A stretch of DNA of 64,000 nt from Thiomonas sp. X19 (lineage in GTDB: Bacteria; Pseudomonadota; Gammaproteobacteria; Burkholderiales; Burkholderiaceae_C), in NCBI RefSeq assembly GCF_900089495.1, contig NZ_LT605203.1, positions 3,073,546 through 3,137,545 of the forward strand, read 5' to 3'. Made by a program: the position numbers and the translations under genes. The notes below the pieces were generated by a model. The model was not told the DNA's origin. It saw nothing but the letters and a program-made list of their open reading frames with translations, and searched no databases. Positions within the stretch are counted from its first letter, which is position 1. Each line of letters opens with the position of its first letter. Below, one piece after another: positions 1 to 64,000 of this stretch.

Positions 1-356
1 AGGCCGCGCCCGACGTGCAGGCCTTCGGCAAGAACTACATGGCGGTGGGTTTCAAGATTGAATACGTCAAAGCCAACGGCGAACTGTCCACGTACACGCC
101 GGATTTCCTCGTGCGCACCACGGATGGCATGGTGTGGGTCGTCGAGACCAAGGGCCGCGAAGAGATTGATCTGCCGCAGAAAATGGCCCGCCTTCGACAA
201 TGGTGTGTAGATGCCTCCTTTGCCAGTGCCGCGGATGAGGTCCCCTGTCACATCTACCGTTTTGTTTACGTTGATCAAGATGGCTTTGAGCAACACAAGC
301 CAGCCAGTTTTTCCGCGCTGGCAACGAGCTTCACCGAGTATCAGGAGAGCCCATGA
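1..356 (+). CDS. Type III restriction enzyme Res subunit, C-terminal end (partial)
   Basis: Only the last ~118 codons are in the window; the frame is open to position 1, so the start lies outside. What is visible is a PD-(D/E)xK nuclease-like signature: TPDFLV followed about 10 residues later by VVETKG. This is the pattern expected at the C-terminus of Res subunits of type III restriction systems, where an N-terminal DEAD/DEAH translocase feeds a nuclease domain. The stop overlaps the next start (ATGA at 353-356), and a Mod-type methyltransferase lies three genes downstream, which supports the assignment. The helicase part cannot be seen here; another helicase-nuclease fusion is the main alternative. 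Confidence 0.7.
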   Translation, partial: AAPDVQAFGKNYMAVGFKIEYVKANGELSTYTPDFLVRTTDGMVWVVETKGREEIDLPQKMARLRQWCVDASFASAADEVPCHIYRFVYVDQDGFEQHKPASFSALATSFTEYQESP

Positions 357-1573
357 TGAACCCGTTGACCGATGAGGAACTCACCGCGCTGCTGGACGAC
401 ATTGAAAGTGACCGTGCCGAGCGCAAGCAAACCTGGAATGGCAGCGCACCGGACAAAGGGCGACAAGCTATCTGCGCGTTCGCGAATGATCTGCCCAATC
501 ACGGGAAACCCGGGGTGCTGTTCATCGGCGCTAAGGACGACGGTAGCCCCACCGGGGGTGCATTCTCCGTGACAGATCAGCTTTTGCAAACCCTTGCTGA
601 CATCAAGACAGACGGCAAGATCATTCCACCGCCCACCATGACCGTAGCCCGGCGCATGTTGAGAGGCCATGACATGGCAGTGGTCACCGTCTGGCCTGCC
701 GATTCGCCGCCAGTGCGATTTGATGGCCGCATCTGGATACGCACAGGCTCACGCAGAGGGCAGGCCAGCGTGCAAGACGAGCGGGAGCTGAACGAAAAGC
801 GGCGCCACCGAGACCGCAGCTTCGACACCCACCCCATCGCGACAAGCACTCTGACGGAGCTAAACCAAAGCTACTTCGAGAGTGAATACCTGCCCCAGGC
901 GGTGGCGCCAGACGTCCTGGAAGTAAATGGACGGAGCTTTGAGGAGCAACTGGCCTCGCTAGGCATGATCGCCTCGGTGGATGATCCCACGCCAACCGTG
1001 GTGGGCATGTTGACGTTGGGCAAGAGCCCTCGGACCTGGGTCCCGTGCGCTTATGTGCAGTTCTTACGTATACGAGGCACCCAGTGGGGCGATCCGGTGG
1101 TCGATGAGCAAGAGGTGGACGGCTCGCTCGATATGGTCTTGCGCAGGCTAGACGACAAACTCAAGGCAACGTTGGCCGTGTCGGTGAATTTCACGTCTGG
1201 CAGCACCACCGAGATCCGTTCTTCTCCTTACCCTCTCACCGCGTTGCAACAACTGACTCGCAATGCCGTGATGCATCGCACCTACGAAGGCACGAATGCT
1301 CCTGTCCGTGTGTATTGGTTTGACGACCGTATCGAGATCACCAACCCCGGCGGCCCTTTCGGCGCTGTGACCAAAGAGAATTTCGGAAGACCCGGCGTTA
1401 GCGACTATCGCAACCCGAGCTTGGCAGCGGTGCTCAAGACACTTGGATTCGTCCAGCGTTTCGGATTCGGAATCGCTGAAACTCGGCGCGCGCTGGAGGC
1501 AAACGGCAACCCTCCGCTGGAGTTTCAGATTGAGCCCACCATGGTTCTGGCTACCCTGCGGATAGCACCATGA
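353..1573 (+). CDS. AlbA_2 domain ATP-binding protein (Schlafen/RecG-like)
   Basis: A 406-residue protein. The N-terminal ~130 residues, with ERKQTW, a CAFANDLPN segment and GVLFIGAKDDG, match the Schlafen AlbA_2 putative nucleic-acid-binding domain. The C-terminal third has a GHKL-type ATPase pattern: an N-box-like LTRNAVMHRTYEG, then DDRIEITNPGG and GFGIAETRRAL. This two-domain layout is common in proteins annotated as ATP-binding transcriptional regulators. It is translationally coupled on both sides (ATGA overlaps at 353 and 1570), so it probably works with the flanking Res, ParA and Mod products. Its precise role is unknown; regulation or an accessory defence function are both possible. 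Confidence 0.75.
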   Translation: MMNPLTDEELTALLDDIESDRAERKQTWNGSAPDKGRQAICAFANDLPNHGKPGVLFIGAKDDGSPTGGAFSVTDQLLQTLADIKTDGKIIPPPTMTVARRMLRGHDMAVVTVWPADSPPVRFDGRIWIRTGSRRGQASVQDERELNEKRRHRDRSFDTHPIATSTLTELNQSYFESEYLPQAVAPDVLEVNGRSFEEQLASLGMIASVDDPTPTVVGMLTLGKSPRTWVPCAYVQFLRIRGTQWGDPVVDEQEVDGSLDMVLRRLDDKLKATLAVSVNFTSGSTTEIRSSPYPLTALQQLTRNAVMHRTYEGTNAPVRVYWFDDRIEITNPGGPFGAVTKENFGRPGVSDYRNPSLAAVLKTLGFVQRFGFGIAETRRALEANGNPPLEFQIEPTMVLATLRIAP

Positions 1574-2583
1574 GCACCCCAGTCCTGACTTTTTTCAACA
1601 ATAAGGGTGGCGTGGGAAAGACCTCCCTGGTCTTTCACCTGGCTTGGATGTTTTCCGAGATGGGCAAACGAGTCGTGACCATCGACCTCGATCCCCAGGC
1701 AAACCTGACTTCCGCTTTTCTGGCAGAAGAGGCGCTTGAGCAGCTATGGGACACAGATGTTCCTGCGCCTGGCGGCGCCACGATTTATCGCTGCATCCAG
1801 CCACTGACCAAAGTCGGCGATATTCAGGCGCCTGTAGCCCAGAAAATCAACCCCAATTTGTTTTTGATCCCGGGTGATCTGGCGCTGGCGGGGTATGAAG
1901 ACGAGCTGTCCAGAGCCTGGTCGGACGCCATGGGCTCGAACAACCTGTACCGCCCCTTTCGGCTGCTGACAGCCTTTTGGCAGGTGGCGCAAATGGCAGC
2001 CACTAAACACAAAGCCGACATCATCTTGGCCGACGTCGGCCCCAACCTTGGTGCCATCAACCGCTCGGCACTCATTGGCAGCGACCACGTCGTAATCCCT
2101 TTAGCAGCCGATCTGTTTTCACTACAAGGCCTGCGCAACCTCGGGCCCACACTGACTGCCTGGCGTGCCGACTGGCGCAAGCGGGTGGACAACTGGCCCA
2201 CCCCGGATTTCGATCTCCCTAAGGGCGCAATGCACCCAGAAGGCTACATCTTGATGCAGCACATGGAGCGGCTGTCCAGGCCTGTGAAGGCCTATAAAAA
2301 ATGGGTAGATCGCATACCTGGCACCTACCAGGAAGATGTGCTGCGCCAGCCCAGTCTCAAACGTGCCAAGGCCAATGACGGCAATTGCCTCGCACGGCTG
2401 AAACACTACCGCAGCCTGGTACCCATGGCACAAGAAGTACGAAAACCCATTTTTCACCTCACCGCAGCAGACGGTGCTATCGGAAGCCACTCCCTAGCAG
2501 TACGCGACGCATGGGGTGATTTCAAAGCGCTGGCTGTTGCCATCCTGCACCGTATAGACCTGCCCGAAGACGACGAACTCTGA
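1570..2583 (+). CDS. ParA-family ATPase
   Basis: A 337-residue protein with the deviant Walker A motif KGGVGKTS at residues 12-19, a switch-like DLDPQAN around residue 38 and a Walker B-like stretch ILADVGPN. These are the marks of ParA/Soj/MinD ATPases, which dimerise on ATP and bind DNA or membrane. The usual partner, a ParB, is not next to it; instead the gene sits between the AlbA_2 gene (4-base overlap) and the methyltransferase gene (4-base gap). That context suggests a role in the restriction-modification locus rather than in plasmid partition, but this is inference. Confidence 0.8.
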   Translation: MSTPVLTFFNNKGGVGKTSLVFHLAWMFSEMGKRVVTIDLDPQANLTSAFLAEEALEQLWDTDVPAPGGATIYRCIQPLTKVGDIQAPVAQKINPNLFLIPGDLALAGYEDELSRAWSDAMGSNNLYRPFRLLTAFWQVAQMAATKHKADIILADVGPNLGAINRSALIGSDHVVIPLAADLFSLQGLRNLGPTLTAWRADWRKRVDNWPTPDFDLPKGAMHPEGYILMQHMERLSRPVKAYKKWVDRIPGTYQEDVLRQPSLKRAKANDGNCLARLKHYRSLVPMAQEVRKPIFHLTAADGAIGSHSLAVRDAWGDFKALAVAILHRIDLPEDDEL

Positions 2584-2587
2584 CACC

Positions 2588-4936
2588 ATGGCACGCCAAG
2601 AAAAAAAATCCTATGAGCTGAGTGAAGCTGAGCAGCGCGACCTGGTCACGCTGATTCAGCAGGGCAAGGCGCTGCCAGAAAAATACCGATTCATTTTGTT
2701 CGAGGACAAGCGCGAGGTCGAGCTGGTCTGGAACGGCAAGACGCGCGACGTTTGCACGACCGTTCTGCCCTTCCAAACGCTGGAACACATCGACGAACCG
2801 CGCACCGAGACCAGGACACAGGCCGATCTCTTTGACAGCCGTGGCCGCCAGCAGAAGGGTTGGACAAACAAGCTGATCTGGGGTGACAACAAGCTGATCC
2901 TCTCGTCACTCAAAGCGGGCGCCCTGCGCCAGCAAATCGAAGACGCGGGCGGCCTCAAGCTGATTTATATCGATCCGCCCTTTGACGTGGGAGCGGATTT
3001 CAGCATGGACATTGAGATTGGCGGCGAGACCTTCCATAAGGAAGCAAACCTGCTGGAGCAAATCGCCTACCGTGACACATGGGGGCGCGGTGCGGACAGC
3101 TTTATCTCGATGATCTATGAACGCCTGATCTTGATGCGCGATTTGCTGACAGAAGACGGCTCAATCTATGTGCATTGTGATTGGCGTGTCAGTGCATTTA
3201 TGCGGCTGGCATTGGACGAAGTATTCGGAAACTTCTTGGCCGAAATAGCGTGGAAGAAGCTCCGTTCACCCAAAGGGCAGTCCGGCCATTTTTCGAACAT
3301 CAAGGACAGCGTATTTATTTACTCGCGGTCTGAACAACCGCAGTTCAGCGCCCAGTTTGTCGACAAGGACGAGAAGCTGCTGGACACACACTATCGGCAT
3401 GTGGAAGAGGCGACTGGCCGACGATACAACCTTGACAATTTCACTCAAGCTGGTGCTGGCCCTGCACGCCGGTTCGCTGACCAAGTTCTTGATCCACCGC
3501 CCGGAAAGCACTGGATTTGGTCGCAAGATCGAATTGATGAAGGCATGAAGGTGGGCTTGATCGTTTTCTCAAAGAACGGTGTTCCCTATGTGAAGCGCTA
3601 CTTTGACGGGAATGAGGGAACGAGAGTTGGCGACATCTGGGACGACATCTTCCCGGTGAACCAGATGGCTAAAGAGCGATTGGACTATCCGACTCAGAAG
3701 CCTGAAGCGCTCCTCGAACGCATCATCAAGGCAAGCAGCAACGAAGGTGACCTCGTGGCTGATTTCTTCTGCGGCTCCGGCACGACGTCAGCGGTCGCTG
3801 AGAAACTGGGCCGCAAATGGATCGCCACCGACCTTGGCAAGTTCGCTATCCACACCACCCGCAAGCGGCTGATTGGTGTTCAGCGCGAGAAGAAGGCTGC
3901 CGAGCAAGACTTCCGTGCCTTTGAGGTGTTGAACCTTGGCCGCTACGAGCGGCAGGCTTATCTGAATGTCGGCGGGCGTTTAACGGGGGTTCAGAAGGAG
4001 CAGGCCCTCGCCCAGAAGGAAAGTGAGTTCCGCGAGTTGATCCTGCGTGCCTACAAGGCCAGTGGCTTCGGCGACAACGAAGGCGCACAAGCACAAGACG
4101 GGTTTTTCCACGGCGCACGCAATGGGCGACTGGTCGTCATTGGCCCGATCAACCTGCCTGTAGGGCGACTGTTCGTCGAAGAGGTCATTACCGAATGCCG
4201 CAAACGTGGAGCGTCACGCGTGGACGTGCTGGCCTTTGAGTTCGAAATGGGCCTGTTCCCCGCCGTACTGGAAGAGGCACGCAGCAAGGGCATCGAACTT
4301 GCTCCGAAATACATTCCCGCCGAAGTCTTCGACAAGCGGGCCGTGGACAAGGGACAGGTGGTGTTCCACGACATCAGCTTCGCCGAGGCCACGCCGCGTT
4401 ACGACAAGAAGAACAAGTTCGCGATCACGATCGAGTTGGCCGATTTCTCGGTCTACTACACCCAGGGCGCCGCCGAGGCTGCAATTGCCGCCATGAAAGA
4501 GGGCAAGAGCGAAGTCATGTGCGAACAGGGGCAACTCTACAAGGTCAGCAAGAACAAGGACGGAATCGTCACAAAAGAGCGCCTGACCAAGCTCTGGACG
4601 GACTGGGTCGACTACTGGGCGGTGGATTTCGACTACATGAGCCGCAAGGAAGTCATCAGGGTGCCAGTGGGCACCGGTCTCAGCGGAGTCGCATCACTGC
4701 CAGGATTTGAACCACCGCAAGGTGAGTTGGCCATGCCAGAGTTCGAGGAGCGCTGGACGGGCGGCTACATCTTCGAGAACGAATGGCAAAGCTTTCGCAC
4801 CCGCCAGAACCGCGAGCTAGAACTGACCACGGCCCATCACACCTACGACAGGCCAGGGCGTTACACCGTGGCCGTCAAGGTGATCGATATCTTCGGCAAC
4901 GACACGATGACACTGGTGCCCGTCAACGTGGGTTGA
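2588..4936 (+). CDS. mod: Type III-like Mod DNA methyltransferase
   Basis: A 782-residue site-specific DNA methyltransferase. Catalytic motif IV (DPPF, about residue 128) precedes the AdoMet-binding motif I (FCGSGTT, about residue 392), which is the beta-class order typical of type III Mod subunits. The region between the motifs would carry target recognition. The last 40 residues form a PKD-like ending (YTVAVKVIDIFGNDT) seen in large Mod-like methylases. It is the last gene of the four-gene operon and follows the ParA gene by 4 bases. Catalytic motifs look intact. The methylated base (adenine or N4-cytosine) and the target site cannot be read from the sequence. Confidence 0.85.
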   Translation: MARQEKKSYELSEAEQRDLVTLIQQGKALPEKYRFILFEDKREVELVWNGKTRDVCTTVLPFQTLEHIDEPRTETRTQADLFDSRGRQQKGWTNKLIWGDNKLILSSLKAGALRQQIEDAGGLKLIYIDPPFDVGADFSMDIEIGGETFHKEANLLEQIAYRDTWGRGADSFISMIYERLILMRDLLTEDGSIYVHCDWRVSAFMRLALDEVFGNFLAEIAWKKLRSPKGQSGHFSNIKDSVFIYSRSEQPQFSAQFVDKDEKLLDTHYRHVEEATGRRYNLDNFTQAGAGPARRFADQVLDPPPGKHWIWSQDRIDEGMKVGLIVFSKNGVPYVKRYFDGNEGTRVGDIWDDIFPVNQMAKERLDYPTQKPEALLERIIKASSNEGDLVADFFCGSGTTSAVAEKLGRKWIATDLGKFAIHTTRKRLIGVQREKKAAEQDFRAFEVLNLGRYERQAYLNVGGRLTGVQKEQALAQKESEFRELILRAYKASGFGDNEGAQAQDGFFHGARNGRLVVIGPINLPVGRLFVEEVITECRKRGASRVDVLAFEFEMGLFPAVLEEARSKGIELAPKYIPAEVFDKRAVDKGQVVFHDISFAEATPRYDKKNKFAITIELADFSVYYTQGAAEAAIAAMKEGKSEVMCEQGQLYKVSKNKDGIVTKERLTKLWTDWVDYWAVDFDYMSRKEVIRVPVGTGLSGVASLPGFEPPQGELAMPEFEERWTGGYIFENEWQSFRTRQNRELELTTAHHTYDRPGRYTVAVKVIDIFGNDTMTLVPVNVG

Positions 4937-5218
4937 TTCAAAATAAGGCAGCAATTTGAATAGGATCTCTCGCAATCACTCGGCTCGGCGGACGTCCACG
5001 GAAAATTATGGTGTGTTGGAACTTTCAAGCATCACGTTGGCACACATCACTTGGATTTGACAGCAAAAAAGAATGTTTGCGCCAGGACTGGCGTGCACAG
5101 GTGATGTTGCAGGTTAGCAACGGCTATATAGAATAGAAAGAAAGTGGTTGCACCCGACAGAAAAATATGGGTAGTATATGGGTGTGGTAAGCCTGACTTG
5201 ATCAGCACACATCAGCCC

Positions 5219-5239
5219 TGCCAGGGGCTCACCCTGGCA
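5219..5239. repeat. Perfect 8-bp inverted repeat
   Basis: TGCCAGGG (5219-5226) and CCCTGGCA (5232-5239) are exact reverse complements separated by five bases. There is no T-run after it on the plus strand, so it is a weak terminator candidate for the mod operon; a protein-binding site is as likely. Confidence 0.4.
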
Positions 5240-5397
5240 ATTAAAAAAGATTGACCCCGGCCGGCGGCTGGGCGTTCAAAACACACTTTGAACTTGACCA
5301 TGCGCCTCGCGCGCATCGGCACCTGAACCAGCCTGGCGCTTTCGCGCTTGGCCACCCCCAAAACTTATATCCCGTTGGCTGGTCGCCAGCGATCTGG

Positions 5398-5423
5398 ATT
5401 TGTGCACGTCATTCAGCACAAAT
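5398..5423. promoter_or_regulatory. Inverted repeat, possible operator upstream of replication genes
   Basis: ATTTGTGC (5398-5405) and GCACAAAT (5416-5423) are perfect arms around a 10-base spacer, roughly 165 bases before the first gene of the replication operon. The arm spacing suits a dimeric DNA-binding protein. Confidence 0.4.
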
Positions 5424-5443
5424 TCTGGGGACAATTCTCACCA

Positions 5444-5475
5444 TGATTATTAGTCTAGCCCCAGACTCATAATCA
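5444..5475. promoter_or_regulatory. 13-bp near-perfect inverted repeat upstream of replication genes
   Basis: TGATTATTAGTCT (5444-5456) and AGACTCATAATCA (5463-5475) pair with one mismatch around AGCCCC. It lies about 110 bases before the start at 5588. It may be an operator or a replication-related structure; there is no T-run to make it a terminator. Confidence 0.45.
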
Positions 5476-5587
5476 CGATTTGTTTTGCACGCTGAGCACA
5501 GCGCGCAAAAAGACATTATCGGCCAAACAGGACGGTTGATTTTGTCGGGGCGAATGGCAGTCTTGAATCTACCAAGGATTCACTGTC

Positions 5588-6373
5588 ATGAACAACCAAT
5601 TCAAACAAACCCCCCTTGCCGCAGCCATCAGTGGCGGCCTTGACCTGCCCATCGATTTGATGCTGAAGAAATTCAAAAGCATCGGGTGCGAGCTTTTCAA
5701 ACTCAAAGTCCAGTTTGAAACTGACGAAATCCAGAATGAATTCTGGATTTACTGTTCATTCAAATCACGAGTTATTGACAGGGCGCGCCGTATGGGGCAA
5801 TCAGACCTGCATATTTTCAATGCATGGGGCAGGTATTTTGTTACGACACAGACAAAACGGCGTGCAGATTGGTTTGCAGACAGTCTGGATACTCCAATTG
5901 ATAAAGAGGGTGGAGAATGCCTGATTGATAATCTTTCAGGTGATTTGAACGGCGATTTGAACCAGGGAGGAGATGACGATGGCGATGGCGAGGAATCGAG
6001 CGAGGAATTAAATGATGGCGATTTGAATTCAAACTGTGCCGGCGAAATCGCCGGTTGGCGTGCGGCAGAATTTTCAGATTATGAAGAAGATTGGGTCCGG
6101 CGCCACACGCCCGAGGCCATCCAGGCGCGCCTTGGATGCTGTATGAAAACTGCCCAAAATCATTTTAAGCGGGCGCTTGAAACGGCCAAATGGTTGCGTC
6201 AAAACCCTGAACTTTTTAATCATGACGATTACCCTGAAATCGACGACGAGACCCTGAAAACGTTTATGTGGAGGGGCAAGCTCGCCAGGCCGGGACGAAC
6301 CAGGCTTGGGGAAAAGGTGTTTTGTTCAGTTGTGCTGGCGCTCGGCGGCGCCAAACAGCAAAGTTTGATTTAA
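5588..6373 (+). CDS. Hypothetical protein, first gene of the replication operon
   Basis: A 261-residue protein without a recognised family. The N-terminal half is mixed; the middle (about residues 105-150) is very acidic, rich in D, E, G and N; the C-terminal part (about residues 170-205) could form a helix-turn-helix (TPEAIQARLGCCMKTAQNHF). It is followed after 10 bases by the RepA-like helicase gene and then by repC, so a role in replication control is plausible. Base composition is lower in GC than the chromosomal genes further along, fitting acquired DNA. The start follows AAGGATTCACTGTC, a modest ribosome-binding site. Confidence 0.7.
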   Translation: MNNQFKQTPLAAAISGGLDLPIDLMLKKFKSIGCELFKLKVQFETDEIQNEFWIYCSFKSRVIDRARRMGQSDLHIFNAWGRYFVTTQTKRRADWFADSLDTPIDKEGGECLIDNLSGDLNGDLNQGGDDDGDGEESSEELNDGDLNSNCAGEIAGWRAAEFSDYEEDWVRRHTPEAIQARLGCCMKTAQNHFKRALETAKWLRQNPELFNHDDYPEIDDETLKTFMWRGKLARPGRTRLGEKVFCSVVLALGGAKQQSLI

Positions 6374-6383
6374 GGGGCGCGAA

Positions 6384-7307
6384 ATGATTATGCGCCCTGA
6401 ACAAATGCCAATTGCGCTTCCATCCAAGGTTGAAATCTCTGGCTGGACTAAAAATCGACCCGCGCCGGTCGACTTGCTCTTCAAAAATGGTCCAGTGTCA
6501 GAGACCGTCGGAGGCACGATCGGCGCTGGTGGATCTGGAAAATCATTTTTCCTTTATCAACTCGCATTATCCATGGCGGGCGGATGTGATTTGCTTAACC
6601 TTGGGGAAATGACGAGCGACAAGGTCACCATTTTGACTCTGGAAGATTCTGCGGAAAAACTGCATCGTCGTCTCTGGAATATCATCGATCATTATCAATA
6701 CCATGGTGAGCCATGGCATTGGAAATCGCAAGAGTGCGCGCTGGAGAATCTGACAATTTATGATGGTCTCGGCAAAGAATTCGCGATTGAAAATGACTTT
6801 GGAGCCGAGTGGTTTTATAAAATATGCGAGGGCCAACGACTCGTGATCGTTGACACGTTATCGCGGGCACATGGGCTTGATGAGAATAAGTCCAATGAAA
6901 TAAAACGGGTTTTTAGGCGACTTGAGACTGCGGCCATGGCATCGGGAGCGCATATTCATTTTGCGCATCACAATTCAAAGTCTGCGCGCCTGTTTGACAA
7001 TTTAGAAGATTCGTCGGGGCGTGGCTCGTCAGTCATTATCGATGATTCGCGCTGGATTCTGAATGTTCGGAATATGCACTCGAACGAATACGGTTTCGAC
7101 GAACACGGGAACAAAATACCCGAATCTGAAAAAAAACTTTATTGCAGAGCAGAAATCACGAAGAATAATGAGGGCCCAGTCAGCATTATTCACTGGTACA
7201 AGCGGCCGCCTAAATCTGGCTGCCTTGTGCCTCATAATGTGGTTCTCTGCGAGAAGAAAGAAGATAAGCCAGAGAAGAAAAAAGGGGGGAGCAATGGCGC
7301 AATCTAA
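6384..7307 (+). CDS. repA: IncQ-like RepA replicative helicase (AAA/RecA fold)
   Basis: A 307-residue RecA-fold ATPase. Walker A is GAGGSGKS at about residue 47; Walker B is LVIVDTLSR at about residue 153; a HFAHHNSKS segment follows at about residue 192. This is the arrangement in RepA, the hexameric helicase of IncQ plasmids such as RSF1010 (about 280 residues), and in related plasmid and phage RecA-like helicases. Its last codons overlap the repC start, as in IncQ replicons where repA and repC are adjacent. No IncQ RepB primase is evident nearby. An AAA ATPase of a different replication module is the alternative. Confidence 0.75.
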   Translation: MIMRPEQMPIALPSKVEISGWTKNRPAPVDLLFKNGPVSETVGGTIGAGGSGKSFFLYQLALSMAGGCDLLNLGEMTSDKVTILTLEDSAEKLHRRLWNIIDHYQYHGEPWHWKSQECALENLTIYDGLGKEFAIENDFGAEWFYKICEGQRLVIVDTLSRAHGLDENKSNEIKRVFRRLETAAMASGAHIHFAHHNSKSARLFDNLEDSSGRGSSVIIDDSRWILNVRNMHSNEYGFDEHGNKIPESEKKLYCRAEITKNNEGPVSIIHWYKRPPKSGCLVPHNVVLCEKKEDKPEKKKGGSNGAI

Positions 7308-8304
7308 ACTCTCTCCCGCGGCGCGCAGGGAGATGGACGCTAGGCATGGTGTTGCTCGGCAGGACATGGCGCTGGGCTTGTCTGGTCTGGTCAAGCCAGC
7401 GGTCCGGCTGAAGAAAGGCCAGAAGCGTGGCTTCATCGAGAACCTGCGTCAGTCGTGGAACGGTGGCGAGATCATCCTCAACGGCCCGGAGATCGACGCG
7501 CAGGATCTGGGCGTGCTGCTGGCGTGCGCGGCGCTGGCCCTGCGCGACGCGGACCGGCATGCCGATTTGAAACAGAGCGTGGACATCGAGGGCCTGCTTG
7601 CCACTTCCCCGAAAAATCAGCCAAACGCCGCCGCCGACAAGGACGCGTTCACCCTGGAAACGACCTTGGCGGCCCTTTGCCGGGAGATCGGGCGCGACCC
7701 GGAAGACGGACGGGCGCACCAGATGATCCGGGACAGCCTCGTGCGCTTGTCGAGCATCGTCACCACCGCCACAAGCGGCGCGCGCGGCGCGTTCACCCAC
7801 CTGATTGCAGGCGGCGCCTGGGAAGGCCGCAACGCGGTCAGCGTGACCCTGAACTACCGCCTCACGCGGGCCATGCTCGGCGAGGGCTCGTTCGGGCGCG
7901 TGCGCATGCAGGTCTTCCGCAATCTGTCGCCAGTCGGCCAGGTGCTGTACCACTGGCTCGCCTGCTGGCGCCCAGGGTACGGCACCTGCCCCCCGATCGG
8001 ACTGGGTACGCTCGCAAGGCACGTCTGGGGCGAGGACGCAAAAGGGGCGACAGCAAGGGAGCGCCGCCAGCAGTTGCGCAAGGCGCTGGCCGAGCTACCG
8101 ACGGACGAGTGGAGCGTCGGAATCGACCGCCAGCTTGTACACATCGAGCGAAAAAACATCGATTCCGGCCCGGAACCCGTGTTCTTGACTACGCCAACCC
8201 GTGTTCCTGACTACGCCTCTCCCTCTGAAAACCGAGGCCGTATAAAGCTCCCCCATGAAATGGGGGAGAGAGGCCCGCTAGCCGCTTCGCGGCGCGGCCT
8301 CTGA
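7294..8304 (+). CDS. repC: IncQ RepC-type replication initiator
   Basis: I take the start at 7294 because it is preceded by a strong AAAGGGGGGAG ribosome-binding site and overlaps repA; the open frame itself goes back to 7063. The resulting 336 residues resemble RepC of IncQ plasmids along most of the length: a NGPEIDAQDLGVLLACAAL segment, LVRLSSIV, a winged-helix region with YRLTRAMLGEG, and LARHVWGEDAKGATARERR near the end. RepC binds oriV iterons and opens the DNA for RepA. It is longer than RSF1010 RepC (about 283 residues). The iterons it should bind were not identified. Confidence 0.75.
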   Translation: MAQSKLSPAARREMDARHGVARQDMALGLSGLVKPAVRLKKGQKRGFIENLRQSWNGGEIILNGPEIDAQDLGVLLACAALALRDADRHADLKQSVDIEGLLATSPKNQPNAAADKDAFTLETTLAALCREIGRDPEDGRAHQMIRDSLVRLSSIVTTATSGARGAFTHLIAGGAWEGRNAVSVTLNYRLTRAMLGEGSFGRVRMQVFRNLSPVGQVLYHWLACWRPGYGTCPPIGLGTLARHVWGEDAKGATARERRQQLRKALAELPTDEWSVGIDRQLVHIERKNIDSGPEPVFLTTPTRVPDYASPSENRGRIKLPHEMGERGPLAASRRGL

Positions 8305-8330
8305 AAAGCAAAAGAAAAAGACGTTGCCCA

Positions 8331-8355
8331 GAAGGGGCGGTGAAACCGCCCCTTC
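8331..8355 (+). repeat. Perfect 11-bp hairpin with TGAAAC core downstream of repC
   Basis: GAAGGGGCGGT (8331-8341) pairs perfectly with ACCGCCCCTTC (8345-8355) over a three-base loop. It lies 27 bases after repC and could stop transcription, but no T-run follows. Two related hairpins with the same GGTGAAAC core lie at 14807-14821 and 14876-14900. Confidence 0.55.
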
Positions 8356-8416
8356 GCGTCACGCGCAATCAGCTTCCACCTTCCACCGATGATCTGCCGC
8401 GAACGCGCACCATCAA

Positions 8417-8432
8417 TTTCCCTAGCGCCGTA
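8417..8432 (+). promoter_or_regulatory. Element-specific box copy 1 (TTTCC-N7-CGTA)
   Basis: TTTCC at 8417-8421, seven bases, CGTA at 8429-8432; 41 bases before the start at 8474. A CCCCGC/GCGGGG stem (8444-8459) lies between box and gene. Confidence 0.7.
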
Positions 8433-8473
8433 CCCCCTCCACACCCCGCCCCCGCGGGGCTGGGGAACAGGTC

Positions 8474-8938
8474 ATGGGATACGCACAACGCCACAGCAAT
8501 CGCCGCCAACTATTCAGTTTTCTGATCCTGGGCGCAGTGGCGATCTACGCGTTGCTAATCCTCGCCACAAACAGCCACTTCCCAGCCCAGCAGCGGGCTT
8601 TGGCAGAGATTCTGGCCCAGGCCAAGGTCTACGCCCTGTTCCCACAGCCCTGGCACCAGGACGGCCTGTACACGGCCACCCTGGGCGGCGTAACAGCCTC
8701 TGCAAGCCAAGTCCAGATCAATGCAGCCCTCTCCCAAATCAAAGCCATCCCCCTAGCCACGATCTGGACAAACACCAGCTTTATCCCTGCGCGAATCCTA
8801 GAACTCTGGCTCTACATATTTCCACCCGCCAGTATCTGCATGTCGGCCATAGTTTTATGGGCCTGGCACAAGTGGCGCACCAGGCAGCGTGCAAATGAAA
8901 AGCACGTGCGGGGCGCAAAAATCGAAGATTGGAAATAA
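8474..8938 (+). CDS. Membrane protein related to the N-terminal region of TraD-type coupling proteins
   Basis: A 154-residue protein with a membrane segment at about residues 13-32 (FSFLILGAVAIYALLILA), a loop of roughly 70 residues presumably on the periplasmic side, a second membrane segment at about 112-130 and a basic end with HVRGAKIEDWK. Two membrane helices, a loop and an RGA tail are the layout of the N-terminus of VirD4/TraD coupling proteins, whose ATPase is encoded two genes downstream. It is also a paralogue of the protein at 15324. It has box copy 1 upstream. Function as part of a split coupling protein is inferred. Confidence 0.7.
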   Translation: MGYAQRHSNRRQLFSFLILGAVAIYALLILATNSHFPAQQRALAEILAQAKVYALFPQPWHQDGLYTATLGGVTASASQVQINAALSQIKAIPLATIWTNTSFIPARILELWLYIFPPASICMSAIVLWAWHKWRTRQRANEKHVRGAKIEDWK

Positions 8939-8955
8939 CCAAACCGGAGTCAATC

Positions 8956-9288
8956 ATGATTAAAAGCTATTTTCTTTGGGCCGCGGCGTATGCGCGTGCA
9001 AACCGCAACCATCAAGGCGTGATTCCGATCTGGATGGAGGTCTATCTTATTTTCCCTGCCATTATTGTCGGTTTCGCCGTCGTTTGCGGCGCACTGGTCT
9101 TCAATATGTTTGAGCAAAGTTTTGTGCAAGGGGTCGCGGCGCTTATTCTCGTCTCATTTTTTGCCGGGCTCATCGTTCTGTTCCTCAAAATCAAACGTAA
9201 ATTGCACAGTTGGCTGAACAAAACGCCGGACAGCGGCCCAGGGGAGCACATCCGCGGCGCGCAAATCCACGATCTACGCGACGAATAA
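8956..9288 (+). CDS. Split coupling protein, membrane subunit (TraD/VirD4 N-terminal part)
   Basis: The start at 8956 is preferred over 8929 because it is preceded by CCGGAG at good distance and does not overlap the previous gene. About 110 residues: two membrane helices (about residues 25-50 and 57-78) and a basic stretch, ending EHIRGAQIHDLRDE. In ordinary coupling proteins this RGA segment follows the second helix and leads straight into the ATPase domain. Here the chain stops, and after 10 bases with its own ribosome-binding site (GGAG) a gene for the soluble ATPase begins. I infer that the two products form one coupling protein. Confidence 0.7.
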   Translation: MIKSYFLWAAAYARANRNHQGVIPIWMEVYLIFPAIIVGFAVVCGALVFNMFEQSFVQGVAALILVSFFAGLIVLFLKIKRKLHSWLNKTPDSGPGEHIRGAQIHDLRDE

Positions 9289-9298
9289 GGAGAAAATC

Positions 9299-10555
9299 AT
9301 GTTTTTCAACAAGAAGCCCAAGCACGCGCCAGCCGCTCAGTCTGTTGCGCCTGAGGAAACCAATATTCTGATCGGCAAGGCGCTTATTCCAGCCATTGCT
9401 GAGCCCACACATTTTCTGGTTTGTGGCTCTATCGGCAGCGGCAAATCGTTGATTATCAACCGCCAGATCAAAGCGGTCCGCGCGCGCAATCAGCCCGCCG
9501 TGATCATCGACCCGGGCGGTGAGGTGATGTCTTCTCTGGCCAAACCTGGCGATATTATCCTAAACCCACTGGATAAAAGGGCGCGACAGTGGGATATTTT
9601 CGGCGAAATCGATGGGCCGTGGGACTATGACCGCATGGCCAAGGTTTTGTGCCCCAGTGGCGCTAGTGCATCGTCAGCAGAGGAATGGCGTGGTTATGCC
9701 CAAGGCTTGCTGAGCGCGATTATCGCGCGTTTGCATGGACAAAATGAGAGCATCAAAGAGCTTGTGCGCTTGGCAACAACGGCCGATGCACAGGAACTGG
9801 GTAATTTTGTCGCTGGCAAACCAGCCGCGGCACTGTGTGCAAAAGGCGCGGATAAAATGCTGGCATCCGTGCGCGGCATTTTGGGCTCTGTTTTAGCCCC
9901 CTGGCAGTATATGCCATCGGATCGGGAGAAATTCACGTTCAGGAAATGGCTGGAGAGCCCTCAAGGCATTATCTGGCTACCAGCGCGCGCCGATCATAGG
10001 AGCCTTTTGGCGCCCATGTTTTCTGCAATGATCGGTAGTTTCGTGACATCGCTGTTATCTCTGCCGCCGAAACTCGACCGCCGTGTCTGGGTTTTTTTGG
10101 ATGAAATGCCGAGCTTGGGTCGGATTGAAGGCATTCAAAGCGCTTTGGCCGAAGGCCGCAAATTCGGCCTTTGCGGCGTCATCGGCTTGCAGTCAATCTC
10201 ACAAATCAGGAGCATTTATGGCAAGGAGGAAACACAATCGCTTTTGTCCGTGATGCGCAATTGGGTCGTTCTCAATCAATCCGACCCAGATTCAGCAAAA
10301 TACTTTTCCGACGCACTGGGCCAGCAAGAGATCATCAGGCCGCAGCACTCTCAAAATGACAGTGGCGTGAGCACATCGTATCAATACACGACACAGCCGG
10401 TTATTCTGCCGTCGCAATTAACCGGACTGCCCACGCGTCAAGCGTTTTTGCGCATTTCAGGAGAACCCACGATCAAACACATTTCAATCCCAATCATCCC
10501 CATGCAGCAGATTTGCTCGCCGTTCGAACGCGGCGATATTTCCATCGCTGGGTAA
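9299..10555 (+). CDS. traD: Type IV coupling protein ATPase (TraD/VirD4 family), lacking membrane helices
   Basis: A 418-residue ATPase. Residues 20-45 (IGKALIP..HFLVCGSIGSGKS) give the usual lead-in and Walker A; Walker B is WVFLDEMPSL at about residue 265; FGLCGVIGLQSISQI follows, as in coupling proteins. These enzymes hand the relaxase-DNA complex to a secretion channel. The two N-terminal membrane helices normally present are absent and seem to be encoded by the gene immediately upstream. Length and motifs are otherwise complete. Confidence 0.88.
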   Translation: MFFNKKPKHAPAAQSVAPEETNILIGKALIPAIAEPTHFLVCGSIGSGKSLIINRQIKAVRARNQPAVIIDPGGEVMSSLAKPGDIILNPLDKRARQWDIFGEIDGPWDYDRMAKVLCPSGASASSAEEWRGYAQGLLSAIIARLHGQNESIKELVRLATTADAQELGNFVAGKPAAALCAKGADKMLASVRGILGSVLAPWQYMPSDREKFTFRKWLESPQGIIWLPARADHRSLLAPMFSAMIGSFVTSLLSLPPKLDRRVWVFLDEMPSLGRIEGIQSALAEGRKFGLCGVIGLQSISQIRSIYGKEETQSLLSVMRNWVVLNQSDPDSAKYFSDALGQQEIIRPQHSQNDSGVSTSYQYTTQPVILPSQLTGLPTRQAFLRISGEPTIKHISIPIIPMQQICSPFERGDISIAG

Positions 10556-10608
10556 CAAGGAACGGCATGCAAATGCCGCCACGCTGAATCCACCAACCGG
10601 AGTAGACG

Positions 10609-11280
10609 ATGAACAGTCCAGTGCAAACCCCCGAAGAAAATAACCAACCCGCGAAAATTCAATTCCAACAGGAACTGGACGCCAAACACGCCCAGCGGGA
10701 TCAACACGAGGCCGAGCTTTTGAAAGGTTCCATCGATTATCAAACCAAGGGCCTGAGCCAGACGACTGCCGATCTGGCAGAATATGGCGCGTCGATCTGG
10801 CAAGGCGATCATCTCAAAGCAGACGGCACTTGGGGGTCTCGTGCCGTCGTTTTGGAAATCAATGGGCAGTATATCCCAGGCTTTGAAACCGCCGATCACA
10901 AAATTGATTTGCTGACCGACGGCATCACCAGCGACCCTGAAAAGGCGCGCGAAGTCGCCGAATCCTACCATTATCACGCCACCTATTCCGGCCCGGAACT
11001 CACCCCGCCCGAATATCTGCCAAGCGTGGATAAACAGCCAATGGAGTTTATCCCTCTGGAAGTCCTGCATGAAATGGCGACCGAAAATACCCTGCCGGAA
11101 ACGGATCATGCGCGGGATGCTGAGGCTGAATGGCTGAATGACGGAGGGGATATGGAGCCGCTCCCTGCGCGCGAATTCGTGCGCGATTATGGTCCGACCG
11201 ACTTACAGGATTTCAACCGCGAGGGCAAGAATCAGACTGAACCAGAACTCGATGATGGCGGGGGTTATGACATCGATTAA
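10609..11280 (+). CDS. Hypothetical acidic protein
   Basis: A 223-residue, strongly acidic protein without membrane segments or a recognised family. It starts with Q/E-rich sequence, likely helical, and has many proline-containing acidic stretches after residue 125. It lies 53 bases after the coupling ATPase gene and is closed by a clear terminator at 11306, so it is probably the last gene of that transcript. Association with the coupling or relaxosome proteins is suggested only by position. Confidence 0.65.
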   Translation: MNSPVQTPEENNQPAKIQFQQELDAKHAQRDQHEAELLKGSIDYQTKGLSQTTADLAEYGASIWQGDHLKADGTWGSRAVVLEINGQYIPGFETADHKIDLLTDGITSDPEKAREVAESYHYHATYSGPELTPPEYLPSVDKQPMEFIPLEVLHEMATENTLPETDHARDAEAEWLNDGGDMEPLPAREFVRDYGPTDLQDFNREGKNQTEPELDDGGGYDID

Positions 11281-11305
11281 ACCCGCCGCTTGATAACCCA
11301 GGCAC

Positions 11306-11328
11306 GGCCCGCTGAACGCGGGCCTTTT
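11306..11328 (+). terminator. Rho-independent terminator
   Basis: GGCCCGC (11306-11312) pairs with GCGGGCC (11318-11324) over a five-base loop and is followed by TTTT. It closes the transcript ending with the gene at 10609-11280. Confidence 0.75.
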
Positions 11329-11331
11329 CAT

Positions 11332-11367
11332 GCCATGAACGTGCGTGCTAGAGGGCCGCTTCATGGC
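11332..11367. repeat. Inverted repeat GCCATGAA/TTCATGGC
   Basis: Perfect 8-base arms at 11332-11339 and 11360-11367 around a 20-base centre. Part of the dyad-rich region upstream of the relaxosome genes. Confidence 0.4.
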
Positions 11368-11376
11368 ATTACCCCA

Positions 11377-11400
11377 TGGATAACCAGCACACGTTATCCA
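11377..11400. promoter_or_regulatory. Inverted pair of DnaA-box-like sequences
   Basis: TGGATAAC (11377-11384) and GTTATCCA (11393-11400) are perfect arms around eight bases. The right arm reads TTATCCACC, one base from the DnaA consensus TTATCCACA; the left arm is the same core reversed. This would suit a replication origin or an operator. Confidence 0.45.
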
Positions 11401-11670
11401 CCGGCGCAATCTAGCACCACTCCTAGCAACCGACATAATCCACGACCGAACCCCAGAGGCGGGTCGGGTCTGTGCCTGCTACGCAGTCCCATCCCCTCAC
11501 ACCTGACCCACCTAAGGTGACACAGAAAGGCTCAAGACCCGCAGAAACAAAGGCCCGGTGCCGTATACACGCCGTCTACAAACATTATCTTGCAGCGAGC
11601 CTATCTCGTTGATCCGTAACGACTTTTTGCCCGTATACAGTTTTGCGCGCGCTGACATTCCGCGCAGATA

Positions 11671-11686
11671 TTTCCAGGCCAACGTA
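11671..11686 (+). promoter_or_regulatory. Element-specific box copy 2
   Basis: GATA then TTTCC at 11671-11675, seven bases, CGTA at 11683-11686; 25 bases before the start at 11712. Confidence 0.7.
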
Positions 11687-11711
11687 TCTCCAGCATAGGA
11701 GAAGCCCGACC

Positions 11712-12083
11712 ATGACTAAATCTCAAATCGTTCATGCACGACTGACAGACGTCGAAGCAGCCGCTTTCGCTGCCCAGCCTGGTGCGACCGCCAGCGAGAA
11801 ACTGCGCGGCCTTATCAATAATACCCAGCGTCAATCCGCGATGATTGCCGCATTGCTGGCGCAATCTCAACAGATGAGCAAAACCCTTGATAATCTCGCC
11901 ACGGCCAAGGAAGGCCAAGGCGGCGGCGTTTCAGAGGCCGAGTTTCGCGCCGCGCTCTGGAAAATCGCAAACCTCATTAGCGCTGTGATGGACGGCATTC
12001 AAAGCCCGCAGAAAATCACCAGCGAAAACTACCGGCAAACCGCGTATCAGTTTGGCCAACAAATCCGTACCGGAGAATATTGA
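11712..12083 (+). CDS. Probable relaxosome accessory protein (RHH-like)
   Basis: Start at 11712 chosen for its AGGAGA ribosome-binding site; the frame is open further upstream. A 123-residue protein whose first 40 residues (SQIVHARLTDVEAAAF then GATASEKLRGLIN) fit a ribbon-helix-helix pattern: a short strand, then two helices. A long amphipathic helical part follows. Its stop is one base before the relaxase ATG. Small RHH proteins in this position (TrwA type) bind oriT and help MobF relaxases. No direct sequence match to TrwA was recognised, so this is structure and context based. Confidence 0.6.
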   Translation: MTKSQIVHARLTDVEAAAFAAQPGATASEKLRGLINNTQRQSAMIAALLAQSQQMSKTLDNLATAKEGQGGGVSEAEFRAALWKIANLISAVMDGIQSPQKITSENYRQTAYQFGQQIRTGEY

Positions 12084-12084
12084 A

Positions 12085-14760
12085 ATGCTCTCAATCGCCG
12101 TCAAAACCGCCGCAGGAGCGGTGTCGTACTATATTCACATGCAGGGCGAGGCTTCGAATAAAGAGGCCAGCACGGAGGATTATTATGCCGCTGAGGGCGT
12201 CGGTTACTGGGCTGGCGCCGCGTGCGAACAACTCGGGGTTTCATGCCAGGTCACGCCCGAGCAATTCAGCGCGCTCTGTAATGGCTTCGATGCAAACGGC
12301 CAACCTCTTGTCCAAAATGCCGGTGATTCAGACCGTCGTGCTGGCTGGGATTGCACATTTTCAGCGCCTAAATCCGTTTCTCTGGTTTGGGCCAATGCCG
12401 ATAAGGATACGCGCGAGGCGATTGAAAAGGCCCACGCACAGTCCGTTGAAAAAGGACTTGAATTTATCCAGGACAAAGCCTCGTATTCCCGCCGTGGCAA
12501 AGAAGGCCATGCAGAGGAAGAGGCTGATATTGCCGTCGCGGTATTCCAGCATGGAACCTCGCGCGAGCGTGATCCGCAATTGCATTCCCATGCGTTTGTC
12601 GTTAATGCCGCAGTGCGCGAAGATGGTACGGTCGGAACGCTGCAAGGTCGGCATTTTTTCGATTGGAAAATGGCCGCTGGCGCTTTATACCGGGCTGAGC
12701 TTGCCAGTGAAATGCAGAAACTTGGTTATGCCGTGGAACGCGATGGTTCCAGTTTCCGCTTGACCGATGTTTCAACCGATGCCGAGCGCGAGTTCAGCAA
12801 GCGCCGCGTACAAATCGAGGAGGCATTAAAAGAGGCTGGAATGACTGGCGCAGCGGCAAGCTCAGTCGCCGCATTATCCACCCGCCAGGCCAAGGGCGAT
12901 ATCGATATTGAAGCACTACGCCAGCAATGGCAGGATGCAGGCAAGGAGTTCTGTTTGGATAACGTGCCAATGCACGACAGAATCACGCCGCTCGATAAAC
13001 CAGCCTTGGCCGATATTCTCCGCGAAGCGCACACGAATAAATCGGTTTCGCGAGAGCAGGATATTTACACCGCAGCATTTCAGGCCGCGCAAGGCGTGGG
13101 TGATGCAGAACAGGCCCACAACCTAGCCCGCGAATCATTCGACGAAGCTGTGAATATTGGTGCAGGCAAAGACGGCAAGACGCGTTATTCCACACAAGAG
13201 ATTATCGCCGCCGAGCGTTCGATTATCGATAACGCCGCGAAGCTCGCCGTCGCTGAGCCCCACCAAGCCATTCCATTGCGTCCTGCAACTGAGGGCGGCT
13301 TCCAGTTATCCCCTGAGCAGCAAGCCGCGCGTGAAAATCTCGCGGGTGCTGGTGGCATTAAGGTTTTGGTCGGTGATGCTGGCACGGGCAAATCGACCTT
13401 GCTTGCAGAAGTCCGCCAGGATTATGAGCGGGCCGGGTATCAGGTCATCGGCTGTGCGCCCAGTGGCAAGGCCGCTGCTGGATTATCGGAATCGGCAGGC
13501 ATTAAAGCTAAAACGCTGGACCGCCTGTTACTGGATATTCAGCGCGGCGAAACCGCCCTGCACGCAAAATCGCTGATCGTGATCGACGAAGCGGGAATGG
13601 TCGATTCCCGCAAAATGGCCGCGATGATGACCGCAGCGGAATCGGCAGATGCCAAGATTATCGCGGTTGGAGATTGGAAGCAGTTGCAGCCAGTGGGTAG
13701 CGGCGCGACATTCGCAGCCCTGGCAGAGGCCCATGGTGATCCAGCCAGGTTGCAAGAGATTTTTCGCCAGCGCGACGAATGGCACAAAGGCGCTGTGTCC
13801 AATATGTCCAAGGGTGATGCAGCGGCAGCTATGTCTGGATATATGGACCGTGGTTTGGTTTCCATTGAAAACACGCACAAGGCCGCGGTGGCGGCTGTGG
13901 CAGAAAAGCTGATCGAAGCACGCAAGGATGTCGGGGCGGATCAAGTCATCGGCCTGGCCAGCACAAATGCTGCTGTGAACGACATCAACAAAGCAGTCCG
14001 GGAGCGGCTGATTGAGGCAGGAGAGATTACCGACGTGCGGAGAATTGAAACCGCATCCAAACAACTGGATGTCGGAATCGGTGACCGCCTTTTGGTCACA
14101 AAAAACGACAGCGAAACCGGGCTGAGAAACGGCGATATTCTCACAGTGAAGGGTATCGATGAAACCGGCCATGCATGGGTTCATGTGGACCGTGGCAGCC
14201 AGGAATTCACTGCGGATTTATCTAGCCTTGAGCTAAACCATGGTTTCGCCATTACCACGCACAAAGCGCAAGGCGCGACCGTTGACAAGGCGATTATTTT
14301 GGGCAGTGAACACACCTCGAGAGAGGCGGCCTACGTGCAGGCAAGCCGCGCTAGGGATGAAACCCAGTGGGTTTTCAGCGCGGCGAAGGTGGAGAAACTG
14401 GCGCAAAGCATTGGAAACGACACTCCGCCAACCGGGAAGATGCGTGATTTTGCCGAGAGTTTGGAGCAAAAGCGGCTAGAAGCGGGGCTGCCGCCGAGTT
14501 TGGCTGAAGATCACCGCGCGAGTTTTGTGGAGTGCCGGGCCTGGCTGAATGCCAACGCTTATCTTATCCAGGGCCACGAACATCCCTCCGGTTTGGACCC
14601 GCGCCTGGCCGACCTCAAGCAGGTCATCGAGGCGATGGGCCGCAGCCAGCAAAAGGAAAGCACCCTGGATTACCCCGACGCTGCCAAACACATGGACAAG
14701 GGCGCCGACCACGAGCCTGAGCGCGACATGAGTAAGGATGGCGCCTGCTTGGGCGAGTAA
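12085..14760 (+). CDS. trwC: MobF-family relaxase/helicase (TrwC/TraI type)
   Basis: Start at 12085 (MLSIAVKTAAGAVSYY), the family's usual N-terminus, with CGGAGAA upstream; 891 residues. The relaxase domain has tyrosine pairs at 15/16 and 33/34 and the three-histidine metal site (H156, H167, H169 in HGTSRERDPQLHSH). The C-terminal part is a superfamily 1 helicase: Walker A GDAGTGKST at about 430, Walker B VIDEAGMVD at about 498, and a late ITTHKAQGAT motif at about 720. The protein nicks oriT, stays bound to the 5' end and unwinds the transferred strand. All key residues are present, so it looks functional. Confidence 0.93.
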   Translation: MLSIAVKTAAGAVSYYIHMQGEASNKEASTEDYYAAEGVGYWAGAACEQLGVSCQVTPEQFSALCNGFDANGQPLVQNAGDSDRRAGWDCTFSAPKSVSLVWANADKDTREAIEKAHAQSVEKGLEFIQDKASYSRRGKEGHAEEEADIAVAVFQHGTSRERDPQLHSHAFVVNAAVREDGTVGTLQGRHFFDWKMAAGALYRAELASEMQKLGYAVERDGSSFRLTDVSTDAEREFSKRRVQIEEALKEAGMTGAAASSVAALSTRQAKGDIDIEALRQQWQDAGKEFCLDNVPMHDRITPLDKPALADILREAHTNKSVSREQDIYTAAFQAAQGVGDAEQAHNLARESFDEAVNIGAGKDGKTRYSTQEIIAAERSIIDNAAKLAVAEPHQAIPLRPATEGGFQLSPEQQAARENLAGAGGIKVLVGDAGTGKSTLLAEVRQDYERAGYQVIGCAPSGKAAAGLSESAGIKAKTLDRLLLDIQRGETALHAKSLIVIDEAGMVDSRKMAAMMTAAESADAKIIAVGDWKQLQPVGSGATFAALAEAHGDPARLQEIFRQRDEWHKGAVSNMSKGDAAAAMSGYMDRGLVSIENTHKAAVAAVAEKLIEARKDVGADQVIGLASTNAAVNDINKAVRERLIEAGEITDVRRIETASKQLDVGIGDRLLVTKNDSETGLRNGDILTVKGIDETGHAWVHVDRGSQEFTADLSSLELNHGFAITTHKAQGATVDKAIILGSEHTSREAAYVQASRARDETQWVFSAAKVEKLAQSIGNDTPPTGKMRDFAESLEQKRLEAGLPPSLAEDHRASFVECRAWLNANAYLIQGHEHPSGLDPRLADLKQVIEAMGRSQQKESTLDYPDAAKHMDKGADHEPERDMSKDGACLGE

Positions 14761-14806
14761 CCCAAGTCAATCCAACGCACTTTGAGGCCGAAATCAGCCA
14801 ACGGGG

Positions 14807-14821
14807 GTGGTGAAACACCAC
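14807..14821 (+). repeat. Small hairpin with GGTGAAAC core
   Basis: Six-pair stem G/TGGTG with CACCA/C over an AAA loop, about 45 bases after the relaxase gene. It resembles the hairpins at 8331 and 14876. Confidence 0.4.
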
Positions 14822-14875
14822 ATCCTTTGGCCCAGCCGCGTCGCACCAACGCAGTTGACTGGCGGAACCCGCCGC

Positions 14876-14900
14876 GTGGGGCGGTGAAACGCCACCCCAC
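14876..14900 (+). repeat. Hairpin with GGTGAAAC core
   Basis: GTGGGG (14876-14881) pairs with CCCCAC (14895-14900); inside, GGTG pairs with CGCC over AAA, with one C/A mismatch between. It lies in the 234-base gap between the relaxase and the next gene, which otherwise shows only box copy 3. Confidence 0.45.
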
Positions 14901-14931
14901 CGCTTCAGCATTTTCAATCTCGCTCGAGATA

Positions 14932-14947
14932 TTTCCATGGCTCAGTA
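14932..14947 (+). promoter_or_regulatory. Element-specific box copy 3 (AGTA variant)
   Basis: GATA, TTTCC at 14932-14936, seven bases, AGTA at 14944-14947; 47 bases before the start at 14995. Confidence 0.6.
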
Positions 14948-14994
14948 TCTGTTCATCAGAGCCGCAATATCCTAAACCACCCCTGGAGAAACTG

Positions 14995-15318
14995 ATGAAA
15001 CCCCACGATTTCGAACAATTCGCCGCCATGCTCGATTACCTCGAAGCCTTCGCCAACGATTACAACCCTGACGCCGAAGAGGGCCAGGAACTCCTGGCCG
15101 ATTTGGCGGATGCGCTGCTTGAAAACCCCCATGCCCCAGCGCTGGGCCATCACCGGATCGAGCTTGCCAAAAAGCTGATCCTGCAGCACCTGGGCGAGCC
15201 GCACAAGATCGGTCCGATCTGGACCAGTTTCGTTTGCGACTGCCTCCACCGCCTGGATGCGTGGGAGCAGATGCGCCTGTCAACCCGCGATTACCACCGC
15301 GCCCATTTTGGGGAGTGA
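14995..15318 (+). CDS. Hypothetical small acidic protein
   Basis: A 107-residue protein, mostly helical by composition, acidic in its first half (about residues 20-40) and with no membrane segment. Start at 14995 follows CTGGAGAAACTG. No family recognised. It stands 5 bases before the membrane protein gene at 15324, so the two are probably co-expressed from the region containing box copy 3. Confidence 0.65.
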   Translation: MKPHDFEQFAAMLDYLEAFANDYNPDAEEGQELLADLADALLENPHAPALGHHRIELAKKLILQHLGEPHKIGPIWTSFVCDCLHRLDAWEQMRLSTRDYHRAHFGE

Positions 15319-15323
15319 CAGTC

Positions 15324-15713
15324 ATGCGCAAATACTTTGCAACCCTGGCCGCCGTGGCTGTGCTGATCTACGGCCTGTCCGCCGTCTTCTTCGCCGAGCA
15401 GTTCCAGCCCGGCGTTCGTGGTCTGGCCCGTGTCCTGGTCATCCACGAAATGGCCCCGATCTGGGCACAGCCTGCGCATTTTCATTGGGAAGTCGAAGGC
15501 AAGCCACAGGCCGCCACCCCCGCACAGATCGACGCGTATCTGGCTGACGCAAAGAAGACTTCGATGTTCGATTTTTGGACGCAGCGCGAAGTCCACTTTT
15601 CGCCGCTGATCCTGGCGAACTTGCTGCTGTACGTCCTGCCCTGGCTATCGCTCTTTGTCAGCATCAAGTTGCTGAACACCTGGCTGACGATCCGCCGATT
15701 GACGCGCCCCTGA
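15324..15713 (+). CDS. Membrane protein, paralogue of the protein at 8474
   Basis: A 129-residue protein with membrane segments at about residues 5-22 and 94-115. Its layout and several blocks agree with the protein at 8474: an N-terminal helix with VAVLIYGL, a loop containing a PAQID(A) segment and a second helix after an SPLILANLLLYVLP block. It lacks the RGA tail of the other copy. The start at 15324 is closely preceded by GGGGAG. The stop codon directly abuts box copy 4. Function unknown; a duplicated membrane component of the transfer machinery is possible. Confidence 0.65.
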   Translation: MRKYFATLAAVAVLIYGLSAVFFAEQFQPGVRGLARVLVIHEMAPIWAQPAHFHWEVEGKPQAATPAQIDAYLADAKKTSMFDFWTQREVHFSPLILANLLLYVLPWLSLFVSIKLLNTWLTIRRLTRP

Positions 15714-15714
15714 A

Positions 15715-15730
15715 TTTCCAGGCGCACGTA
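15715..15730 (+). promoter_or_regulatory. Element-specific box copy 4
   Basis: Begins in the bases just after the stop codon of the upstream gene: TTTCC 15715-15719, seven bases, CGTA 15727-15730; 29 bases before the start at 15760. Confidence 0.7.
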
Positions 15731-15759
15731 CCAAGACATCGAACCTTCAGGAGAAAAAG

Positions 15760-16020
15760 ATGAGCACCGAAACCGAAGACAAACGCGAGTTGACCGCGGC
15801 CGACAAACACAACCTGGCGCGCGTCGCCAGGATGACCAAGGCCGAGAAGGCCGCGGCCACGGACTGGGAGAAGGACTTTCTCAAGAAGTTGGGCGAGCGC
15901 TACGCCAAATGGAAGGACAAGGTTTTTTTGTCCGAAAAACAGTCAGCAGCCCTCGCCAAGATCGTGGCCGCCCTGGACGCGCCGCCCGAGGACGATCTGC
16001 CCGATCCGAACGCAGATTAG
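15760..16020 (+). CDS. Hypothetical small charged protein
   Basis: An 86-residue protein rich in K, E, D and A, with no membrane segment; the sequence favours long helices (LTAADKHNLARVARMTKAEK). It starts after AGGAGAAAAAG, a strong ribosome-binding site, and box copy 4 is just upstream. No family recognised. Confidence 0.65.
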   Translation: MSTETEDKRELTAADKHNLARVARMTKAEKAAATDWEKDFLKKLGERYAKWKDKVFLSEKQSAALAKIVAALDAPPEDDLPDPNAD

Positions 16021-16024
16021 CGCC

Positions 16025-16150
16025 ATGCGCCCCCGCAATCACGTCGCCCTCGCGCTGCTCAAGCGCGGCGGCGGCACCAAGTCTCACACCAAGTCCCGCA
16101 AGGCGCTGCGCCGCGCGGGGAAGATGCAAACCCAAAAGGAATCGTCATGA
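16025..16150 (+). CDS. Very small basic protein (41 residues)
   Basis: An open frame of 41 residues, rich in R and K (KRGGGTKSHTKSRKALRRAG), which starts 4 bases after the preceding stop and ends in an ATGA overlap with the next start. Tight coupling on both sides and the consistent basic composition argue that it is a gene. Its role is unknown; nucleic-acid binding would suit the charge. Confidence 0.5.
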   Translation: MRPRNHVALALLKRGGGTKSHTKSRKALRRAGKMQTQKESS

Positions 16151-16581
16151 AACTGAACGCCAAAACCTTCACCATCGCCGCTGTGGCTGCGGCAATTTTC
16201 GGCCTTGCCATCGGCGCGGCGCTTGGCCAGCAACACCAGGCCGCGCAAGTGCAGCCACAACAGCAGCCCTCCCCTGCCGCGCTGCGGTCCGATCCCGTAC
16301 CAGCCAAGCCCGGCGGGAACTATGTGGTGATGGTGACTCCGGGGCCTGACAGCCTTTTGCGCCTGGCCCTGGACACGCGCAACGTGGAGAGCCTCGCTGC
16401 GGCCCACAACTTCAAAGTCGCCGTCGCTGCCGTGTGCGACGCGAAATGCCAAAAAAAGCTGCAAGCCTTGCCAAGCCTGGCAATGACAGCACAAAGTTTT
16501 GGCGTGCAATTCGTGCCTGGCAACCGCGCAACGCTAAAAAAGTTGGTCGCCGAAGGTTGGACCGAAGAGACGCTTTACTGA
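16147..16581 (+). CDS. Hypothetical exported or membrane-anchored protein
   Basis: A 144-residue protein with an N-terminal hydrophobic segment (residues 8-27, FTIAAVAAAIFGLAIGAALG), a Q/P-rich linker to about residue 50 and a small compact domain with two cysteines (CDAKC). The hydrophobic part may be a signal anchor or a cleaved signal peptide. No family recognised; a thioredoxin-like fold is conceivable but not supported by a clear motif. A strong terminator follows. Confidence 0.6.
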   Translation: MKLNAKTFTIAAVAAAIFGLAIGAALGQQHQAAQVQPQQQPSPAALRSDPVPAKPGGNYVVMVTPGPDSLLRLALDTRNVESLAAAHNFKVAVAAVCDAKCQKKLQALPSLAMTAQSFGVQFVPGNRATLKKLVAEGWTEETLY

Positions 16582-16603
16582 CCAACAAACGCCCCACCCA
16601 CCC

Positions 16604-16628
16604 AAGCCCGCCGCGTGCGGGCTTTTTT
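16604..16628 (+). terminator. Rho-independent terminator
   Basis: AAGCCCGC (16604-16611) pairs with GCGGGCTT (16617-16624) and runs into six Ts. It ends the transcript of the 15760-16581 genes; box copy 5 comes 13 bases later. Confidence 0.8.
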
Positions 16629-16640
16629 GCGCGCGAGATA

Positions 16641-16656
16641 TTTCCAGGGCTGCGTA
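16641..16656 (+). promoter_or_regulatory. Element-specific box copy 5
   Basis: GATA, TTTCC 16641-16645, seven bases, CGTA 16653-16656, placed just after a terminator and 31 bases before the start at 16688. The position between a terminator and a gene fits a promoter. Confidence 0.72.
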
Positions 16657-16687
16657 CCCAAGCAAGCAAACAAAAAAGGAGCTTGCC

Positions 16688-17296
16688 ATGGCGTCACGCT
16701 ATATCCCCATCGACCAGTTCATCCAGGAGGCCCAGGCCTACCAGCGCCAACGCCGCAAGGCGCGGGTGCGTGCGCTCGCCATCACCATCGCCACGCGCCT
16801 GCTTCTCATCCTGGCCGCGCTCGCCATCGTCGCCGTCGGTTATCTGACCTTCCCCAGCACTGCGGACGCTGCGGAACTGCCCGCCGCGAACCGCTGGTCC
16901 CTCGACATCAGCACCACCAGCTATCACCTGCGCCAATGGGCACGGGACAGCCTCAACCAGAGCAACCCAGGACTGGGCTTCGAGTATCAGTACAGCCGCA
17001 ACTGGGGTGCAGCGGCAGGGTTCTACAAGAACAGTTACAGCCGCACATCAGCCTACTTGCTGGCGGCCTACACACCCCTGCACCTTGCCCTGCCAGCAGC
17101 CTGGCGCGTGAGCGCTGGCCTTACAGCAGGCATGGTGTCTGGCTACACCAGCGCCGAGGCGCCAGCGCGCCCGTTGGCGCTGGCTGCGCTGATCGAGGTG
17201 CGCGACCCGCAAGACTGGGGGATAAACATCGTTTGCGTGCCGAACATGGGGCCAAGCGCTGGGTTCGTCGGTTTGCAACTGGTGGCACCGCTATGA
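16688..17296 (+). CDS. Probable outer-membrane beta-barrel protein, PagP-like
   Basis: A 202-residue protein. Residues 28-52 form a membrane segment or long signal (RLLLILAALAIVAVGYL) followed by STADAAELPA, a possible cleavage region. The rest alternates hydrophobic and polar residues with many aromatics, as in small barrels, and has NPGLGFEYQYSRNWG, FYKNSYSRTSAY and a C-terminal VGLQLVAPL. Similar short barrels occur in phages and near PagP, a lipid A palmitoyltransferase, but active-site residues could not be assigned. It overlaps the next gene by ATGA. Confidence 0.5.
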   Translation: MASRYIPIDQFIQEAQAYQRQRRKARVRALAITIATRLLLILAALAIVAVGYLTFPSTADAAELPAANRWSLDISTTSYHLRQWARDSLNQSNPGLGFEYQYSRNWGAAAGFYKNSYSRTSAYLLAAYTPLHLALPAAWRVSAGLTAGMVSGYTSAEAPARPLALAALIEVRDPQDWGINIVCVPNMGPSAGFVGLQLVAPL

Positions 17297-17589
17297 ACGC
17301 GCGCCCCCGCTCCACCCAGCGCCAGCGCCTGCCCGTCTGGGCCGCTGCTGGCGTCGCTCTGGCCGTCGCAATCTTCATCTACCAGCCCAGCATCGGCATG
17401 TGGGCCGCAAGCGCGGGGCTCATCCCCGCATGGCTTTGGATCGACGAGGGCATCGACCCTCGCAAAGCCATCGCAGAAACCGTCGCCATCGTTGCGGTCG
17501 CCGCGTGCCTTAGCACGGTCTGGCTTGCCAACTTCCCAGCCCCACTGTTGCAAATCTCGCAAGGAGCCAGCCATGCAAATCATTCTTGA
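17293..17589 (+). CDS. Small membrane protein
   Basis: A 98-residue protein starting at an ATGA overlap with the previous stop. It has two or three hydrophobic stretches (about residues 16-32, 36-50 and 63-82). No family recognised. The next small gene overlaps its end by 17 bases, so 16688-17698 form one translationally coupled group. Confidence 0.6.
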   Translation: MNARPRSTQRQRLPVWAAAGVALAVAIFIYQPSIGMWAASAGLIPAWLWIDEGIDPRKAIAETVAIVAVAACLSTVWLANFPAPLLQISQGASHANHS

Positions 17590-17698
17590 GGCCGCGGCCT
17601 ACACCATCGCGTTCGCCGCGCTGCTGGCCGGGGCACTGCCCCTGCTGATCTGGGCTTTCAACCTCCAGGCAGGCCGCAAAGGAGCGCGCCAGCGCTAG
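17573..17698 (+). CDS. Very small membrane protein (41 residues)
   Basis: Starts at 17573 after AAGGAGCCAGCC, a strong ribosome-binding site located inside the preceding gene. One hydrophobic helix (about residues 8-28) and a basic tail (GRKGARQR). Its stop is followed within five bases by box copy 6. No function known. Confidence 0.55.
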   Translation: MQIILEAAAYTIAFAALLAGALPLLIWAFNLQAGRKGARQR

Positions 17699-17702
17699 CC
17701 AA

Positions 17703-17718
17703 TTTCCAGGCGTCTGTA
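17703..17718 (+). promoter_or_regulatory. Element-specific box copy 6 (TGTA variant)
   Basis: TTTCC 17703-17707, seven bases, TGTA 17715-17718. Unlike most copies it lies about 190 bases before the next start (17908), in a region that shows no other gene. Confidence 0.6.
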
Positions 17719-17907
17719 TTCAAACAAGCGGCAAGCCCAGCGGGTCGGTGGCAGTCGCGGCGCATTTTGAATCCTGCATGCGCAAAACCCCCGCAGACGG
17801 TGCAGCCAACTCCAAATGGCGGCGAGCCGTCCGACAGCACGGTGTCGTGATTCAGACCCAGGCCAGGGCCATGCACCTGGCCGACCAAACACAACCAGGA
17901 GAACGCG

Positions 17908-20094
17908 ATGCGCGCGATCAAAGTTTCCATCATCGCCGCCCTGCTGGCGGCATTCGTCGCCCCGGCGTGGGCCGCCACTGGCGGCACGGCCACGGGCGCC
18001 AGCGTCACCGCGAGCAACGTCACGCAGCAGGACGCTTACAACAACATCTCCGAGGGCACCAACTCGACCGCTGGCCAGGCAGGCACTGGGCAATCGGGCA
18101 ATATCAGTATCGGCCTGGCCTCCAACAGCGGCGGCTCGTGGGCTGGCGCCTCGAACAATGTTGCCATCGGCACCTTGTCGGCTGCTGGAACTGGTCTTGG
18201 TTCGCCGAACAATGTTGCCATCGGCGCCTACGCTGCCGCTGGCACCAACGGCACCCAGGACAACACAAGTCTTGGATACGGGGCAGCAAGCAACGGCGGC
18301 TTCGGCCTGGCGCTGGGGTATGGAGCATCCAGCACGGGCACCAACTCTGTTGCCATCGGCGCGTCATCCACTGATGGCGGCCAGAGCAACGTGTTCAGCG
18401 TCGGTGCCGTCGGCAACACGCGGGCCATCACAAACGTCTCTGCTGGGCTGGTGTCATCGACCAGCACCAACGCCGTTAATGGAGCGCAGCTTTTTTCTGT
18501 CGAGGAACTGGCATCGCAAGCCATCACCAATGCCGCAACAGCCGAGAGCACCGCCACGGTTGCGCAGCAAGAGGCGGGCGGCGCGCTGACCACGGCAGCG
18601 GGCGCCGCGAACGCTGCGGCCACTGCACAAGCAGGTGTCGGCGCGCTTGCACAGCAGGCCGTGAACGTGCTGGGCGGCGGCTCCAGTGTGAGCAACGGCA
18701 CCATCACCGCCCCGGCTTACATCATCGGCCCGAGCGTTTACAACAACGTGGGCGGCGCGCTGAACGCCCTCAACAACACGACCATCACCAACACGCAGGC
18801 AGCGGCAAATGCGCAAAGTTCGGCCAACTTTGCACAGAGCGCCGCCGTTGGCGCGCAGACCACAGCCAACTACGCCCAGGTCTTGGCCAACAACGCTTTG
18901 AATGGCGTGGCGGCGGCGAACACCAGCATCGGCGTGGTGAATAGCGAGGTGTCGGCGAACACCACGAACCTTCAAATCCAAGGCGTAGCGATCCAGCAAA
19001 ACCAGCTTGCCACCCAGGCCGCACAGACCACTGCAAGCCAGGCCTTGGTGCTGGGCCAGAACAGTGCCCAATACACCAACTCTGGCAAGAGCCTCACGCT
19101 CAACAGCAACAACGGCGCGGGGACTTTGGTGCAAAACGTCGCCCCGGGCATCGCGTCAACGGATGCCGCCAACGTGGGCCAGGTCCTGGCCGCGCAGTCG
19201 GCAGCCGTGAACCAGGCCAACGCTTACACCACCGCGACCATCGCGCCCGTGGCCACCACCGCCAACACGGCCCTGGCCACCGCGCAGACCAACAGCCAGC
19301 AGATCATCACCCTGCGGACCGTGCAAACCGCGCAAGGTCAAGTCATTGGGATGGTCCTCAATGGCGTGGCAGGCATCTGCAAACAAAACGGCAACACGCT
19401 CACCTGCGCACAATCCCAGGCCAAAGGCGTGGGTGCACTCGCAGCAGGCGCGGGGGCCGATGCTGGATACGCGGGCAGCCTTGCACTCGGTACAGGCGCA
19501 ACGATCACCGCGAGCGGCGGTCAGGACAGCAACACCATCGGCGCCGTCGCCATCGGCACGGGTGCCCGGGCCAATGCCGACCCTGGCACAGCCTTGGGTT
19601 TCCAAGCAAACGCGGCAGGCGCGAACTCGGTGGCGCTGGGCTATCAGGCCGTCGCCAACGGCAACAACAGCGTTGCACTGGGCGCAGGCAGTGTCGCCAA
19701 CCGCGACAACAGCGTGAGTGTGGGAACCGCCAGCCAGCCGCGCCAAATCACCAACGTCGCCCCTGGCACCGCGCCGACCGACACGGTGAATTTCGGCCAG
19801 GTGGAAGGACTTCTGCAAGGCATGGGCAGCGGCGTGCTCACCCAGGCTGACGCCTACACCAGTGCGGCCGTGGCGCAAGCATCGGCCCTGGCCCAGGTGC
19901 CCACGTTCGGCCCGACCGGCAACAGCATCACGGTCGGAACTGGCAGTTATTCAGGGTATGGCGCGCTCGGCATCGAGTACAGCCACTTGACGTCCACCGA
20001 CTCAAAACGCCCCGCGTTCGTGAGCATCGGCGCGGCCATCAGCGACGGCAGCGCGCCAACGCTGTTCCACGCCGGCCTGTCCATGGGCTGGTGA
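17908..20094 (+). CDS. YadA-like trimeric autotransporter adhesin
   Basis: A 728-residue protein with a signal peptide (residues 1-22, ending AWA). The N-terminal head contains repeats such as NVAIGTLSA, NVAIGAYAA, ALGYGASS and NSVAIGAS; a neck-like NAVNGAQLFSVEE follows; then a long alanine-, asparagine- and glutamine-rich stalk; a second head block (about residues 510-610, NSVALGYQA, NSVALGAGS); another neck; and a final ~75-residue C-terminal YadA anchor ending AGLSMGW. Such proteins trimerise in the outer membrane and mediate adhesion or autoaggregation. An adhesin as cargo of a mobilisable element could promote cell contact. Confidence 0.88.
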   Translation: MRAIKVSIIAALLAAFVAPAWAATGGTATGASVTASNVTQQDAYNNISEGTNSTAGQAGTGQSGNISIGLASNSGGSWAGASNNVAIGTLSAAGTGLGSPNNVAIGAYAAAGTNGTQDNTSLGYGAASNGGFGLALGYGASSTGTNSVAIGASSTDGGQSNVFSVGAVGNTRAITNVSAGLVSSTSTNAVNGAQLFSVEELASQAITNAATAESTATVAQQEAGGALTTAAGAANAAATAQAGVGALAQQAVNVLGGGSSVSNGTITAPAYIIGPSVYNNVGGALNALNNTTITNTQAAANAQSSANFAQSAAVGAQTTANYAQVLANNALNGVAAANTSIGVVNSEVSANTTNLQIQGVAIQQNQLATQAAQTTASQALVLGQNSAQYTNSGKSLTLNSNNGAGTLVQNVAPGIASTDAANVGQVLAAQSAAVNQANAYTTATIAPVATTANTALATAQTNSQQIITLRTVQTAQGQVIGMVLNGVAGICKQNGNTLTCAQSQAKGVGALAAGAGADAGYAGSLALGTGATITASGGQDSNTIGAVAIGTGARANADPGTALGFQANAAGANSVALGYQAVANGNNSVALGAGSVANRDNSVSVGTASQPRQITNVAPGTAPTDTVNFGQVEGLLQGMGSGVLTQADAYTSAAVAQASALAQVPTFGPTGNSITVGTGSYSGYGALGIEYSHLTSTDSKRPAFVSIGAAISDGSAPTLFHAGLSMGW

Positions 20095-20100
20095 ACAGCC

Positions 20101-20280
20101 ATGGCAACCACTTACGCCCTGTGGTGGCCAGGTCGCGCGACCGCCCCGGCCGACCGTGCCTGGATCAACGCCACGCGCCAGTTCCCGCGCCCCAGGGTGA
20201 GACACGAAAGCCTCGAGGCCGCCATGCGCGCGGCGGAGCGGTTCGCCGCGATGGGCGCGGCCCGCCCGGTCCTCATCTAG
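20101..20280 (+). CDS. Small hypothetical protein (59 residues)
   Basis: Begins six bases after the adhesin stop (ATG at 20101) and runs to TAG at 20280. The sequence is MATTYALWWPGRATAP at the start, then arginine- and alanine-rich with a likely helix around HESLEAAMRAAERFAAM. Frame and composition look coding, but there is no family and no strong ribosome-binding site. Confidence 0.4.
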   Translation: MATTYALWWPGRATAPADRAWINATRQFPRPRVRHESLEAAMRAAERFAAMGAARPVLI

Positions 20281-20353
20281 CAGACCGGACCCAGGACATG
20301 GGAGCGACTGCCGCCGGAGTTCCAGCCTGGCCAACACTGAGCCAGGCCAGATA

Positions 20354-20369
20354 TTTCCAGCGGCGCGTA
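20354..20369 (+). promoter_or_regulatory. Element-specific box copy 7 with downstream stem
   Basis: GATA, TTTCC 20354-20358, seven bases, CGTA 20366-20369. Eight bases later AGGGC (20378-20382) can pair with a downstream GCCC. The next start is 20418. Confidence 0.72.
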
Positions 20370-20417
20370 GCAGTTCAAGGGCAGCAAGCGCGGCCCGCAA
20401 CCCACGGAGATTTTCAA

Positions 20418-20561
20418 ATGATTGCAACCCTCATCAAAGTCGTCGGCGGCCTCCTCGTCATCGGGGCCATCAGCCTGTCCATCCACGAACTCAACCAGAT
20501 GATGGACGCCAGCAACCCCGCGACCAGCGGCGTTGTCCTTGCCCCGATCAGCGTGCGCTGA
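20418..20561 (+). CDS. Very small membrane protein (47 residues)
   Basis: Start at 20418 after CACGGAGATTTTCAA. One hydrophobic helix (MIATLIKVVGGLLVIGAISL) followed by a short polar tail. It stands alone between box copy 7 and the gene at 20596. Function unknown. Confidence 0.55.
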   Translation: MIATLIKVVGGLLVIGAISLSIHELNQMMDASNPATSGVVLAPISVR

Positions 20562-20595
20562 GCTAGCAGCGCCACCATTCGACCCGGAGAAAACC

Positions 20596-20862
20596 ATGCA
20601 AACCAATAACGCCCACGAGGCCCTGGCCGCGGTTCTTGACAACCGCGACAAGATCGACAGCGCAACCATCGTCATGCAGTGCCCGGCGCACCGTGGCGGG
20701 CTCGGGGCAAGCCTCGAGGTGACGATCGAAGCAGGCAGGCTCGGCATGCAGTGCCTGTGCGGCTGCACGCAGGCCGAAATCCTGGCGGCCGTGTACGGTC
20801 CCGGGCAGGAGGAAAGGCCGATGGATCGTTTCGATGAGTTCATCAACGCCCTCGCCGCCTGA
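20596..20862 (+). CDS. Small protein with primase-type zinc-binding motif
   Basis: Start at 20596 after CCGGAGAAAACC; 88 residues. It contains CPAH (about residues 29-32), then after about 20 residues LGMQCLCGCTQAEILAAV. This C-x2-H ... C-x-C-x-C spacing, with the final helix, resembles the zinc-binding module at the N-terminus of plasmid and phage primases (CPAH...PSL...C..GC...). No primase catalytic domain follows. It could be a stand-alone DNA-binding module or the relic of a primase. Confidence 0.55.
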   Translation: MQTNNAHEALAAVLDNRDKIDSATIVMQCPAHRGGLGASLEVTIEAGRLGMQCLCGCTQAEILAAVYGPGQEERPMDRFDEFINALAA

Positions 20863-20863
20863 T

Positions 20864-20879
20864 TTTCCTCTCCAACGTA
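20864..20879 (+). promoter_or_regulatory. Element-specific box copy 8 with downstream stem
   Basis: Starts within the bases of the preceding stop codon: TTTCC 20864-20868, seven bases, CGTA 20876-20879. Eight bases later CGGG pairs with CCCG around GCCACAAGA. Gene start at 20933. Confidence 0.72.
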
Positions 20880-20932
20880 CCAATGCACGGGCCACAAGAC
20901 CCGCACCAATCCTCAATCTCAAGGAGCAGCAA

Positions 20933-21121
20933 ATGGATTCCATCACCGCACGCATCGTGGCCGCAATGCTCAGCGTTTCCGCCTTCGCCGGCATCGGCGT
21001 CGCGACGTACACCAGCCTGCAGACCTCTGCACAGGCCAAGACCATCCAGACCAAGTTCATGGCCTCGATGCCAAAGCTGCCTGCCTCGTTGCCTGCCGCA
21101 GCGGCTTCGGGGGCGAAGTGA
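20933..21121 (+). CDS. Small exported or membrane protein
   Basis: Start at 20933 after CAAGGAGCAGCAA; 62 residues with one hydrophobic segment (residues 6-25, ARIVAAMLSVSAFAGIGVAT) and a short A/P/S-rich tail. It may be a signal-anchored peptide. The stop overlaps a GTG start of the next small frame. No family recognised. Confidence 0.5.
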   Translation: MDSITARIVAAMLSVSAFAGIGVATYTSLQTSAQAKTIQTKFMASMPKLPASLPAAAASGAK

Positions 21122-21285
21122 CAAACAAAAACCACCGGGACAAAAAGGCTGCGCCTGCGCTGCCTGGCGGTTTCTGGCCTGGCCTGATGCCACCGACCAC
21201 ATCGAAGCGAGCCAAAGCCGTAGCGGCGGCGTTCAGGGCTGGAAAGATTGACGAGGCCCGGCGCCTCGCCAAGGAGAAATCATGA
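21118..21285 (+). CDS. Very small basic protein (55 residues)
   Basis: GTG start overlapping the previous stop (GTGA) and an ATGA overlap with the next start. Basic N-terminus (TNKNHRDKK), a PGGFWPGLMPP segment and a helical end (AFRAGKIDEARRLAKEKS). The double coupling supports translation. Function unknown. Confidence 0.45.
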   Translation: MTNKNHRDKKAAPALPGGFWPGLMPPTTSKRAKAVAAAFRAGKIDEARRLAKEKS

Positions 21286-21725
21286 AGACCAACGTGAGTG
21301 TGATTCAAAAGTTGCTTTCACAAGCGCACGAAGCTGAGCAACGGCAAGCCGCCCTGCTGGCCCAAAAAAAGGAGCAGTACAGGCATGCGCTGAAGCTGCT
21401 GAACGATCTGCAGGCTCACGTCATCCACTATCAACAGCGCCAGCACGCCATGGGCTGCAGCGTGGCATGGGGTGAGGCGCAAGCCATGCGCGATTTCATT
21501 GACACGCTGAAAACGACTGCCAGCATGCAGCGCACCGAGGTCAACCGCCTGCAATCCATGCTCGACGAGCAGACCAAGGCGTGGACCGCCACACGCCAGC
21601 GCGTGAAGGCGCTGGAGCAATTGGTATCCAAGCGCCGCGCCACAGCGTTCGCAACGCAGCGCCGGCGCGAGCAGGCAGAGCTGGATGACTGGCTGCTGCA
21701 CCAGCCATCGCAGCGCGCAGCCTGA
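21282..21725 (+). CDS. FliJ-like coiled-coil protein
   Basis: A 147-residue, almost entirely helical protein, equal in length to E. coli FliJ. Besides the coiled coil it keeps FliJ-like spacing: LKLLNDLQAHVIHY, AQAMRDFIDTLKTTASMQ, then EVNRLQSMLDEQTKAW, RQRVKALEQLVSKR, and a QAELDDWLL end. FliJ connects the flagellar export ATPase (FliI) with the export gate. No flagellar gene cluster is present, so this copy is an orphan on a mobile element. Another coiled-coil protein of similar shape, including YscO types, is the alternative. Confidence 0.55.
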   Translation: MKTNVSVIQKLLSQAHEAEQRQAALLAQKKEQYRHALKLLNDLQAHVIHYQQRQHAMGCSVAWGEAQAMRDFIDTLKTTASMQRTEVNRLQSMLDEQTKAWTATRQRVKALEQLVSKRRATAFATQRRREQAELDDWLLHQPSQRAA

Positions 21726-21761
21726 ACCACCAACCACCCAAACCAAACCCAGGAGAACATC

Positions 21762-22094
21762 ATGAAAGAAGACCAGATGATTCAAACCATCATCCAGCTC
21801 GCAAAAGTGGCGCGTCATGAGGGACTGCGCGGCGTGTTGCCGTTGACCGAGATGATGCCCGACGCCTTCAGCCGCCGGGGGGTGAAGCTGTTAGGGCTGG
21901 GCGCCGAGCCCGACGATATCCGCTCCCTGCTGGGGGTGGAGGCCGAGCGCGACGCCCGGATCAAAAGGCTCGTGATCGAGGGCCTGGCCGGGATCGCCGA
22001 CGGCGAGAACCCCGAAGTTCTGGAGGCGCGGCTGCGTCTGATCGCCGGGCTGGAGAAGGCCTGCAACCAGCTCGCGCTCGCTCAAAAAACCTGA
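21762..22094 (+). CDS. MotA cytoplasmic-loop-like protein without membrane segments
   Basis: A 110-residue soluble protein. Residues 9-60 (LAKVARHEGLRGVL, then AFSRRGVKLLGLGAEPDDI and a LLGVEAERD ending) follow the pattern of the cytoplasmic domain of MotA stator proteins (ARREGLLAL..., F..G..L...G.D...I...LE.E). The four membrane helices of MotA are missing. It starts after CAGGAGAACATC and follows the FliJ-like gene by 36 bases. Either it is a detached stator domain or chance resemblance of a short helical protein. Confidence 0.45.
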   Translation: MKEDQMIQTIIQLAKVARHEGLRGVLPLTEMMPDAFSRRGVKLLGLGAEPDDIRSLLGVEAERDARIKRLVIEGLAGIADGENPEVLEARLRLIAGLEKACNQLALAQKT

Positions 22095-22110
22095 GCGACG
22101 GAGCGAACCC

Positions 22111-23178
22111 ATGAATGAAGCAAAACCGGACTTCCGGCAAGAGTTCACCGACAAGGTCATCGATGCGATCGAAAGCGGCAAGCCGCTCCCGTGGGAGCGG
22201 CCCTGGACCGCCGGAATCAGCCCACAAAACGCGATTTCAGGCGAGGAATACCAGGGCATGAATCGGCTGATTCTGGCCATCGAAATGCTTGAAAAGGGCT
22301 ACGCCGACCCGCGTTTCGCGACCTTCAAACAGGCGCAAGACTTGGGCGGCTCAGTGGCCAAAGGCGAGCGGGGCGTGCTGGCAGAGCGCTGGGAATACGC
22401 CGAGTTTTGGCAGCGGCCCGAGGTGCAGGTGAAAGAGGGCGAAACGCGGGTGCAGGTTCGCGCTGTGGACGGCCCGAGCGCCACCTTGGACACGGGCCGC
22501 GAGGTTCCCAAACACACTTTGCAGGCCGAACACAAGGGCAAAATGTACCCATGGGCGCAGGCCGCGCAGGAGTTGAACCTGGCTTACAGCAAGGTCTTCA
22601 CCCTCTTCAACGTCGCGCAGTGCAATGGCTTGAAACTTGAGCCGCTGCCAGCGCTGACGAACAAGATCGAACCGGAAGATCGGTTCCAATCCATCAAGGA
22701 CGCGATGGCGCGCGACGGCCTGAAATTCGAGACCGGGAGCGCGGCGTTTTACCTGCACAGCACCGACAGCGTGGTCACGCCCCCTGCCAACGCCTTCAAA
22801 GATGTGGGGGGCTACCAGGCGACCGTTCTGCACGAAATCGGGCACGCGACCGGCGCAGAGCACCGGCTGAGCCGCGACGGCATCACAGGCGGCCATGAGT
22901 TCGGCAGTGAGGGCTATGCCAAGGAAGAATTGCGCGCCGAATTTTTCAGTATTTTCGCGGCGATGGAGACGGGCATCACCAGATTGCGTGATGAGCAGCA
23001 TGCTGCCTATCTCCAAATCTGGATTGGTGCGGCGAGTGACGATAAGGACGAGTTTTTCAAAGCGGCGGACGACGCAGCCAAGGCCGTTGATTACGTCATC
23101 GGCAAAGAGCACGAAATGCTGCAGGAGCGCGAGGCTGCACAGGCTGAGCCTGGGCGCGAATTCGACCTTGGTCTATAG
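22111..23178 (+). CDS. ardC: ArdC-like anti-restriction protein with zincin metallopeptidase motif
   Basis: A 355-residue protein. The N-terminal half (DFRQEFTDKVIDAIESG, LPWERPW, GMNRLIL, FATFKQAQDLGG) matches the ArdC N-terminal single-stranded-DNA-binding domain. The C-terminal half carries the zinc peptidase motif HEIGHATG (about residue 246), EHRLSR and a downstream YAKEELRAEF with a third ligand glutamate. ArdC proteins protect incoming plasmid DNA against restriction. Motifs are complete. It sits 16 bases after the MotA-like gene and is followed by box copy 9. Confidence 0.88.
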   Translation: MNEAKPDFRQEFTDKVIDAIESGKPLPWERPWTAGISPQNAISGEEYQGMNRLILAIEMLEKGYADPRFATFKQAQDLGGSVAKGERGVLAERWEYAEFWQRPEVQVKEGETRVQVRAVDGPSATLDTGREVPKHTLQAEHKGKMYPWAQAAQELNLAYSKVFTLFNVAQCNGLKLEPLPALTNKIEPEDRFQSIKDAMARDGLKFETGSAAFYLHSTDSVVTPPANAFKDVGGYQATVLHEIGHATGAEHRLSRDGITGGHEFGSEGYAKEELRAEFFSIFAAMETGITRLRDEQHAAYLQIWIGAASDDKDEFFKAADDAAKAVDYVIGKEHEMLQEREAAQAEPGREFDLGL

Positions 23179-23187
23179 ACGGCGATA

Positions 23188-23203
23188 TTTCCAGGGCCGC
23201 GTA
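23188..23203 (+). promoter_or_regulatory. Element-specific box copy 9 with 8-bp stem
   Basis: GATA, TTTCC 23188-23192, seven bases, CGTA 23200-23203. Eight bases later GGGGCGGC pairs with GCCGTCCC (one G-T pair) over AATC. Start at 23259. Confidence 0.75.
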
Positions 23204-23258
23204 CCCATGCAGGGGCGGCAATCGCCGTCCCGCCCAACCTTCGCATCGAAAGGACATC

Positions 23259-23522
23259 ATGGAAACTCAAATCACCCCCACCCCCGAAGCCACCGGCCAG
23301 AAGGTCGCGCTGCATGTCTGCCCGACCATGACCAGGTCTGGTTTCTGGTGCCGCCGCTGGCTCACCTTCAAAATTGTCGTCGGCGAGGACCCGCTCGGCC
23401 CTCGCGGCGGGCATGGCGGCTTCTGGGGGTCCGGCCGGGTTGTCTGCAGCACCACCAAGCCCGCTGAAGCCAACGATTATCTGGCGAGATACGCCAGGCT
23501 GAACGGCTGCAAAATCGTTTAG
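23259..23522 (+). CDS. Hypothetical protein
   Basis: An 87-residue protein, moderately basic, with a GFWCRRWLTFKIVVGED segment and a glycine-rich middle (GPRGGHGGFWGSG). Start after CGAAAGGACATC. No family or membrane segment recognised. It is closed by a terminator at 23531. Confidence 0.6.
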   Translation: METQITPTPEATGQKVALHVCPTMTRSGFWCRRWLTFKIVVGEDPLGPRGGHGGFWGSGRVVCSTTKPAEANDYLARYARLNGCKIV

Positions 23523-23530
23523 CAGCACCA

Positions 23531-23552
23531 GGCCCGCTCCGGCGGGCTTTTT
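23531..23552 (+). terminator. Rho-independent terminator
   Basis: GCCCGC (23532-23537) pairs with GCGGGC (23542-23547), followed by TTTTT. It ends the transcript of the gene at 23259. Confidence 0.78.
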
Positions 23553-23584
23553 CTTGCCCGCTGGGCATGCACACGGCCGCTGAT

Positions 23585-23600
23585 TTTCCAAGCCCCCGTA
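23585..23600 (+). promoter_or_regulatory. Element-specific box copy 10 with 6-bp stem
   Basis: TTTCC 23585-23589, seven bases, CGTA 23597-23600, just after a terminator. Eight bases later CGGGCC (23609-23614) pairs perfectly with GGCCCG over ATGA. Start at 23644. Confidence 0.75.
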
Positions 23601-23643
23601 CCAAAGCACGGGCCATGAGGCCCGGTCAACTGGAGCATCGCAA

Positions 23644-24150
23644 ATGAACAAACTCATCATCCCGGCCCTCCTGGCCGCGGCGCTGGCCGGGTGCGCAGGT
23701 GTCCCGCCTATGTTCGGCGGGGCTCCATCGTCCAGCGCCCTGACCTACACCCCGGGCCAGGCGCAGCAACCCCAACAGGTCATGTTCGGCACGGTCCTCG
23801 CCGTGCAACGCGTGACCATTGACGCGCCAGATTCGGCGACCGCTCCTGGCGGCCTGCTCGGGGCGCTGACCGGGGGCTATGTCGGGTCGCGGATCGGCAA
23901 TGGCAACGGCTCCAAAGTCGCGGCCGTGCTTGGCGCCATTGCGGGTGGGCTTGGTGGAGAGGCAGCCACCAGCGGGGCCTACAAGCAGTCTGGTGTGCAG
24001 GTTACGGTAAAGATGGACGGCGGCGGGGACTTCGCCGTTACTCAGGCCGCCGACGTGCCGCTCACAGTCGGCGAGCGCGTGGAGGTCGTCGGCGGCTACG
24101 GCCAGATCGCTCGCGTTCTGCCGATGCCAGCCACAGAGCAGCGGCCGTGA
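23644..24150 (+). CDS. Glycine-zipper outer-membrane lipoprotein (SlyB-like)
   Basis: A 168-residue protein with a lipoprotein signal: basic start, hydrophobic core and the lipobox LAGC with the modified cysteine at residue 17. After a Q/P-rich stretch come glycine-zipper segments (GGLLGALTGGYVGSRIG and LGAIAGGLGGEA) and a C-terminal beta domain, as in SlyB/Pcp lipoproteins. It should sit in the outer membrane and may stabilise the envelope. It ends in a GTGA overlap with the next gene. Confidence 0.78.
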   Translation: MNKLIIPALLAAALAGCAGVPPMFGGAPSSSALTYTPGQAQQPQQVMFGTVLAVQRVTIDAPDSATAPGGLLGALTGGYVGSRIGNGNGSKVAAVLGAIAGGLGGEAATSGAYKQSGVQVTVKMDGGGDFAVTQAADVPLTVGERVEVVGGYGQIARVLPMPATEQRP

Positions 24151-24341
24151 TTGCCGTTCTGCATCTGGTGTACACAGCGGCCAACGGGCCGCTGGTGCGG
24201 CAGACCGAGCGGTACAACACGCTGGCGGACGTGCCCACAGTGTGGGCGCGCCACATCACCTCGCAGCAGCACGCCCAGGTGATTTACACCGAAGGCATGG
24301 CGATCATCTACACCCCGCGCACGCATGAGGTTCTTTACTAA
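24147..24341 (+). CDS. Small hypothetical protein (64 residues)
   Basis: GTG start in a GTGA overlap with the lipoprotein stop. The sequence is soluble and beta-rich by appearance (IAVLHLVYT, HAQVIYTEGMAIIYTP). The stop codon TAA is the start of box copy 11. No family recognised. Confidence 0.5.
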   Translation: MIAVLHLVYTAANGPLVRQTERYNTLADVPTVWARHITSQQHAQVIYTEGMAIIYTPRTHEVLY

Positions 24342-24357
24342 TTTCCGGCGCTGCGTA
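24342..24357 (+). promoter_or_regulatory. Element-specific box copy 11 with downstream stem
   Basis: Fused to the stop codon upstream: TTTCC 24342-24346, seven bases, CGTA 24354-24357. Eight bases later AGGGC (24366-24370) pairs with a downstream GCCCT. Start at 24403. Confidence 0.72.
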
Positions 24358-24402
24358 ACAGGTCAAGGGCGGCACAGCGCGGCCCTGCAAACAGGAAACA
24401 GC

Positions 24403-24552
24403 ATGAACACCAAAAATAAACTTTATCGCAACGCCGTGTTGCTCAAGACCAAGCCGAAGTCACGCCCAGTGCCGGAGCTTGCGCCCCGGCGCGACCCGCT
24501 GATCTGGGCGATGTTTGGCCCGAACTACAAACCCACAGGAGCGAAATCATGA
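24403..24552 (+). CDS. Very small basic protein (49 residues)
   Basis: Start at 24403 after ACAGGAAACAGC. Basic first half (MNTKNKLYRNAVLLKTKPKS), then a proline- and tryptophan-containing end. It overlaps the next start by ATGA. Function unknown. Confidence 0.5.
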   Translation: MNTKNKLYRNAVLLKTKPKSRPVPELAPRRDPLIWAMFGPNYKPTGAKS

Positions 24553-24896
24553 GCCAACAAATCAATGTCGATGCCTGCCTGCAGGCGCTGTCTGGCTGGA
24601 GCCTGGCCGATCTTTGGACGGTCCTGGCACAAGCCGAACTCTGGGAACTCGGCGCGATGCTCGCCGACCACGCCGACGGCGTGCCGACAGCGGCGCACCA
24701 GTATCCAGATGCCGAACAAAGGCTCGGTTTCTGGGCCGAAAGCTGCGGCCTGGACCCGAGCACCGGGGAGCGGGCGGCTGTTGAGCCCGACCCGGCGACG
24801 GGCGAGACCGAGGCCTTTTTTCTGGCGAAGGACGGTGCACGGATGATCGTGCGCGAACTGCAAACCCCTGTCCGGCGCGAAGACAAGAAAGATTGA
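24549..24896 (+). CDS. Hypothetical acidic protein
   Basis: A 115-residue soluble acidic protein rich in A, L, E and D, starting in an ATGA overlap with the previous small gene and preceded by ACAGGAGCGAAATC. No family recognised. A terminator follows 42 bases after the stop. Confidence 0.6.
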   Translation: MSQQINVDACLQALSGWSLADLWTVLAQAELWELGAMLADHADGVPTAAHQYPDAEQRLGFWAESCGLDPSTGERAAVEPDPATGETEAFFLAKDGARMIVRELQTPVRREDKKD

Positions 24897-24938
24897 TGGC
24901 ATCGGCATGTTTTAAGCAGGCCACTACAGCCACTTCCC

Positions 24939-24961
24939 AGCCCGCCCCGCGCGGGCTTTTT
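24939..24961 (+). terminator. Rho-independent terminator
   Basis: AGCCCGC (24939-24945) pairs with GCGGGCT (24951-24957) and runs into TTTTT. The following ~220 bases up to 25180 show no convincing gene or box copy. Confidence 0.75.
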
Positions 24962-25180
24962 CATGCGCGCTGCGCACGCATGCCGGGGCTCGTTCCAGCC
25001 CCTGCCAATCTGCCATCCGAAGCCGCCCCGACCTGCGGCGCCTTGGCGCTCAGGCATCTGCCACGCCAGCCCTGCGCTCTGTCATGTCCGCTGCACGCGC
25101 CATGCCTGCGGCACCGGCTTGCAGGCTCGCCCCATGAGGCGGCTCCGAACAGCAGATTTCAACCAGCAGGAGAAGATGAC

Positions 25181-25465
25181 ATGAACGATCCCCTACACCC
25201 CACAAGCAACGGCGAGGCTCACCAAGCAGCAGATGTGCAAATCCCGGAAGCCACCCGGCGCAAGCACTACCTGAGCGGCGAGTTCTTCATCACTCCTCAA
25301 GCCCTCGAAGCGCACGACATCGACGAGGTTCTGCGCTGGTTCAACCTGCCACATGAGCCCGTGACCGTCGGCGATGTGCGCGACATCGGACACGGCCTGA
25401 AAGCGTATTTCGGATACGACGACAGTAAGCCGATGCGCAAGGCTCTCTTTGTCCGCATCTACTGA
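25181..25465 (+). CDS. Hypothetical protein
   Basis: Start at 25181 after CAGCAGGAGAAGATGAC; 94 residues, soluble, slightly acidic, with YLSGEFFITPQALEAHDIDE in the middle. The frame extends upstream without a credible start. No family recognised. The next gene follows after 30 bases with its own AGGAG. Confidence 0.55.
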   Translation: MNDPLHPTSNGEAHQAADVQIPEATRRKHYLSGEFFITPQALEAHDIDEVLRWFNLPHEPVTVGDVRDIGHGLKAYFGYDDSKPMRKALFVRIY

Positions 25466-25495
25466 TCCACACGCACACCATCAGGAGCACCAGCT

Positions 25496-25951
25496 ATGAC
25501 CACTGCAACCCCAACCGGCACCACGGCCGCCGACTTGTTCGGCGAGCCCATCCACATCTACACCCGCGCCCAGGCCATCGAGGACGGCATGCTGATCGAC
25601 GTCAGCGGCACGGCAAGAGAGGCTGGCATCGTCTGGCCTGTGGCCATCACCAGCGCCGTATGGAGCGACGCCTGCGCCTGGACCGACGCCGACGACAAGC
25701 GCAAGGGTGGCGGGGCGTGCTGGCAGAGCGAGAGCGGCAGGCTTTGGGATGCCGTGTGGATGGCATCGCGCGCGATCCGCGCAGGACTGCGGCGCGGGCA
25801 CGATGGCCGCGACCCGATCTTGTTTCAAGTCCTGCGCATTCCCCGCGAAGGCCGGGGCGTTCGTCCCCGCCTGGCCACGCTCAAGCTGCAGGTCGGCCCT
25901 GGCGACGCAGGCGAGCCGGTCATCACGATCATGCTTCCGGGCGAGGATTGA
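25496..25951 (+). CDS. DUF6573-like hypothetical protein
   Basis: A 151-residue protein whose first half (LFGEPIHIYTRAQAIEDG, DVSGTAREAG, WPVAITSAVW) and the later GRLWDAVWMA segment match a small family common on plasmids and integrative elements (DUF6573, recalled from family knowledge). Role unknown. It starts after CAGGAGCACCAGCT. The BrnT/BrnA pair follows after 30 AT-rich bases. Confidence 0.65.
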   Translation: MTTATPTGTTAADLFGEPIHIYTRAQAIEDGMLIDVSGTAREAGIVWPVAITSAVWSDACAWTDADDKRKGGGACWQSESGRLWDAVWMASRAIRAGLRRGHDGRDPILFQVLRIPREGRGVRPRLATLKLQVGPGDAGEPVITIMLPGED

Positions 25952-25981
25952 AAGCACGCAAATTTGTACTAACATATTTAT

Positions 25982-26275
25982 ATGCTCACCAAATTCGAAT
26001 GGGACTCCGCCAAGGCGCTGGCCAACCTGCGCAAGCATGGGGTGAGCTTCGAGACGGCCATGCGCGTGTTTGCCGATCCGCTCGCATCGTCCAATCAGGA
26101 TCGCATCGAAGGCGGTGAGCCAAGGTGGATCACCATCGGCGTGGTGGAGGGCTATGTGTTGCTCGTGGTGGCGCACACCGTGCGCAACGAGGACGATGGC
26201 ACCGAGATCATCCGCATCATCTCGGCCCGGCGCGCCGACCCGAAGGAAAGGAAAGACTATGAGCAAAATGGTTAA
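25982..26275 (+). CDS. brnT: BrnT-family toxin (ribonuclease)
   Basis: A 97-residue protein with the BrnT signature: FEWDSAKALANLRKHGVSFE at residues 5-24, a FADPLA segment, and the late IIRIISARRADPKERKDYE. BrnT toxins adopt a RelE-like fold and cleave RNA, stopping translation. The 30-base gap upstream is AT-rich (TTTGTACTAACATATTTATATG) and probably holds the promoter and the BrnA operator. It overlaps brnA by 17 bases. Residues of the family look intact. Confidence 0.88.
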   Translation: MLTKFEWDSAKALANLRKHGVSFETAMRVFADPLASSNQDRIEGGEPRWITIGVVEGYVLLVVAHTVRNEDDGTEIIRIISARRADPKERKDYEQNG

Positions 26276-26609
26276 ACATGCCGTGGACCTGGCCAAGCTG
26301 CCGCCCCTGACCGCCAGGCAGCGCAAGGAACTGGAGGCCCTGGCGGCGAAGCCTGACAGCGGTATCGATGTCAGCGACATCCCGGCGCTGGGGGATGCGT
26401 TCTGGAAGAACGCGGTGCGCAACCCGTTCTACAAGCCCACCAAGACGCCGACCACGGTGCGCGTGGACTCGGACGTGCTGCTGTGGCTCAAATCCAAGGG
26501 GCGGGGCTACCAGACCAAGATCAACGCCATCCTGCGCGAGGCGATGCTGCGGGAGGTGGCGCCAGCCAAGCCTGCGCCGCGCGGCGAGCGGCACCGCAAG
26601 GCGGCTTGA
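26259..26609 (+). CDS. brnA: BrnA-family antitoxin
   Basis: Start at 26259 with GGAAAGGAAAG upstream and inside the end of brnT; 116 residues. The C-terminal part (TTVRVDSDVLLWLKSKGRG, then TKINAILREAM) is the ribbon-helix-helix DNA-binding module of BrnA antitoxins, and the middle (FWKNAVRNPFYKP) is also typical. BrnA neutralises BrnT and represses the operon. A toxin-antitoxin pair would stabilise the element. Confidence 0.88.
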   Translation: MSKMVKHAVDLAKLPPLTARQRKELEALAAKPDSGIDVSDIPALGDAFWKNAVRNPFYKPTKTPTTVRVDSDVLLWLKSKGRGYQTKINAILREAMLREVAPAKPAPRGERHRKAA

Positions 26610-26702
26610 AGAACTAACCCAGCTTTGCCACAGGAGCGGTCTGTCGCTGCGCCGCGTTCCCACAAGGTTTTCCGGAGATCCTTGAAAAAAGACTCGGGCC
26701 AA

Positions 26703-26719
26703 GTGGGCCTTTGGCCCAC
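26703..26719 (+). repeat. Perfect 7-bp hairpin
   Basis: GTGGGCC (26703-26709), TTT, GGCCCAC (26713-26719). Lies after brnA in the 250-base gap; it may act as a terminator although no T-run follows. Confidence 0.45.
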
Positions 26720-26736
26720 CCACTTCAGCCCAAAAG

Positions 26737-26788
26737 AATTGCGGTGTTTTCCAATATATAAATTTCTTTATTGGAATCCACCGCAATT
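26737..26788. repeat. 52-bp two-level inverted repeat
   Basis: Outer arms AATTGCGGTG (26737-26746) and CACCGCAATT (26779-26788) are perfect; then four unpaired bases on each side; then inner arms CCAATA (26751-26756) and TATTGG (26769-26774) around a 12-base AT-rich centre. The right outer arm runs into box copy 12. Confidence 0.55.
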
Positions 26789-26802
26789 TCCTCACGTGCG
26801 TA
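26787..26802 (+). promoter_or_regulatory. Element-specific box copy 12 with 10-bp stem
   Basis: TTTCC 26787-26791, seven bases, CGTA 26799-26802. CAGGGCATCG (26809-26818) pairs perfectly with CGATGCCCTG (26826-26835). Start at 26863. Confidence 0.75.
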
Positions 26803-26862
26803 TCACGCCAGGGCATCGACATTCGCGATGCCCTGTCAACCCGAAACCTCAGGAGCATCACC

Positions 26863-27279
26863 TTGAAAGCAACGACCAAACGACTTCTGGCCCGTGCCGG
26901 CATCCAGGCGGATGGCAGTGAGCGAGCCTTGAGCGCCATCATCACTGCGGCGGTCAAGCAGAAATACCAACAATACACTTCCCGCACTCTGATCGAGGCG
27001 ATCAACCTGGACAATCGTGCCTGGTGCGAAGCTCACCGCTACACGCACAGCCGCACCCAGCCGCTGGAATCGGTGCGGCTCGAACTTCTGAAGCGCGTTG
27101 CTCGTGCGCACGTTGGCTCCCGCCAAGTCATGCAGAAGCTCCAGCGCGACATCGCGGACGGCGAGTTTGTGAGGAAGTTTGGCGAGGACATGGCCGAGGC
27201 CGTCGACTTCCTGCAAAGCCCCGCCAAGTTCCGTGCCGAGTTCCGCCGGATGCGCGCCGAGATGGTCAAGAGCGTATAA
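26863..27279 (+). CDS. Hypothetical basic helical protein
   Basis: TTG start at 26863, chosen because CTCAGGAGCATCACC precedes it; 138 residues, rich in R, K and E and without membrane segments. It contains KRLLARAGIQADGSERALS at the start and a LKRVARAHVGSRQVMQKLQR block in the middle. No family recognised. The 17-base gap to the next gene suggests joint expression from box copy 12. Confidence 0.55.
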   Translation: MKATTKRLLARAGIQADGSERALSAIITAAVKQKYQQYTSRTLIEAINLDNRAWCEAHRYTHSRTQPLESVRLELLKRVARAHVGSRQVMQKLQRDIADGEFVRKFGEDMAEAVDFLQSPAKFRAEFRRMRAEMVKSV

Positions 27280-27295
27280 GCAAGGGGCGGAGATC

Positions 27296-27658
27296 ATGGC
27301 CAAGAAACTCACGGCCGAACAGAAAGCAGCGCGCCGCATGGAGAAGCACGGCAACGAGTACATCGCGGCCGTTGCCGCAGCCGCGGCGCGTGGGCTTGCC
27401 CCGCTTACTGGCACCGTGCCGCAGTGCGTCTGGGCGGAGCCCATCCGCGACCGCGCCATGACCGCAGACCCCACGCTTGTTGACGCCGTACGCGGCCGTG
27501 AAGGGTGCGCCACCGCGCAGTTCTGGATCGTGAACAGGTATAAGGTCGGGGAGCCACTGGCTGAAGCTGTGAGGACTGCTGGCAACGAGCCTGAAATGGC
27601 GCCGAATGCACGAGCCAAAGAATCAGAGCCAAGCGCCCGGCAGCTCGACATGTTCTGA
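27296..27658 (+). CDS. Hypothetical protein
   Basis: Start at 27296 after AGGGGCGGAGATC; 120 residues, basic and helical at the start (KKLTAEQKAARRMEKHGNE), then alanine-rich, with a QLDMF C-terminus. QxxxF-type ends such as QLDMF resemble beta-clamp-binding motifs (QLSLF type), so an interaction with the replication sliding clamp is a possibility. No family recognised. The downstream gene is on the other strand. Confidence 0.55.
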   Translation: MAKKLTAEQKAARRMEKHGNEYIAAVAAAAARGLAPLTGTVPQCVWAEPIRDRAMTADPTLVDAVRGREGCATAQFWIVNRYKVGEPLAEAVRTAGNEPEMAPNARAKESEPSARQLDMF

Positions 27659-27783
27659 CCACCGTCAGGCCGCTGCCTGCGCGTGTCCACGTGGACCGCA
27701 ACCGCCCTGGGCTGCACCAGGTCAAGCGCGCGGCCGCGTTCAAGCGCGGCCTGGATGGATTGCTCAGAAGTCGCCATGCGCGA

Positions 27784-28398
27784 TTATCCCAGCTTCGCCA
27801 CCGCGCCCAAGTACCCAGCATGGTGCCGCAGCGCGTAGTCCTGGCGCGTGAAGCCACTGAGTTGGACGGCCAGCACCGCGAGTACATCGCCAATTACAGA
27901 CATCACCGTCGTTGATGTCGTGGGCGCCAGGCCCAGCGGGCAGACCTCGGCAGGGTCTCCCGTCCACAGCACCAGGTCAGAACACGCGGCAAGCTCCGAG
28001 TCGCTCTTGCCCGTGATCGTGACAATCCGCACATCGGGATGCAACTGCCTGGCCAGATGCACAAGCTCAACGACCTCCCGCGTTTTGCCCGAGTTCGAGA
28101 TAAGCAGCAGGCAGTCATGGATGCCGAGCACGCCCAGGTCGCCGTGCTGGGCCTCCAGAGGGTGCAGGAAGATCGATGGCACGCCGACCGAGCACAGCGT
28201 GGTCGCGATCTTCGCCCCGATGCCGCCCGCTTTGCCGACGCCGGAGACAACCACTTTGCCCCCGGCGCGGGCCGAAGCAAGAAAACACTGGACAGCAGGC
28301 TCGAAAGGATTGTCCAGGGGGATGTTTTGGATGACCGCGGCTTCGGCCGCGAGGATGGATTGGATTGCGTTTTGCATGATCGGATTATCAGGGGTCAT
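27784..28398 (-). CDS. SIS-domain phosphosugar isomerase, KdsD-like without CBS domains
   Basis: Start at 28398 (MTPDNPIMQ); 204 residues. It matches the SIS half of arabinose-5-phosphate isomerases: GKVVVSGVGKAGGIGAKIA, HPLEAQHGDLG, LLISNSGKTREV, VCPLGLAPTTSTT and DYALRHHAGYLGA. KdsD makes the precursor of Kdo for lipopolysaccharide and normally has about 330 residues with two CBS domains; those are absent here. Single-domain forms exist in other bacteria. It is one of only two genes of the element on the minus strand and diverges from the AlpA-like gene. Confidence 0.8.
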   Translation of the reverse strand: MTPDNPIMQNAIQSILAAEAAVIQNIPLDNPFEPAVQCFLASARAGGKVVVSGVGKAGGIGAKIATTLCSVGVPSIFLHPLEAQHGDLGVLGIHDCLLLISNSGKTREVVELVHLARQLHPDVRIVTITGKSDSELAACSDLVLWTGDPAEVCPLGLAPTTSTTVMSVIGDVLAVLAVQLSGFTRQDYALRHHAGYLGAVAKLG

Positions 28399-28402
28399 CA
28401 CT

Positions 28403-28418
28403 TTTCCGCCGGTGTGTA
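28403..28418 (+). promoter_or_regulatory. Element-specific box copy 13 (TGTA variant)
   Basis: TTTCC 28403-28407, seven bases, TGTA 28415-28418, between the divergent SIS gene and the AlpA-like gene, 24 bases before its start at 28443. Confidence 0.6.
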
Positions 28419-28442
28419 GCTGCCCATGGACAGGAGAAACCC

Positions 28443-28715
28443 ATGAGCACCAACAACGAAATCCCACGGCTGGTCAACACCAAAGAAGCGGCAAAAATCC
28501 TTGGCGTGTCCAAGGCCACCCTGGACCGCGACCGCGCCACCGGGTGCGCAGGCGGCGTGCCCTGCATAAGAATTGGCGGGAGGGCCCTGTACAGCCCGGA
28601 GCAAATCCTCGAGTGGGCCAAGGCCAGGGCCATTGTGCCAACGCCAGCCCTGGCGCTGCAGATCGAGGCAGCGCCACAGCCCAAGCGCCGGGGGCGGCCC
28701 AGGAAGTTGGTTTAG
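28443..28715 (+). CDS. AlpA/excisionase-like DNA-binding protein
   Basis: A 90-residue protein. Residues 7-60 (RLVNTKEAAKILGVSKATL, then RIGGRALYSPEQILEWAKAR) are the winged helix-turn-helix of the AlpA/MerR-type excisionase family. The end (KRRGRPRK) resembles an AT-hook. Such proteins act as recombination directionality factors or regulators next to integrases, and the integrase gene lies immediately downstream on the other strand, overlapping by 4 bases. Preceded by CAGGAGAAACCC. Confidence 0.75.
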   Translation: MSTNNEIPRLVNTKEAAKILGVSKATLDRDRATGCAGGVPCIRIGGRALYSPEQILEWAKARAIVPTPALALQIEAAPQPKRRGRPRKLV

Positions 28716-29779
28716 CCCAACTTCAGGGCCAAACGCTCTGCATCGATGTGTGTGTACCGCTTGAGCATGGCCAGGCTTTTGTGCCCCGTCATGCTCGCCA
28801 CTTCCATGATGCCCAGGTTCTTCTCAAACAGGCGGGATGTGGCCTCGTGGCGCAGGTCGTGGAAATGCAAATCATGCATGAAGGCTGGATCTGGCTTGAC
28901 GGCCTGCGCTGCGCAGTCAGCGTTGTAAATGCGCAGAGCGCGGGCTTTGCAGTTGGTCCAGACGGTCTCCATACTGCACGGCGTTTTCCAAGTAAAGACC
29001 TTGCCATCAATGCGCCGGGGGAGACTTTGCAGAGCGGCAACCGCTGCGGGCGACAACGCGACGACGCGGAACGTGTCGCCATTTTTTGTCTTACGGCGCT
29101 TGACGCCACGGACGCGACAAATGCTTTTTGCGATGTCAACGTCAGACCAGTTCAAGGACAAGATTTCACTTGCGCGGGCAGCGGTCTCGACAGCAAAAAT
29201 GATGACTTGCCGCAGCCCCACGGAGTAGCGGTTGCGCTTGGCGTCGGCAGCCCGCAGCAGGTACTCGTACTCGGCACCCACCAGGCGCCGCTCTCGGCTC
29301 GGTGGCAACTCTGGTTTGTTGATGGCGCGGACAGGGTTGCCAGCGGGCAGGGCAATCGACAGTTCCTTTTCCGCGTAGGAAAAGACCGCCGACAGCATGC
29401 CCAGGTGGTGGATGACAGATTGGCTGCCAAGGCCGGATTTGAGCAGATCGTCGCGCCACGACGCAACATCGATGCCGCGCACGGCGCTGATAAAGTACGC
29501 GCCGAACCGAGCCTCAACGGCGCGCAGGTATTGAGGTGCACTGTTTGACCTCAGCCTTGGCAGCACCGCCGTTCTGTAGCTGCGGACAGCATCGGCAATC
29601 GTGACCTTCCCGGCATCGTCCCGAAACACGGCGAGATTGCCGCGTTGCGCTTCGCGCTCGATTTCACGAGCCCAGGCCTCGGCAGCGGCCTTCAGATCAA
29701 AGGTGCGGCTGATCGACGGCAAACCCTGCCGCCGGACCTGTGCGCACCACCCATTTTTTCGCTTCTCGATATAAGCCAT
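28712..29779 (-). CDS. int: Tyrosine integrase of the mobilisable element
   Basis: The start is placed at 29779 (MAYIEKRKNGWCAQVRRQG), giving 355 residues, the usual phage-integrase size and N-terminus; the open frame continues upstream but runs through another gene region. Catalytic residues are present: Arg in ETAARASEIL, His-x-x-Arg in LHFHDLRHEATS, His in TGHKS and the tyrosine in LKRYTHI. An arm-type N-terminal domain is present. It lies at the right edge of the element and reads inward, with the AlpA-like gene as probable excision partner. Confidence 0.9.
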   Translation of the reverse strand: MAYIEKRKNGWCAQVRRQGLPSISRTFDLKAAAEAWAREIEREAQRGNLAVFRDDAGKVTIADAVRSYRTAVLPRLRSNSAPQYLRAVEARFGAYFISAVRGIDVASWRDDLLKSGLGSQSVIHHLGMLSAVFSYAEKELSIALPAGNPVRAINKPELPPSRERRLVGAEYEYLLRAADAKRNRYSVGLRQVIIFAVETAARASEILSLNWSDVDIAKSICRVRGVKRRKTKNGDTFRVVALSPAAVAALQSLPRRIDGKVFTWKTPCSMETVWTNCKARALRIYNADCAAQAVKPDPAFMHDLHFHDLRHEATSRLFEKNLGIMEVASMTGHKSLAMLKRYTHIDAERLALKLG

Positions 29780-29863
29780 CTCATTGCTCCCGATTCCCAC
29801 TGGATTCCCATTAATGGGGTACGCAGAAGCGGAAAAGTCAGCAAACATGCGGGTCTCAGCGGG

Positions 29864-31165
29864 ATTGCAATTCCGCTGATGACGCGCTTCGGCTACACCC
29901 CGGTGTTCGCCGGCGCCGTGGAAGCCACCGCCAGCATGGGCGGGCAGATCATGCCGCCGGTGATGGGCGCGGTGGCCTTCATCATGGCCGAGACGCTGAA
30001 CGTGCCCTATGCCGACATCGTCAAGGCTGCGGTGATTCCGGCCTTGCTGTATTACTTCACCGCGTTCTGGATGGTGCATCTGGAGGCCGGGCGCAAAAAG
30101 CTCATGGGCCTGTCGGCCGACGAATGCCCCAACCCTTGGACAGCGCTGAAAGAAAACTGGCATCTCGCGCTGCCGCTGGCGGCGCTGGTGTGGATGCTGT
30201 TTCACGGTTTCACACCCATGTTCGCCGGCATGATGGGCCTGTCGCTCACCGCCATCTTGTTGCTGGGCGCGGCCATTGCCGCGCGTATTTCGCACACGGC
30301 ATTCCGCATGGTGTTCTGGTTCGGCTGCGGCCTGGGGGCTGCGGCTTTCCTCGAGTTCGGCATCGTACCGGTGCTGGGCGTGATCACCCTGCTGGTGGCC
30401 GTCAATCTGATGGTGAAAGGCGGGCACAGCACCCTGCGCGCCTTGCGCAACAGCCTGATCGACGGCGCCCGCCAAGCCTTGCCGGTGGGCATTGCCTGCG
30501 CCATCGTCGGCGTCATCATCGGCGTGCTCACCCTCACGGGCGCGGCCACCAGCTTCGCCGGCTTCATCGTGGATATCGGCTCGCACAGCCTGCTGGCCTC
30601 GCTGGTGCTGACCATGCTGGTGTGCCTAGTGCTGGGCATGGGCATTCCCACCATTCCCAACTACATCATCACCAGTTCCATCGCCGCGCCGGCTTTGCTC
30701 AAGCTCGGGGTGCCGCTGATCGTCAGCCATATGTTCGTGTTTTATTTCGGCATCATGGCCGACCTGACGCCGCCGGTGGCCCTGGCCGCGTTTGCCGCCG
30801 CCTCCATCGCCAAGGCCCCGCCCATGCGCATCGGCTTCAAGGCGACGCAGATCGCGCTGGCTGGTTTCGTCGTGCCCTATATGGCGGTGTACGACCCGCA
30901 ACTCATGCTGCAGGGCGCCTGGACCTGGGCCGGCGTGCTCTACGTGCTCAGCAAGGCCGTGCTGGCCATCGTGCTGTGGGGCGGCGTGGCGGTGGGCTAT
31001 CTGCGCGCCACCCTCACCTTGCCGGAGCGGCTGGCGGCGTTTGCCGCGGCAGCGCTGCTGGTGTCGGCCGTTCCGTTGACGGACGAACTCGGCTTCGCCG
31101 CCGCAGCGCTCTTGCTGCTGGCGCATGGCTGGCGCACGCGGGGACAGGCAGCCGTCGCGGCTTAG
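29864..31165 (+). pseudogene. TRAP transporter fused permease, N-terminally truncated
   Basis: About 430 residues homologous to the C-terminal part of 4TM/12TM fused TRAP permeases, beginning at IPLMTRFGYTPVF and including GAVEATASMGGQIMPPVMGA, which is a hallmark of the family. Many membrane helices follow. Upstream of 29864 the homology stops and element sequence begins, so roughly the N-terminal third or more is lost. TRAP permeases import carboxylates with a periplasmic binding protein. The open frame reaches into the element but without a suitable start. It converges with dedA, overlapping by 4 bases. Confidence 0.8.
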
Positions 31166-31803
31166 GCGACGCTGGCCCGCCGCGCCTTCCACCAGCCCAA
31201 GCCCACCGGCAGCAGCGACAGCACGATGATGCCGAGCGTGAGCAAACCCAGGTTGTGTTTGATCCACGGGATGTTGCCGAACAGATGGCCGGCCGCCATC
31301 AACGAACCCACCCACAGCCCGCCGCCGCCGATGTTGTAGACGAGGAATTTGGGGTAGGACATCTCGGCCACGCCGGCGACGAAAGGCGCGAAGGTGCGCA
31401 AAAACGGGACGAAGCGCGTGGCGACGATGGTGATGCCGCCATAGCGCTCGTAGAACGCGTGGGCACGGTCGAAAGCCTTGCGGTTGAACCAGCGGCTGTC
31501 TTTCCAGGTGAACACGCGGTGGCCGATGGCGCGGCCGATGAAGTAGTTGGAAATATTGCCCAGCACCGCTGCCGCCCACAGCAGGCCGAAGGCCAGCGGG
31601 CCGTTGAGCGACCCCGCGGCGGAAAACGCGCCGACGATGAACAACATCGAATCGCCCGGCAAAAACGGCATGACCACCAGCCCGGTTTCGACGAACACGA
31701 TGGCAAACAGCACACCGTACACCCAGGGCCCATAGGCTTGGATGAACTGGGCGAGTTGCACGTCGAAGTGCAGGATGATGTTGACGATGCTGGAGGGGTC
31801 CAT
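31162..31803 (-). CDS. DedA-family membrane protein
   Basis: Start at 31803 (MDPSSIVNIILHFD); 213 residues with several membrane helices. Family marks are ETGLVVMPFLPGDSMLF (about residues 40-56), GNISNYFIGRAIGHR and TRFVPFLRTFAPFVAGVAEM. DedA/Tvp38 proteins act in membrane homeostasis, and some flip undecaprenyl phosphate or phospholipids. Length and motifs are complete. It diverges from mutL with about 120 bases between them. Confidence 0.88.
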   Translation of the reverse strand: MDPSSIVNIILHFDVQLAQFIQAYGPWVYGVLFAIVFVETGLVVMPFLPGDSMLFIVGAFSAAGSLNGPLAFGLLWAAAVLGNISNYFIGRAIGHRVFTWKDSRWFNRKAFDRAHAFYERYGGITIVATRFVPFLRTFAPFVAGVAEMSYPKFLVYNIGGGGLWVGSLMAAGHLFGNIPWIKHNLGLLTLGIIVLSLLPVGLGWWKARRASVA

Positions 31804-31926
31804 GGAATGCGGGCCGAAGGTGGAATGCCTGAAATGCCGGATTGTGCGAGCCCTGACTGAGCCGAGACCGAGCCGTTGGAGATGCCGGTGGCAGCTCGAA
31901 AAAAACCGGCTGAGTATACTGATCCG

Positions 31927-33828
31927 ATGATGGTTGCCTCGGTCGAATCCCCCCAGCTGCATGCGGATTCGGCCGCGCGCGACGCGCGTGAATCGGCCCC
32001 CATCCGCCCCCTGCCCGACACCCTGATCTCCCAGATTGCCGCTGGCGAAGTGGTCGAGCGGCCGGCCGCCGCGCTGCGCGAACTGCTGGACAACGCGCTG
32101 GACGCTGGCAGCAGCCGCATCATCGTGCGGCTGGCACAAGGCGGGCTCGATCTGCTGAGCGTGGAAGACGATGGCTGCGGCATTCCGCCCGATGAACTCG
32201 CGCTGGCGCTGGCGCGCCATGCCACCAGCAAAATCGCCACGCTGGACGATCTGGAACGCGCCCAGAGCCTGGGCTTTCGCGGCGAAGCCCTGGCTGCCAT
32301 GGCGGCCGTGGCCGAGGTGGAGATCGTCAGCCGCCGCGCTGGCCAGCCGGGCGCGAGCATCAGCGCTGCAGCCGGCCGCATCGGCGCCCTGACGCCGGCT
32401 GCCGCAGCCCAGGGCACGGTGGTCACGGTCAAGCGCCTGTTCCACGACATTCCCGCGCGGAGACGCTTTCTCAAGTCGCCACCGACCGAAACCGGCTGGT
32501 GCGTGGAGGTGTTCAAGCGCGCGGCGATGGCCCATCCCCATGTCGCCTTCAGCCTGTGGCAGGACGGCCGCGCCAGCCTGCAATACGCCGCCGACTTCAG
32601 CCCCGCCGGCTTGCAGCGCCTGGCCGATGTGCTGGGCAAGGCCTTCGCCGAACACGCCCTGCCGGTGCAGGCCCGGATTGGCCCGCTGGCGGTGCATGGC
32701 CTCGTCTGCCGGCCCACGGCCGCGCGGGCGCGGGCCGAAGTGCAGCAGCTTTTCGTCAACCACCGCTGGGTGCGCGACCGGGTGTTGGCCCATGGCGTGC
32801 GCGCCGCCTATGCCGACGTGCTGCACGGCGCGCTGCAGCCGCAATACGCCTTGCTGATCGGGCTGCCACCCGAGCGCGTGGACGTGAACGTGCACCCGGC
32901 CAAGAGCGAGGTGCGCTTCCGCGAATCCCAGGCCGTGCACCAGGCGGTGCTGCATGCGGTGCAGCAGGCGCTGGCGCCAGCCCTGTCCGGGCGGGCGGAC
33001 ACGGGCGCTGGCGGGCATACAGCCGACGGCCTGTCTTCGCCTGCGCGCCCCGGTTCGCGGCCGAACCCACCGTTCGCGTTCGGTCCGCCCAGCATGCTGC
33101 GCCAAAGCGCCCTGCCCCTGGCCTCCATGCTGCAAGCGTATGCGCCACTGGGGCCGAGCCAGGCCGGGCATGTGGCGGATTCCGCCACCCCCAATCCCTG
33201 GCCGAACGAGCGCCTGGATCGCAACGCAGACACTGCGGCGCCAAGCCAGCCTCTCGGCCAGGCCATTGCCCAGTTGCACGGCATCTACATCCTGGCGCAA
33301 AACAGCCAGGGGCTGGTGATTGTCGACATGCACGCGGCGCACGAGCGCGTGGTGTACGAACGGCTCAAGGCCGCATGGGATCAGCGCAGCCTGCCCACGC
33401 AGCCCTTGCTCATTCCTGCCGGCTTCGCCGCCAGCCCGCAGGAATTGGGCGCGGTGGAAGACCATGCCGAAACCCTCCAGGCCCTGGGCTTCGACCTCGC
33501 CGCGAGCGGCCCCGCCAGCCTCGCGGTACGCAGCCTGCCGGGCCTGCTGGGACGGGCCGATCCGGTGCGGCTGGCGCGTGCGGTGCTGGCCGAACTGGCG
33601 GAATTCGGCACCAGCCAGACGCTGGAACAACGCCGCAACGCCCTACTCTCCACCATGGCCTGCCACGGCGCGGTGCGCGCCAATCGCCAGCTCACCCTGG
33701 GCGAAATGAACGCCCTGTTGCGCGATATGGAGGCCACCGAGCGCTCCGACCAGTGCAACCACGGCCGTCCGACCTGGCGCCAGGTGAGCCTGGACGAGCT
33801 CGACGCCTTGTTCCTGCGCGGGCGCTGA
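31927..33828 (+). CDS. mutL: DNA mismatch repair protein MutL
   Basis: Start taken at 31927; an earlier in-frame ATG at 31876 is possible. 633 residues. The N-terminal GHKL ATPase has ISQIAAGEVVERPAAALREL (motif I), VEDDGCGIPPDE and ATSKI with GFRGEALAAM (motifs II-III); the C-terminal dimerisation part includes QAIAQLHGIYILAQN, DMHAAHERV and a final STMACHGAVRAN block. MutL couples mismatch recognition by MutS to repair. A proline-rich linker separates the halves. The DQHAxHER-x(4)-type endonuclease motif is replaced by MHAAHERVVYERL, close to it. Confidence 0.92.
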   Translation: MMVASVESPQLHADSAARDARESAPIRPLPDTLISQIAAGEVVERPAAALRELLDNALDAGSSRIIVRLAQGGLDLLSVEDDGCGIPPDELALALARHATSKIATLDDLERAQSLGFRGEALAAMAAVAEVEIVSRRAGQPGASISAAAGRIGALTPAAAAQGTVVTVKRLFHDIPARRRFLKSPPTETGWCVEVFKRAAMAHPHVAFSLWQDGRASLQYAADFSPAGLQRLADVLGKAFAEHALPVQARIGPLAVHGLVCRPTAARARAEVQQLFVNHRWVRDRVLAHGVRAAYADVLHGALQPQYALLIGLPPERVDVNVHPAKSEVRFRESQAVHQAVLHAVQQALAPALSGRADTGAGGHTADGLSSPARPGSRPNPPFAFGPPSMLRQSALPLASMLQAYAPLGPSQAGHVADSATPNPWPNERLDRNADTAAPSQPLGQAIAQLHGIYILAQNSQGLVIVDMHAAHERVVYERLKAAWDQRSLPTQPLLIPAGFAASPQELGAVEDHAETLQALGFDLAASGPASLAVRSLPGLLGRADPVRLARAVLAELAEFGTSQTLEQRRNALLSTMACHGAVRANRQLTLGEMNALLRDMEATERSDQCNHGRPTWRQVSLDELDALFLRGR

Positions 33829-33876
33829 CCATCATTGACCGGCATTGTCGTCCCTTCACGCGCCTTGTCACCAGCC

Positions 33877-34812
33877 ATGCCGCACAAGCCCGAGCGCGCC
33901 CCGGTCTGGGCCATCACCGGCCCCACCGCGTCGGGCAAGACCGCCGTCGCCCTGGCCTTGGCGGCGTTGCGGCCGATCGAGATCATCAGCATGGATTCGG
34001 CGCTGGTGTATCGCGGCATGGACATCGGCACCGCCAAGCCCACGGCGGCCGAACGGGCGCAAGTGCCGCATCACCTGCTGGACATCCGCGAGCCGAGCGA
34101 AAGCTACAGCGCCGCAGCCTTTGCTGCCGACGCTGCGGCCCTGATCGACGCCATCCGCCAACGTGGACGCGAGCCGGTGCTGGTCGGCGGCACCTTGCTT
34201 TACCTGCTTGCCTTGCAACAGGGCCTCAACACGTTGCCCCAGGCCGACGCCAGCGTGCGCGCCGGCATCGGGCGCGACGCGCACGAGCGCGGCTGGCCCG
34301 CCATGCATGCCGAACTGGCACGGGTGGACCCTGCCACCGCCGCCCGCCTCGAGCCCGGCGACGCCCAGCGCATTCAGCGCGCGCTGGAGGTCTGGCAGCT
34401 CAGTGGCAAGCCCTTGTCGGCCCATTTCGCCGAGCCGCCCAGCGCGCCGGACGTGCCGCTGCGGGTGCTGGCGCTGGAGCCGTCCAACCGCGCGGAGTTG
34501 CATGCCCGCATCGCCCGGCGCTTCGACGCCATGCTCGCCGCTGGTTTTCTCGACGAGGTGCGCAGCCTGCGCGCCCGCGGCGACCTGCATGCCACGCTGC
34601 CGTCCATGCGCGCCGTCGGCTACCGCCAGGCCTGGGCGCATCTGGACGGCGAGATCGACGCCGCCACCTTCGCCGCGCAAGCCATCGCCGCCACCCGGCA
34701 GCTGGCCAAGCGCCAACTCACCTGGCTGCGCAGCATGCCCCACCGGCTGGTGGTGGACTGTTGCGCCGCGGACGCCACCGAACAGGCCCTGCAGCCCTTG
34801 CTTCGATCCTGA
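33877..34812 (+). CDS. miaA: tRNA dimethylallyltransferase MiaA
   Basis: ATG at 33877 preferred to the TTG at 33835; 311 residues, the normal length. Walker A is [10 protein letters not shown] near the N-terminus; [18 protein letters not shown] is the substrate-binding segment, and [20 protein letters not shown] and KRQLTWLRS are further signatures. The enzyme adds an isopentenyl group to A37 of tRNAs reading U-starting codons. It follows mutL by 48 bases, a common gene pair. Confidence 0.92.
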
Positions 34813-35010
34813 AGCACAAGCCGGGCCCGGCACCCATCGCAGCCTGCGCGTCCATGGCATGGTCGCAGACAAATCCACAATTCGTGGAATTTGTCACGAG
34901 ATCATCGATTCAGTGACATGCCCGGGCTCTCAACCTCGCGTCCCGACTTCCAGAATAGGGGTGCAGGCATCGGAGATCACTCATCTCCCGACCCTCTGGG
35001 AGCGAGAAGC

Positions 35011-36284
35011 ATGACAGACCCTCGGGAATCTTCGAACCATGGCAGGCAACCCTGCAGTGCTGCAAACCGCGCGCGCGCAGGCTTCATGGCCAAAAACGGC
35101 TCGACCTCGCTGGCCTGTTTCAGTGCCGGGACCCATGCCTGCATGGACGCCAACGCGGCCTTCGCCAGCTTGTTCGGCATGCAGGAAGATGCCCTGGTGG
35201 GGCGGCATTTGTCGCGGATTTTCGCGCCGGAATGCGTGGCCCAGATCGAGCCGTTCATGCACGACGCGCTGGAAGATCGACAGGAACAATTGTTCGAACT
35301 GAGCCTTCGTGACGCTGTTGGCAGCGTACGCGACTTCGACGTCAGCCTGTTGCCCTACACGCCCGGCGGCGCCGTGCTGGAGTTGTGCATGGTGATGCAT
35401 GAGGTCACGCGCTTTCGCGCCATGGCACGCATGGCGCACGAGGCCGCGGCGCGCCTGCACCGCTTCATGGACGCCAGCACGGAGGGCATCGTGTTCCAGC
35501 GCGACGGTGTGATCGTCGACATGAATCCGGCCCTGGCGCGGCTGATGGGCTATGTCGGTCAAGACATCATCGGCCTGCGCGCCATTGACTTCGTCAGCCC
35601 CGATTACCGTGACATCGTGATCGGCAAATTCCACAGCAAGGTCGAGAACAGCCCCTACGAAGTCACGCTGCTGCACCGGGAGGGCTACGACATCCCGGTG
35701 GAACTCGTCAGCAGCAATGTCGAATTCGACGGCGAGATGCTGCGCATGACCCTGGTGCGCGACATCCGCGCCCGCCGCGCCGCCGAGCGCCGCATGCGCG
35801 AACTGGCCGAACGCGACGGACTCACCGGCCTGTACAACCGGCGCATGTTCCTGGAGCAGTTGCCCGCACGCATCGCCGGGCTGAGCGAGCGCGAGCAGAC
35901 CGCCGCGCTGCTGTTCATCGACCTCGACCGTTTCAAGCAGGTGAACGACCGCCACGGCCATGCCCAGGGCGACCGCCTGCTGCAGACCGTGGGGCGGGAG
36001 CTGCTGGCGTTTCTCACGCCGGGCGACATCGCCGGGCGCATGGGTGGGGATGAGTTCGCGGTCCTGCTCACCGGCGTCCAGCCCGAGGCCGCCGGGCACC
36101 GCGCCCAGGCTCTGCTGGCGCGGCTGCAAGCAGCGTTCGACACCACCGGGTTGACCGAAATGGCCTACGCCTCCATCGGCGTGGCCCTGTTCCCCAACCA
36201 CGGCCAAACCGCCGACACCTTGCGGCGCCAGGCCGACCAGGCCATGTACCTGGCGAAGGCCCAGGGCGGCAACGCGGTGCGGCT

Positions 36285-36303
<19 letters not shown>
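35011..36303 (+). CDS. PAS-PAS-GGDEF diguanylate cyclase
   Basis: Start at 35011, preceded by GGGAGCGAGAAGC; 430 residues. Two PAS-like sensor regions (about 30-130 and 150-265) precede a GGDEF domain with DGLTGLYNRRMFLEQL, FIDLDRFKQVNDRHGHAQGD and RMGGDEFAVLL, all intact, so cyclic di-GMP synthesis is expected. The inhibitory I-site is not conserved: the position five residues before the GGDEF region reads TPGD instead of RxxD. It has no membrane helices, so sensing is probably cytoplasmic. It converges with uvrA, overlapping by 19 bases. Confidence 0.85.
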
Positions 36304-42140
<5,837 letters not shown>

Positions 42141-42365
42141 GCCACTATACGCAGCCGCCGCCAGCGTGCGCAGGCCGGGGGAAATGGCGCTTGCCGACGG
42201 GTTTCGCCAAGGCCAAAATCGCGCTCTGCGTGCTAGGCTAGTCTCGCATCATGCACTGCAACAAGGTGTCAAATTGGCTGCTGCAGCGCTGAATTGCGCA
42301 AACTGCCGCGTTCAACCACGGCAAGGTTCGTACCGTTCCCACACCCATCGAGACGAGAGGCCGAC

Positions 42366-43061
42366 ATGAGCAAGCTGCATTTCATCGGCGGCGAAAAAGG
42401 TGGCGTCGGCAAATCGCTGGTGTCGCGCCTGCTCGCCCAGTACATGATTGACCACCATCTGCCCTTCATCGGTTTCGACACCGACAAGTCCCACGGCGCG
42501 TTGCTGCGTTTTTATGCCGATTACGCCTCGCCGGTCATCATCGACCGCTACGAGAGCCTGGACCGCATCGTCGATGCCGCGATGGAGCAGCCGGACCGGC
42601 GCATCCTGGTGGACCTCGCCGCGCAGACCCACCAGTTCCTGGTGCGCTGGATCGAGGATTCCGGCCTGCTGGATCTGCGCGAAGATCTGGGCATGTCCAT
42701 CGTCTATTGGCATGTGATGGACTCGGGGCGCGATTCGGTGGACCTGCTGCGCGCCCTGCTCGGCCAGTTCGGCGGGCGCATGCAACTGGTGCTGGTGCTC
42801 AATGAAGTGCGCGGCGACCGCTTCGACATTCTCGATGCCTCGGGCCTGAAAACGCGTGCCGAAGACCTCGGCGTCCGCGTCATCGGCCTGCGCCACCTGC
42901 AGGACACGACCATTCAGAAGATCGACGCCCACAACACCAGCTTCTGGGCCGCCGTGAACCTGCCCGACCCTTCGGGCAACGGTCTCGGGCTGATGGAGCG
43001 CCAGCGGGTCAAAATCTGGATGAGCCGCACCTACAAGGCGTTCGGCCAGGTGCAGGTTTGA
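42366..43061 (+). CDS. ParA/MinD-like nucleotide-binding protein
   Basis: Start at 42366 after GACGAGAGGCCGAC; 231 residues. The N-terminus FIGGEKGGVGKSLVSRLLAQY holds the deviant Walker A, and GFDTDKSHGALLRFY the adenine/switch region; LVDLAAQ is the Walker B-like element. It belongs to the ParA/MinD superfamily (sometimes labelled mobilisation protein), but no partner gene lies beside it. It is divergent from uvrA with 225 bases between. Function unknown. Confidence 0.75.
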   Translation: MSKLHFIGGEKGGVGKSLVSRLLAQYMIDHHLPFIGFDTDKSHGALLRFYADYASPVIIDRYESLDRIVDAAMEQPDRRILVDLAAQTHQFLVRWIEDSGLLDLREDLGMSIVYWHVMDSGRDSVDLLRALLGQFGGRMQLVLVLNEVRGDRFDILDASGLKTRAEDLGVRVIGLRHLQDTTIQKIDAHNTSFWAAVNLPDPSGNGLGLMERQRVKIWMSRTYKAFGQVQV

Positions 43062-43154
43062 GGACCAAGGCTGCTCGTCGGCGCAAGGCCGCGCCTTGCA
43101 CCAAGCACCATGCCGTCAGCCTGCTGCGCAGCGCCTCTCGGACCAGGATGATGC

Positions 43155-45002
43155 ATGGCTGACACTCCCACGAGCATCCTGGCGGACATGCCGGCGCAAG
43201 CTGGCCAACGCAGCATGGGCCCGCTGCGGCAGTTGCTCCCTTTCCTGCGGCCTTATCGCGGCCGCATCGCCCTGGCCCTGGTGTTTCTGCTGCTGGCCGC
43301 CGGCAGCACCCTGAGCTTTCCACTGGCCTTGCGCTGGCTGATCGACGGCGGCCTGCTGCACCCCTCGACCAACGCCAGCCGCGGCGGCCTCGGCATCCAT
43401 TTCGTCGCGCTGTTCGGCCTGGCGGTGCTGCTCGGCATGTTCTCGGCGGCGCGCTACTACATGGTGAGCTGGCTGGGCGAGCGCGTCACGGCGGATTTGC
43501 GCAGCCGGGTCTACGGCCATGTGCTGACGCAATCGCCGCAGTTCTTCGAGCACACGCAAACCGGCGAGGTGCTGTCGCGCCTGACCACCGACACCACGCT
43601 GGTGCAGACCGTGGTCGGCTCCAGCCTGTCGATGGGTCTGCGCAACAGCGTGGTGTTCCTCGGCGGCATGACCATGCTGATCGCCACCAGCCCGCGCTTG
43701 ATGCTGAGCGTGGTGGCCGTCATCTTGCTGGTGGTGTTCCCCGCCGTCACCATCGGCCGCCGCGTGCGCCGCCTGTCGCGCGCCAGCCAGGACCGCATCG
43801 CCGATTCCAGCGCCATCGCCGCCGAGGTGCTCAACGCCATTCCCACCGTGCAGAGCTATGGGCGCGAACCGGACGAATCGCGCCGCTTCAGCCAGGCCGC
43901 GGAAGACGCCTTCAGCACCGCGGTGCGGCGCAGCCGCATGCGCGCGCTGCTCACCGCCTTTGTCATCGTCGCCCTGTTCGGCGCACTCATCTACGGCTTG
44001 TACCTGGGCACGGTGGCCGTGGTCGAAGGCCGCATGAGCGCCGGCACCCTGGGGCAGACGGTGCTCTACATCGGCCTGGTGGCGGGCTCCGCCGCCTCGC
44101 TGTCGGAGGTGTTCGGCGACTTGCTGCGCGCCGCCGGCGCCACCGAGCGGCTGATGGAACTGCTGGCCGAGCGCTCGCCAGTGGCCAATCCGCCCCAGCC
44201 GCAGGCGCTGCCGGCGCCGCAGGGTGGCTCCACCGTGCAGTTCGCCCATGTGCGCTTCACCTACCCTTCGCGCCCGGAACAGCCGGCGCTGGACGATTTT
44301 TCGCTGCTGGTGGAGCCGGGTGAGACCGTGGCCCTGGTCGGCCCCAGCGGCGCCGGCAAGACCACGGTGCTGCAACTGCTGCTGCGCTTTTACGACGTGC
44401 AGCATGGCGCGGTGAGCGTGGACGGCGTGCGCGTGGACCATGCCGAACTTGCAGCGCTGCGTGAGCGCATCGGCCTGGTGCCGCAGGACGCGGTGATTTT
44501 TTCCGCCAGCGCGCTCGACAACATCCGTTACGGCCGGCCCGAGGCCAGCGAGCACGAGGTGATGGAAGCCGCGCGCGCGGCGCAGGCCGACGGCTTCATC
44601 CGCGAATTGCCGCAGGGCTACAACACCTATCTGGGCGAGCGCGGCGTGCGGCTTTCGGGCGGCCAGCGCCAGCGCTTGAGCATCGCCCGCGCCATCCTGA
44701 AAAACGCCCCGCTGCTGCTGTTGGACGAGGCCACCAGCGCCCTCGACGCGCAAAGCGAACGCGCCGTGCAGGCTGCGCTGGAACGGGCCATGCAGGGCCG
44801 CACCACCATCGTCATCGCCCACCGCCTGGCCACGGTGCAGCGGGCCGACCGCATCGTGGTGCTCGAGCGCGGCCGCATCGTCGACATCGGCAACCATGCC
44901 GAACTGATGGCGCGTGGCGGCCTGTACGCCCACCTGGCGTCGCTGCAGTTCATGCACGGGCCGGGAAACTTGTCGACCAGCGAGCAACGCAGTTACATTT
45001 GA
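43155..45002 (+). CDS. ABC exporter half-transporter (MsbA/LmrA type)
   Basis: 615 residues. The N-terminal half has about six membrane helices beginning at IALALVFLLLAAGS; the C-terminal half is an ATPase with Walker A GPSGAGKTT (about residue 397), signature LSGGQRQRLSIARAIL, Walker B LLLLDEATSALD and the H-loop histidine in IVIAHRLAT. Such half-transporters act as dimers and export lipids or drugs. Substrate unknown. All ATPase motifs are intact. It ends about 80 bases before ompR. Confidence 0.88.
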   Translation: MADTPTSILADMPAQAGQRSMGPLRQLLPFLRPYRGRIALALVFLLLAAGSTLSFPLALRWLIDGGLLHPSTNASRGGLGIHFVALFGLAVLLGMFSAARYYMVSWLGERVTADLRSRVYGHVLTQSPQFFEHTQTGEVLSRLTTDTTLVQTVVGSSLSMGLRNSVVFLGGMTMLIATSPRLMLSVVAVILLVVFPAVTIGRRVRRLSRASQDRIADSSAIAAEVLNAIPTVQSYGREPDESRRFSQAAEDAFSTAVRRSRMRALLTAFVIVALFGALIYGLYLGTVAVVEGRMSAGTLGQTVLYIGLVAGSAASLSEVFGDLLRAAGATERLMELLAERSPVANPPQPQALPAPQGGSTVQFAHVRFTYPSRPEQPALDDFSLLVEPGETVALVGPSGAGKTTVLQLLLRFYDVQHGAVSVDGVRVDHAELAALRERIGLVPQDAVIFSASALDNIRYGRPEASEHEVMEAARAAQADGFIRELPQGYNTYLGERGVRLSGGQRQRLSIARAILKNAPLLLLDEATSALDAQSERAVQAALERAMQGRTTIVIAHRLATVQRADRIVVLERGRIVDIGNHAELMARGGLYAHLASLQFMHGPGNLSTSEQRSYI

Positions 45003-45083
45003 CGCCATAACAAGGCCGTCACCGATTCCGGGCGCCACGCCGTCCCAACGGGCACCGCATTCCAACCCACTGACCCTCCCGCC

Positions 45084-45812
45084 ATGCAACAAGACAAACC
45101 CAAGAAGATCCTCGTGGTCGACGACGATGCCCGCATCCGCGACCTGCTGCGACGCTATCTGGCCCAGGAAAACTACGAGGTGTTCGTCGCCGAAGACGCC
45201 AAGGCCATGTCGCGGGTGATGGTGAAAGAGCGCTTCGACCTCATCGTGCTCGACCTCATGCTGCCCGGCGAAGACGGCCTCACCGTCTGCAAGCGCATGC
45301 GCTCGTCGAAGGATTTCACCCCCATCATCATGCTCACCGCCAAAGGTGAAGATGTGGACCGCATCATCGGCCTCGAAGTGGGCGCCGACGACTACCTGCC
45401 CAAGCCCTTCAACCCGCGCGAACTGCTCGCCCGCATCAGCGCCGTGCTGCGCCGCCAGCCCAACCCCGAGTTGCCCGGTGCCCCGGCGCGCGACGATGAA
45501 ACCGTGCTGTTCGGCCCGTTCAGCCTCGACCTCGCCCGGCGCGAACTGTCGCGCGAGGGCGAACTCATCAGCCTGACCACCGGCGAGTTCGCCATGCTCA
45601 AAGCGCTGGTGCGCCACCCGCGCCAACCGCTGTCGCGCGACCGCCTGGCCGAACTGGCCCGTGGGCGCGACTACGAAGCCTTCGACCGCAGCCTGGACGT
45701 CGCCATCTCGCGCCTGCGCAAAATCGTCGAGATCGACCCCGCTCACCCGCGCTACATCCAGACCGTGTGGGGCGTGGGCTATGTGTTCGTGCCCGACACC
45801 AAGGACGCCTGA
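45084..45812 (+). CDS. ompR: OmpR-type response regulator
   Basis: 242 residues, matching OmpR in length and order of motifs: ILVVDDDARIRDLL with the acidic pair, the phosphoacceptor in VLDLMLPGEDGL, TAKGEDVDRI with the conserved lysine later in YLPKPFNPRELLARI, and a C-terminal winged helix ending RYIQTVWGVGYVFVPD. It responds to envelope or osmotic stress through the histidine kinase encoded downstream. The gap to the kinase contains a diverged copy of the repeat found in uvrA. Confidence 0.92.
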   Translation: MQQDKPKKILVVDDDARIRDLLRRYLAQENYEVFVAEDAKAMSRVMVKERFDLIVLDLMLPGEDGLTVCKRMRSSKDFTPIIMLTAKGEDVDRIIGLEVGADDYLPKPFNPRELLARISAVLRRQPNPELPGAPARDDETVLFGPFSLDLARRELSREGELISLTTGEFAMLKALVRHPRQPLSRDRLAELARGRDYEAFDRSLDVAISRLRKIVEIDPAHPRYIQTVWGVGYVFVPDTKDA

Positions 45813-45855
45813 ATTCCGCCAGTCCTGCTTGACCGGCGCTGACGCCGCTGTGAGC

Positions 45856-45924
45856 CCCCGACGGTCCGCATGCGGACTCCCCGCGGGGGCGTCAAGCAAA
45901 CTCGGGTTCGGCGCTTCGTTGCCT
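45856..45924 (+). repeat. Diverged copy of the structured repeat between ompR and envZ
   Basis: A GTCCG/CGGAC hairpin, a CCCGCGGGGG block and then GTCAAGCAAACTCGGG follow in the same order as at 41326-41394 but with more differences. It is not inside a gene. Confidence 0.5.
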
Positions 45925-45938
45925 TGCAGATATTCCTC

Positions 45939-47378
45939 ATGAGCGCCGACGCGCCCGCGCAACCGCCCAAACCCCCGTTCGATCCAGCCCCCGCCACCCT
46001 GGCCAAGCCCAGCCTGGCGCGGCGCGTGTTCGGCGGGCTGTCGGGCCGGCTCTACTGGCGCACGTTTTTCCTCATCGTGCTGCTGGTGCTGGCCAGTCTG
46101 GCGGGGTGGTTCCAGAGCTTTCGCGTGCTGCAGCTCGGGCCACAGGTGGAACAGACCTCGCGCCAGATCACCAGCCTCATCGACCTCACCCGCATCGCCC
46201 TGGTGCATGCGGCACCCGAATACCGCACGGCCTTGCTCGACGAGTTGGTCAAGCGCGAAGACATCTACATCTACCCGCGCGAAGCCAGCGACCAGTGGAC
46301 GCCGATGGCGCACACGGATTTCACCCGCCGCCTGACGGCTTCGGTCGACCAGCGTCTGCATGAAAAGCTGGATTTCGCCGACGTGGTGAATGGCCGCTCC
46401 GGGCTGTGGATTGGTTTTCGCATCGAGCGCAGCGACTATTGGTTGCTGCTGGACCGCTCGCGCATCGACCCCTCGCTGGGCGAGGCCTGGATCATCTGGG
46501 GCGTACTGGCGACGTTGCTGGCGATGATCGGTGCAGCCATCATCGCCCGTTTCATCAATCGCCCGTTGCGCGACTTGAGCATCGCCACGGCCATGGTGCG
46601 CGAAGGCGATTTTTCGCAACAGCTGAACGAAACCTCGGGCACGCAGGAAATCCGTGAAGTCAACCGCGGCTTCAACCGCATGGCGCGCGCGCTGCAGGAA
46701 ATCGACCAGGATCGGGCCTTGATGCTGGCCGGCATTTCCCACGATATCCGCACCCCGCTCGCCCGCCTGCGCCTCGAGGCCGAACTGAGCGTGCCCGACC
46801 CGCAGGCACGGCAGGACATCATCGCCGACATCGAGCAGGCCGACTCCATCATCAGCAAATTCATGGAGTACGCGCGCACCGCCAGCCCGGTGCGTGAAAG
46901 CGTGGACCTGCCCGACCTGGTGACCAAGATCGTGGCGGACTACAGCAAGGATGCCGATTTGCGCATCCGCATGCCGAGTAACGCCGAGGCCCAGGCCCTG
47001 GCCGACCCGCTGGAATTGCAGCGCATCATCGTGAACCTGATCGAGAATGCCAGGCGCTACGGCCGCACGCCCGGCAGCAACCGGGTGGAGCTGGACATCG
47101 GCATCAGCAAGCGCAGCAACGAGGTCTGCCTGAGCGTGCGCGACCACGGCCCTGGCGTCACCGCCGACCACCTGCCCCTGCTCACCCGGCCGTTTTTCCG
47201 CGGCAACGAAGCGCGCACCGCCGCGAAGGGCACCGGGCTGGGCCTGGCCATCGTCGATCGCACCATCACCCGCATGGCGGGCCGGCTGGAGATCAGCAAC
47301 GCCAAGGGCGGCGGTTTGATGTTGCGCATCTGGCTGCAGCGCGACCCGGCCGATGTCCTGCCGCCTCCACAGCTTTGA
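45939..47378 (+). CDS. envZ: EnvZ-type sensor histidine kinase
   Basis: Start at 45939 (MSADAPAQ); the frame is open upstream through the repeat. 479 residues: membrane helix at about 38-60, a periplasmic domain, a second helix at about 184-206, a HAMP region, the phospho-histidine box LAGISHDIRTPLARL and the ATPase with IVNLIENARRYG, DHGPGV and GTGLGLAIV. It should phosphorylate the OmpR-type regulator encoded just before. All motifs intact. Confidence 0.9.
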   Translation: MSADAPAQPPKPPFDPAPATLAKPSLARRVFGGLSGRLYWRTFFLIVLLVLASLAGWFQSFRVLQLGPQVEQTSRQITSLIDLTRIALVHAAPEYRTALLDELVKREDIYIYPREASDQWTPMAHTDFTRRLTASVDQRLHEKLDFADVVNGRSGLWIGFRIERSDYWLLLDRSRIDPSLGEAWIIWGVLATLLAMIGAAIIARFINRPLRDLSIATAMVREGDFSQQLNETSGTQEIREVNRGFNRMARALQEIDQDRALMLAGISHDIRTPLARLRLEAELSVPDPQARQDIIADIEQADSIISKFMEYARTASPVRESVDLPDLVTKIVADYSKDADLRIRMPSNAEAQALADPLELQRIIVNLIENARRYGRTPGSNRVELDIGISKRSNEVCLSVRDHGPGVTADHLPLLTRPFFRGNEARTAAKGTGLGLAIVDRTITRMAGRLEISNAKGGGLMLRIWLQRDPADVLPPPQL

Positions 47379-47434
47379 TCCCAGGCGCTGGCCTTCTCGC
47401 CGATGTGACAGCTCCAGAACCAGTGCGAGCAGCC

Positions 47435-47776
47435 CTAGCCGCGCCGGGCGCGTCGCTGCGCGGCCGCCTTGCGCGCCCGGGCACGTCGTGCATCTTTCGG
47501 GTCCACCGTCAAGGGCCGGGTGATGTCGATGCGATCGCCCGGCTGGGCCAAGGCGCCGGCCGGTTTGAGCACACCGAATACGGCCAGGCGCAGGTGGCCG
47601 CTCGGGTCGCGCCAACTGCTGTCGGGCAAGTCCAGCCCGCTGCGGCTCACCGCATCACCCAGACTTGCGCCGGGGGCGAGCCGAACCGTGCGCAACTGGG
47701 CCGCGCCGCAAGCGGGGATCCAGCAGACCTGGACCTCGATGAGGCCGGGAGCGGATGCCGCCTGCTGTTCAGCCAT
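47435..47776 (-). CDS. rnfH: RnfH family protein
   Basis: Start at 47776; 113 residues with a ubiquitin-like fold pattern: IEVQVCWIP..., LAPGASLGDAVSRSGL, LAVFGVLKPAGALAQPGDRIDITRPL and a lysine/arginine-rich end. RnfH proteins are usually encoded beside ratA, as here, where the two overlap by eight bases. Function is not well defined. Confidence 0.85.
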   Translation of the reverse strand: MAEQQAASAPGLIEVQVCWIPACGAAQLRTVRLAPGASLGDAVSRSGLDLPDSSWRDPSGHLRLAVFGVLKPAGALAQPGDRIDITRPLTVDPKDARRARARKAAAQRRARRG

Positions 47777-48203
47777 AGATCTTTTCGGCGCGTTGCACGA
47801 AGGAATCGACAAAGGTCTTGGCGATATGGCCGAACACCGGGCCAATCACGGCTTCCACCAGCCTGCTGGAGAAGTGATAATGCAGTTCGAAGTCGATCTT
47901 GCAGGCCTTGTCACCCTCCAGCGGGGTGAAACGCCAGTGGCCCTGCAAATCGGAAAACGGCCCTTCCACCAGCCGCAGATGAATCTCACGCCCTGGGACC
48001 TGGGTGTTCACGGTGGTGAAACTCTGCCTCACCCCCTTGAAATCGATGCGAATGGTGGCGCGCATCCGCTCGGGCGTGGCCTCGTGCACCTCCGTCCCAC
48101 CGCACCAGGGAAGGAATTGCGGATACGAGGCCACATCTGTCACCAGACCGTACATTTGGCTTGCGCTGTACCAGATCAGAACGGACTTGTGAACGACGGC
48201 CAT
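47769..48203 (-). CDS. ratA: RatA-type START-domain protein (ribosome association toxin / coenzyme Q binding)
   Basis: Start at 48203; 144 residues with MAVVHKSVLIWYSASQMYGLV, DVASYPQFLPWCGG and a C-terminal FVQRAEKIYG, hallmarks of the RatA/Coq10 family. The E. coli member blocks 70S ribosome assembly when overproduced; the family fold binds hydrophobic ligands. It diverges from smpB with 60 bases between them, the standard arrangement in beta- and gammaproteobacteria. Confidence 0.88.
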   Translation of the reverse strand: MAVVHKSVLIWYSASQMYGLVTDVASYPQFLPWCGGTEVHEATPERMRATIRIDFKGVRQSFTTVNTQVPGREIHLRLVEGPFSDLQGHWRFTPLEGDKACKIDFELHYHFSSRLVEAVIGPVFGHIAKTFVDSFVQRAEKIYG

Positions 48204-48263
48204 GGGGAGAGTTCTTAAAATGGGCGATTGTAAAAAAGCGGCCAAGCGCCGCGACAACGCATC

Positions 48264-48722
48264 ATGAGCATCGCCGAAAACCGGAAAGCCGCTTTCAACT
48301 ATTTCCTCGAAGACCGCTTCGAGGCTGGTTTGGTGCTGGAAGGCTGGGAGGTGAAGGCCATCCGCGCCGGCCGCGCCCAGTTGCTCGACGGCTATGTGCT
48401 CATTCGTGACGGCGAAATGTTCCTGGTGGGCATGAATGTCACCGCCTTGCAAAGTGCTTCAACCCATGTGCGCCCCGATGCCAGCCGCACCCGCAAGCTG
48501 CTGCTGCACAAAGACGAAATTCGTCGCCTCATCGGCAAGGTGGAGCAGCGCGGCTACACCCTGGTGCCGCTGAACCTGCATTACAAAAACGCCCGCATCA
48601 AACTCGACTTCGCCCTGGGCCGCGGCAAGAAACTGCACGACAAGCGCGACACCGAAGCCAAGCGCGACTGGGACCGGGAAAAAGCCCGCATCATGCGCCA
48701 CGGCAGCAAACACGGCGGGTGA
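48264..48722 (+). CDS. smpB: SsrA-binding protein SmpB
   Basis: 152 residues, normal length. Signatures: [56 protein letters not shown] and a basic tail with [21 protein letters not shown]. It delivers tmRNA to stalled ribosomes. No tmRNA gene is visible near it. Confidence 0.95.
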
Positions 48723-49026
48723 CGCCGCAGGGCGGCCCCTGGCCAGGCTTGCGCCTCACACTCCCGGTCCAAGAGCCTTTCCCTGCGCAGCAACTTGCGG
48801 GTTGGGGTGGCGCCCGCCCTGCGCTCCTGACGCCGTCCTCGCTGCTCCGCGCCGATATGGTCCATGAACCCAGCTGTCTTGCCGTCGAGCTGCTCTGAAT
48901 GGCGATGTGGGTCATCGCCCTGGTGAGCGCGGCACCGTCAGTGAACTAACTATTCCGACCCTGGTACGAAGGGGCGAGAGCCGCTGCGTTGAACGGGCAT
49001 GATGTGCTCCTTTTGCGCGCAAGCGC
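48723..49026. other. Non-coding region after smpB
   Basis: About 300 bases between smpB and the convergent SDR gene. Short open frames here have no coding signs and no RNA gene or clear terminator was recognised. Confidence 0.5.
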
Positions 49027-49773
49027 TCACAGTTCCTGCCGCGTGGGGCGGAACAAAATCTCGTTGATGTCCACATCCTCCGGCTGGCCGATGGCGAAGG
49101 CTACGGCCCGCGCGAAAGAGTCGGCAGAGATGGCATACGCCGCGTAAAACTGCTGGATGCTCTTGGCCACGTCCGGCTCGGTGATGCTATCGGGCAGCTC
49201 CGTCGCCACCGCCCCCGGCGAGATCACCGTGGTGCGGATGTTGTAGGGCTTGACCTCCTGGCGCAGCCCTTCTGACAACATCAGCACGGCGCTCTTGGTC
49301 GCCGCGTACACCGCGCTACCGGGCCGCACCTTGTGGCCAGCCACCGAGGAGACGTTGATGATGTGACCGGACTGTTGCCGCTGCATATGCGGCAGCGCTG
49401 CGGCAATGCCGTAGAGCACGCCCTTGATGTTCACGTCGATCATCCGGTCCCACTCGTCGATCTTGCGGCGCTCCAGCGGCGAGTGTGGCATCAGCCCGGC
49501 GTTGTTGATCAGTACGTCGATGCGTCCGTAGGTCTGCACCGCCATGTCGACCAGGCGCTGGACCTGGTCGGGGCGGGTGACATCCGTCGCGACGGCAAGG
49601 GCCTTGCCCCCGGCCCGCGTGAGTTCGTCGGCCAGGGAAACGATGCGATCGACGCGCCGCGCGCCAAGCACGACACTTGCGCCTTGCGCGCAAAGATGCC
49701 GGGCCGCCGCCTCGCCCAGCCCACTACTGGCGCCGGTGATGACGACGACTTTTCCCGTGATGTTGTTGCTCAT
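49027..49773 (-). CDS. Short-chain dehydrogenase/reductase
   Basis: Start at 49773 ([18 protein letters not shown]); 248 residues. Cofactor motif TGASSGLG (about residues 14-21), NNAG at about 90, and the catalytic Ser, Tyr-x3-Lys in NVSSVAG and YAATK are intact. The arginine pair in GARRVDR suggests NADP preference. It lies 31 bases downstream of the aldo/keto reductase gene on the same strand, so both are likely one operon. Substrate unknown. Confidence 0.88.
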
Positions 49774-49804
49774 GGTGTTTGCTCCGAAATGTCGTGGTAG
49801 CCGC

Positions 49805-50914
<1,110 letters not shown>

Positions 50915-50947
50915 CTATCTGCATGAGCTTATGAGTGGAGTTCATCA

Positions 50948-51739
50948 ATGGCACGCGAAGACCTGAATTCTCTTTTGGCCTTCCTCGCCGTAGCGCGGGA
51001 GCGCAGCTTCATCCGAGCGGCAGCGAACTCGGGGTTTCCCCGTCGGCGCTGAGCCATACGGTGCGCGGGCTGGAGACCCGGCTGGGGCTGCGACTGCTGA
51101 CGCGCACCACCCGCAGCGTCTCGCCCACCGAGGCGGGCGAGCGCCTGATGCGGACCTTGGGGCCGGGATTTGCCGAAATCGACGCTGAATTGCTGGCCTT
51201 GCGCGAACTGCACGATAAGCCCCCGCAGGCACCATCCGCATCACCGCCGCCGGGCACGCCGCCAATACCGTGCTCTGGCCCAGGCTGTCGACGGTGCTAC
51301 CCGACTATCCGGACATCCAGATCGAAATCTCGGAGGACTACGGCCTAACCGACATCGTGGCTCAGGGCTTCGATGCCGAGTACGGCTGGGCGAACTGGTG
51401 GAGAAGGACATGATCGCCGTGCGCATCGGACCGGACCTGCGCATGGCCGTGGTGGGCACGCCCGACCACTTCGCGCGGCACCCAGCGCCGCACACCCCGC
51501 AGGGTCAGTGGGTGTTCAACAGGAGCACGCCGATGCTGCGTGCAGCGCTGACCGGTGCCGGCGGCCTGGCCTACCTGCCTGAAGACTTGGCGCTGGACCA
51601 TCTCGCGGCGGCCCGACTGCAACGTGTTCTGGAGGGCTGGTGCCCGGCCTTCGCCGGCTACCACCTCTACGATGCGAGCCGCCGGCAATCCTCACGAGCC
51701 CTGGGTGTGATCGTCGAGGCGCTGCGGTTTCGGGATTGA
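50948..51739 (+). pseudogene. LysR-family regulator, frameshifted and internally deleted
   Basis: The start at 50948 gives MAREDLNSLLAFLAVARERS, the family's helix-turn-helix, but the frame breaks near 51023. Homology continues in other frames: LGVSPSALSHTVRGLETRLG, then RITAAGHAANTVLW after a second break near 51222, and again after about 51385. From HTPQ to GQWVFNRST roughly 30-40 residues of the effector domain are missing. It ends GYHLYDASRRQSSRALGVIV. Several independent lesions make it clearly non-functional. It is divergent from the aldo/keto reductase gene. Confidence 0.85.
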
Positions 51740-51850
51740 GATTCGCGCCCGGTCAGCATGGTCAACGCGCTTCAGGCGCCCAAAAAAACGGCCACCTCGC
51801 GGTGGCCTTGCCTCCTCGGCGGACTGAGCCCGCTCTCCTGTGTCGTGGCT

Positions 51851-53158
51851 TCAAGCCGCTTTCTTGTCGAAGAACTGTTCGTCCTCGGTCGAACCTTTGA
51901 GGGCAGCGGTGGACGATTCGTTTTCGATGGTGGTGGTCACGGCGTCGAAGTAGCCGGTTCCGACTTCGCGCTGGTGCTTCACGGCGGTGAAGCCCTTGTC
52001 GGCAGCGGCGAATTCGGCCTCCTGCATTTCCACGAAGGCGCTCATCTGGTTGCGGGCGTAGCCGTAGGCCAGGTTGAACATGGAGTAGTTCAGCGCGTGG
52101 AAACCGGCCAGGGTGATGAACTGGAACTTGTAGCCCATGGCGCCGAGTTCTTTCTGAAACTTGGCGATGGTGGCGTCGTCGAGGTTCTTCTTCCAGTTGA
52201 ACGAGGGCGAACAGTTGTAGGCCAGCATCTTGCCGGGGAACTTGGCGTGAATGGCGTCAGCGAAAGCCTTGGCGTAGGCCAGATCGGGCTTGCCGGTTTC
52301 GCACCACACCAGATCGGCATAAGGCGCATAGGCCAGGCCGCGCGAAATGGCTTGCTGCAGGCCGGGCTTGGTGCGGTAGAAGCCCTCCACGGTGCGTTCG
52401 CCGGTGCAGAACGGCTTGTCGTTGTCGTCCACGTCGGCGGTGACGAGGTCGGCAGCCTCGGCATCGGTGCGGGCCACCAACACCGTGGGCACACCCATGA
52501 CGTCCGCGGCCAAGCGCGCGGCAATCAACTTGGCCACGGCTTCACGCGTCGGCACCAGCACCTTGCCACCCATGTGGCCGCACTTTTTCACCGAGGCGAG
52601 CTGGTCTTCGAAATGCACGCCCGCGGCGCCGGCTTCGATCATGGACTTCATCAGTTCGAAAGCATTGAGCACGCCGCCGAAGCCGGCTTCGGCATCGGCC
52701 ACGATGGGGGCGAAGTAGTCGATGAAGCCCTCGTCGCCCGGGCTCTTGCCTTCCATCCACTGAATCTGGTCGGCGCGGGTGAGGGTGTTGTTGATGCGCT
52801 TGACCACGCTGGGCACGGAGTTGGCGGGGTAAAGCGACTGGTCGGGATACATCTCGCCGGCGAGGTTGGCATCGCCAGCGACTTGCCAGCCCGACAGGTA
52901 AATGGCCTTGAGCCCGGCCTTGACCTGCTGCATCGCCTGATTGCCGGTGAGCGCGCCCAGGGCGTTGACGAAAGGCTCGCCGTGCATGTCTTTCCACAGG
53001 CGATGGGCACCGCGTTTGGCCAGGGTGTGATCGACCATGACCGAGCCGCGCAGCTTCACCACCTCGGCGGCGGAGTACCCACGCTGGATGCCGGCCCAGC
53101 GAGGGTTGGTGGACCAGTCTTGCTGAAGTTGCTGAATTTGCTGCTCGCGCGTTGCCAT
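51851..53158 (-). CDS. aceA: Isocitrate lyase
   Basis: Start at 53158 ([15 protein letters not shown]); 435 residues, the normal length. The active-site motif [14 protein letters not shown] is intact at about residues 192-205, as are [21 protein letters not shown] and YNCSPSFNW. The enzyme splits isocitrate to glyoxylate and succinate in the glyoxylate shunt, allowing growth on acetate or fatty acids. Malate synthase is not in the window. A perfect inverted repeat at 53228-53242 lies 70 bases before the start. Confidence 0.95.
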
Positions 53159-53227
53159 GAGACGATCTCCGGAAGTGGGAAGAAAGGATGCGGCAAGCTT
53201 ACATCTCATGTGCGCCGCACCATAGAG

Positions 53228-53242
53228 TTGTATCTTATACAA
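53228..53242. promoter_or_regulatory. Inverted repeat TTGTAT-CTT-ATACAA upstream of aceA
   Basis: Perfect six-base arms, 70 bases upstream of the aceA start in a very AT-rich 100-base stretch. It is a good operator candidate for glyoxylate-shunt control. The rest of 53159-53458 shows no gene. Confidence 0.5.
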
Positions 53243-53458
53243 GACTATTTTTTTATTCATTATTAATCAATATCTTGCGATCATTTTATTGCGATGTGGA
53301 ATGACAATTCGTGATTCTGAACACAAAACTCTTGCTGCGCAGCATGGTCTTTCCGCATAATGAAATCAAAATCGCATATTCTGAAATCCAACGGTTCAAT
53401 GCGCCTGAGCGGCGCGTCAAGCCTGGCAAGTTCAGTTCTGTGATCACCGCTCGAACCC

Positions 53459-54031
53459 ATGAACACCACTATCTCACCGCCCATGGAACGCCACGCGCCG
53501 CAAGATCTGCGCGATTTGTTCTGGTCCTTCAACCGCCTGACCCTTTCCGGCTTCGGCGGTGTGCTGCCATTCGCCCAGCGCGTGCTGGTGGACGAGAAGC
53601 AGTGGCTCAGCCGGCAGGAGTTCGTCAACCTGCTGTCCATCAGTCAGGTGCTGCCGGGGCCCAATCTCATCAACCTGGCGCTGATGGTGGGCCAACGCAG
53701 CTTCGGCTGGCGCGGAGCGCTTGCGGCGCTGGCAGGCATGTTGGCGGCGCCCCTGGCCATCGTGCTGTTCATCGCCGTCGGCTACTCCACCTGGGCGACC
53801 GTCCCCTTGGTGCACAACGCGCTGCGTGGCATGGAGGTGGTCACAGCCGGGCTGGTCATTGCCATGGCGCTACGCCTGGCGCCGGTGCTGCGGCTTGCGC
53901 GCACAGCGCCACTATGGGCTGCCGCGGCATTCGTCAGCGTGGGGCTGCTGCGCTGGCAGTTGCTTGGCGTCATGCTGGCGCTGGGACCGTTGGCCGTGCT
54001 GCTCGCACGCTTTGGGCGGCGGGCGCCATGA
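53459..54031 (+). CDS. chrA1: Chromate transporter, N-terminal-type half (short-chain CHR)
   Basis: 190 residues with membrane helices and the CHR-family start: LFWSFNRLTLSGFGGVLPFAQ, EFVNLLSISQVLPGPNLINLAL and a GQRSFGWRGALAALAG block. CHR proteins export chromate; in bacteria with the short form two half-size genes occur together. It overlaps the next half by ATGA, matching that arrangement. The pair may transport other oxyanions. Confidence 0.88.
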   Translation: MNTTISPPMERHAPQDLRDLFWSFNRLTLSGFGGVLPFAQRVLVDEKQWLSRQEFVNLLSISQVLPGPNLINLALMVGQRSFGWRGALAALAGMLAAPLAIVLFIAVGYSTWATVPLVHNALRGMEVVTAGLVIAMALRLAPVLRLARTAPLWAAAAFVSVGLLRWQLLGVMLALGPLAVLLARFGRRAP

Positions 54032-54573
54032 CGTTCGCGACCCTGAATCTGACTGCCCTACCCGGGCTGTTCGGCCACTTCATGCTGTGGTCGCTGCTGT
54101 CGATCGGCGGGGCCATCGGGCTCCTGCCCGATATGCATCGCTATCTGGTGGACGCGCAGCATTGGGTGACCGACGGGCAGTTCAATGCGGCACTGGCGCT
54201 GGGCCAGGCCTCGCCGGGGCCGAACATGATTTTGTTCGCCGCGCTGCTGGGGTGGCATGTGGCCGGGCTGATCGGTGCGCTGGCTGGCGCCATCGGCCTG
54301 ATCCTGCCGTCCACGCTCATCACCCTGGCCTATTTTCGCTACAGCAGCAGCAACCCCGAACACCGCTGGATCCAGGCGATCCACGATGGCCTCGCACCCA
54401 TCACCGTGGGTCTGCTGCTGTCTTCGGGCTGGCTGCTGGCGGCGCAAAACGTTCATGCCTTCCTGGAAGGATGCATCGTTGCCGTGGTGGTCGCTCTGAA
54501 TCTATGGACACGTATCAACCCACTCTGGCTTTTGCTCGGTGGCGCAGCAGCCGGCGCCCTCGGCTTGATGTGA
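54028..54573 (+). CDS. chrA2: Chromate transporter, C-terminal-type half (short-chain CHR)
   Basis: 181 residues, start in the ATGA overlap. It repeats the CHR pattern: FMLWSLLSIGGAIGLLPDMHRY, FNAALALGQASPGPNMILFAAL and LILPSTLITLAYF. With the previous gene it should form a heteromeric transporter. Several helices follow to the C-terminus. The nnr gene starts 12 bases later. Confidence 0.88.
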   Translation: MTFATLNLTALPGLFGHFMLWSLLSIGGAIGLLPDMHRYLVDAQHWVTDGQFNAALALGQASPGPNMILFAALLGWHVAGLIGALAGAIGLILPSTLITLAYFRYSSSNPEHRWIQAIHDGLAPITVGLLLSSGWLLAAQNVHAFLEGCIVAVVVALNLWTRINPLWLLLGGAAAGALGLM

Positions 54574-54585
54574 GGTCCGAACACC

Positions 54586-56259
54586 ATGATGCATCGCATG
54601 ACGGGTTTGCAACAGTGCGGCTCCCTGCCGGTCTGGGACACAGCCGCGCTGCGACGCATCGAACACGATGCAGCATCCGGTTTGCCGCCGCACTGCTTGA
54701 TGCAACGCGCGGGGGATGCCATTGCCCGCCTCGCGCGCGCCCGCTTCCCCCATGCGCGCCAGGTGGCCATGCTGTGCGGACCCGGCAACAACGGCGGCGA
54801 CGGCCTGGTCGCGGCCGCAGCCCTGGCGCGACATGGCTTGCAGGTTTCGGTGTGGATGGTGGCTTGCGGCGCGCCCGCCGACTGGCAACGTACGACACGG
54901 CCGGCCGACTGGCTCTGGGCCTTGCAACTGGCTCGCGACGCAGGCTTGCAACCGTTGCCGTGGACGCAAGACGCTGCAACATGGGCATGGCAAGGGGCCG
55001 ATCTCATCATCGACGCCTTGCTCGGCATCGGTCTCAACCGTGCGCCCGAAGGCGAGATGGCCGCTGCCATGGCCGCATTGGCGCAGCACCCGGCACCGGT
55101 CCTGGCGGTGGATCTGCCCTCCGGCTTGGCGAGCGACACCGGCACGGCGCCAGGAGAGATGGTTCGCGTCGAAGTCACGCTCACCCTGCTTGGCCTCAAG
55201 CCAGGCCTGCTGACCGGACCCGACGCCCACGCCTGTGGTGAGCTCTGGCTGGACGATCTGGACGCATGGGGCGATCTGGGCGACAGCGCCATCTCAAGAA
55301 AACGCCGGGCCGCCCCAAGTTTTCTTGACCCCCTCGGGGGGCGGCTGCTGCAAGGCAGCGGCCTGGGGGCTCTCACCCCTAAACCCGATGCCACCGCCAT
55401 GCTGCTCGGCGCGGCCGATGCCATCGCGGCATTGCCGCAGCCCGGATCGGCGGCGCACAAAGGCGAGCGCGGTGACGTGCACATCTTCGGCGGCGCGGCA
55501 GGCATGGCCGGTGCCGCCCTGCTTGCCGCCGGCGCCGCCCTGGCCTTGGGTGCGGGGCGCGTGTTCGCCGCCCTGCTCGACCCGCAAGCGCCATCGTTCG
55601 ACGCCGCCCGGCCTGAGCTGATGCTGCGCAAACCGCAGGCCCTGCTGGAGATGGTTCGCAATGCGCCCACGCGGGAAGGCCGATGCTGCGTGGTTTTCGG
55701 CCCGGGCGCGGGCATGTCTGCCGAGGCCTTGTCGATCCTGCAAGCGTTGCTGGCGCTCGATCAGCCCTTGGTCATCGATGCCGACGGGCTCAACTTGCTG
55801 GCAGGCCAGGCCCGTGACGGACTGCTTTGGCAGGCGCTGCAACAACGCCGCGCCCCAACCTGGCTGACCCCGCATCCCCGTGAAGCTGCGGGTTTGCTGC
55901 AGTGGGATACCGCCCGGGTGCAGGCCGATCGCCTGAGCGCCGCGCGAACCCTGGCTGCCCAGAGCCGGGCGCACTGCGTGCTCAAAGGCGCGGGCAGCGT
56001 GATGACCACGCCGGACGGCGCCACGTGGATCAACCCCAGCGGCAATGGCCTGCTGGCCACGGCCGGCAGCGGCGACGTGCTCACCGGCACGCTCGCCGCC
56101 TGCATCGCACCCGCCAGGAACCCGAATGCAGCGATTGCCGCCGCGCGCGCTGCCGTATGGCTCCATGGCGCCGGTGCCGACCTCGCCCGGGAAGAAGGCC
56201 AGGGCTTGCGCGCCGGAACCCTGCCCGACGCCATGGATCGCGCGGGGCACCGCTCGTAG
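54586..56259 (+). CDS. nnr: Bifunctional NAD(P)H-hydrate repair enzyme (epimerase + dehydratase)
   Basis: 557 residues. The N-terminal half is the YjeF_N epimerase (GPGNNGGDGLVAA at about residue 65; ALLGIGLNRAPEG; VDLPSGLASDTG). The C-terminal half is the carbohydrate-kinase-like dehydratase (AHKGERGDVHIFGGAAGM; VFGPGAGMSAEAL; LTPHPREAAGLL; NPSGNGLLATAGSGDVLTGT). It repairs damaged NADH/NADPH hydrates. Between the domains, at about residues 237-253, lies a segment encoded by the structured repeat also found in uvrA. Confidence 0.92.
   Translation: MMHRMTGLQQCGSLPVWDTAALRRIEHDAASGLPPHCLMQRAGDAIARLARARFPHARQVAMLCGPGNNGGDGLVAAAALARHGLQVSVWMVACGAPADWQRTTRPADWLWALQLARDAGLQPLPWTQDAATWAWQGADLIIDALLGIGLNRAPEGEMAAAMAALAQHPAPVLAVDLPSGLASDTGTAPGEMVRVEVTLTLLGLKPGLLTGPDAHACGELWLDDLDAWGDLGDSAISRKRRAAPSFLDPLGGRLLQGSGLGALTPKPDATAMLLGAADAIAALPQPGSAAHKGERGDVHIFGGAAGMAGAALLAAGAALALGAGRVFAALLDPQAPSFDAARPELMLRKPQALLEMVRNAPTREGRCCVVFGPGAGMSAEALSILQALLALDQPLVIDADGLNLLAGQARDGLLWQALQQRRAPTWLTPHPREAAGLLQWDTARVQADRLSAARTLAAQSRAHCVLKGAGSVMTTPDGATWINPSGNGLLATAGSGDVLTGTLAACIAPARNPNAAIAAARAAVWLHGAGADLAREEGQGLRAGTLPDAMDRAGHRS
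55295..55343 (+). repeat. Structured repeat inserted in frame in nnr
   Basis: CAAGAAAAC (55295-55303) and GTTTTCTTG (55319-55327) are perfect inverted arms, followed by a CCCCCTCGGGGGG stem. Reversed, the sequence equals 41345-41394 except for two substitutions and one indel; the two substitutions keep the stem paired. It falls at the domain junction of the enzyme. Confidence 0.8.
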
Positions 56260-56293
56260 CGCCCTGGCGGCAGCGCTCGACGGTGCGCTGATC

Positions 56294-58684
56294 TCAGTTC
56301 GTGCGGCTGCGCTTCTTGGCTGGAGATGGCTTTCCTGCCGCAGAAGCCTTGCGGCCCGCTGGCTTGCCGGCTGTCGCGCCCTGCCCCTTCGATGCCGCTG
56401 CCGACTTGGCCTTGGGTGCTTTCCTCGTCGCCGACTCGTCGGCAGGCGCCGACTGGCTTTGCATCGCCCCGCCGCCGCGCTTGCGCTTGGATGAAGAGGG
56501 CGCAAGCTCCATGGCCGCATGGGGCACGAACAAGCTGCTGTCGCTGTCGTCCATGGGCGTATCCAGCGGTGCGAGCATGGCTTCGAGGCGGCCTCGGCGG
56601 CGTGAGCCCGAACCGTTGGCAGTGCTGGGGGCGCCGGCCGGATGCAGGGGATCGGCCACCATGCGGAAGTCGATCTTGCGGCCATCCAGATCGACGCGGC
56701 TGACCTGCACCAGCACGCGGTCGCCCAGGCCGTAGCGCTTGCCGGTACGCTCGCCGCGCAGCTCGTTGCGGGCTTCGTCGAAACGAAAATACTCGGCGCC
56801 GAGCTCGGAAATGTGAATCAACCCCTCGACGAACAGGCTGGTGAGCTGCACGAAAATCCCGAAGCTGGTGACCGCGGTGATGGCGCCGACGAATTCCTCG
56901 CCGAGCTTGTCGCGCATATACCAGCACTTGAGCCAGCTCTCCACGTCGCGCGTGGCCTCGTCGGCCCGACGCTCGTTGGCCGAGCAATGCTGGCCCACGG
57001 CCTCCCACACCATGACGTCGGCCGATGAGGTCTTGGTGCGCTTGGGCACGACATCCTCGCCCGCCTTGAGCTTCGCCTGCGCCGCCTTGGATTTGGACTG
57101 CACGCTGGGCAGCGACAACACCAGGCTTTCGGGCGGTTGCAGCTTGTACTTGCCGCCGGCCAGAATGGCCTTGATGGCGCGGTGCGTGAGCAGGTCGGGG
57201 TAACGCCGGATGGGACTGGTGAAGTGGGCATAGGCGGTGTAGGCCAGACCGAAATGCCCGCTGTTGTGCGGCGTGTAAATGGCTTGCTGCATGGAGCGCA
57301 GCATGAGCGCGTTGATCTGCGCGGCATCCGGACGGTCGCGTGCGGCATCCGAGAGCTGCTGGTAGTCGGAGGGTTCCGGGTCGTCGCCGATATGCGCGGC
57401 AATGCCCAGGGTCTTGAGAAAACTGCGCAGCAGCGCGAGCTTCTCGGGCGTCGGCCCTTCGTGCACGCGGTAGAGGCCGGGGTGCTTGTTGCGCTCCAGA
57501 AAATCGGCCGCGCTGACGTTGGCCGCCAACATGCACTCTTCGATCAGCCGGTGCGCCTCATTGCGGGTGCGCAGCGCGATTTTCTCGATGCGCCCGCTGG
57601 CATCGCACACGATCTGGGTTTCCGGCACTTCGAGGTCGATCGCGCCACGCAGGCGACGCGCCTTGAGCAAGGCGGTATACACGTCGTACAGGTGCAGCAG
57701 ATGCGGCACCAGCGCGGCATTCGCCTGGGCCTCCGGCCCGCGCGTGTTCTCCAGAATCGCCGCCACTTCGGTATAGGTGAAGCGCGCCTGCGAGCGCATC
57801 ACGGCCGGATAGAACTGGTAAGCCTTGAGTTCGCCCTGGCTGTTGATGAGCATGTCGCTCACCATGCACAGCCGCTCGACCTTGGGGTTGAGCGAGCACA
57901 GGCCGTTGGACAGTTTCTCCGGCAGCATCGGGATGACGCGGCGCGGGAAGTACACGGAGGTGGCGCGGTCCAGCGCGTCGAAATCGAGCGGATCCCCCGG
58001 CTTCACGTAGTGCGACACGTCGGCGATGGCGACGATGAGGCGAAAGCCGTCTTCGCGGCCGATGCGGACCGGTTCGCTGTAGACCGCATCGTCGAAGTCG
58101 CGCGCATCCTCGCCATCGATGGTCACCAGCGGCACGTCGGTGAGGTCGTAGCGGCCTTCGCGATCCTTCTCGCGCACATGCCCGGGCAAGGCCGCGGCCT
58201 GCTTCTCCGTCTCGGCGCTGAAGCGATGCGGCACGCCATACTTGCGCACCGCGATTTCAATTTCCATGCCGGGATCGTGCAAGGCGCCAAGCACCTCGGT
58301 CACCTTGCCCATGGGTTGGCTATAGGGTGAAGCCGGCTCGGAAATCTCGACACTCACCACCTGCCCCACCTTGGCAGCGCCGATGCTGCTGGCCGGAATC
58401 AGGATGTCTTGCGCATAGCGCTTATCCTCCGGGGCCAACAGCCAAATGCCGTTTTCGTGCAACAGCCGCCCGATCACCGGCCGACGTGAACGCTCGAGAA
58501 TTTCGATCACCTGCCCTTCGGGCCGGCCGCGTTTGTCCTGCCGCACGATCTTCACCCGCACCCGGTCGAGATGCATGACCGAGCGCATTTGCTGCGGCGC
58601 CAGATAAACATCCTGCGCACCCTGCTCCGAAACCACGAGGCCATAGCCGTCGCGATGGCCTTGAACAATGCCTTCGACAATCAC
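56294..58684 (-). CDS. rnr: Ribonuclease R
   Basis: I favour the GTG at 58684 because AAAAGGAAT lies at the right distance; ATG codons at 58744 and 58825 are in frame but the latter is inside the tRNA region. 796 residues: a cold-shock-like start (GIVQGHRDGYGLVV), the RNB domain with DGEDARDFDDAV, an S1 domain near residue 640 and a K/A/S-rich basic tail. The N-terminal helix-turn-helix of many RNase R proteins is lacking. The enzyme degrades structured RNA 3' to 5' and assists trans-translation. Confidence 0.88.
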   Translation of the reverse strand: MIVEGIVQGHRDGYGLVVSEQGAQDVYLAPQQMRSVMHLDRVRVKIVRQDKRGRPEGQVIEILERSRRPVIGRLLHENGIWLLAPEDKRYAQDILIPASSIGAAKVGQVVSVEISEPASPYSQPMGKVTEVLGALHDPGMEIEIAVRKYGVPHRFSAETEKQAAALPGHVREKDREGRYDLTDVPLVTIDGEDARDFDDAVYSEPVRIGREDGFRLIVAIADVSHYVKPGDPLDFDALDRATSVYFPRRVIPMLPEKLSNGLCSLNPKVERLCMVSDMLINSQGELKAYQFYPAVMRSQARFTYTEVAAILENTRGPEAQANAALVPHLLHLYDVYTALLKARRLRGAIDLEVPETQIVCDASGRIEKIALRTRNEAHRLIEECMLAANVSAADFLERNKHPGLYRVHEGPTPEKLALLRSFLKTLGIAAHIGDDPEPSDYQQLSDAARDRPDAAQINALMLRSMQQAIYTPHNSGHFGLAYTAYAHFTSPIRRYPDLLTHRAIKAILAGGKYKLQPPESLVLSLPSVQSKSKAAQAKLKAGEDVVPKRTKTSSADVMVWEAVGQHCSANERRADEATRDVESWLKCWYMRDKLGEEFVGAITAVTSFGIFVQLTSLFVEGLIHISELGAEYFRFDEARNELRGERTGKRYGLGDRVLVQVSRVDLDGRKIDFRMVADPLHPAGAPSTANGSGSRRRGRLEAMLAPLDTPMDDSDSSLFVPHAAMELAPSSSKRKRGGGAMQSQSAPADESATRKAPKAKSAAASKGQGATAGKPAGRKASAAGKPSPAKKRSRTN

Positions 58685-58797
58685 TGTCAGATTCCTTTTG
58701 TTGTTGCTGCGCCGGAGCCGTGAGGCTCGCTGCACAATGTTCATTGCTTGCGCAGCATACTGGACAGCCTTGAATTTCCTGCTAAGATTCGACGCTT

Positions 58798-58882
<85 letters not shown>

Positions 58883-59044
58883 TATAGATAGACCGTAAAT
58901 GTGCAGTGTACGACAACCAATGCACATTTATATAAAAATCAATAGCTTATGAACAACAGGCCGTCCGTGGCCTGTTTTACTTTGTGCCCCCTGTGCACAG
59001 GTTTGCTACGCTCCGCTACTCAGAATCTACGCACGGAGTTACGC

Positions 59045-60040
59045 ATGGCAAGCATCGGCAAGCACGGGGATGGATGGCGCGCCCAAGTGTTCGTCAAGGG
59101 CAAGCGGGCAACGCGCGTGTTCAGAACGCAGCGCGAAGCCAAGGCCTGGGCGGACAAGGCCGAGGCTGAGTTTCGCGCGCCGCCAAAGACCCCTGCCTCA
59201 ACCCGTACGCTGCGCGATCTCCTGGAGCGCTACCGCGACGAGGTCACCCCCAAGAAAGAGACAAGTCGCACCGAAACAAACCGGATCAACGCGTTCTTGC
59301 GTGACTTCCCAGAACTCGCCGACAAACTCCTGCAGAACCTGGATACACCGGATTTAGCGGTCTGGCGCGACAAGCGTCTAAGTGAGGTCAAGAGCGGGAC
59401 CGTGCATCGTGACATCACCTGGCTGCGCGCGGCAATCAACAAAGCGCGTCTGGAATGGCGCTGGCTTGACACCAAACCGTTCGATGGCCTTGAAATCCCA
59501 GCCGACAGCCCTGAGCGTGAATCGGTATGGGGCTGGCGGAACATTCGCGCGATGTTCGACAATGTTGGCTACCGTCCTGGGCGCAAACCTCAGAATGCAA
59601 CGCAAGAAGCAATCTTCGCCTTTCATGTCGCCTTGCGTACTGGAATGCGTAGCGGTGAAGTGTTGCAACTCGGCGCGCGCACGCTGGACGTTGGGAGGCG
59701 CGTCGCAGTTGTCGAGCATAAGACGCAGCGATACACCGGCAAGCCGCGACGCGTACCCCTGCTCTCGCCTGCCGTACGGCTCCTGAAGCCCTTCGCAGTG
59801 CAAGAACGAATCTTCACCATTGATGACGCAGACCGTGATGCATTATTCCGAAAAGTGCGCGATCGGCTGATGCTCAAGCATCTGGACTTCCACGACAGCC
59901 GTGCAACGGCCCTGACACACATGTCGCGCAAAGTACCCGTGCAGGTGTTGTCTCGCATCAGTGGGCATAAGGATATTCGCATTCTGGTCAACCGCTATTA
60001 CCGAGAATCTGCAGAGGACATCGCCAAACGGTTCGCATAG
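59045..60040 (+). CDS. int: Tyrosine integrase next to tRNA-Leu
   Basis: Start at 59045 (MASIGKHGDGWRAQVFVKG); the frame is open back to 58949. 331 residues. Catalytic residues: Arg in GMRSGEVL, His-x-x-Arg-like FHDSRATAL, His in SGHKDIR and Tyr in NRYYRES. The position just after tRNA-Leu indicates a tRNA-targeted island or prophage starting here. The following DNA is mostly insertion sequences, so the rest of the island, if any, is disrupted or lies beyond the window. Confidence 0.88.
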   Translation: MASIGKHGDGWRAQVFVKGKRATRVFRTQREAKAWADKAEAEFRAPPKTPASTRTLRDLLERYRDEVTPKKETSRTETNRINAFLRDFPELADKLLQNLDTPDLAVWRDKRLSEVKSGTVHRDITWLRAAINKARLEWRWLDTKPFDGLEIPADSPERESVWGWRNIRAMFDNVGYRPGRKPQNATQEAIFAFHVALRTGMRSGEVLQLGARTLDVGRRVAVVEHKTQRYTGKPRRVPLLSPAVRLLKPFAVQERIFTIDDADRDALFRKVRDRLMLKHLDFHDSRATALTHMSRKVPVQVLSRISGHKDIRILVNRYYRESAEDIAKRFA

Positions 60041-60242
60041 GCAGGAATACGTCCCGACCCGATGCGGGTGCGGATTCCGGCTTCACTGACCACCCATTTC
60101 GGCCGCCGTTGACCAGTCCAGACACCGCTGCCGGTGATGACCAATTTCTAACTCAGGACACTGATATGGTCGCTCTTGTCAATAGGCGCAGGGTTTCGAT
60201 GTGGATCCAGTGGCACGGGGTGATGCGGCACAAGTCTGCTGA
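60041..60242. other. Non-coding gap with three TGACCA motifs
   Basis: TGACCA occurs at 60087-60092, 60110-60115 and 60138-60143, spacing 23 and 28 bases. Repeated short sequences of this kind occur in the ends of IS21-type elements, so it may be a remnant. No gene is visible. Confidence 0.3.
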
Positions 60243-60279
60243 CCTTGCCCGCGATTTCCGGATCCCATAGCTGAGACCG

Positions 60280-61161
60280 TTATGCGGCTTGCCTATCCTG
60301 GGCGGCAAGCCAAGCCCTTTCGAACTGCATCGGGCTGACGTAGCCCAGGGATGAGTGAAGTCGCCGGTGGTTGTAGAAGTTCAGCCAGTCGACGATTTCG
60401 TCCATGGCGTCGCGTCGGGTCTTGAAGCGCTGGCCGTGCAGCCTTCCGACCTTGAGCGACCCCCACAGACTTTCCGTCGGAGCATTGTCCCAGCAATTGC
60501 CTTTGCGGCTCATCGAGCTGAGCATGTCATAGCTGCCCAGGGCCTTCTGGAAGTCGGCGCTGCAGTACTGGTTGCCGCGATCCGAATGGAAGATCAGCCC
60601 AGCCTGCGGACGGCGCCGGAACCAGGCCATGTGCAATGCATCGATCACCAGGTCGCGCTTCATGTGCGGCTTCATCGACCAGCCGACCACCTGACGGCTG
60701 AACAGATCGAGGACCACCGCCAGATACAGCCAGCCTTCGTCGGTGGCCACGTACGTGATGTCGCTGGTCCACACCGCGTTGGGCGCCTGCGGCTGGAACT
60801 ATCGATCCAGCAGGTTGGGCGCCACCGGCAACTTGTGATGGCTGTCGGTCGTCGCCTTGAACTTGCGCTTGCCTCGGGCCCGGATGCCGTGCAGGCTCAT
60901 GAGCTTGCGCACACGCTCCTTGCCCACGCGAATGCCGCGTGCCAGCAATTCCTTCCAGATCCTGGGCCAGCCATACTCGCCGCGGGACTCGGCGTGAATG
61001 GCCCGTATGTGAACCAGCAGCGCATCATTGCTGATGCCGCGCCGCGGGCGTGTCGAACGCACGCGGTGCTCGTGGTAGCCGCTGGGGCTCACACACAGAA
61101 CCTCGCAGGCCAGCGACACCGACCAGCAGTGGCGGTGTCGTTCGATCCCGGCGTACTTCAC
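60280..61161 (-). pseudogene. IS3-family transposase OrfB with internal amber codon
   Basis: The frame from 61161 encodes the HTH_21 region (MKYAGIERHRHCWSVSLACE, then WPRIWKELLARGIRVGKERV) and stops at TAG (60799-60801). The same frame continues with the rve integrase core: WTSDITYVATDEGWLYLAVV, FHSDRGNQYCSADFQ and the glutamate in NAPTESLWGSLK, so the DDE residues are intact downstream of the stop. The sibling element at 62418-63314 has CAG (Gln) at this position, suggesting a C-to-T change. Confidence 0.85.
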
Positions 61162-61451
61162 CCCCGCTCCTTCGCGAAGTACGCCGTCGCTTTTCCCAGG
61201 ATGTCGCGCTCCATCTTCACCCGCGCCAGCTCCGCACGCAGCCGCGCAATCTCCATCTGCTCCGGGCTCACGGGCTTGCTGCCAGCTCCGATGAGTCGAC
61301 CGTCACGATCGGCTTTGACCCAGTTGTGCAGCGTCTGCTCGGCAATGCCAAGAATCTTTGCCGTCGCTGACAGGCTTTGTCCGCCCTTGACCAACCGCAC
61401 TGCCTCCAGCTTGAACTCCAGCGTGTAGCGCGCCCTCGTTGCCTTCATCAC
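61158..61451 (-). CDS. IS3-family OrfA
   Basis: 97 residues: helix-turn-helix (YTLEFKLEAVRLVKGGQSL, LGIAEQTLHNWVKADRDG) and a leucine-zipper-like end (EQMEIARLRAELARVKMERD). It overlaps orfB by ATGA, where frameshifting normally creates the OrfAB transposase. Confidence 0.88.
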   Translation of the reverse strand: MMKATRARYTLEFKLEAVRLVKGGQSLSATAKILGIAEQTLHNWVKADRDGRLIGAGSKPVSPEQMEIARLRAELARVKMERDILGKATAYFAKERG

Positions 61452-61611
61452 TTCCGTTCTCCTTGCCTGTACTCAACCATTCAGCAAGGGATCCGGTTTC
61501 CGGGGGCAAGCTCACTCCGTTTCCCGCCCCCGCTGACGTCGGCGTGCGTCGACTTGCATCCGCTCTGTCCTGTGCTGAGATGGTTGGCATCCCCATCCCG
61601 GAGAGCCCACG

Positions 61612-62412
61612 ATGCCAACCCGCCCCACCCCTCACCCCACCCCCCAAGCCTCATCCCCAGCCCCCTCCCCACCCCCATCGCCGCGATGCAGCCGCCTGGC
61701 CGCCCTGCGCGACATCCTGCTCGTGCTGTTCTGGACCGATTCGCCGGCCGGCCACCGCATCCGCCTGGGGCTGCAACGCCGCTTCGCACGCCGTGGCCAA
61801 TCCCCCCAGGGCGCACGTCGCATGGCCGGCCTGCGTCTGGCCGCCGCGCTGGGGCTTGCCACCCTGTTCGCCCCCTGGCTGATCCTGGCCGCCGCCCTGG
61901 GCAGTGCCGCCCTGGCTTGCCGTTCAGCGGCAATGAGCCAGACATTCCTGCTGCTGGCCTTCGCCCTGGCCGCGCTCTACGGCCGCGGCATCCTGCACCT
62001 CGGCCGAGGCGATGCCTGGCTCAAGTCCATCTTCCGGGTCAGCGGCCAGGACCTGCAGGCGCTACCCCTGGACGCCACGCTGGCGCGGCTGCAGCCCCAA
62101 GCCCTGGGAGGCGAGACCCTGCGGCACTGGCAGCGCGCCCGGCGCTGGGCCTGGGCAACGGTGGCGCTGCTGCCGGGACTGGCTTGGGGTCTGGCGTGGA
62201 GTGTGGGCTGGATCCTGGCCCACCGGCCGGCAGACGGGTGTCTTGCGCTGATCTGGGTGCTGGGCACAGCGCTGGGGCTGGCGATGTGGCTGCCCAGCCG
62301 CTACGACCACCACGTGGTCCTGGCCTTCGGCCTGAGCCTGGATGCACCCCAAGCCACCGAGACAGCCGAAGCCACCGAGACTGACCTTGCCCCTGGAATC
62401 CGTATCCCATAG
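61612..62412 (+). CDS. Membrane protein with 3' end replaced by an insertion sequence
   Basis: 266 residues; a proline/serine-rich start (about 25 residues), then FWTDSPAGHRIRLGLQRRF and four or so membrane helices (about residues 68-90, 102-122, 178-200, 205-228). The last ~10 residues (DLAPGIRIP and stop) are read from the terminal repeat of the downstream IS, so the original C-terminus is lost. No family recognised. It lies between two IS3-family elements. Confidence 0.55.
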   Translation: MPTRPTPHPTPQASSPAPSPPPSPRCSRLAALRDILLVLFWTDSPAGHRIRLGLQRRFARRGQSPQGARRMAGLRLAAALGLATLFAPWLILAAALGSAALACRSAAMSQTFLLLAFALAALYGRGILHLGRGDAWLKSIFRVSGQDLQALPLDATLARLQPQALGGETLRHWQRARRWAWATVALLPGLAWGLAWSVGWILAHRPADGCLALIWVLGTALGLAMWLPSRYDHHVVLAFGLSLDAPQATETAEATETDLAPGIRIP

Positions 62413-62417
62413 CCGAC

Positions 62418-63314
62418 TCATGCACTGGCGTGCCGGGGTTGGTTGGCGAGCCAGTTTTCTTCGAACCGCATCGGGCTGACATAGGCCAGCGTCGAGTGCA
62501 GTCGGGTGCGGTTGTACCAGAGCATCCAGGCGACGACTTCGTCCATGGCCTGGCGCCGGGTCTTGAAGCGTTGCCCGTGTAGCCGCTCTACCTTCAACGA
62601 GCCGAACAGCGTCTCGCTGCAGGCGTTGTCCCAACAGTTGCCGCGACGGCTCATCGACGCGGTGATGCCGTATTCGGTCAGCGCATCACGGTAGTCCTTG
62701 GCAGCGTATTGGCTGCCGCGGTCGCTATGGAAGATCAGCCCGGCCTGCTTGCTCGGATGGCGCTTGAACCACGCCATGCGCAAGGCGTCGATGACGATGT
62801 CGCGCGTCATGTCCTGGCGCAGGCTCCAGCCGATGACTTGACGACTGAACAAGTCGATGACCACGGCCAGGAACAGCCACCCTTCGTCGGTGGCGATGTA
62901 CGTGATGTCGCCCGCCCAGACCTTGTCGGGCTCGGCCACGTTGAATTGTCGGTCGAGCAGGTTGGGTGCGATCGGCAGGTCATGGTTGCTGTCTGTCGTG
63001 ACCTTGAAGCGGCGCTTGCCCTTGGCGCGTATGCCATGCCGTTGCATGAGTTTCTGAACCCGCTGCTTGCCCACCCGGATGCCCCTGGCCAGCAGTTCCT
63101 TCCACGTGCGTGGCCAGCCGTAGCCGCCGCGCGTCTCGGCATGAATGGCCAAGATGTGCACCAGCAGCGCATCGTCGCTCAGGTGGCGACGCTGGGCAGC
63201 GTTGGCACGGCGAGCGAAGTGCTCGTGGTAGCCGGCCACGCTGACACCAAGCACCCGGCACTGCACCGAGATCGGCCACACACGGCGGTGACGTTGGATG
63301 AAGGCGTACTTCAC
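62418..63314 (-). CDS. IS3-family transposase OrfB
   Basis: GTG start at 63314 overlapping the orfA stop; 298 residues. HTH_21 region (YGWPRTWKELLARGIRVGKQ) and a complete rve core: WAGDITYIATDEGW, FHSDRGSQYAAKDY and NACSETLFGSLKVE give the DDE triad. It is probably made as an OrfAB fusion by frameshifting. No defects seen. Confidence 0.9.
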   Translation of the reverse strand: MKYAFIQRHRRVWPISVQCRVLGVSVAGYHEHFARRANAAQRRHLSDDALLVHILAIHAETRGGYGWPRTWKELLARGIRVGKQRVQKLMQRHGIRAKGKRRFKVTTDSNHDLPIAPNLLDRQFNVAEPDKVWAGDITYIATDEGWLFLAVVIDLFSRQVIGWSLRQDMTRDIVIDALRMAWFKRHPSKQAGLIFHSDRGSQYAAKDYRDALTEYGITASMSRRGNCWDNACSETLFGSLKVERLHGQRFKTRRQAMDEVVAWMLWYNRTRLHSTLAYVSPMRFEENWLANQPRHASA

Positions 63315-63607
63315 TTCGCTGCCTTGGCGAAGTACGCCGTCGCTTTTCCCAGGATGTCGCGCTCCATCTTCACGCGCGCCAGCTCGGCCCGCAGCCGGCT
63401 GATCTCCATCTGCTCGGCGCTCACGACCTTGCTGTCGGCACCGGTAAGCTTGCCCTGCCGGTGGGCCTTGACCCAGTTGAACAGCGTCTGGTCCACCACG
63501 CCCAGCGTGCGCGCCGCCGCCGCGATGCTCTGGCCGCCTTCGACCAGGCGCACCGCCTCCTGCTTGAACTCCAGCGTGTACCGCGCCCGCCTTATCGTCT
63601 TCGTCAT
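63311..63607 (-). CDS. IS3-family OrfA
   Basis: 98 residues with the helix-turn-helix (YTLEFKQEAVRLVEGGQSI, VVDQTLFNWVKAHRQG) and the same leucine-rich end as in copy A. Intact. Confidence 0.9.
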   Translation of the reverse strand: MTKTIRRARYTLEFKQEAVRLVEGGQSIAAAARTLGVVDQTLFNWVKAHRQGKLTGADSKVVSAEQMEISRLRAELARVKMERDILGKATAYFAKAAK

Positions 63608-63669
63608 TTCTATATTCTCCTTGCTTGGATTGAATCACTCAGCAAGGGATACGTTTTTCGCGGGCAAGG

Positions 63670-63957
63670 TCAAAAAGCACTCGCCGCTTTGAGGATGTCA
63701 TTGGCCCGGCGCAATTCCTTGTTCTCGCGCTCGAGTTGTTTGAGGCGTTCACGCTCGCTGCTCGTCAGGCCGTCGCGCTGGCCTGTATCGACTTCCTCGC
63801 GCTTGACCCATTCGAGCAGCGTCTGTGGCACGCAGCCAATCTTGGGGGCCATGGATTCGACTGCGGCCCACAGCGAGGGGTACTCGCCTCGGTGCTCCTG
63901 GACCATGCGTACCGCGCGCTCGCGCACTTCGGGGGAAAACTTGTTCGTCTTGTTCAT
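63670..63957 (-). CDS. IS3-family OrfA of another type, truncated element
   Basis: 95 residues ([40 protein letters not shown], then [20 protein letters not shown]), of the IS407/IS3 OrfA type, different from copies A and B. The stop codon and everything beyond belong to the end of copy B, so the orfB of this element is missing. Confidence 0.85.
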
Positions 63958-64000
63958 GGCTCCATCTTCTCAAAGGTTGGAGCCTCCTCAAAACCCGGGG
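63673..64000 (-). mobile_element. IS3-family element, truncated by copy B (partial in window)
   Basis: Contains orfA and, at 63962-64000, sequence like an IS3-family terminal repeat (read in reverse: CCCCGGGTTTTGAGGAGG). The orfB half is absent, because copy B begins at 63672. Confidence 0.75.

Follow-up and report, generated by a model that had tools for sequence, protein, structure and literature searches.

Element-specific intergenic boxes as candidate private promoters of co-resident mobilisable elements in Thiomonas sp. X19

In ICEclc, eight of nine subpopulation promoters are reported to share a common 27-bp motif and to be co-expressed (PMC9286271), and AcaCD of IncA/C plasmids is described as acting, also in SGI1, at intergenic sites ahead of excision and mobilisation genes, AcaCD and SetCD not being exchangeable (PMC4207636). 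Repeated sites are also described in viruses, including the stoperators of Cluster A mycobacteriophages, which are asymmetric, mostly of one orientation and present in genome-specific versions (PMC6550527); the SAS/ESAS sequences of Cluster K mycobacteriophages, which are repeated mostly in one direction just ahead of many genes of different families (PMC3203893); and the repeated intergenic sequences of halovirus HF2, for which promoter activity is reported as demonstrated (PMC8707807). Here we describe a box of this general kind in a mobilisable element of Thiomonas sp. X19. A literature search of titles and abstract openings, with subscription papers and preprints outside its scope, returned no description of such boxes.

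The window, meaning the whole stretch of 64,000 nucleotides analyzed, had been described in an earlier note as carrying 13 copies of TTTCC-N7-(C/T/A)GTA. Our pattern search recovered all 13 on the plus strand at the positions given there, each with the seven-base spacer. The same pattern also matches at 8819 (plus strand) and 29835 (minus strand), and a weight matrix adds a site at 10539 with a G ahead of GTA, which brings the window element to 16 boxes of what we call type A (Table 1). The site at 29835 was counted as a member because, at the corresponding place, the second copy of the element and the related element e7 each carry a box of the respective element's type. The description of the boxes as always plus and always intergenic holds for the 13 listed copies, but 29835 lies on the minus strand, so that each box faces the gene it precedes, and 8819 and 10539 overlap coding sequence. 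No boxes precede the window's genes for replication, partition and toxin-antitoxin systems.

Table 1. Type-A boxes, predicted hairpins and selected genes of the window element (positions within the window).
Feature	Position	Strand	Remarks
261-aa protein 5588	5588..6373	+	unboxed; 90% identical in second copy; candidate factor, unproven
RepA-like and RepC-like replication genes	6384..8304	+	unboxed
Type-A box	8417..8432	+	next start 8474 (154-aa membrane-type protein); CA one base late; kept in second copy
Type-A box, doubtful	8819..8834	+	within ORF 8474-8938; without CA; hairpin after
TrwB-type coupling protein	9299..10555	+	
Type-A box, GGTA	10539..10554	+	from weight matrix; overlaps last coupling-protein codons; AA replaces CA; next start 10609; hairpin after
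Type-A box	11671..11686	+	precedes relaxosome accessory gene (start 11712); CA one base late; weak folding after
TrwC-type relaxase with helicase	12052..14760	+	
Type-A box	14932..14947	+	next start 14995
Type-A box	15715..15730	+	abuts preceding stop codon; next start 15760; folds weakly downstream
Type-A box	16641..16656	+	12 bases past terminator T-run; predicted transcript start 16664; gene 16688 (P0002 family)
Type-A box	17703..17718	+	ahead of YadA-like adhesin gene (17908); long leader
Type-A box	20354..20369	+	followed by small membrane-type gene
Predicted hairpin of box 20354	20379..20396	+	folding
Type-A box	20864..20879	+	abuts preceding stop codon; downstream genes include FliJ-like, ArdC
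Predicted hairpin of box 20864	20888..20903	+	folding
ArdC-type antirestriction protein	22111..23178	+	
Type-A box	23188..23203	+	next start 23259
Predicted hairpin of box 23188	23209..23233	+	folding
Type-A box	23585..23600	+	ahead of glycine-zipper lipoprotein gene 23644
Predicted hairpin of box 23585	23609..23624	+	folding
Type-A box	24342..24357	+	abuts preceding stop codon; small gene, then 24549
Type-A box	26787..26802	+	gene 26863; no counterpart in second copy of element
Predicted hairpin of box 26787	26809..26835	+	folding
Type-A box	28403..28418	+	ahead of predicted excision factor gene 28443
HTH_17 protein with GRPRK tail; predicted excision factor	28443..28715	+	best solved relative: recombination directionality factor RdfS, E 0.004
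Tyrosine integrase	28712..29779	-	mechanical ORF extends to 30586; likely start 29779
Type-A box	29820..29835	-	faces integrase gene; 56 bases ahead of likely start 29779

A chance origin of the box is ruled out by three counts. The 25.6-kb element span holds 14 plus-strand matches, against a mean of 0.07 and a maximum of 2 in 300 Markov shuffles; a blind count of gapped words ranks TTTCC-N7-CGTA first (10 observed, 0.04 expected); and the whole genome has 45 forward and 22 reverse matches, of which 27 and 2 lie in the element and its second copy. A similar density elsewhere in the genome was named in the earlier note as refuting its proposal. Outside the two elements the density is that of background (18 forward and 20 reverse matches, where the reversed-pattern control has 18 and 19), so that the proposal is not refuted and a host-wide regulon is unsupported. 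An extended type-A pattern gave 19 forward, 0 reverse and 0 control matches genome-wide, 18 of them in the two elements and the remaining one (C3:40452) antisense within an ORF. The box had been called confined to the element, which is correct for the genome background but not for the second element of the same genome, which is boxed as well.

Comparison with related elements identified 82 boxes over eight elements, six residing in this genome and two in congeneric species, and these boxes fall into three types. Type A (TTTCC-N8-GTA) belongs to the window element (e1) and its second copy (e2), type B (TTTCGC-N8-GAAT) to five elements, and type C (TTTCC-N7-(C/T)CTAT) to e7, the one element on which this type rests. 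On the gene strand, the 79 boxes of the eight elements are distributed as 15 and 14 (type A), 7, 8, 7, 8 and 8 (type B) and 12 (type C); types A and B were counted genome-wide, and type C in the element and VirB4-neighbourhood stretches. The integrase genes of e1, e2 and e7 are each faced by one further box that matches the type of its element (three in all); no type-B box was found ahead of the integrase genes of e3, e4 and e5. Only five off-type matches occur in the eight elements (two of type A in e5, two of type A and one of type C in g27), four of them on the other strand. Outside the clusters, the type-B pattern has 10 forward and 8 reverse matches, which exceeds the reversed control (2 and 0), and two of these matches lie in a remnant element.

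The second copy of the window element keeps 15 boxes with a drifting spacer: TTTCC and GTA are retained in all 13 alignable counterparts, while agreement at spacer columns 10 and 11 is limited to 7 and 8 of the 13. Relaxases and replication modules differ from element to element, and related genes carry the box type of the element in which they reside. Genes of the P0002 family are boxed with A, B or C depending on the element, and integrase leaders have, at the same position, a type-A box in e1 and a type-C box in e7. The leader of box 20864 aligns without gaps with a type-C leader of e7, its flank being identical at 31 of 40 positions and box columns 5-17 at 5 of 13. No box cluster was present at the P0002-family locus C3:2371665, and no box was found in an element whose coupling protein is 58% identical and whose contig ends at the relaxase.

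The three types have a common layout, in which the box is followed by a CA or other pyrimidine-purine step, usually a hairpin, a ribosome site and the gene. In type A, fixed distances separate an A/T pair, TTTCC, GTA, a C two bases further and, in most sites, a CA. The type-A column profile (14 sites, leaving out 10539 and 29835, with the invariance of TTTCC and GTA demanded by the pattern) has C17 in 13, C22 in 12 and A23 in 11 sites and nothing conserved upstream. The pyrimidine-purine step lies ten bases past the G or C of the second half-site, with Y23 in 34 and R24 in 36 of 38 type-B sites, and is weaker in type C (Y22 in 8 and R23 in 10 of 12). The earlier note had overlooked the conserved downstream C and CA, the hairpin and the other box types. 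Over the 79 sites, the hairpin zone has a mean folding energy of -9.6 (A), -11.6 (B) and -9.8 (C) against a background of -6.1. The leader, from predicted transcript start to start codon, is no longer than 75 nt in 60 of 67 type-A and type-B sites, compared with 584 of 2000 random places. An Rfam scan of the window returned nothing but a tRNA at gathering score, so the box leaders of the window match no described RNA family.

Neither the sigma-70 nor the sigma-54 promoter class fits the boxes. A search for sigma-70 promoters (-35 TTGACA, -10 TATAAT, spacing 16-18) gave a mean best score of 6.59 upstream of the 79 sites and 6.55 at 800 control places, and a score of at least 9 of 12 was reached by 0 of 79 boxes versus 1.25% of the controls. 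Sigma-54 promoters have GG at -24 and GC at -12 with ten bases between, and none of the three column profiles contains such a pair. The type-A profile likewise has no conserved -10 downstream of the box, which differs from a class 2 activator layout. The -10 of certain ECF sigma factors, SigW among them, resembles CGTA; here, in contrast, no -35 is seen, and TTTCC stands only about one helical turn upstream.

We also searched for the protein that would recognize the boxes. Scans of the submitted proteins against Pfam, NCBIfam and PDB sequences revealed no sigma factor or recognized master activator, and no bisDC/inrR family was found among the Pfam-scanned window proteins, a scan that covered part of the small ORFs and may miss these families. 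No protein family tracks the box types among the ORFs compared. Helix-turn-helix proteins are present, namely 28443, replication-type proteins in e3 and e5 and a MobC-type protein in e4. The elements e1, e2, e3, e4, e5, g4 and e7 each encode an AlpA/HTH_17-like protein (weakly recognized in e3 and e5), but between e3 and e4, both of type B, these proteins are not significantly similar (E 28). The HTH_17 protein was put aside as box factor because it is RdfS-like and does not track the box types. An ATPase of e5 passes the cut-off for Sigma54_activat, but ClpA/ClpB match it far better. The AlphaFold model of protein 5588 alone is poor (pLDDT 41).

Among 399 sampled genomes of the family, the strict type-A pattern occurs ten times in the own genome and once in each of two others, both within ORFs; among 299 genomes, the strict type-B pattern occurs nine times in the own genome and once in each of six others. 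Five viral contigs have one exact match each of a strict type-A pattern, which we take for chance matches on a rough estimate made without a control, and two type-B patterns had zero matches in viral contigs. Relatives of the coupling protein were found at two loci in genome contigs, one of them the G021 contig, and none in viral contigs. Protein 10609 has a match in the own genome only among 399 genomes of the order, protein 5588 is unmatched in 274 genomes of the class, its own aside, and in plasmids and phages, and proteins 10609, P0002 and 5588 gave no match against plasmids.

The proposal that the box is an element-wide promoter or operator recognized by one factor agrees best with box direction, the near-constant distance to the start codon, the fixed hairpin position and the separation of types by element. 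Judging from sequence patterns, we consider it somewhat probable (about 55%) that the box is a one-piece core promoter through which an element-specific factor would switch on excision, mobilisation and surface-protein genes together. Two sites were counted in favor of this reading: at 11671 the ribosome site starts about ten bases downstream, which leaves no space for a -10, and only 12 bases separate the terminator T-run from box 16641. The same lack of room at 11671 weighs against the box as an operator, at which an element-specific activator or repressor, comparable to AcaCD or the phage stoperator repressors, would work through an ordinary promoter and the host RNA polymerase. We regard an operator as rather unlikely. 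Asymmetric, multi-copy sites, mostly of one direction and with versions that track the element, do resemble stoperators as described (PMC6550527), and AcaCD sites are reported ahead of xis and mobilisation genes of islands (PMC4207636), much as the boxes here precede the predicted excision factor and the integrase. However, sigma-70 elements are neither conserved nor enriched near the boxes, and this genome's four VirB4 loci, each examined with 54 to 100 kb of surrounding sequence, have no box cluster of any type and a single type-A match in total.

If transcription instead began upstream, box and hairpin could act in the messenger, as a leader to which an RNA-binding or antitermination protein encoded by the element would attach. 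The hairpin position is fixed after the box in all three types, and some stem changes compensate on both sides: in 38 related leader pairs, 257 stem pairs are unchanged, 13 kept with one-sided and 11 with two-sided changes, 56 broken and 26 gapped (in the other direction 258, 17, 7, 62 and 12). Nevertheless, an upstream promoter signal is absent, the gap before box 16641 is short and several boxes begin at the preceding stop codon, making this an improbable reading. The hairpins, the near-uniform orientation and the ArdC antirestriction gene downstream of a box recall Frpo-like single-strand promoters, active when the element enters a recipient as single strand, and establishment genes with shared leaders are described for pLS20 (PMC8708921). 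This is very unlikely here: the Frpo class has its promoter in the stem, while the box zone, with mean energies of -4.35, -5.91 and -5.87 against a background of -6.06, is not more structured than background, the hairpin comes only after the predicted start, and the box of the integrase gene lies on the opposite strand. Least credible is a role as recombination or cassette borders between which gene modules move. Elements do share modules at widely differing identities, and box 26787 borders a segment that the second copy lacks, but exchange at boxes would be expected to yield mixed types, of which there are hardly any, and the most recently shared stretch (e2/e7, 97-100%) is unboxed.

In the core-promoter reading, transcription would start at the CA about 23 bases past the first T of the box, and each messenger would have the hairpin at its 5' end and may be protected by it. 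Each box type would have one matching factor, presumably encoded by the element itself, and the boxed regulon would correspond to the transfer state. It is likely, as far as sequence comparison can tell, that the signals of each element act as private start switches by which its transfer genes would be turned on jointly. More tentatively, the boxes could represent a new bacterial core-promoter class, with half-sites one helical turn apart (about -23 and -10), a pyrimidine-purine start and a built-in 5' hairpin, served by element-encoded initiation factors with at least three mutually exclusive specificities per cell, captured genes being re-tagged; we hold this possible but doubtful. If the core-promoter reading is right, co-resident mobile elements would separate their gene expression through private promoter languages, and a gene moving between elements would have its promoter converted. 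The boxes would then offer a source of orthogonal promoters, a clear test of co-change between transcription factors and their sites, and a motif for locating the transfer regulon in poorly known mobilisable elements.

Among the known systems, HF2 is an archaeal virus with AT-rich motifs, sequence and host being unlike those here, and SAS lies immediately before the gene start, whereas the box stands upstream of the ribosome site and depends on the element. Stoperators are repressor sites, while the boxes stand ahead of gene units, as far from them as a start would be, and with a hairpin. AcaCD is similar in its intergenic sites preceding excision and mobilisation genes of mobilisable islands, but AcaCD is a helper-encoded protein that fits a class 2 activator, and here the neighbourhoods of the four VirB4 loci have no box clusters, although a helper from outside this genome may exist. 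The transfer-competence regulon of ICEclc (BisDC, InrR) is comparable in that one element has many promoters with a common motif. It differs in that its regulators are known and that one motif per element is described, lying 152 bp from the mapped inrR start (PMC9286271), whereas the boxes stand at a core-promoter position and co-resident elements carry three versions. Regulons with a shared motif are already known; multiple private versions side by side appear to be new.

A pattern search of the window recovered all 13 copies of the box that the earlier note had described in its mobilisable element (e1), each at the reported start and on the plus strand; the spacer that parts TTTCC from HGTA is seven bases long in 13/13. 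We enlarged this type-A set (TTTCC-N8-GTA) by three boxes (8819, 10539 and 29835; see table). The orientation, claimed to be always plus, thus holds for the 13 named copies and not for 29835, which was counted as a member because own-type boxes also precede the integrase genes of a second copy of the element (e2) and of a further boxed element (e7). Likewise, two boxes of the enlarged set overlap coding sequence, so that not all are intergenic. Across the element span the plus-strand pattern was counted 14 times, versus a mean of 0.07 in 300 Markov shuffles.

Boxed elements and added boxes (unprefixed positions refer to the window; C3 is its contig).
Feature	Location	Strand	Box type	Remarks
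Boxed elements	C3: 3056-3068, 3082-3103, 3530-3552, 3679-3690, 3720-3737, 3782-3799 kb
e3	C3:3056447-3068020	minus	B	a neighbour, shortly before the window; relatives of e1 genes
e4	C3:3678621-3689716		B	own genome
e5	C3:3719692-3736889		B	own genome
e7			C, TTTCC-N7-(C/T)CTAT	sixth boxed element; 12 gene-strand copies and one before integrase
Remnant element	C3:4332-4333 kb		B	two sites
Box 8819	8819	plus	A	found by the earlier pattern; CA absent
Box 10539	10539	plus	A	found by weight matrix; G precedes GTA; CA absent
Box 29835	29835	minus	A	faces integrase gene, 56 bases before likely start 29779

The profile of 14 type-A sites reads A/T A/T TTTCC A NN S S NN C GTA N C NNNN CA, with little conservation upstream of the A/T pair. 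The CA lies exactly at columns 22-23 in 11/15 plus-strand sites, one base later in two (8417, 11671) and is absent in the other two. In the genome of the strain (4.67 Mb, three contigs), this extended pattern matched 18 sites in e1 and e2 and one antisense site elsewhere; neither the opposite strand nor the reversed pattern gave a match. The claim that the box is confined to one element needs widening, since e2 carries it too; outside these two elements, a genome scan with the earlier pattern gave 18 and 20 matches versus 18 and 19 for the reversed pattern, i.e., background. A separate pair of near-equal TTTCC-N7-CGTA sequences, each followed by TTACGCAGTTGCGCAACTACGT, lies 7.2 kb apart at C3:2233773 and 2240941; the two look like termini of a different element rather than boxes of the present kind.

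The second element, e2, is a mosaic copy whose boxes span C3:3530646 to 3551652. Its aligned blocks (8414 to 28724 in e1) show 81 to 92% identity, with one 57-base stretch at 96%; its integrase is a different one, as are most of its replication genes. It has 15 boxes: 13 found by the earlier pattern, the counterpart of 10539 and one before the integrase. TTTCC and GTA are kept in 13/13 alignable counterparts of the 14 profiled sites; within the spacer, mismatches occur in 6/13 pairs at column 10 and in 5/13 at column 11. A 261-aa protein (5588-6373), without relatives among 274 class genomes apart from its own, is common to both type-A elements; the replication genes beside it differ. A short inverted repeat (26732-26788) directly adjoins box 26787 on its upstream side, and occurs in both orientations in e2, at the edge of a segment missing there.

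Element e3 lacks the type-A box; its genes are preceded by seven copies of TTTCG-N9-GAAT (type B). In a search of 28 genomes of the genus, type B was also found in 2/27 other genomes (G004, element g4; G027, element g27). In samples of the family, strict patterns matched, beyond the own genome, once each in two genomes (type A, 399 sampled) and once each in six (type B, 299 sampled). Outside clusters, type-B matches in the own genome number 10 forward and 8 reverse, as against 2 and 0 with the pattern reversed, and a few scattered matches occur in most genomes of the genus. Type C is known from one element, e7. A single genome carries six related boxed elements and a remnant, two being neighbours. 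The stretch 24893-25180, before gene 25181, weakly resembles parts of e3 and e4 despite different surrounding genes, and is possibly a shared non-coding element.

The types are almost completely separated by element. Eight elements have 79 gene-strand boxes (A 15, 14; B 7, 8, 7, 8, 8; C 12), or 82 with three integrase boxes. Off-type matches number only five across 176 kb, 4/5 of them on the other strand: e5 has two of type A, and g27 has two of type A plus one of type C. One e5 match has nearly the same sequence as one from g27. The minus strand of the type-B elements e5 (34240, 41494) and g27 (16762) carries a repeated TTTCCGNATTTCTGTAT sequence, which fits the type-A pattern but not its layout. 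The relaxase is TrwC-like in e1, e2, e3, e5 and g27; e4 has a MobC-type replication-relaxation protein in this role, with relatives in g4 and e7, and coupling protein and replication genes also vary. Related genes bear the box type of their own element: the family of gene 16688 (P0002) follows type A in two elements (e1, e2), type B in five (e3, e4, g4, e5, g27) and type C in e7. The same terminator precedes box 16641 and the type-B box of the e3 relative, and integrase leaders have, at the same position, type A in e1 and type C in e7. Ungapped alignment of the 20864 leader with an e7 type-C leader gave 31/40 identities upstream and 28/42 downstream, with only 5/13 in box columns 5-17. Separately, DUF6573 and following genes in e7 (24319-26457, reverse complement of L100+L096+L097) are 97-100% identical to e2 and partly duplicated in e7, marking a recent exchange of a stretch that has no boxes.

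We consider the box a putative one-piece core promoter that would be read by an element-specific factor (probability about 0.55). Box 16641 follows a terminator at a distance of just 12 bases, and there is no room for a promoter downstream of box 11671, as the ribosome site starts about 10 bases past it. In types A and B a pyrimidine-purine step follows the G of the second half-site at a distance of ten bases (type B: Y 34/38, R 36/38); this step is weaker in type C (Y 8/12, R 10/12). The position of the first half-site changes by one base from type to type. Leaders, counted from the pyrimidine-purine step up to a start codon that has a ribosome site, show medians of 40 nt (A) and 43.5 nt (B), and 60/67 A and B sites have leaders of at most 75 nt versus 584/2000 random places. 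A host factor is unlikely to read the boxes because three types coexist in one genome. Sequence scans of element proteins for the reading factor found none, and the helper neighbourhoods of the own genome (54 to 100 kb around each of four VirB4 loci) have no box clusters.

Models treating the box as an operator rank second and are a weaker prospect, at odds we would put well below even; messenger models rank third and seem improbable. A hairpin usually starts directly after CA, where mean folding energy per 30 bases peaks (-9.65 at 13 sites versus -5.6 background), and stem conservation in related leaders is mixed (in 38 pairs, 257 cells are unchanged, 13 carry one-sided and 11 two-sided kept changes, 56 are broken and 26 gapped).

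Boxed genes in the window include membrane-type genes, a relaxosome accessory gene and the relaxase, a YadA-like adhesin, a lipoprotein, FliJ-like and ArdC genes, the integrase and a predicted excision factor; no box stands before the replication, partition or methylase genes, nor before a toxin-antitoxin pair (judged by eye to be BrnT/BrnA-like), and no type-B box precedes the integrases of e3, e4 and e5. The FliJ-like protein stands beside a short relative of flagellar MotA (21282-22094) in this mobilisable element, and a partial KpsF/KdsD-like sugar-phosphate isomerase gene (27784-28467, minus strand) recurs in e2 and e3. As for known systems, the half-site geometry of the core promoter that we favour would fit the behaviour of a -10-like element with an upstream element, the nearest solved relative of the predicted excision factor is RdfS, and the boxed gene set would look like a transfer-state regulon.
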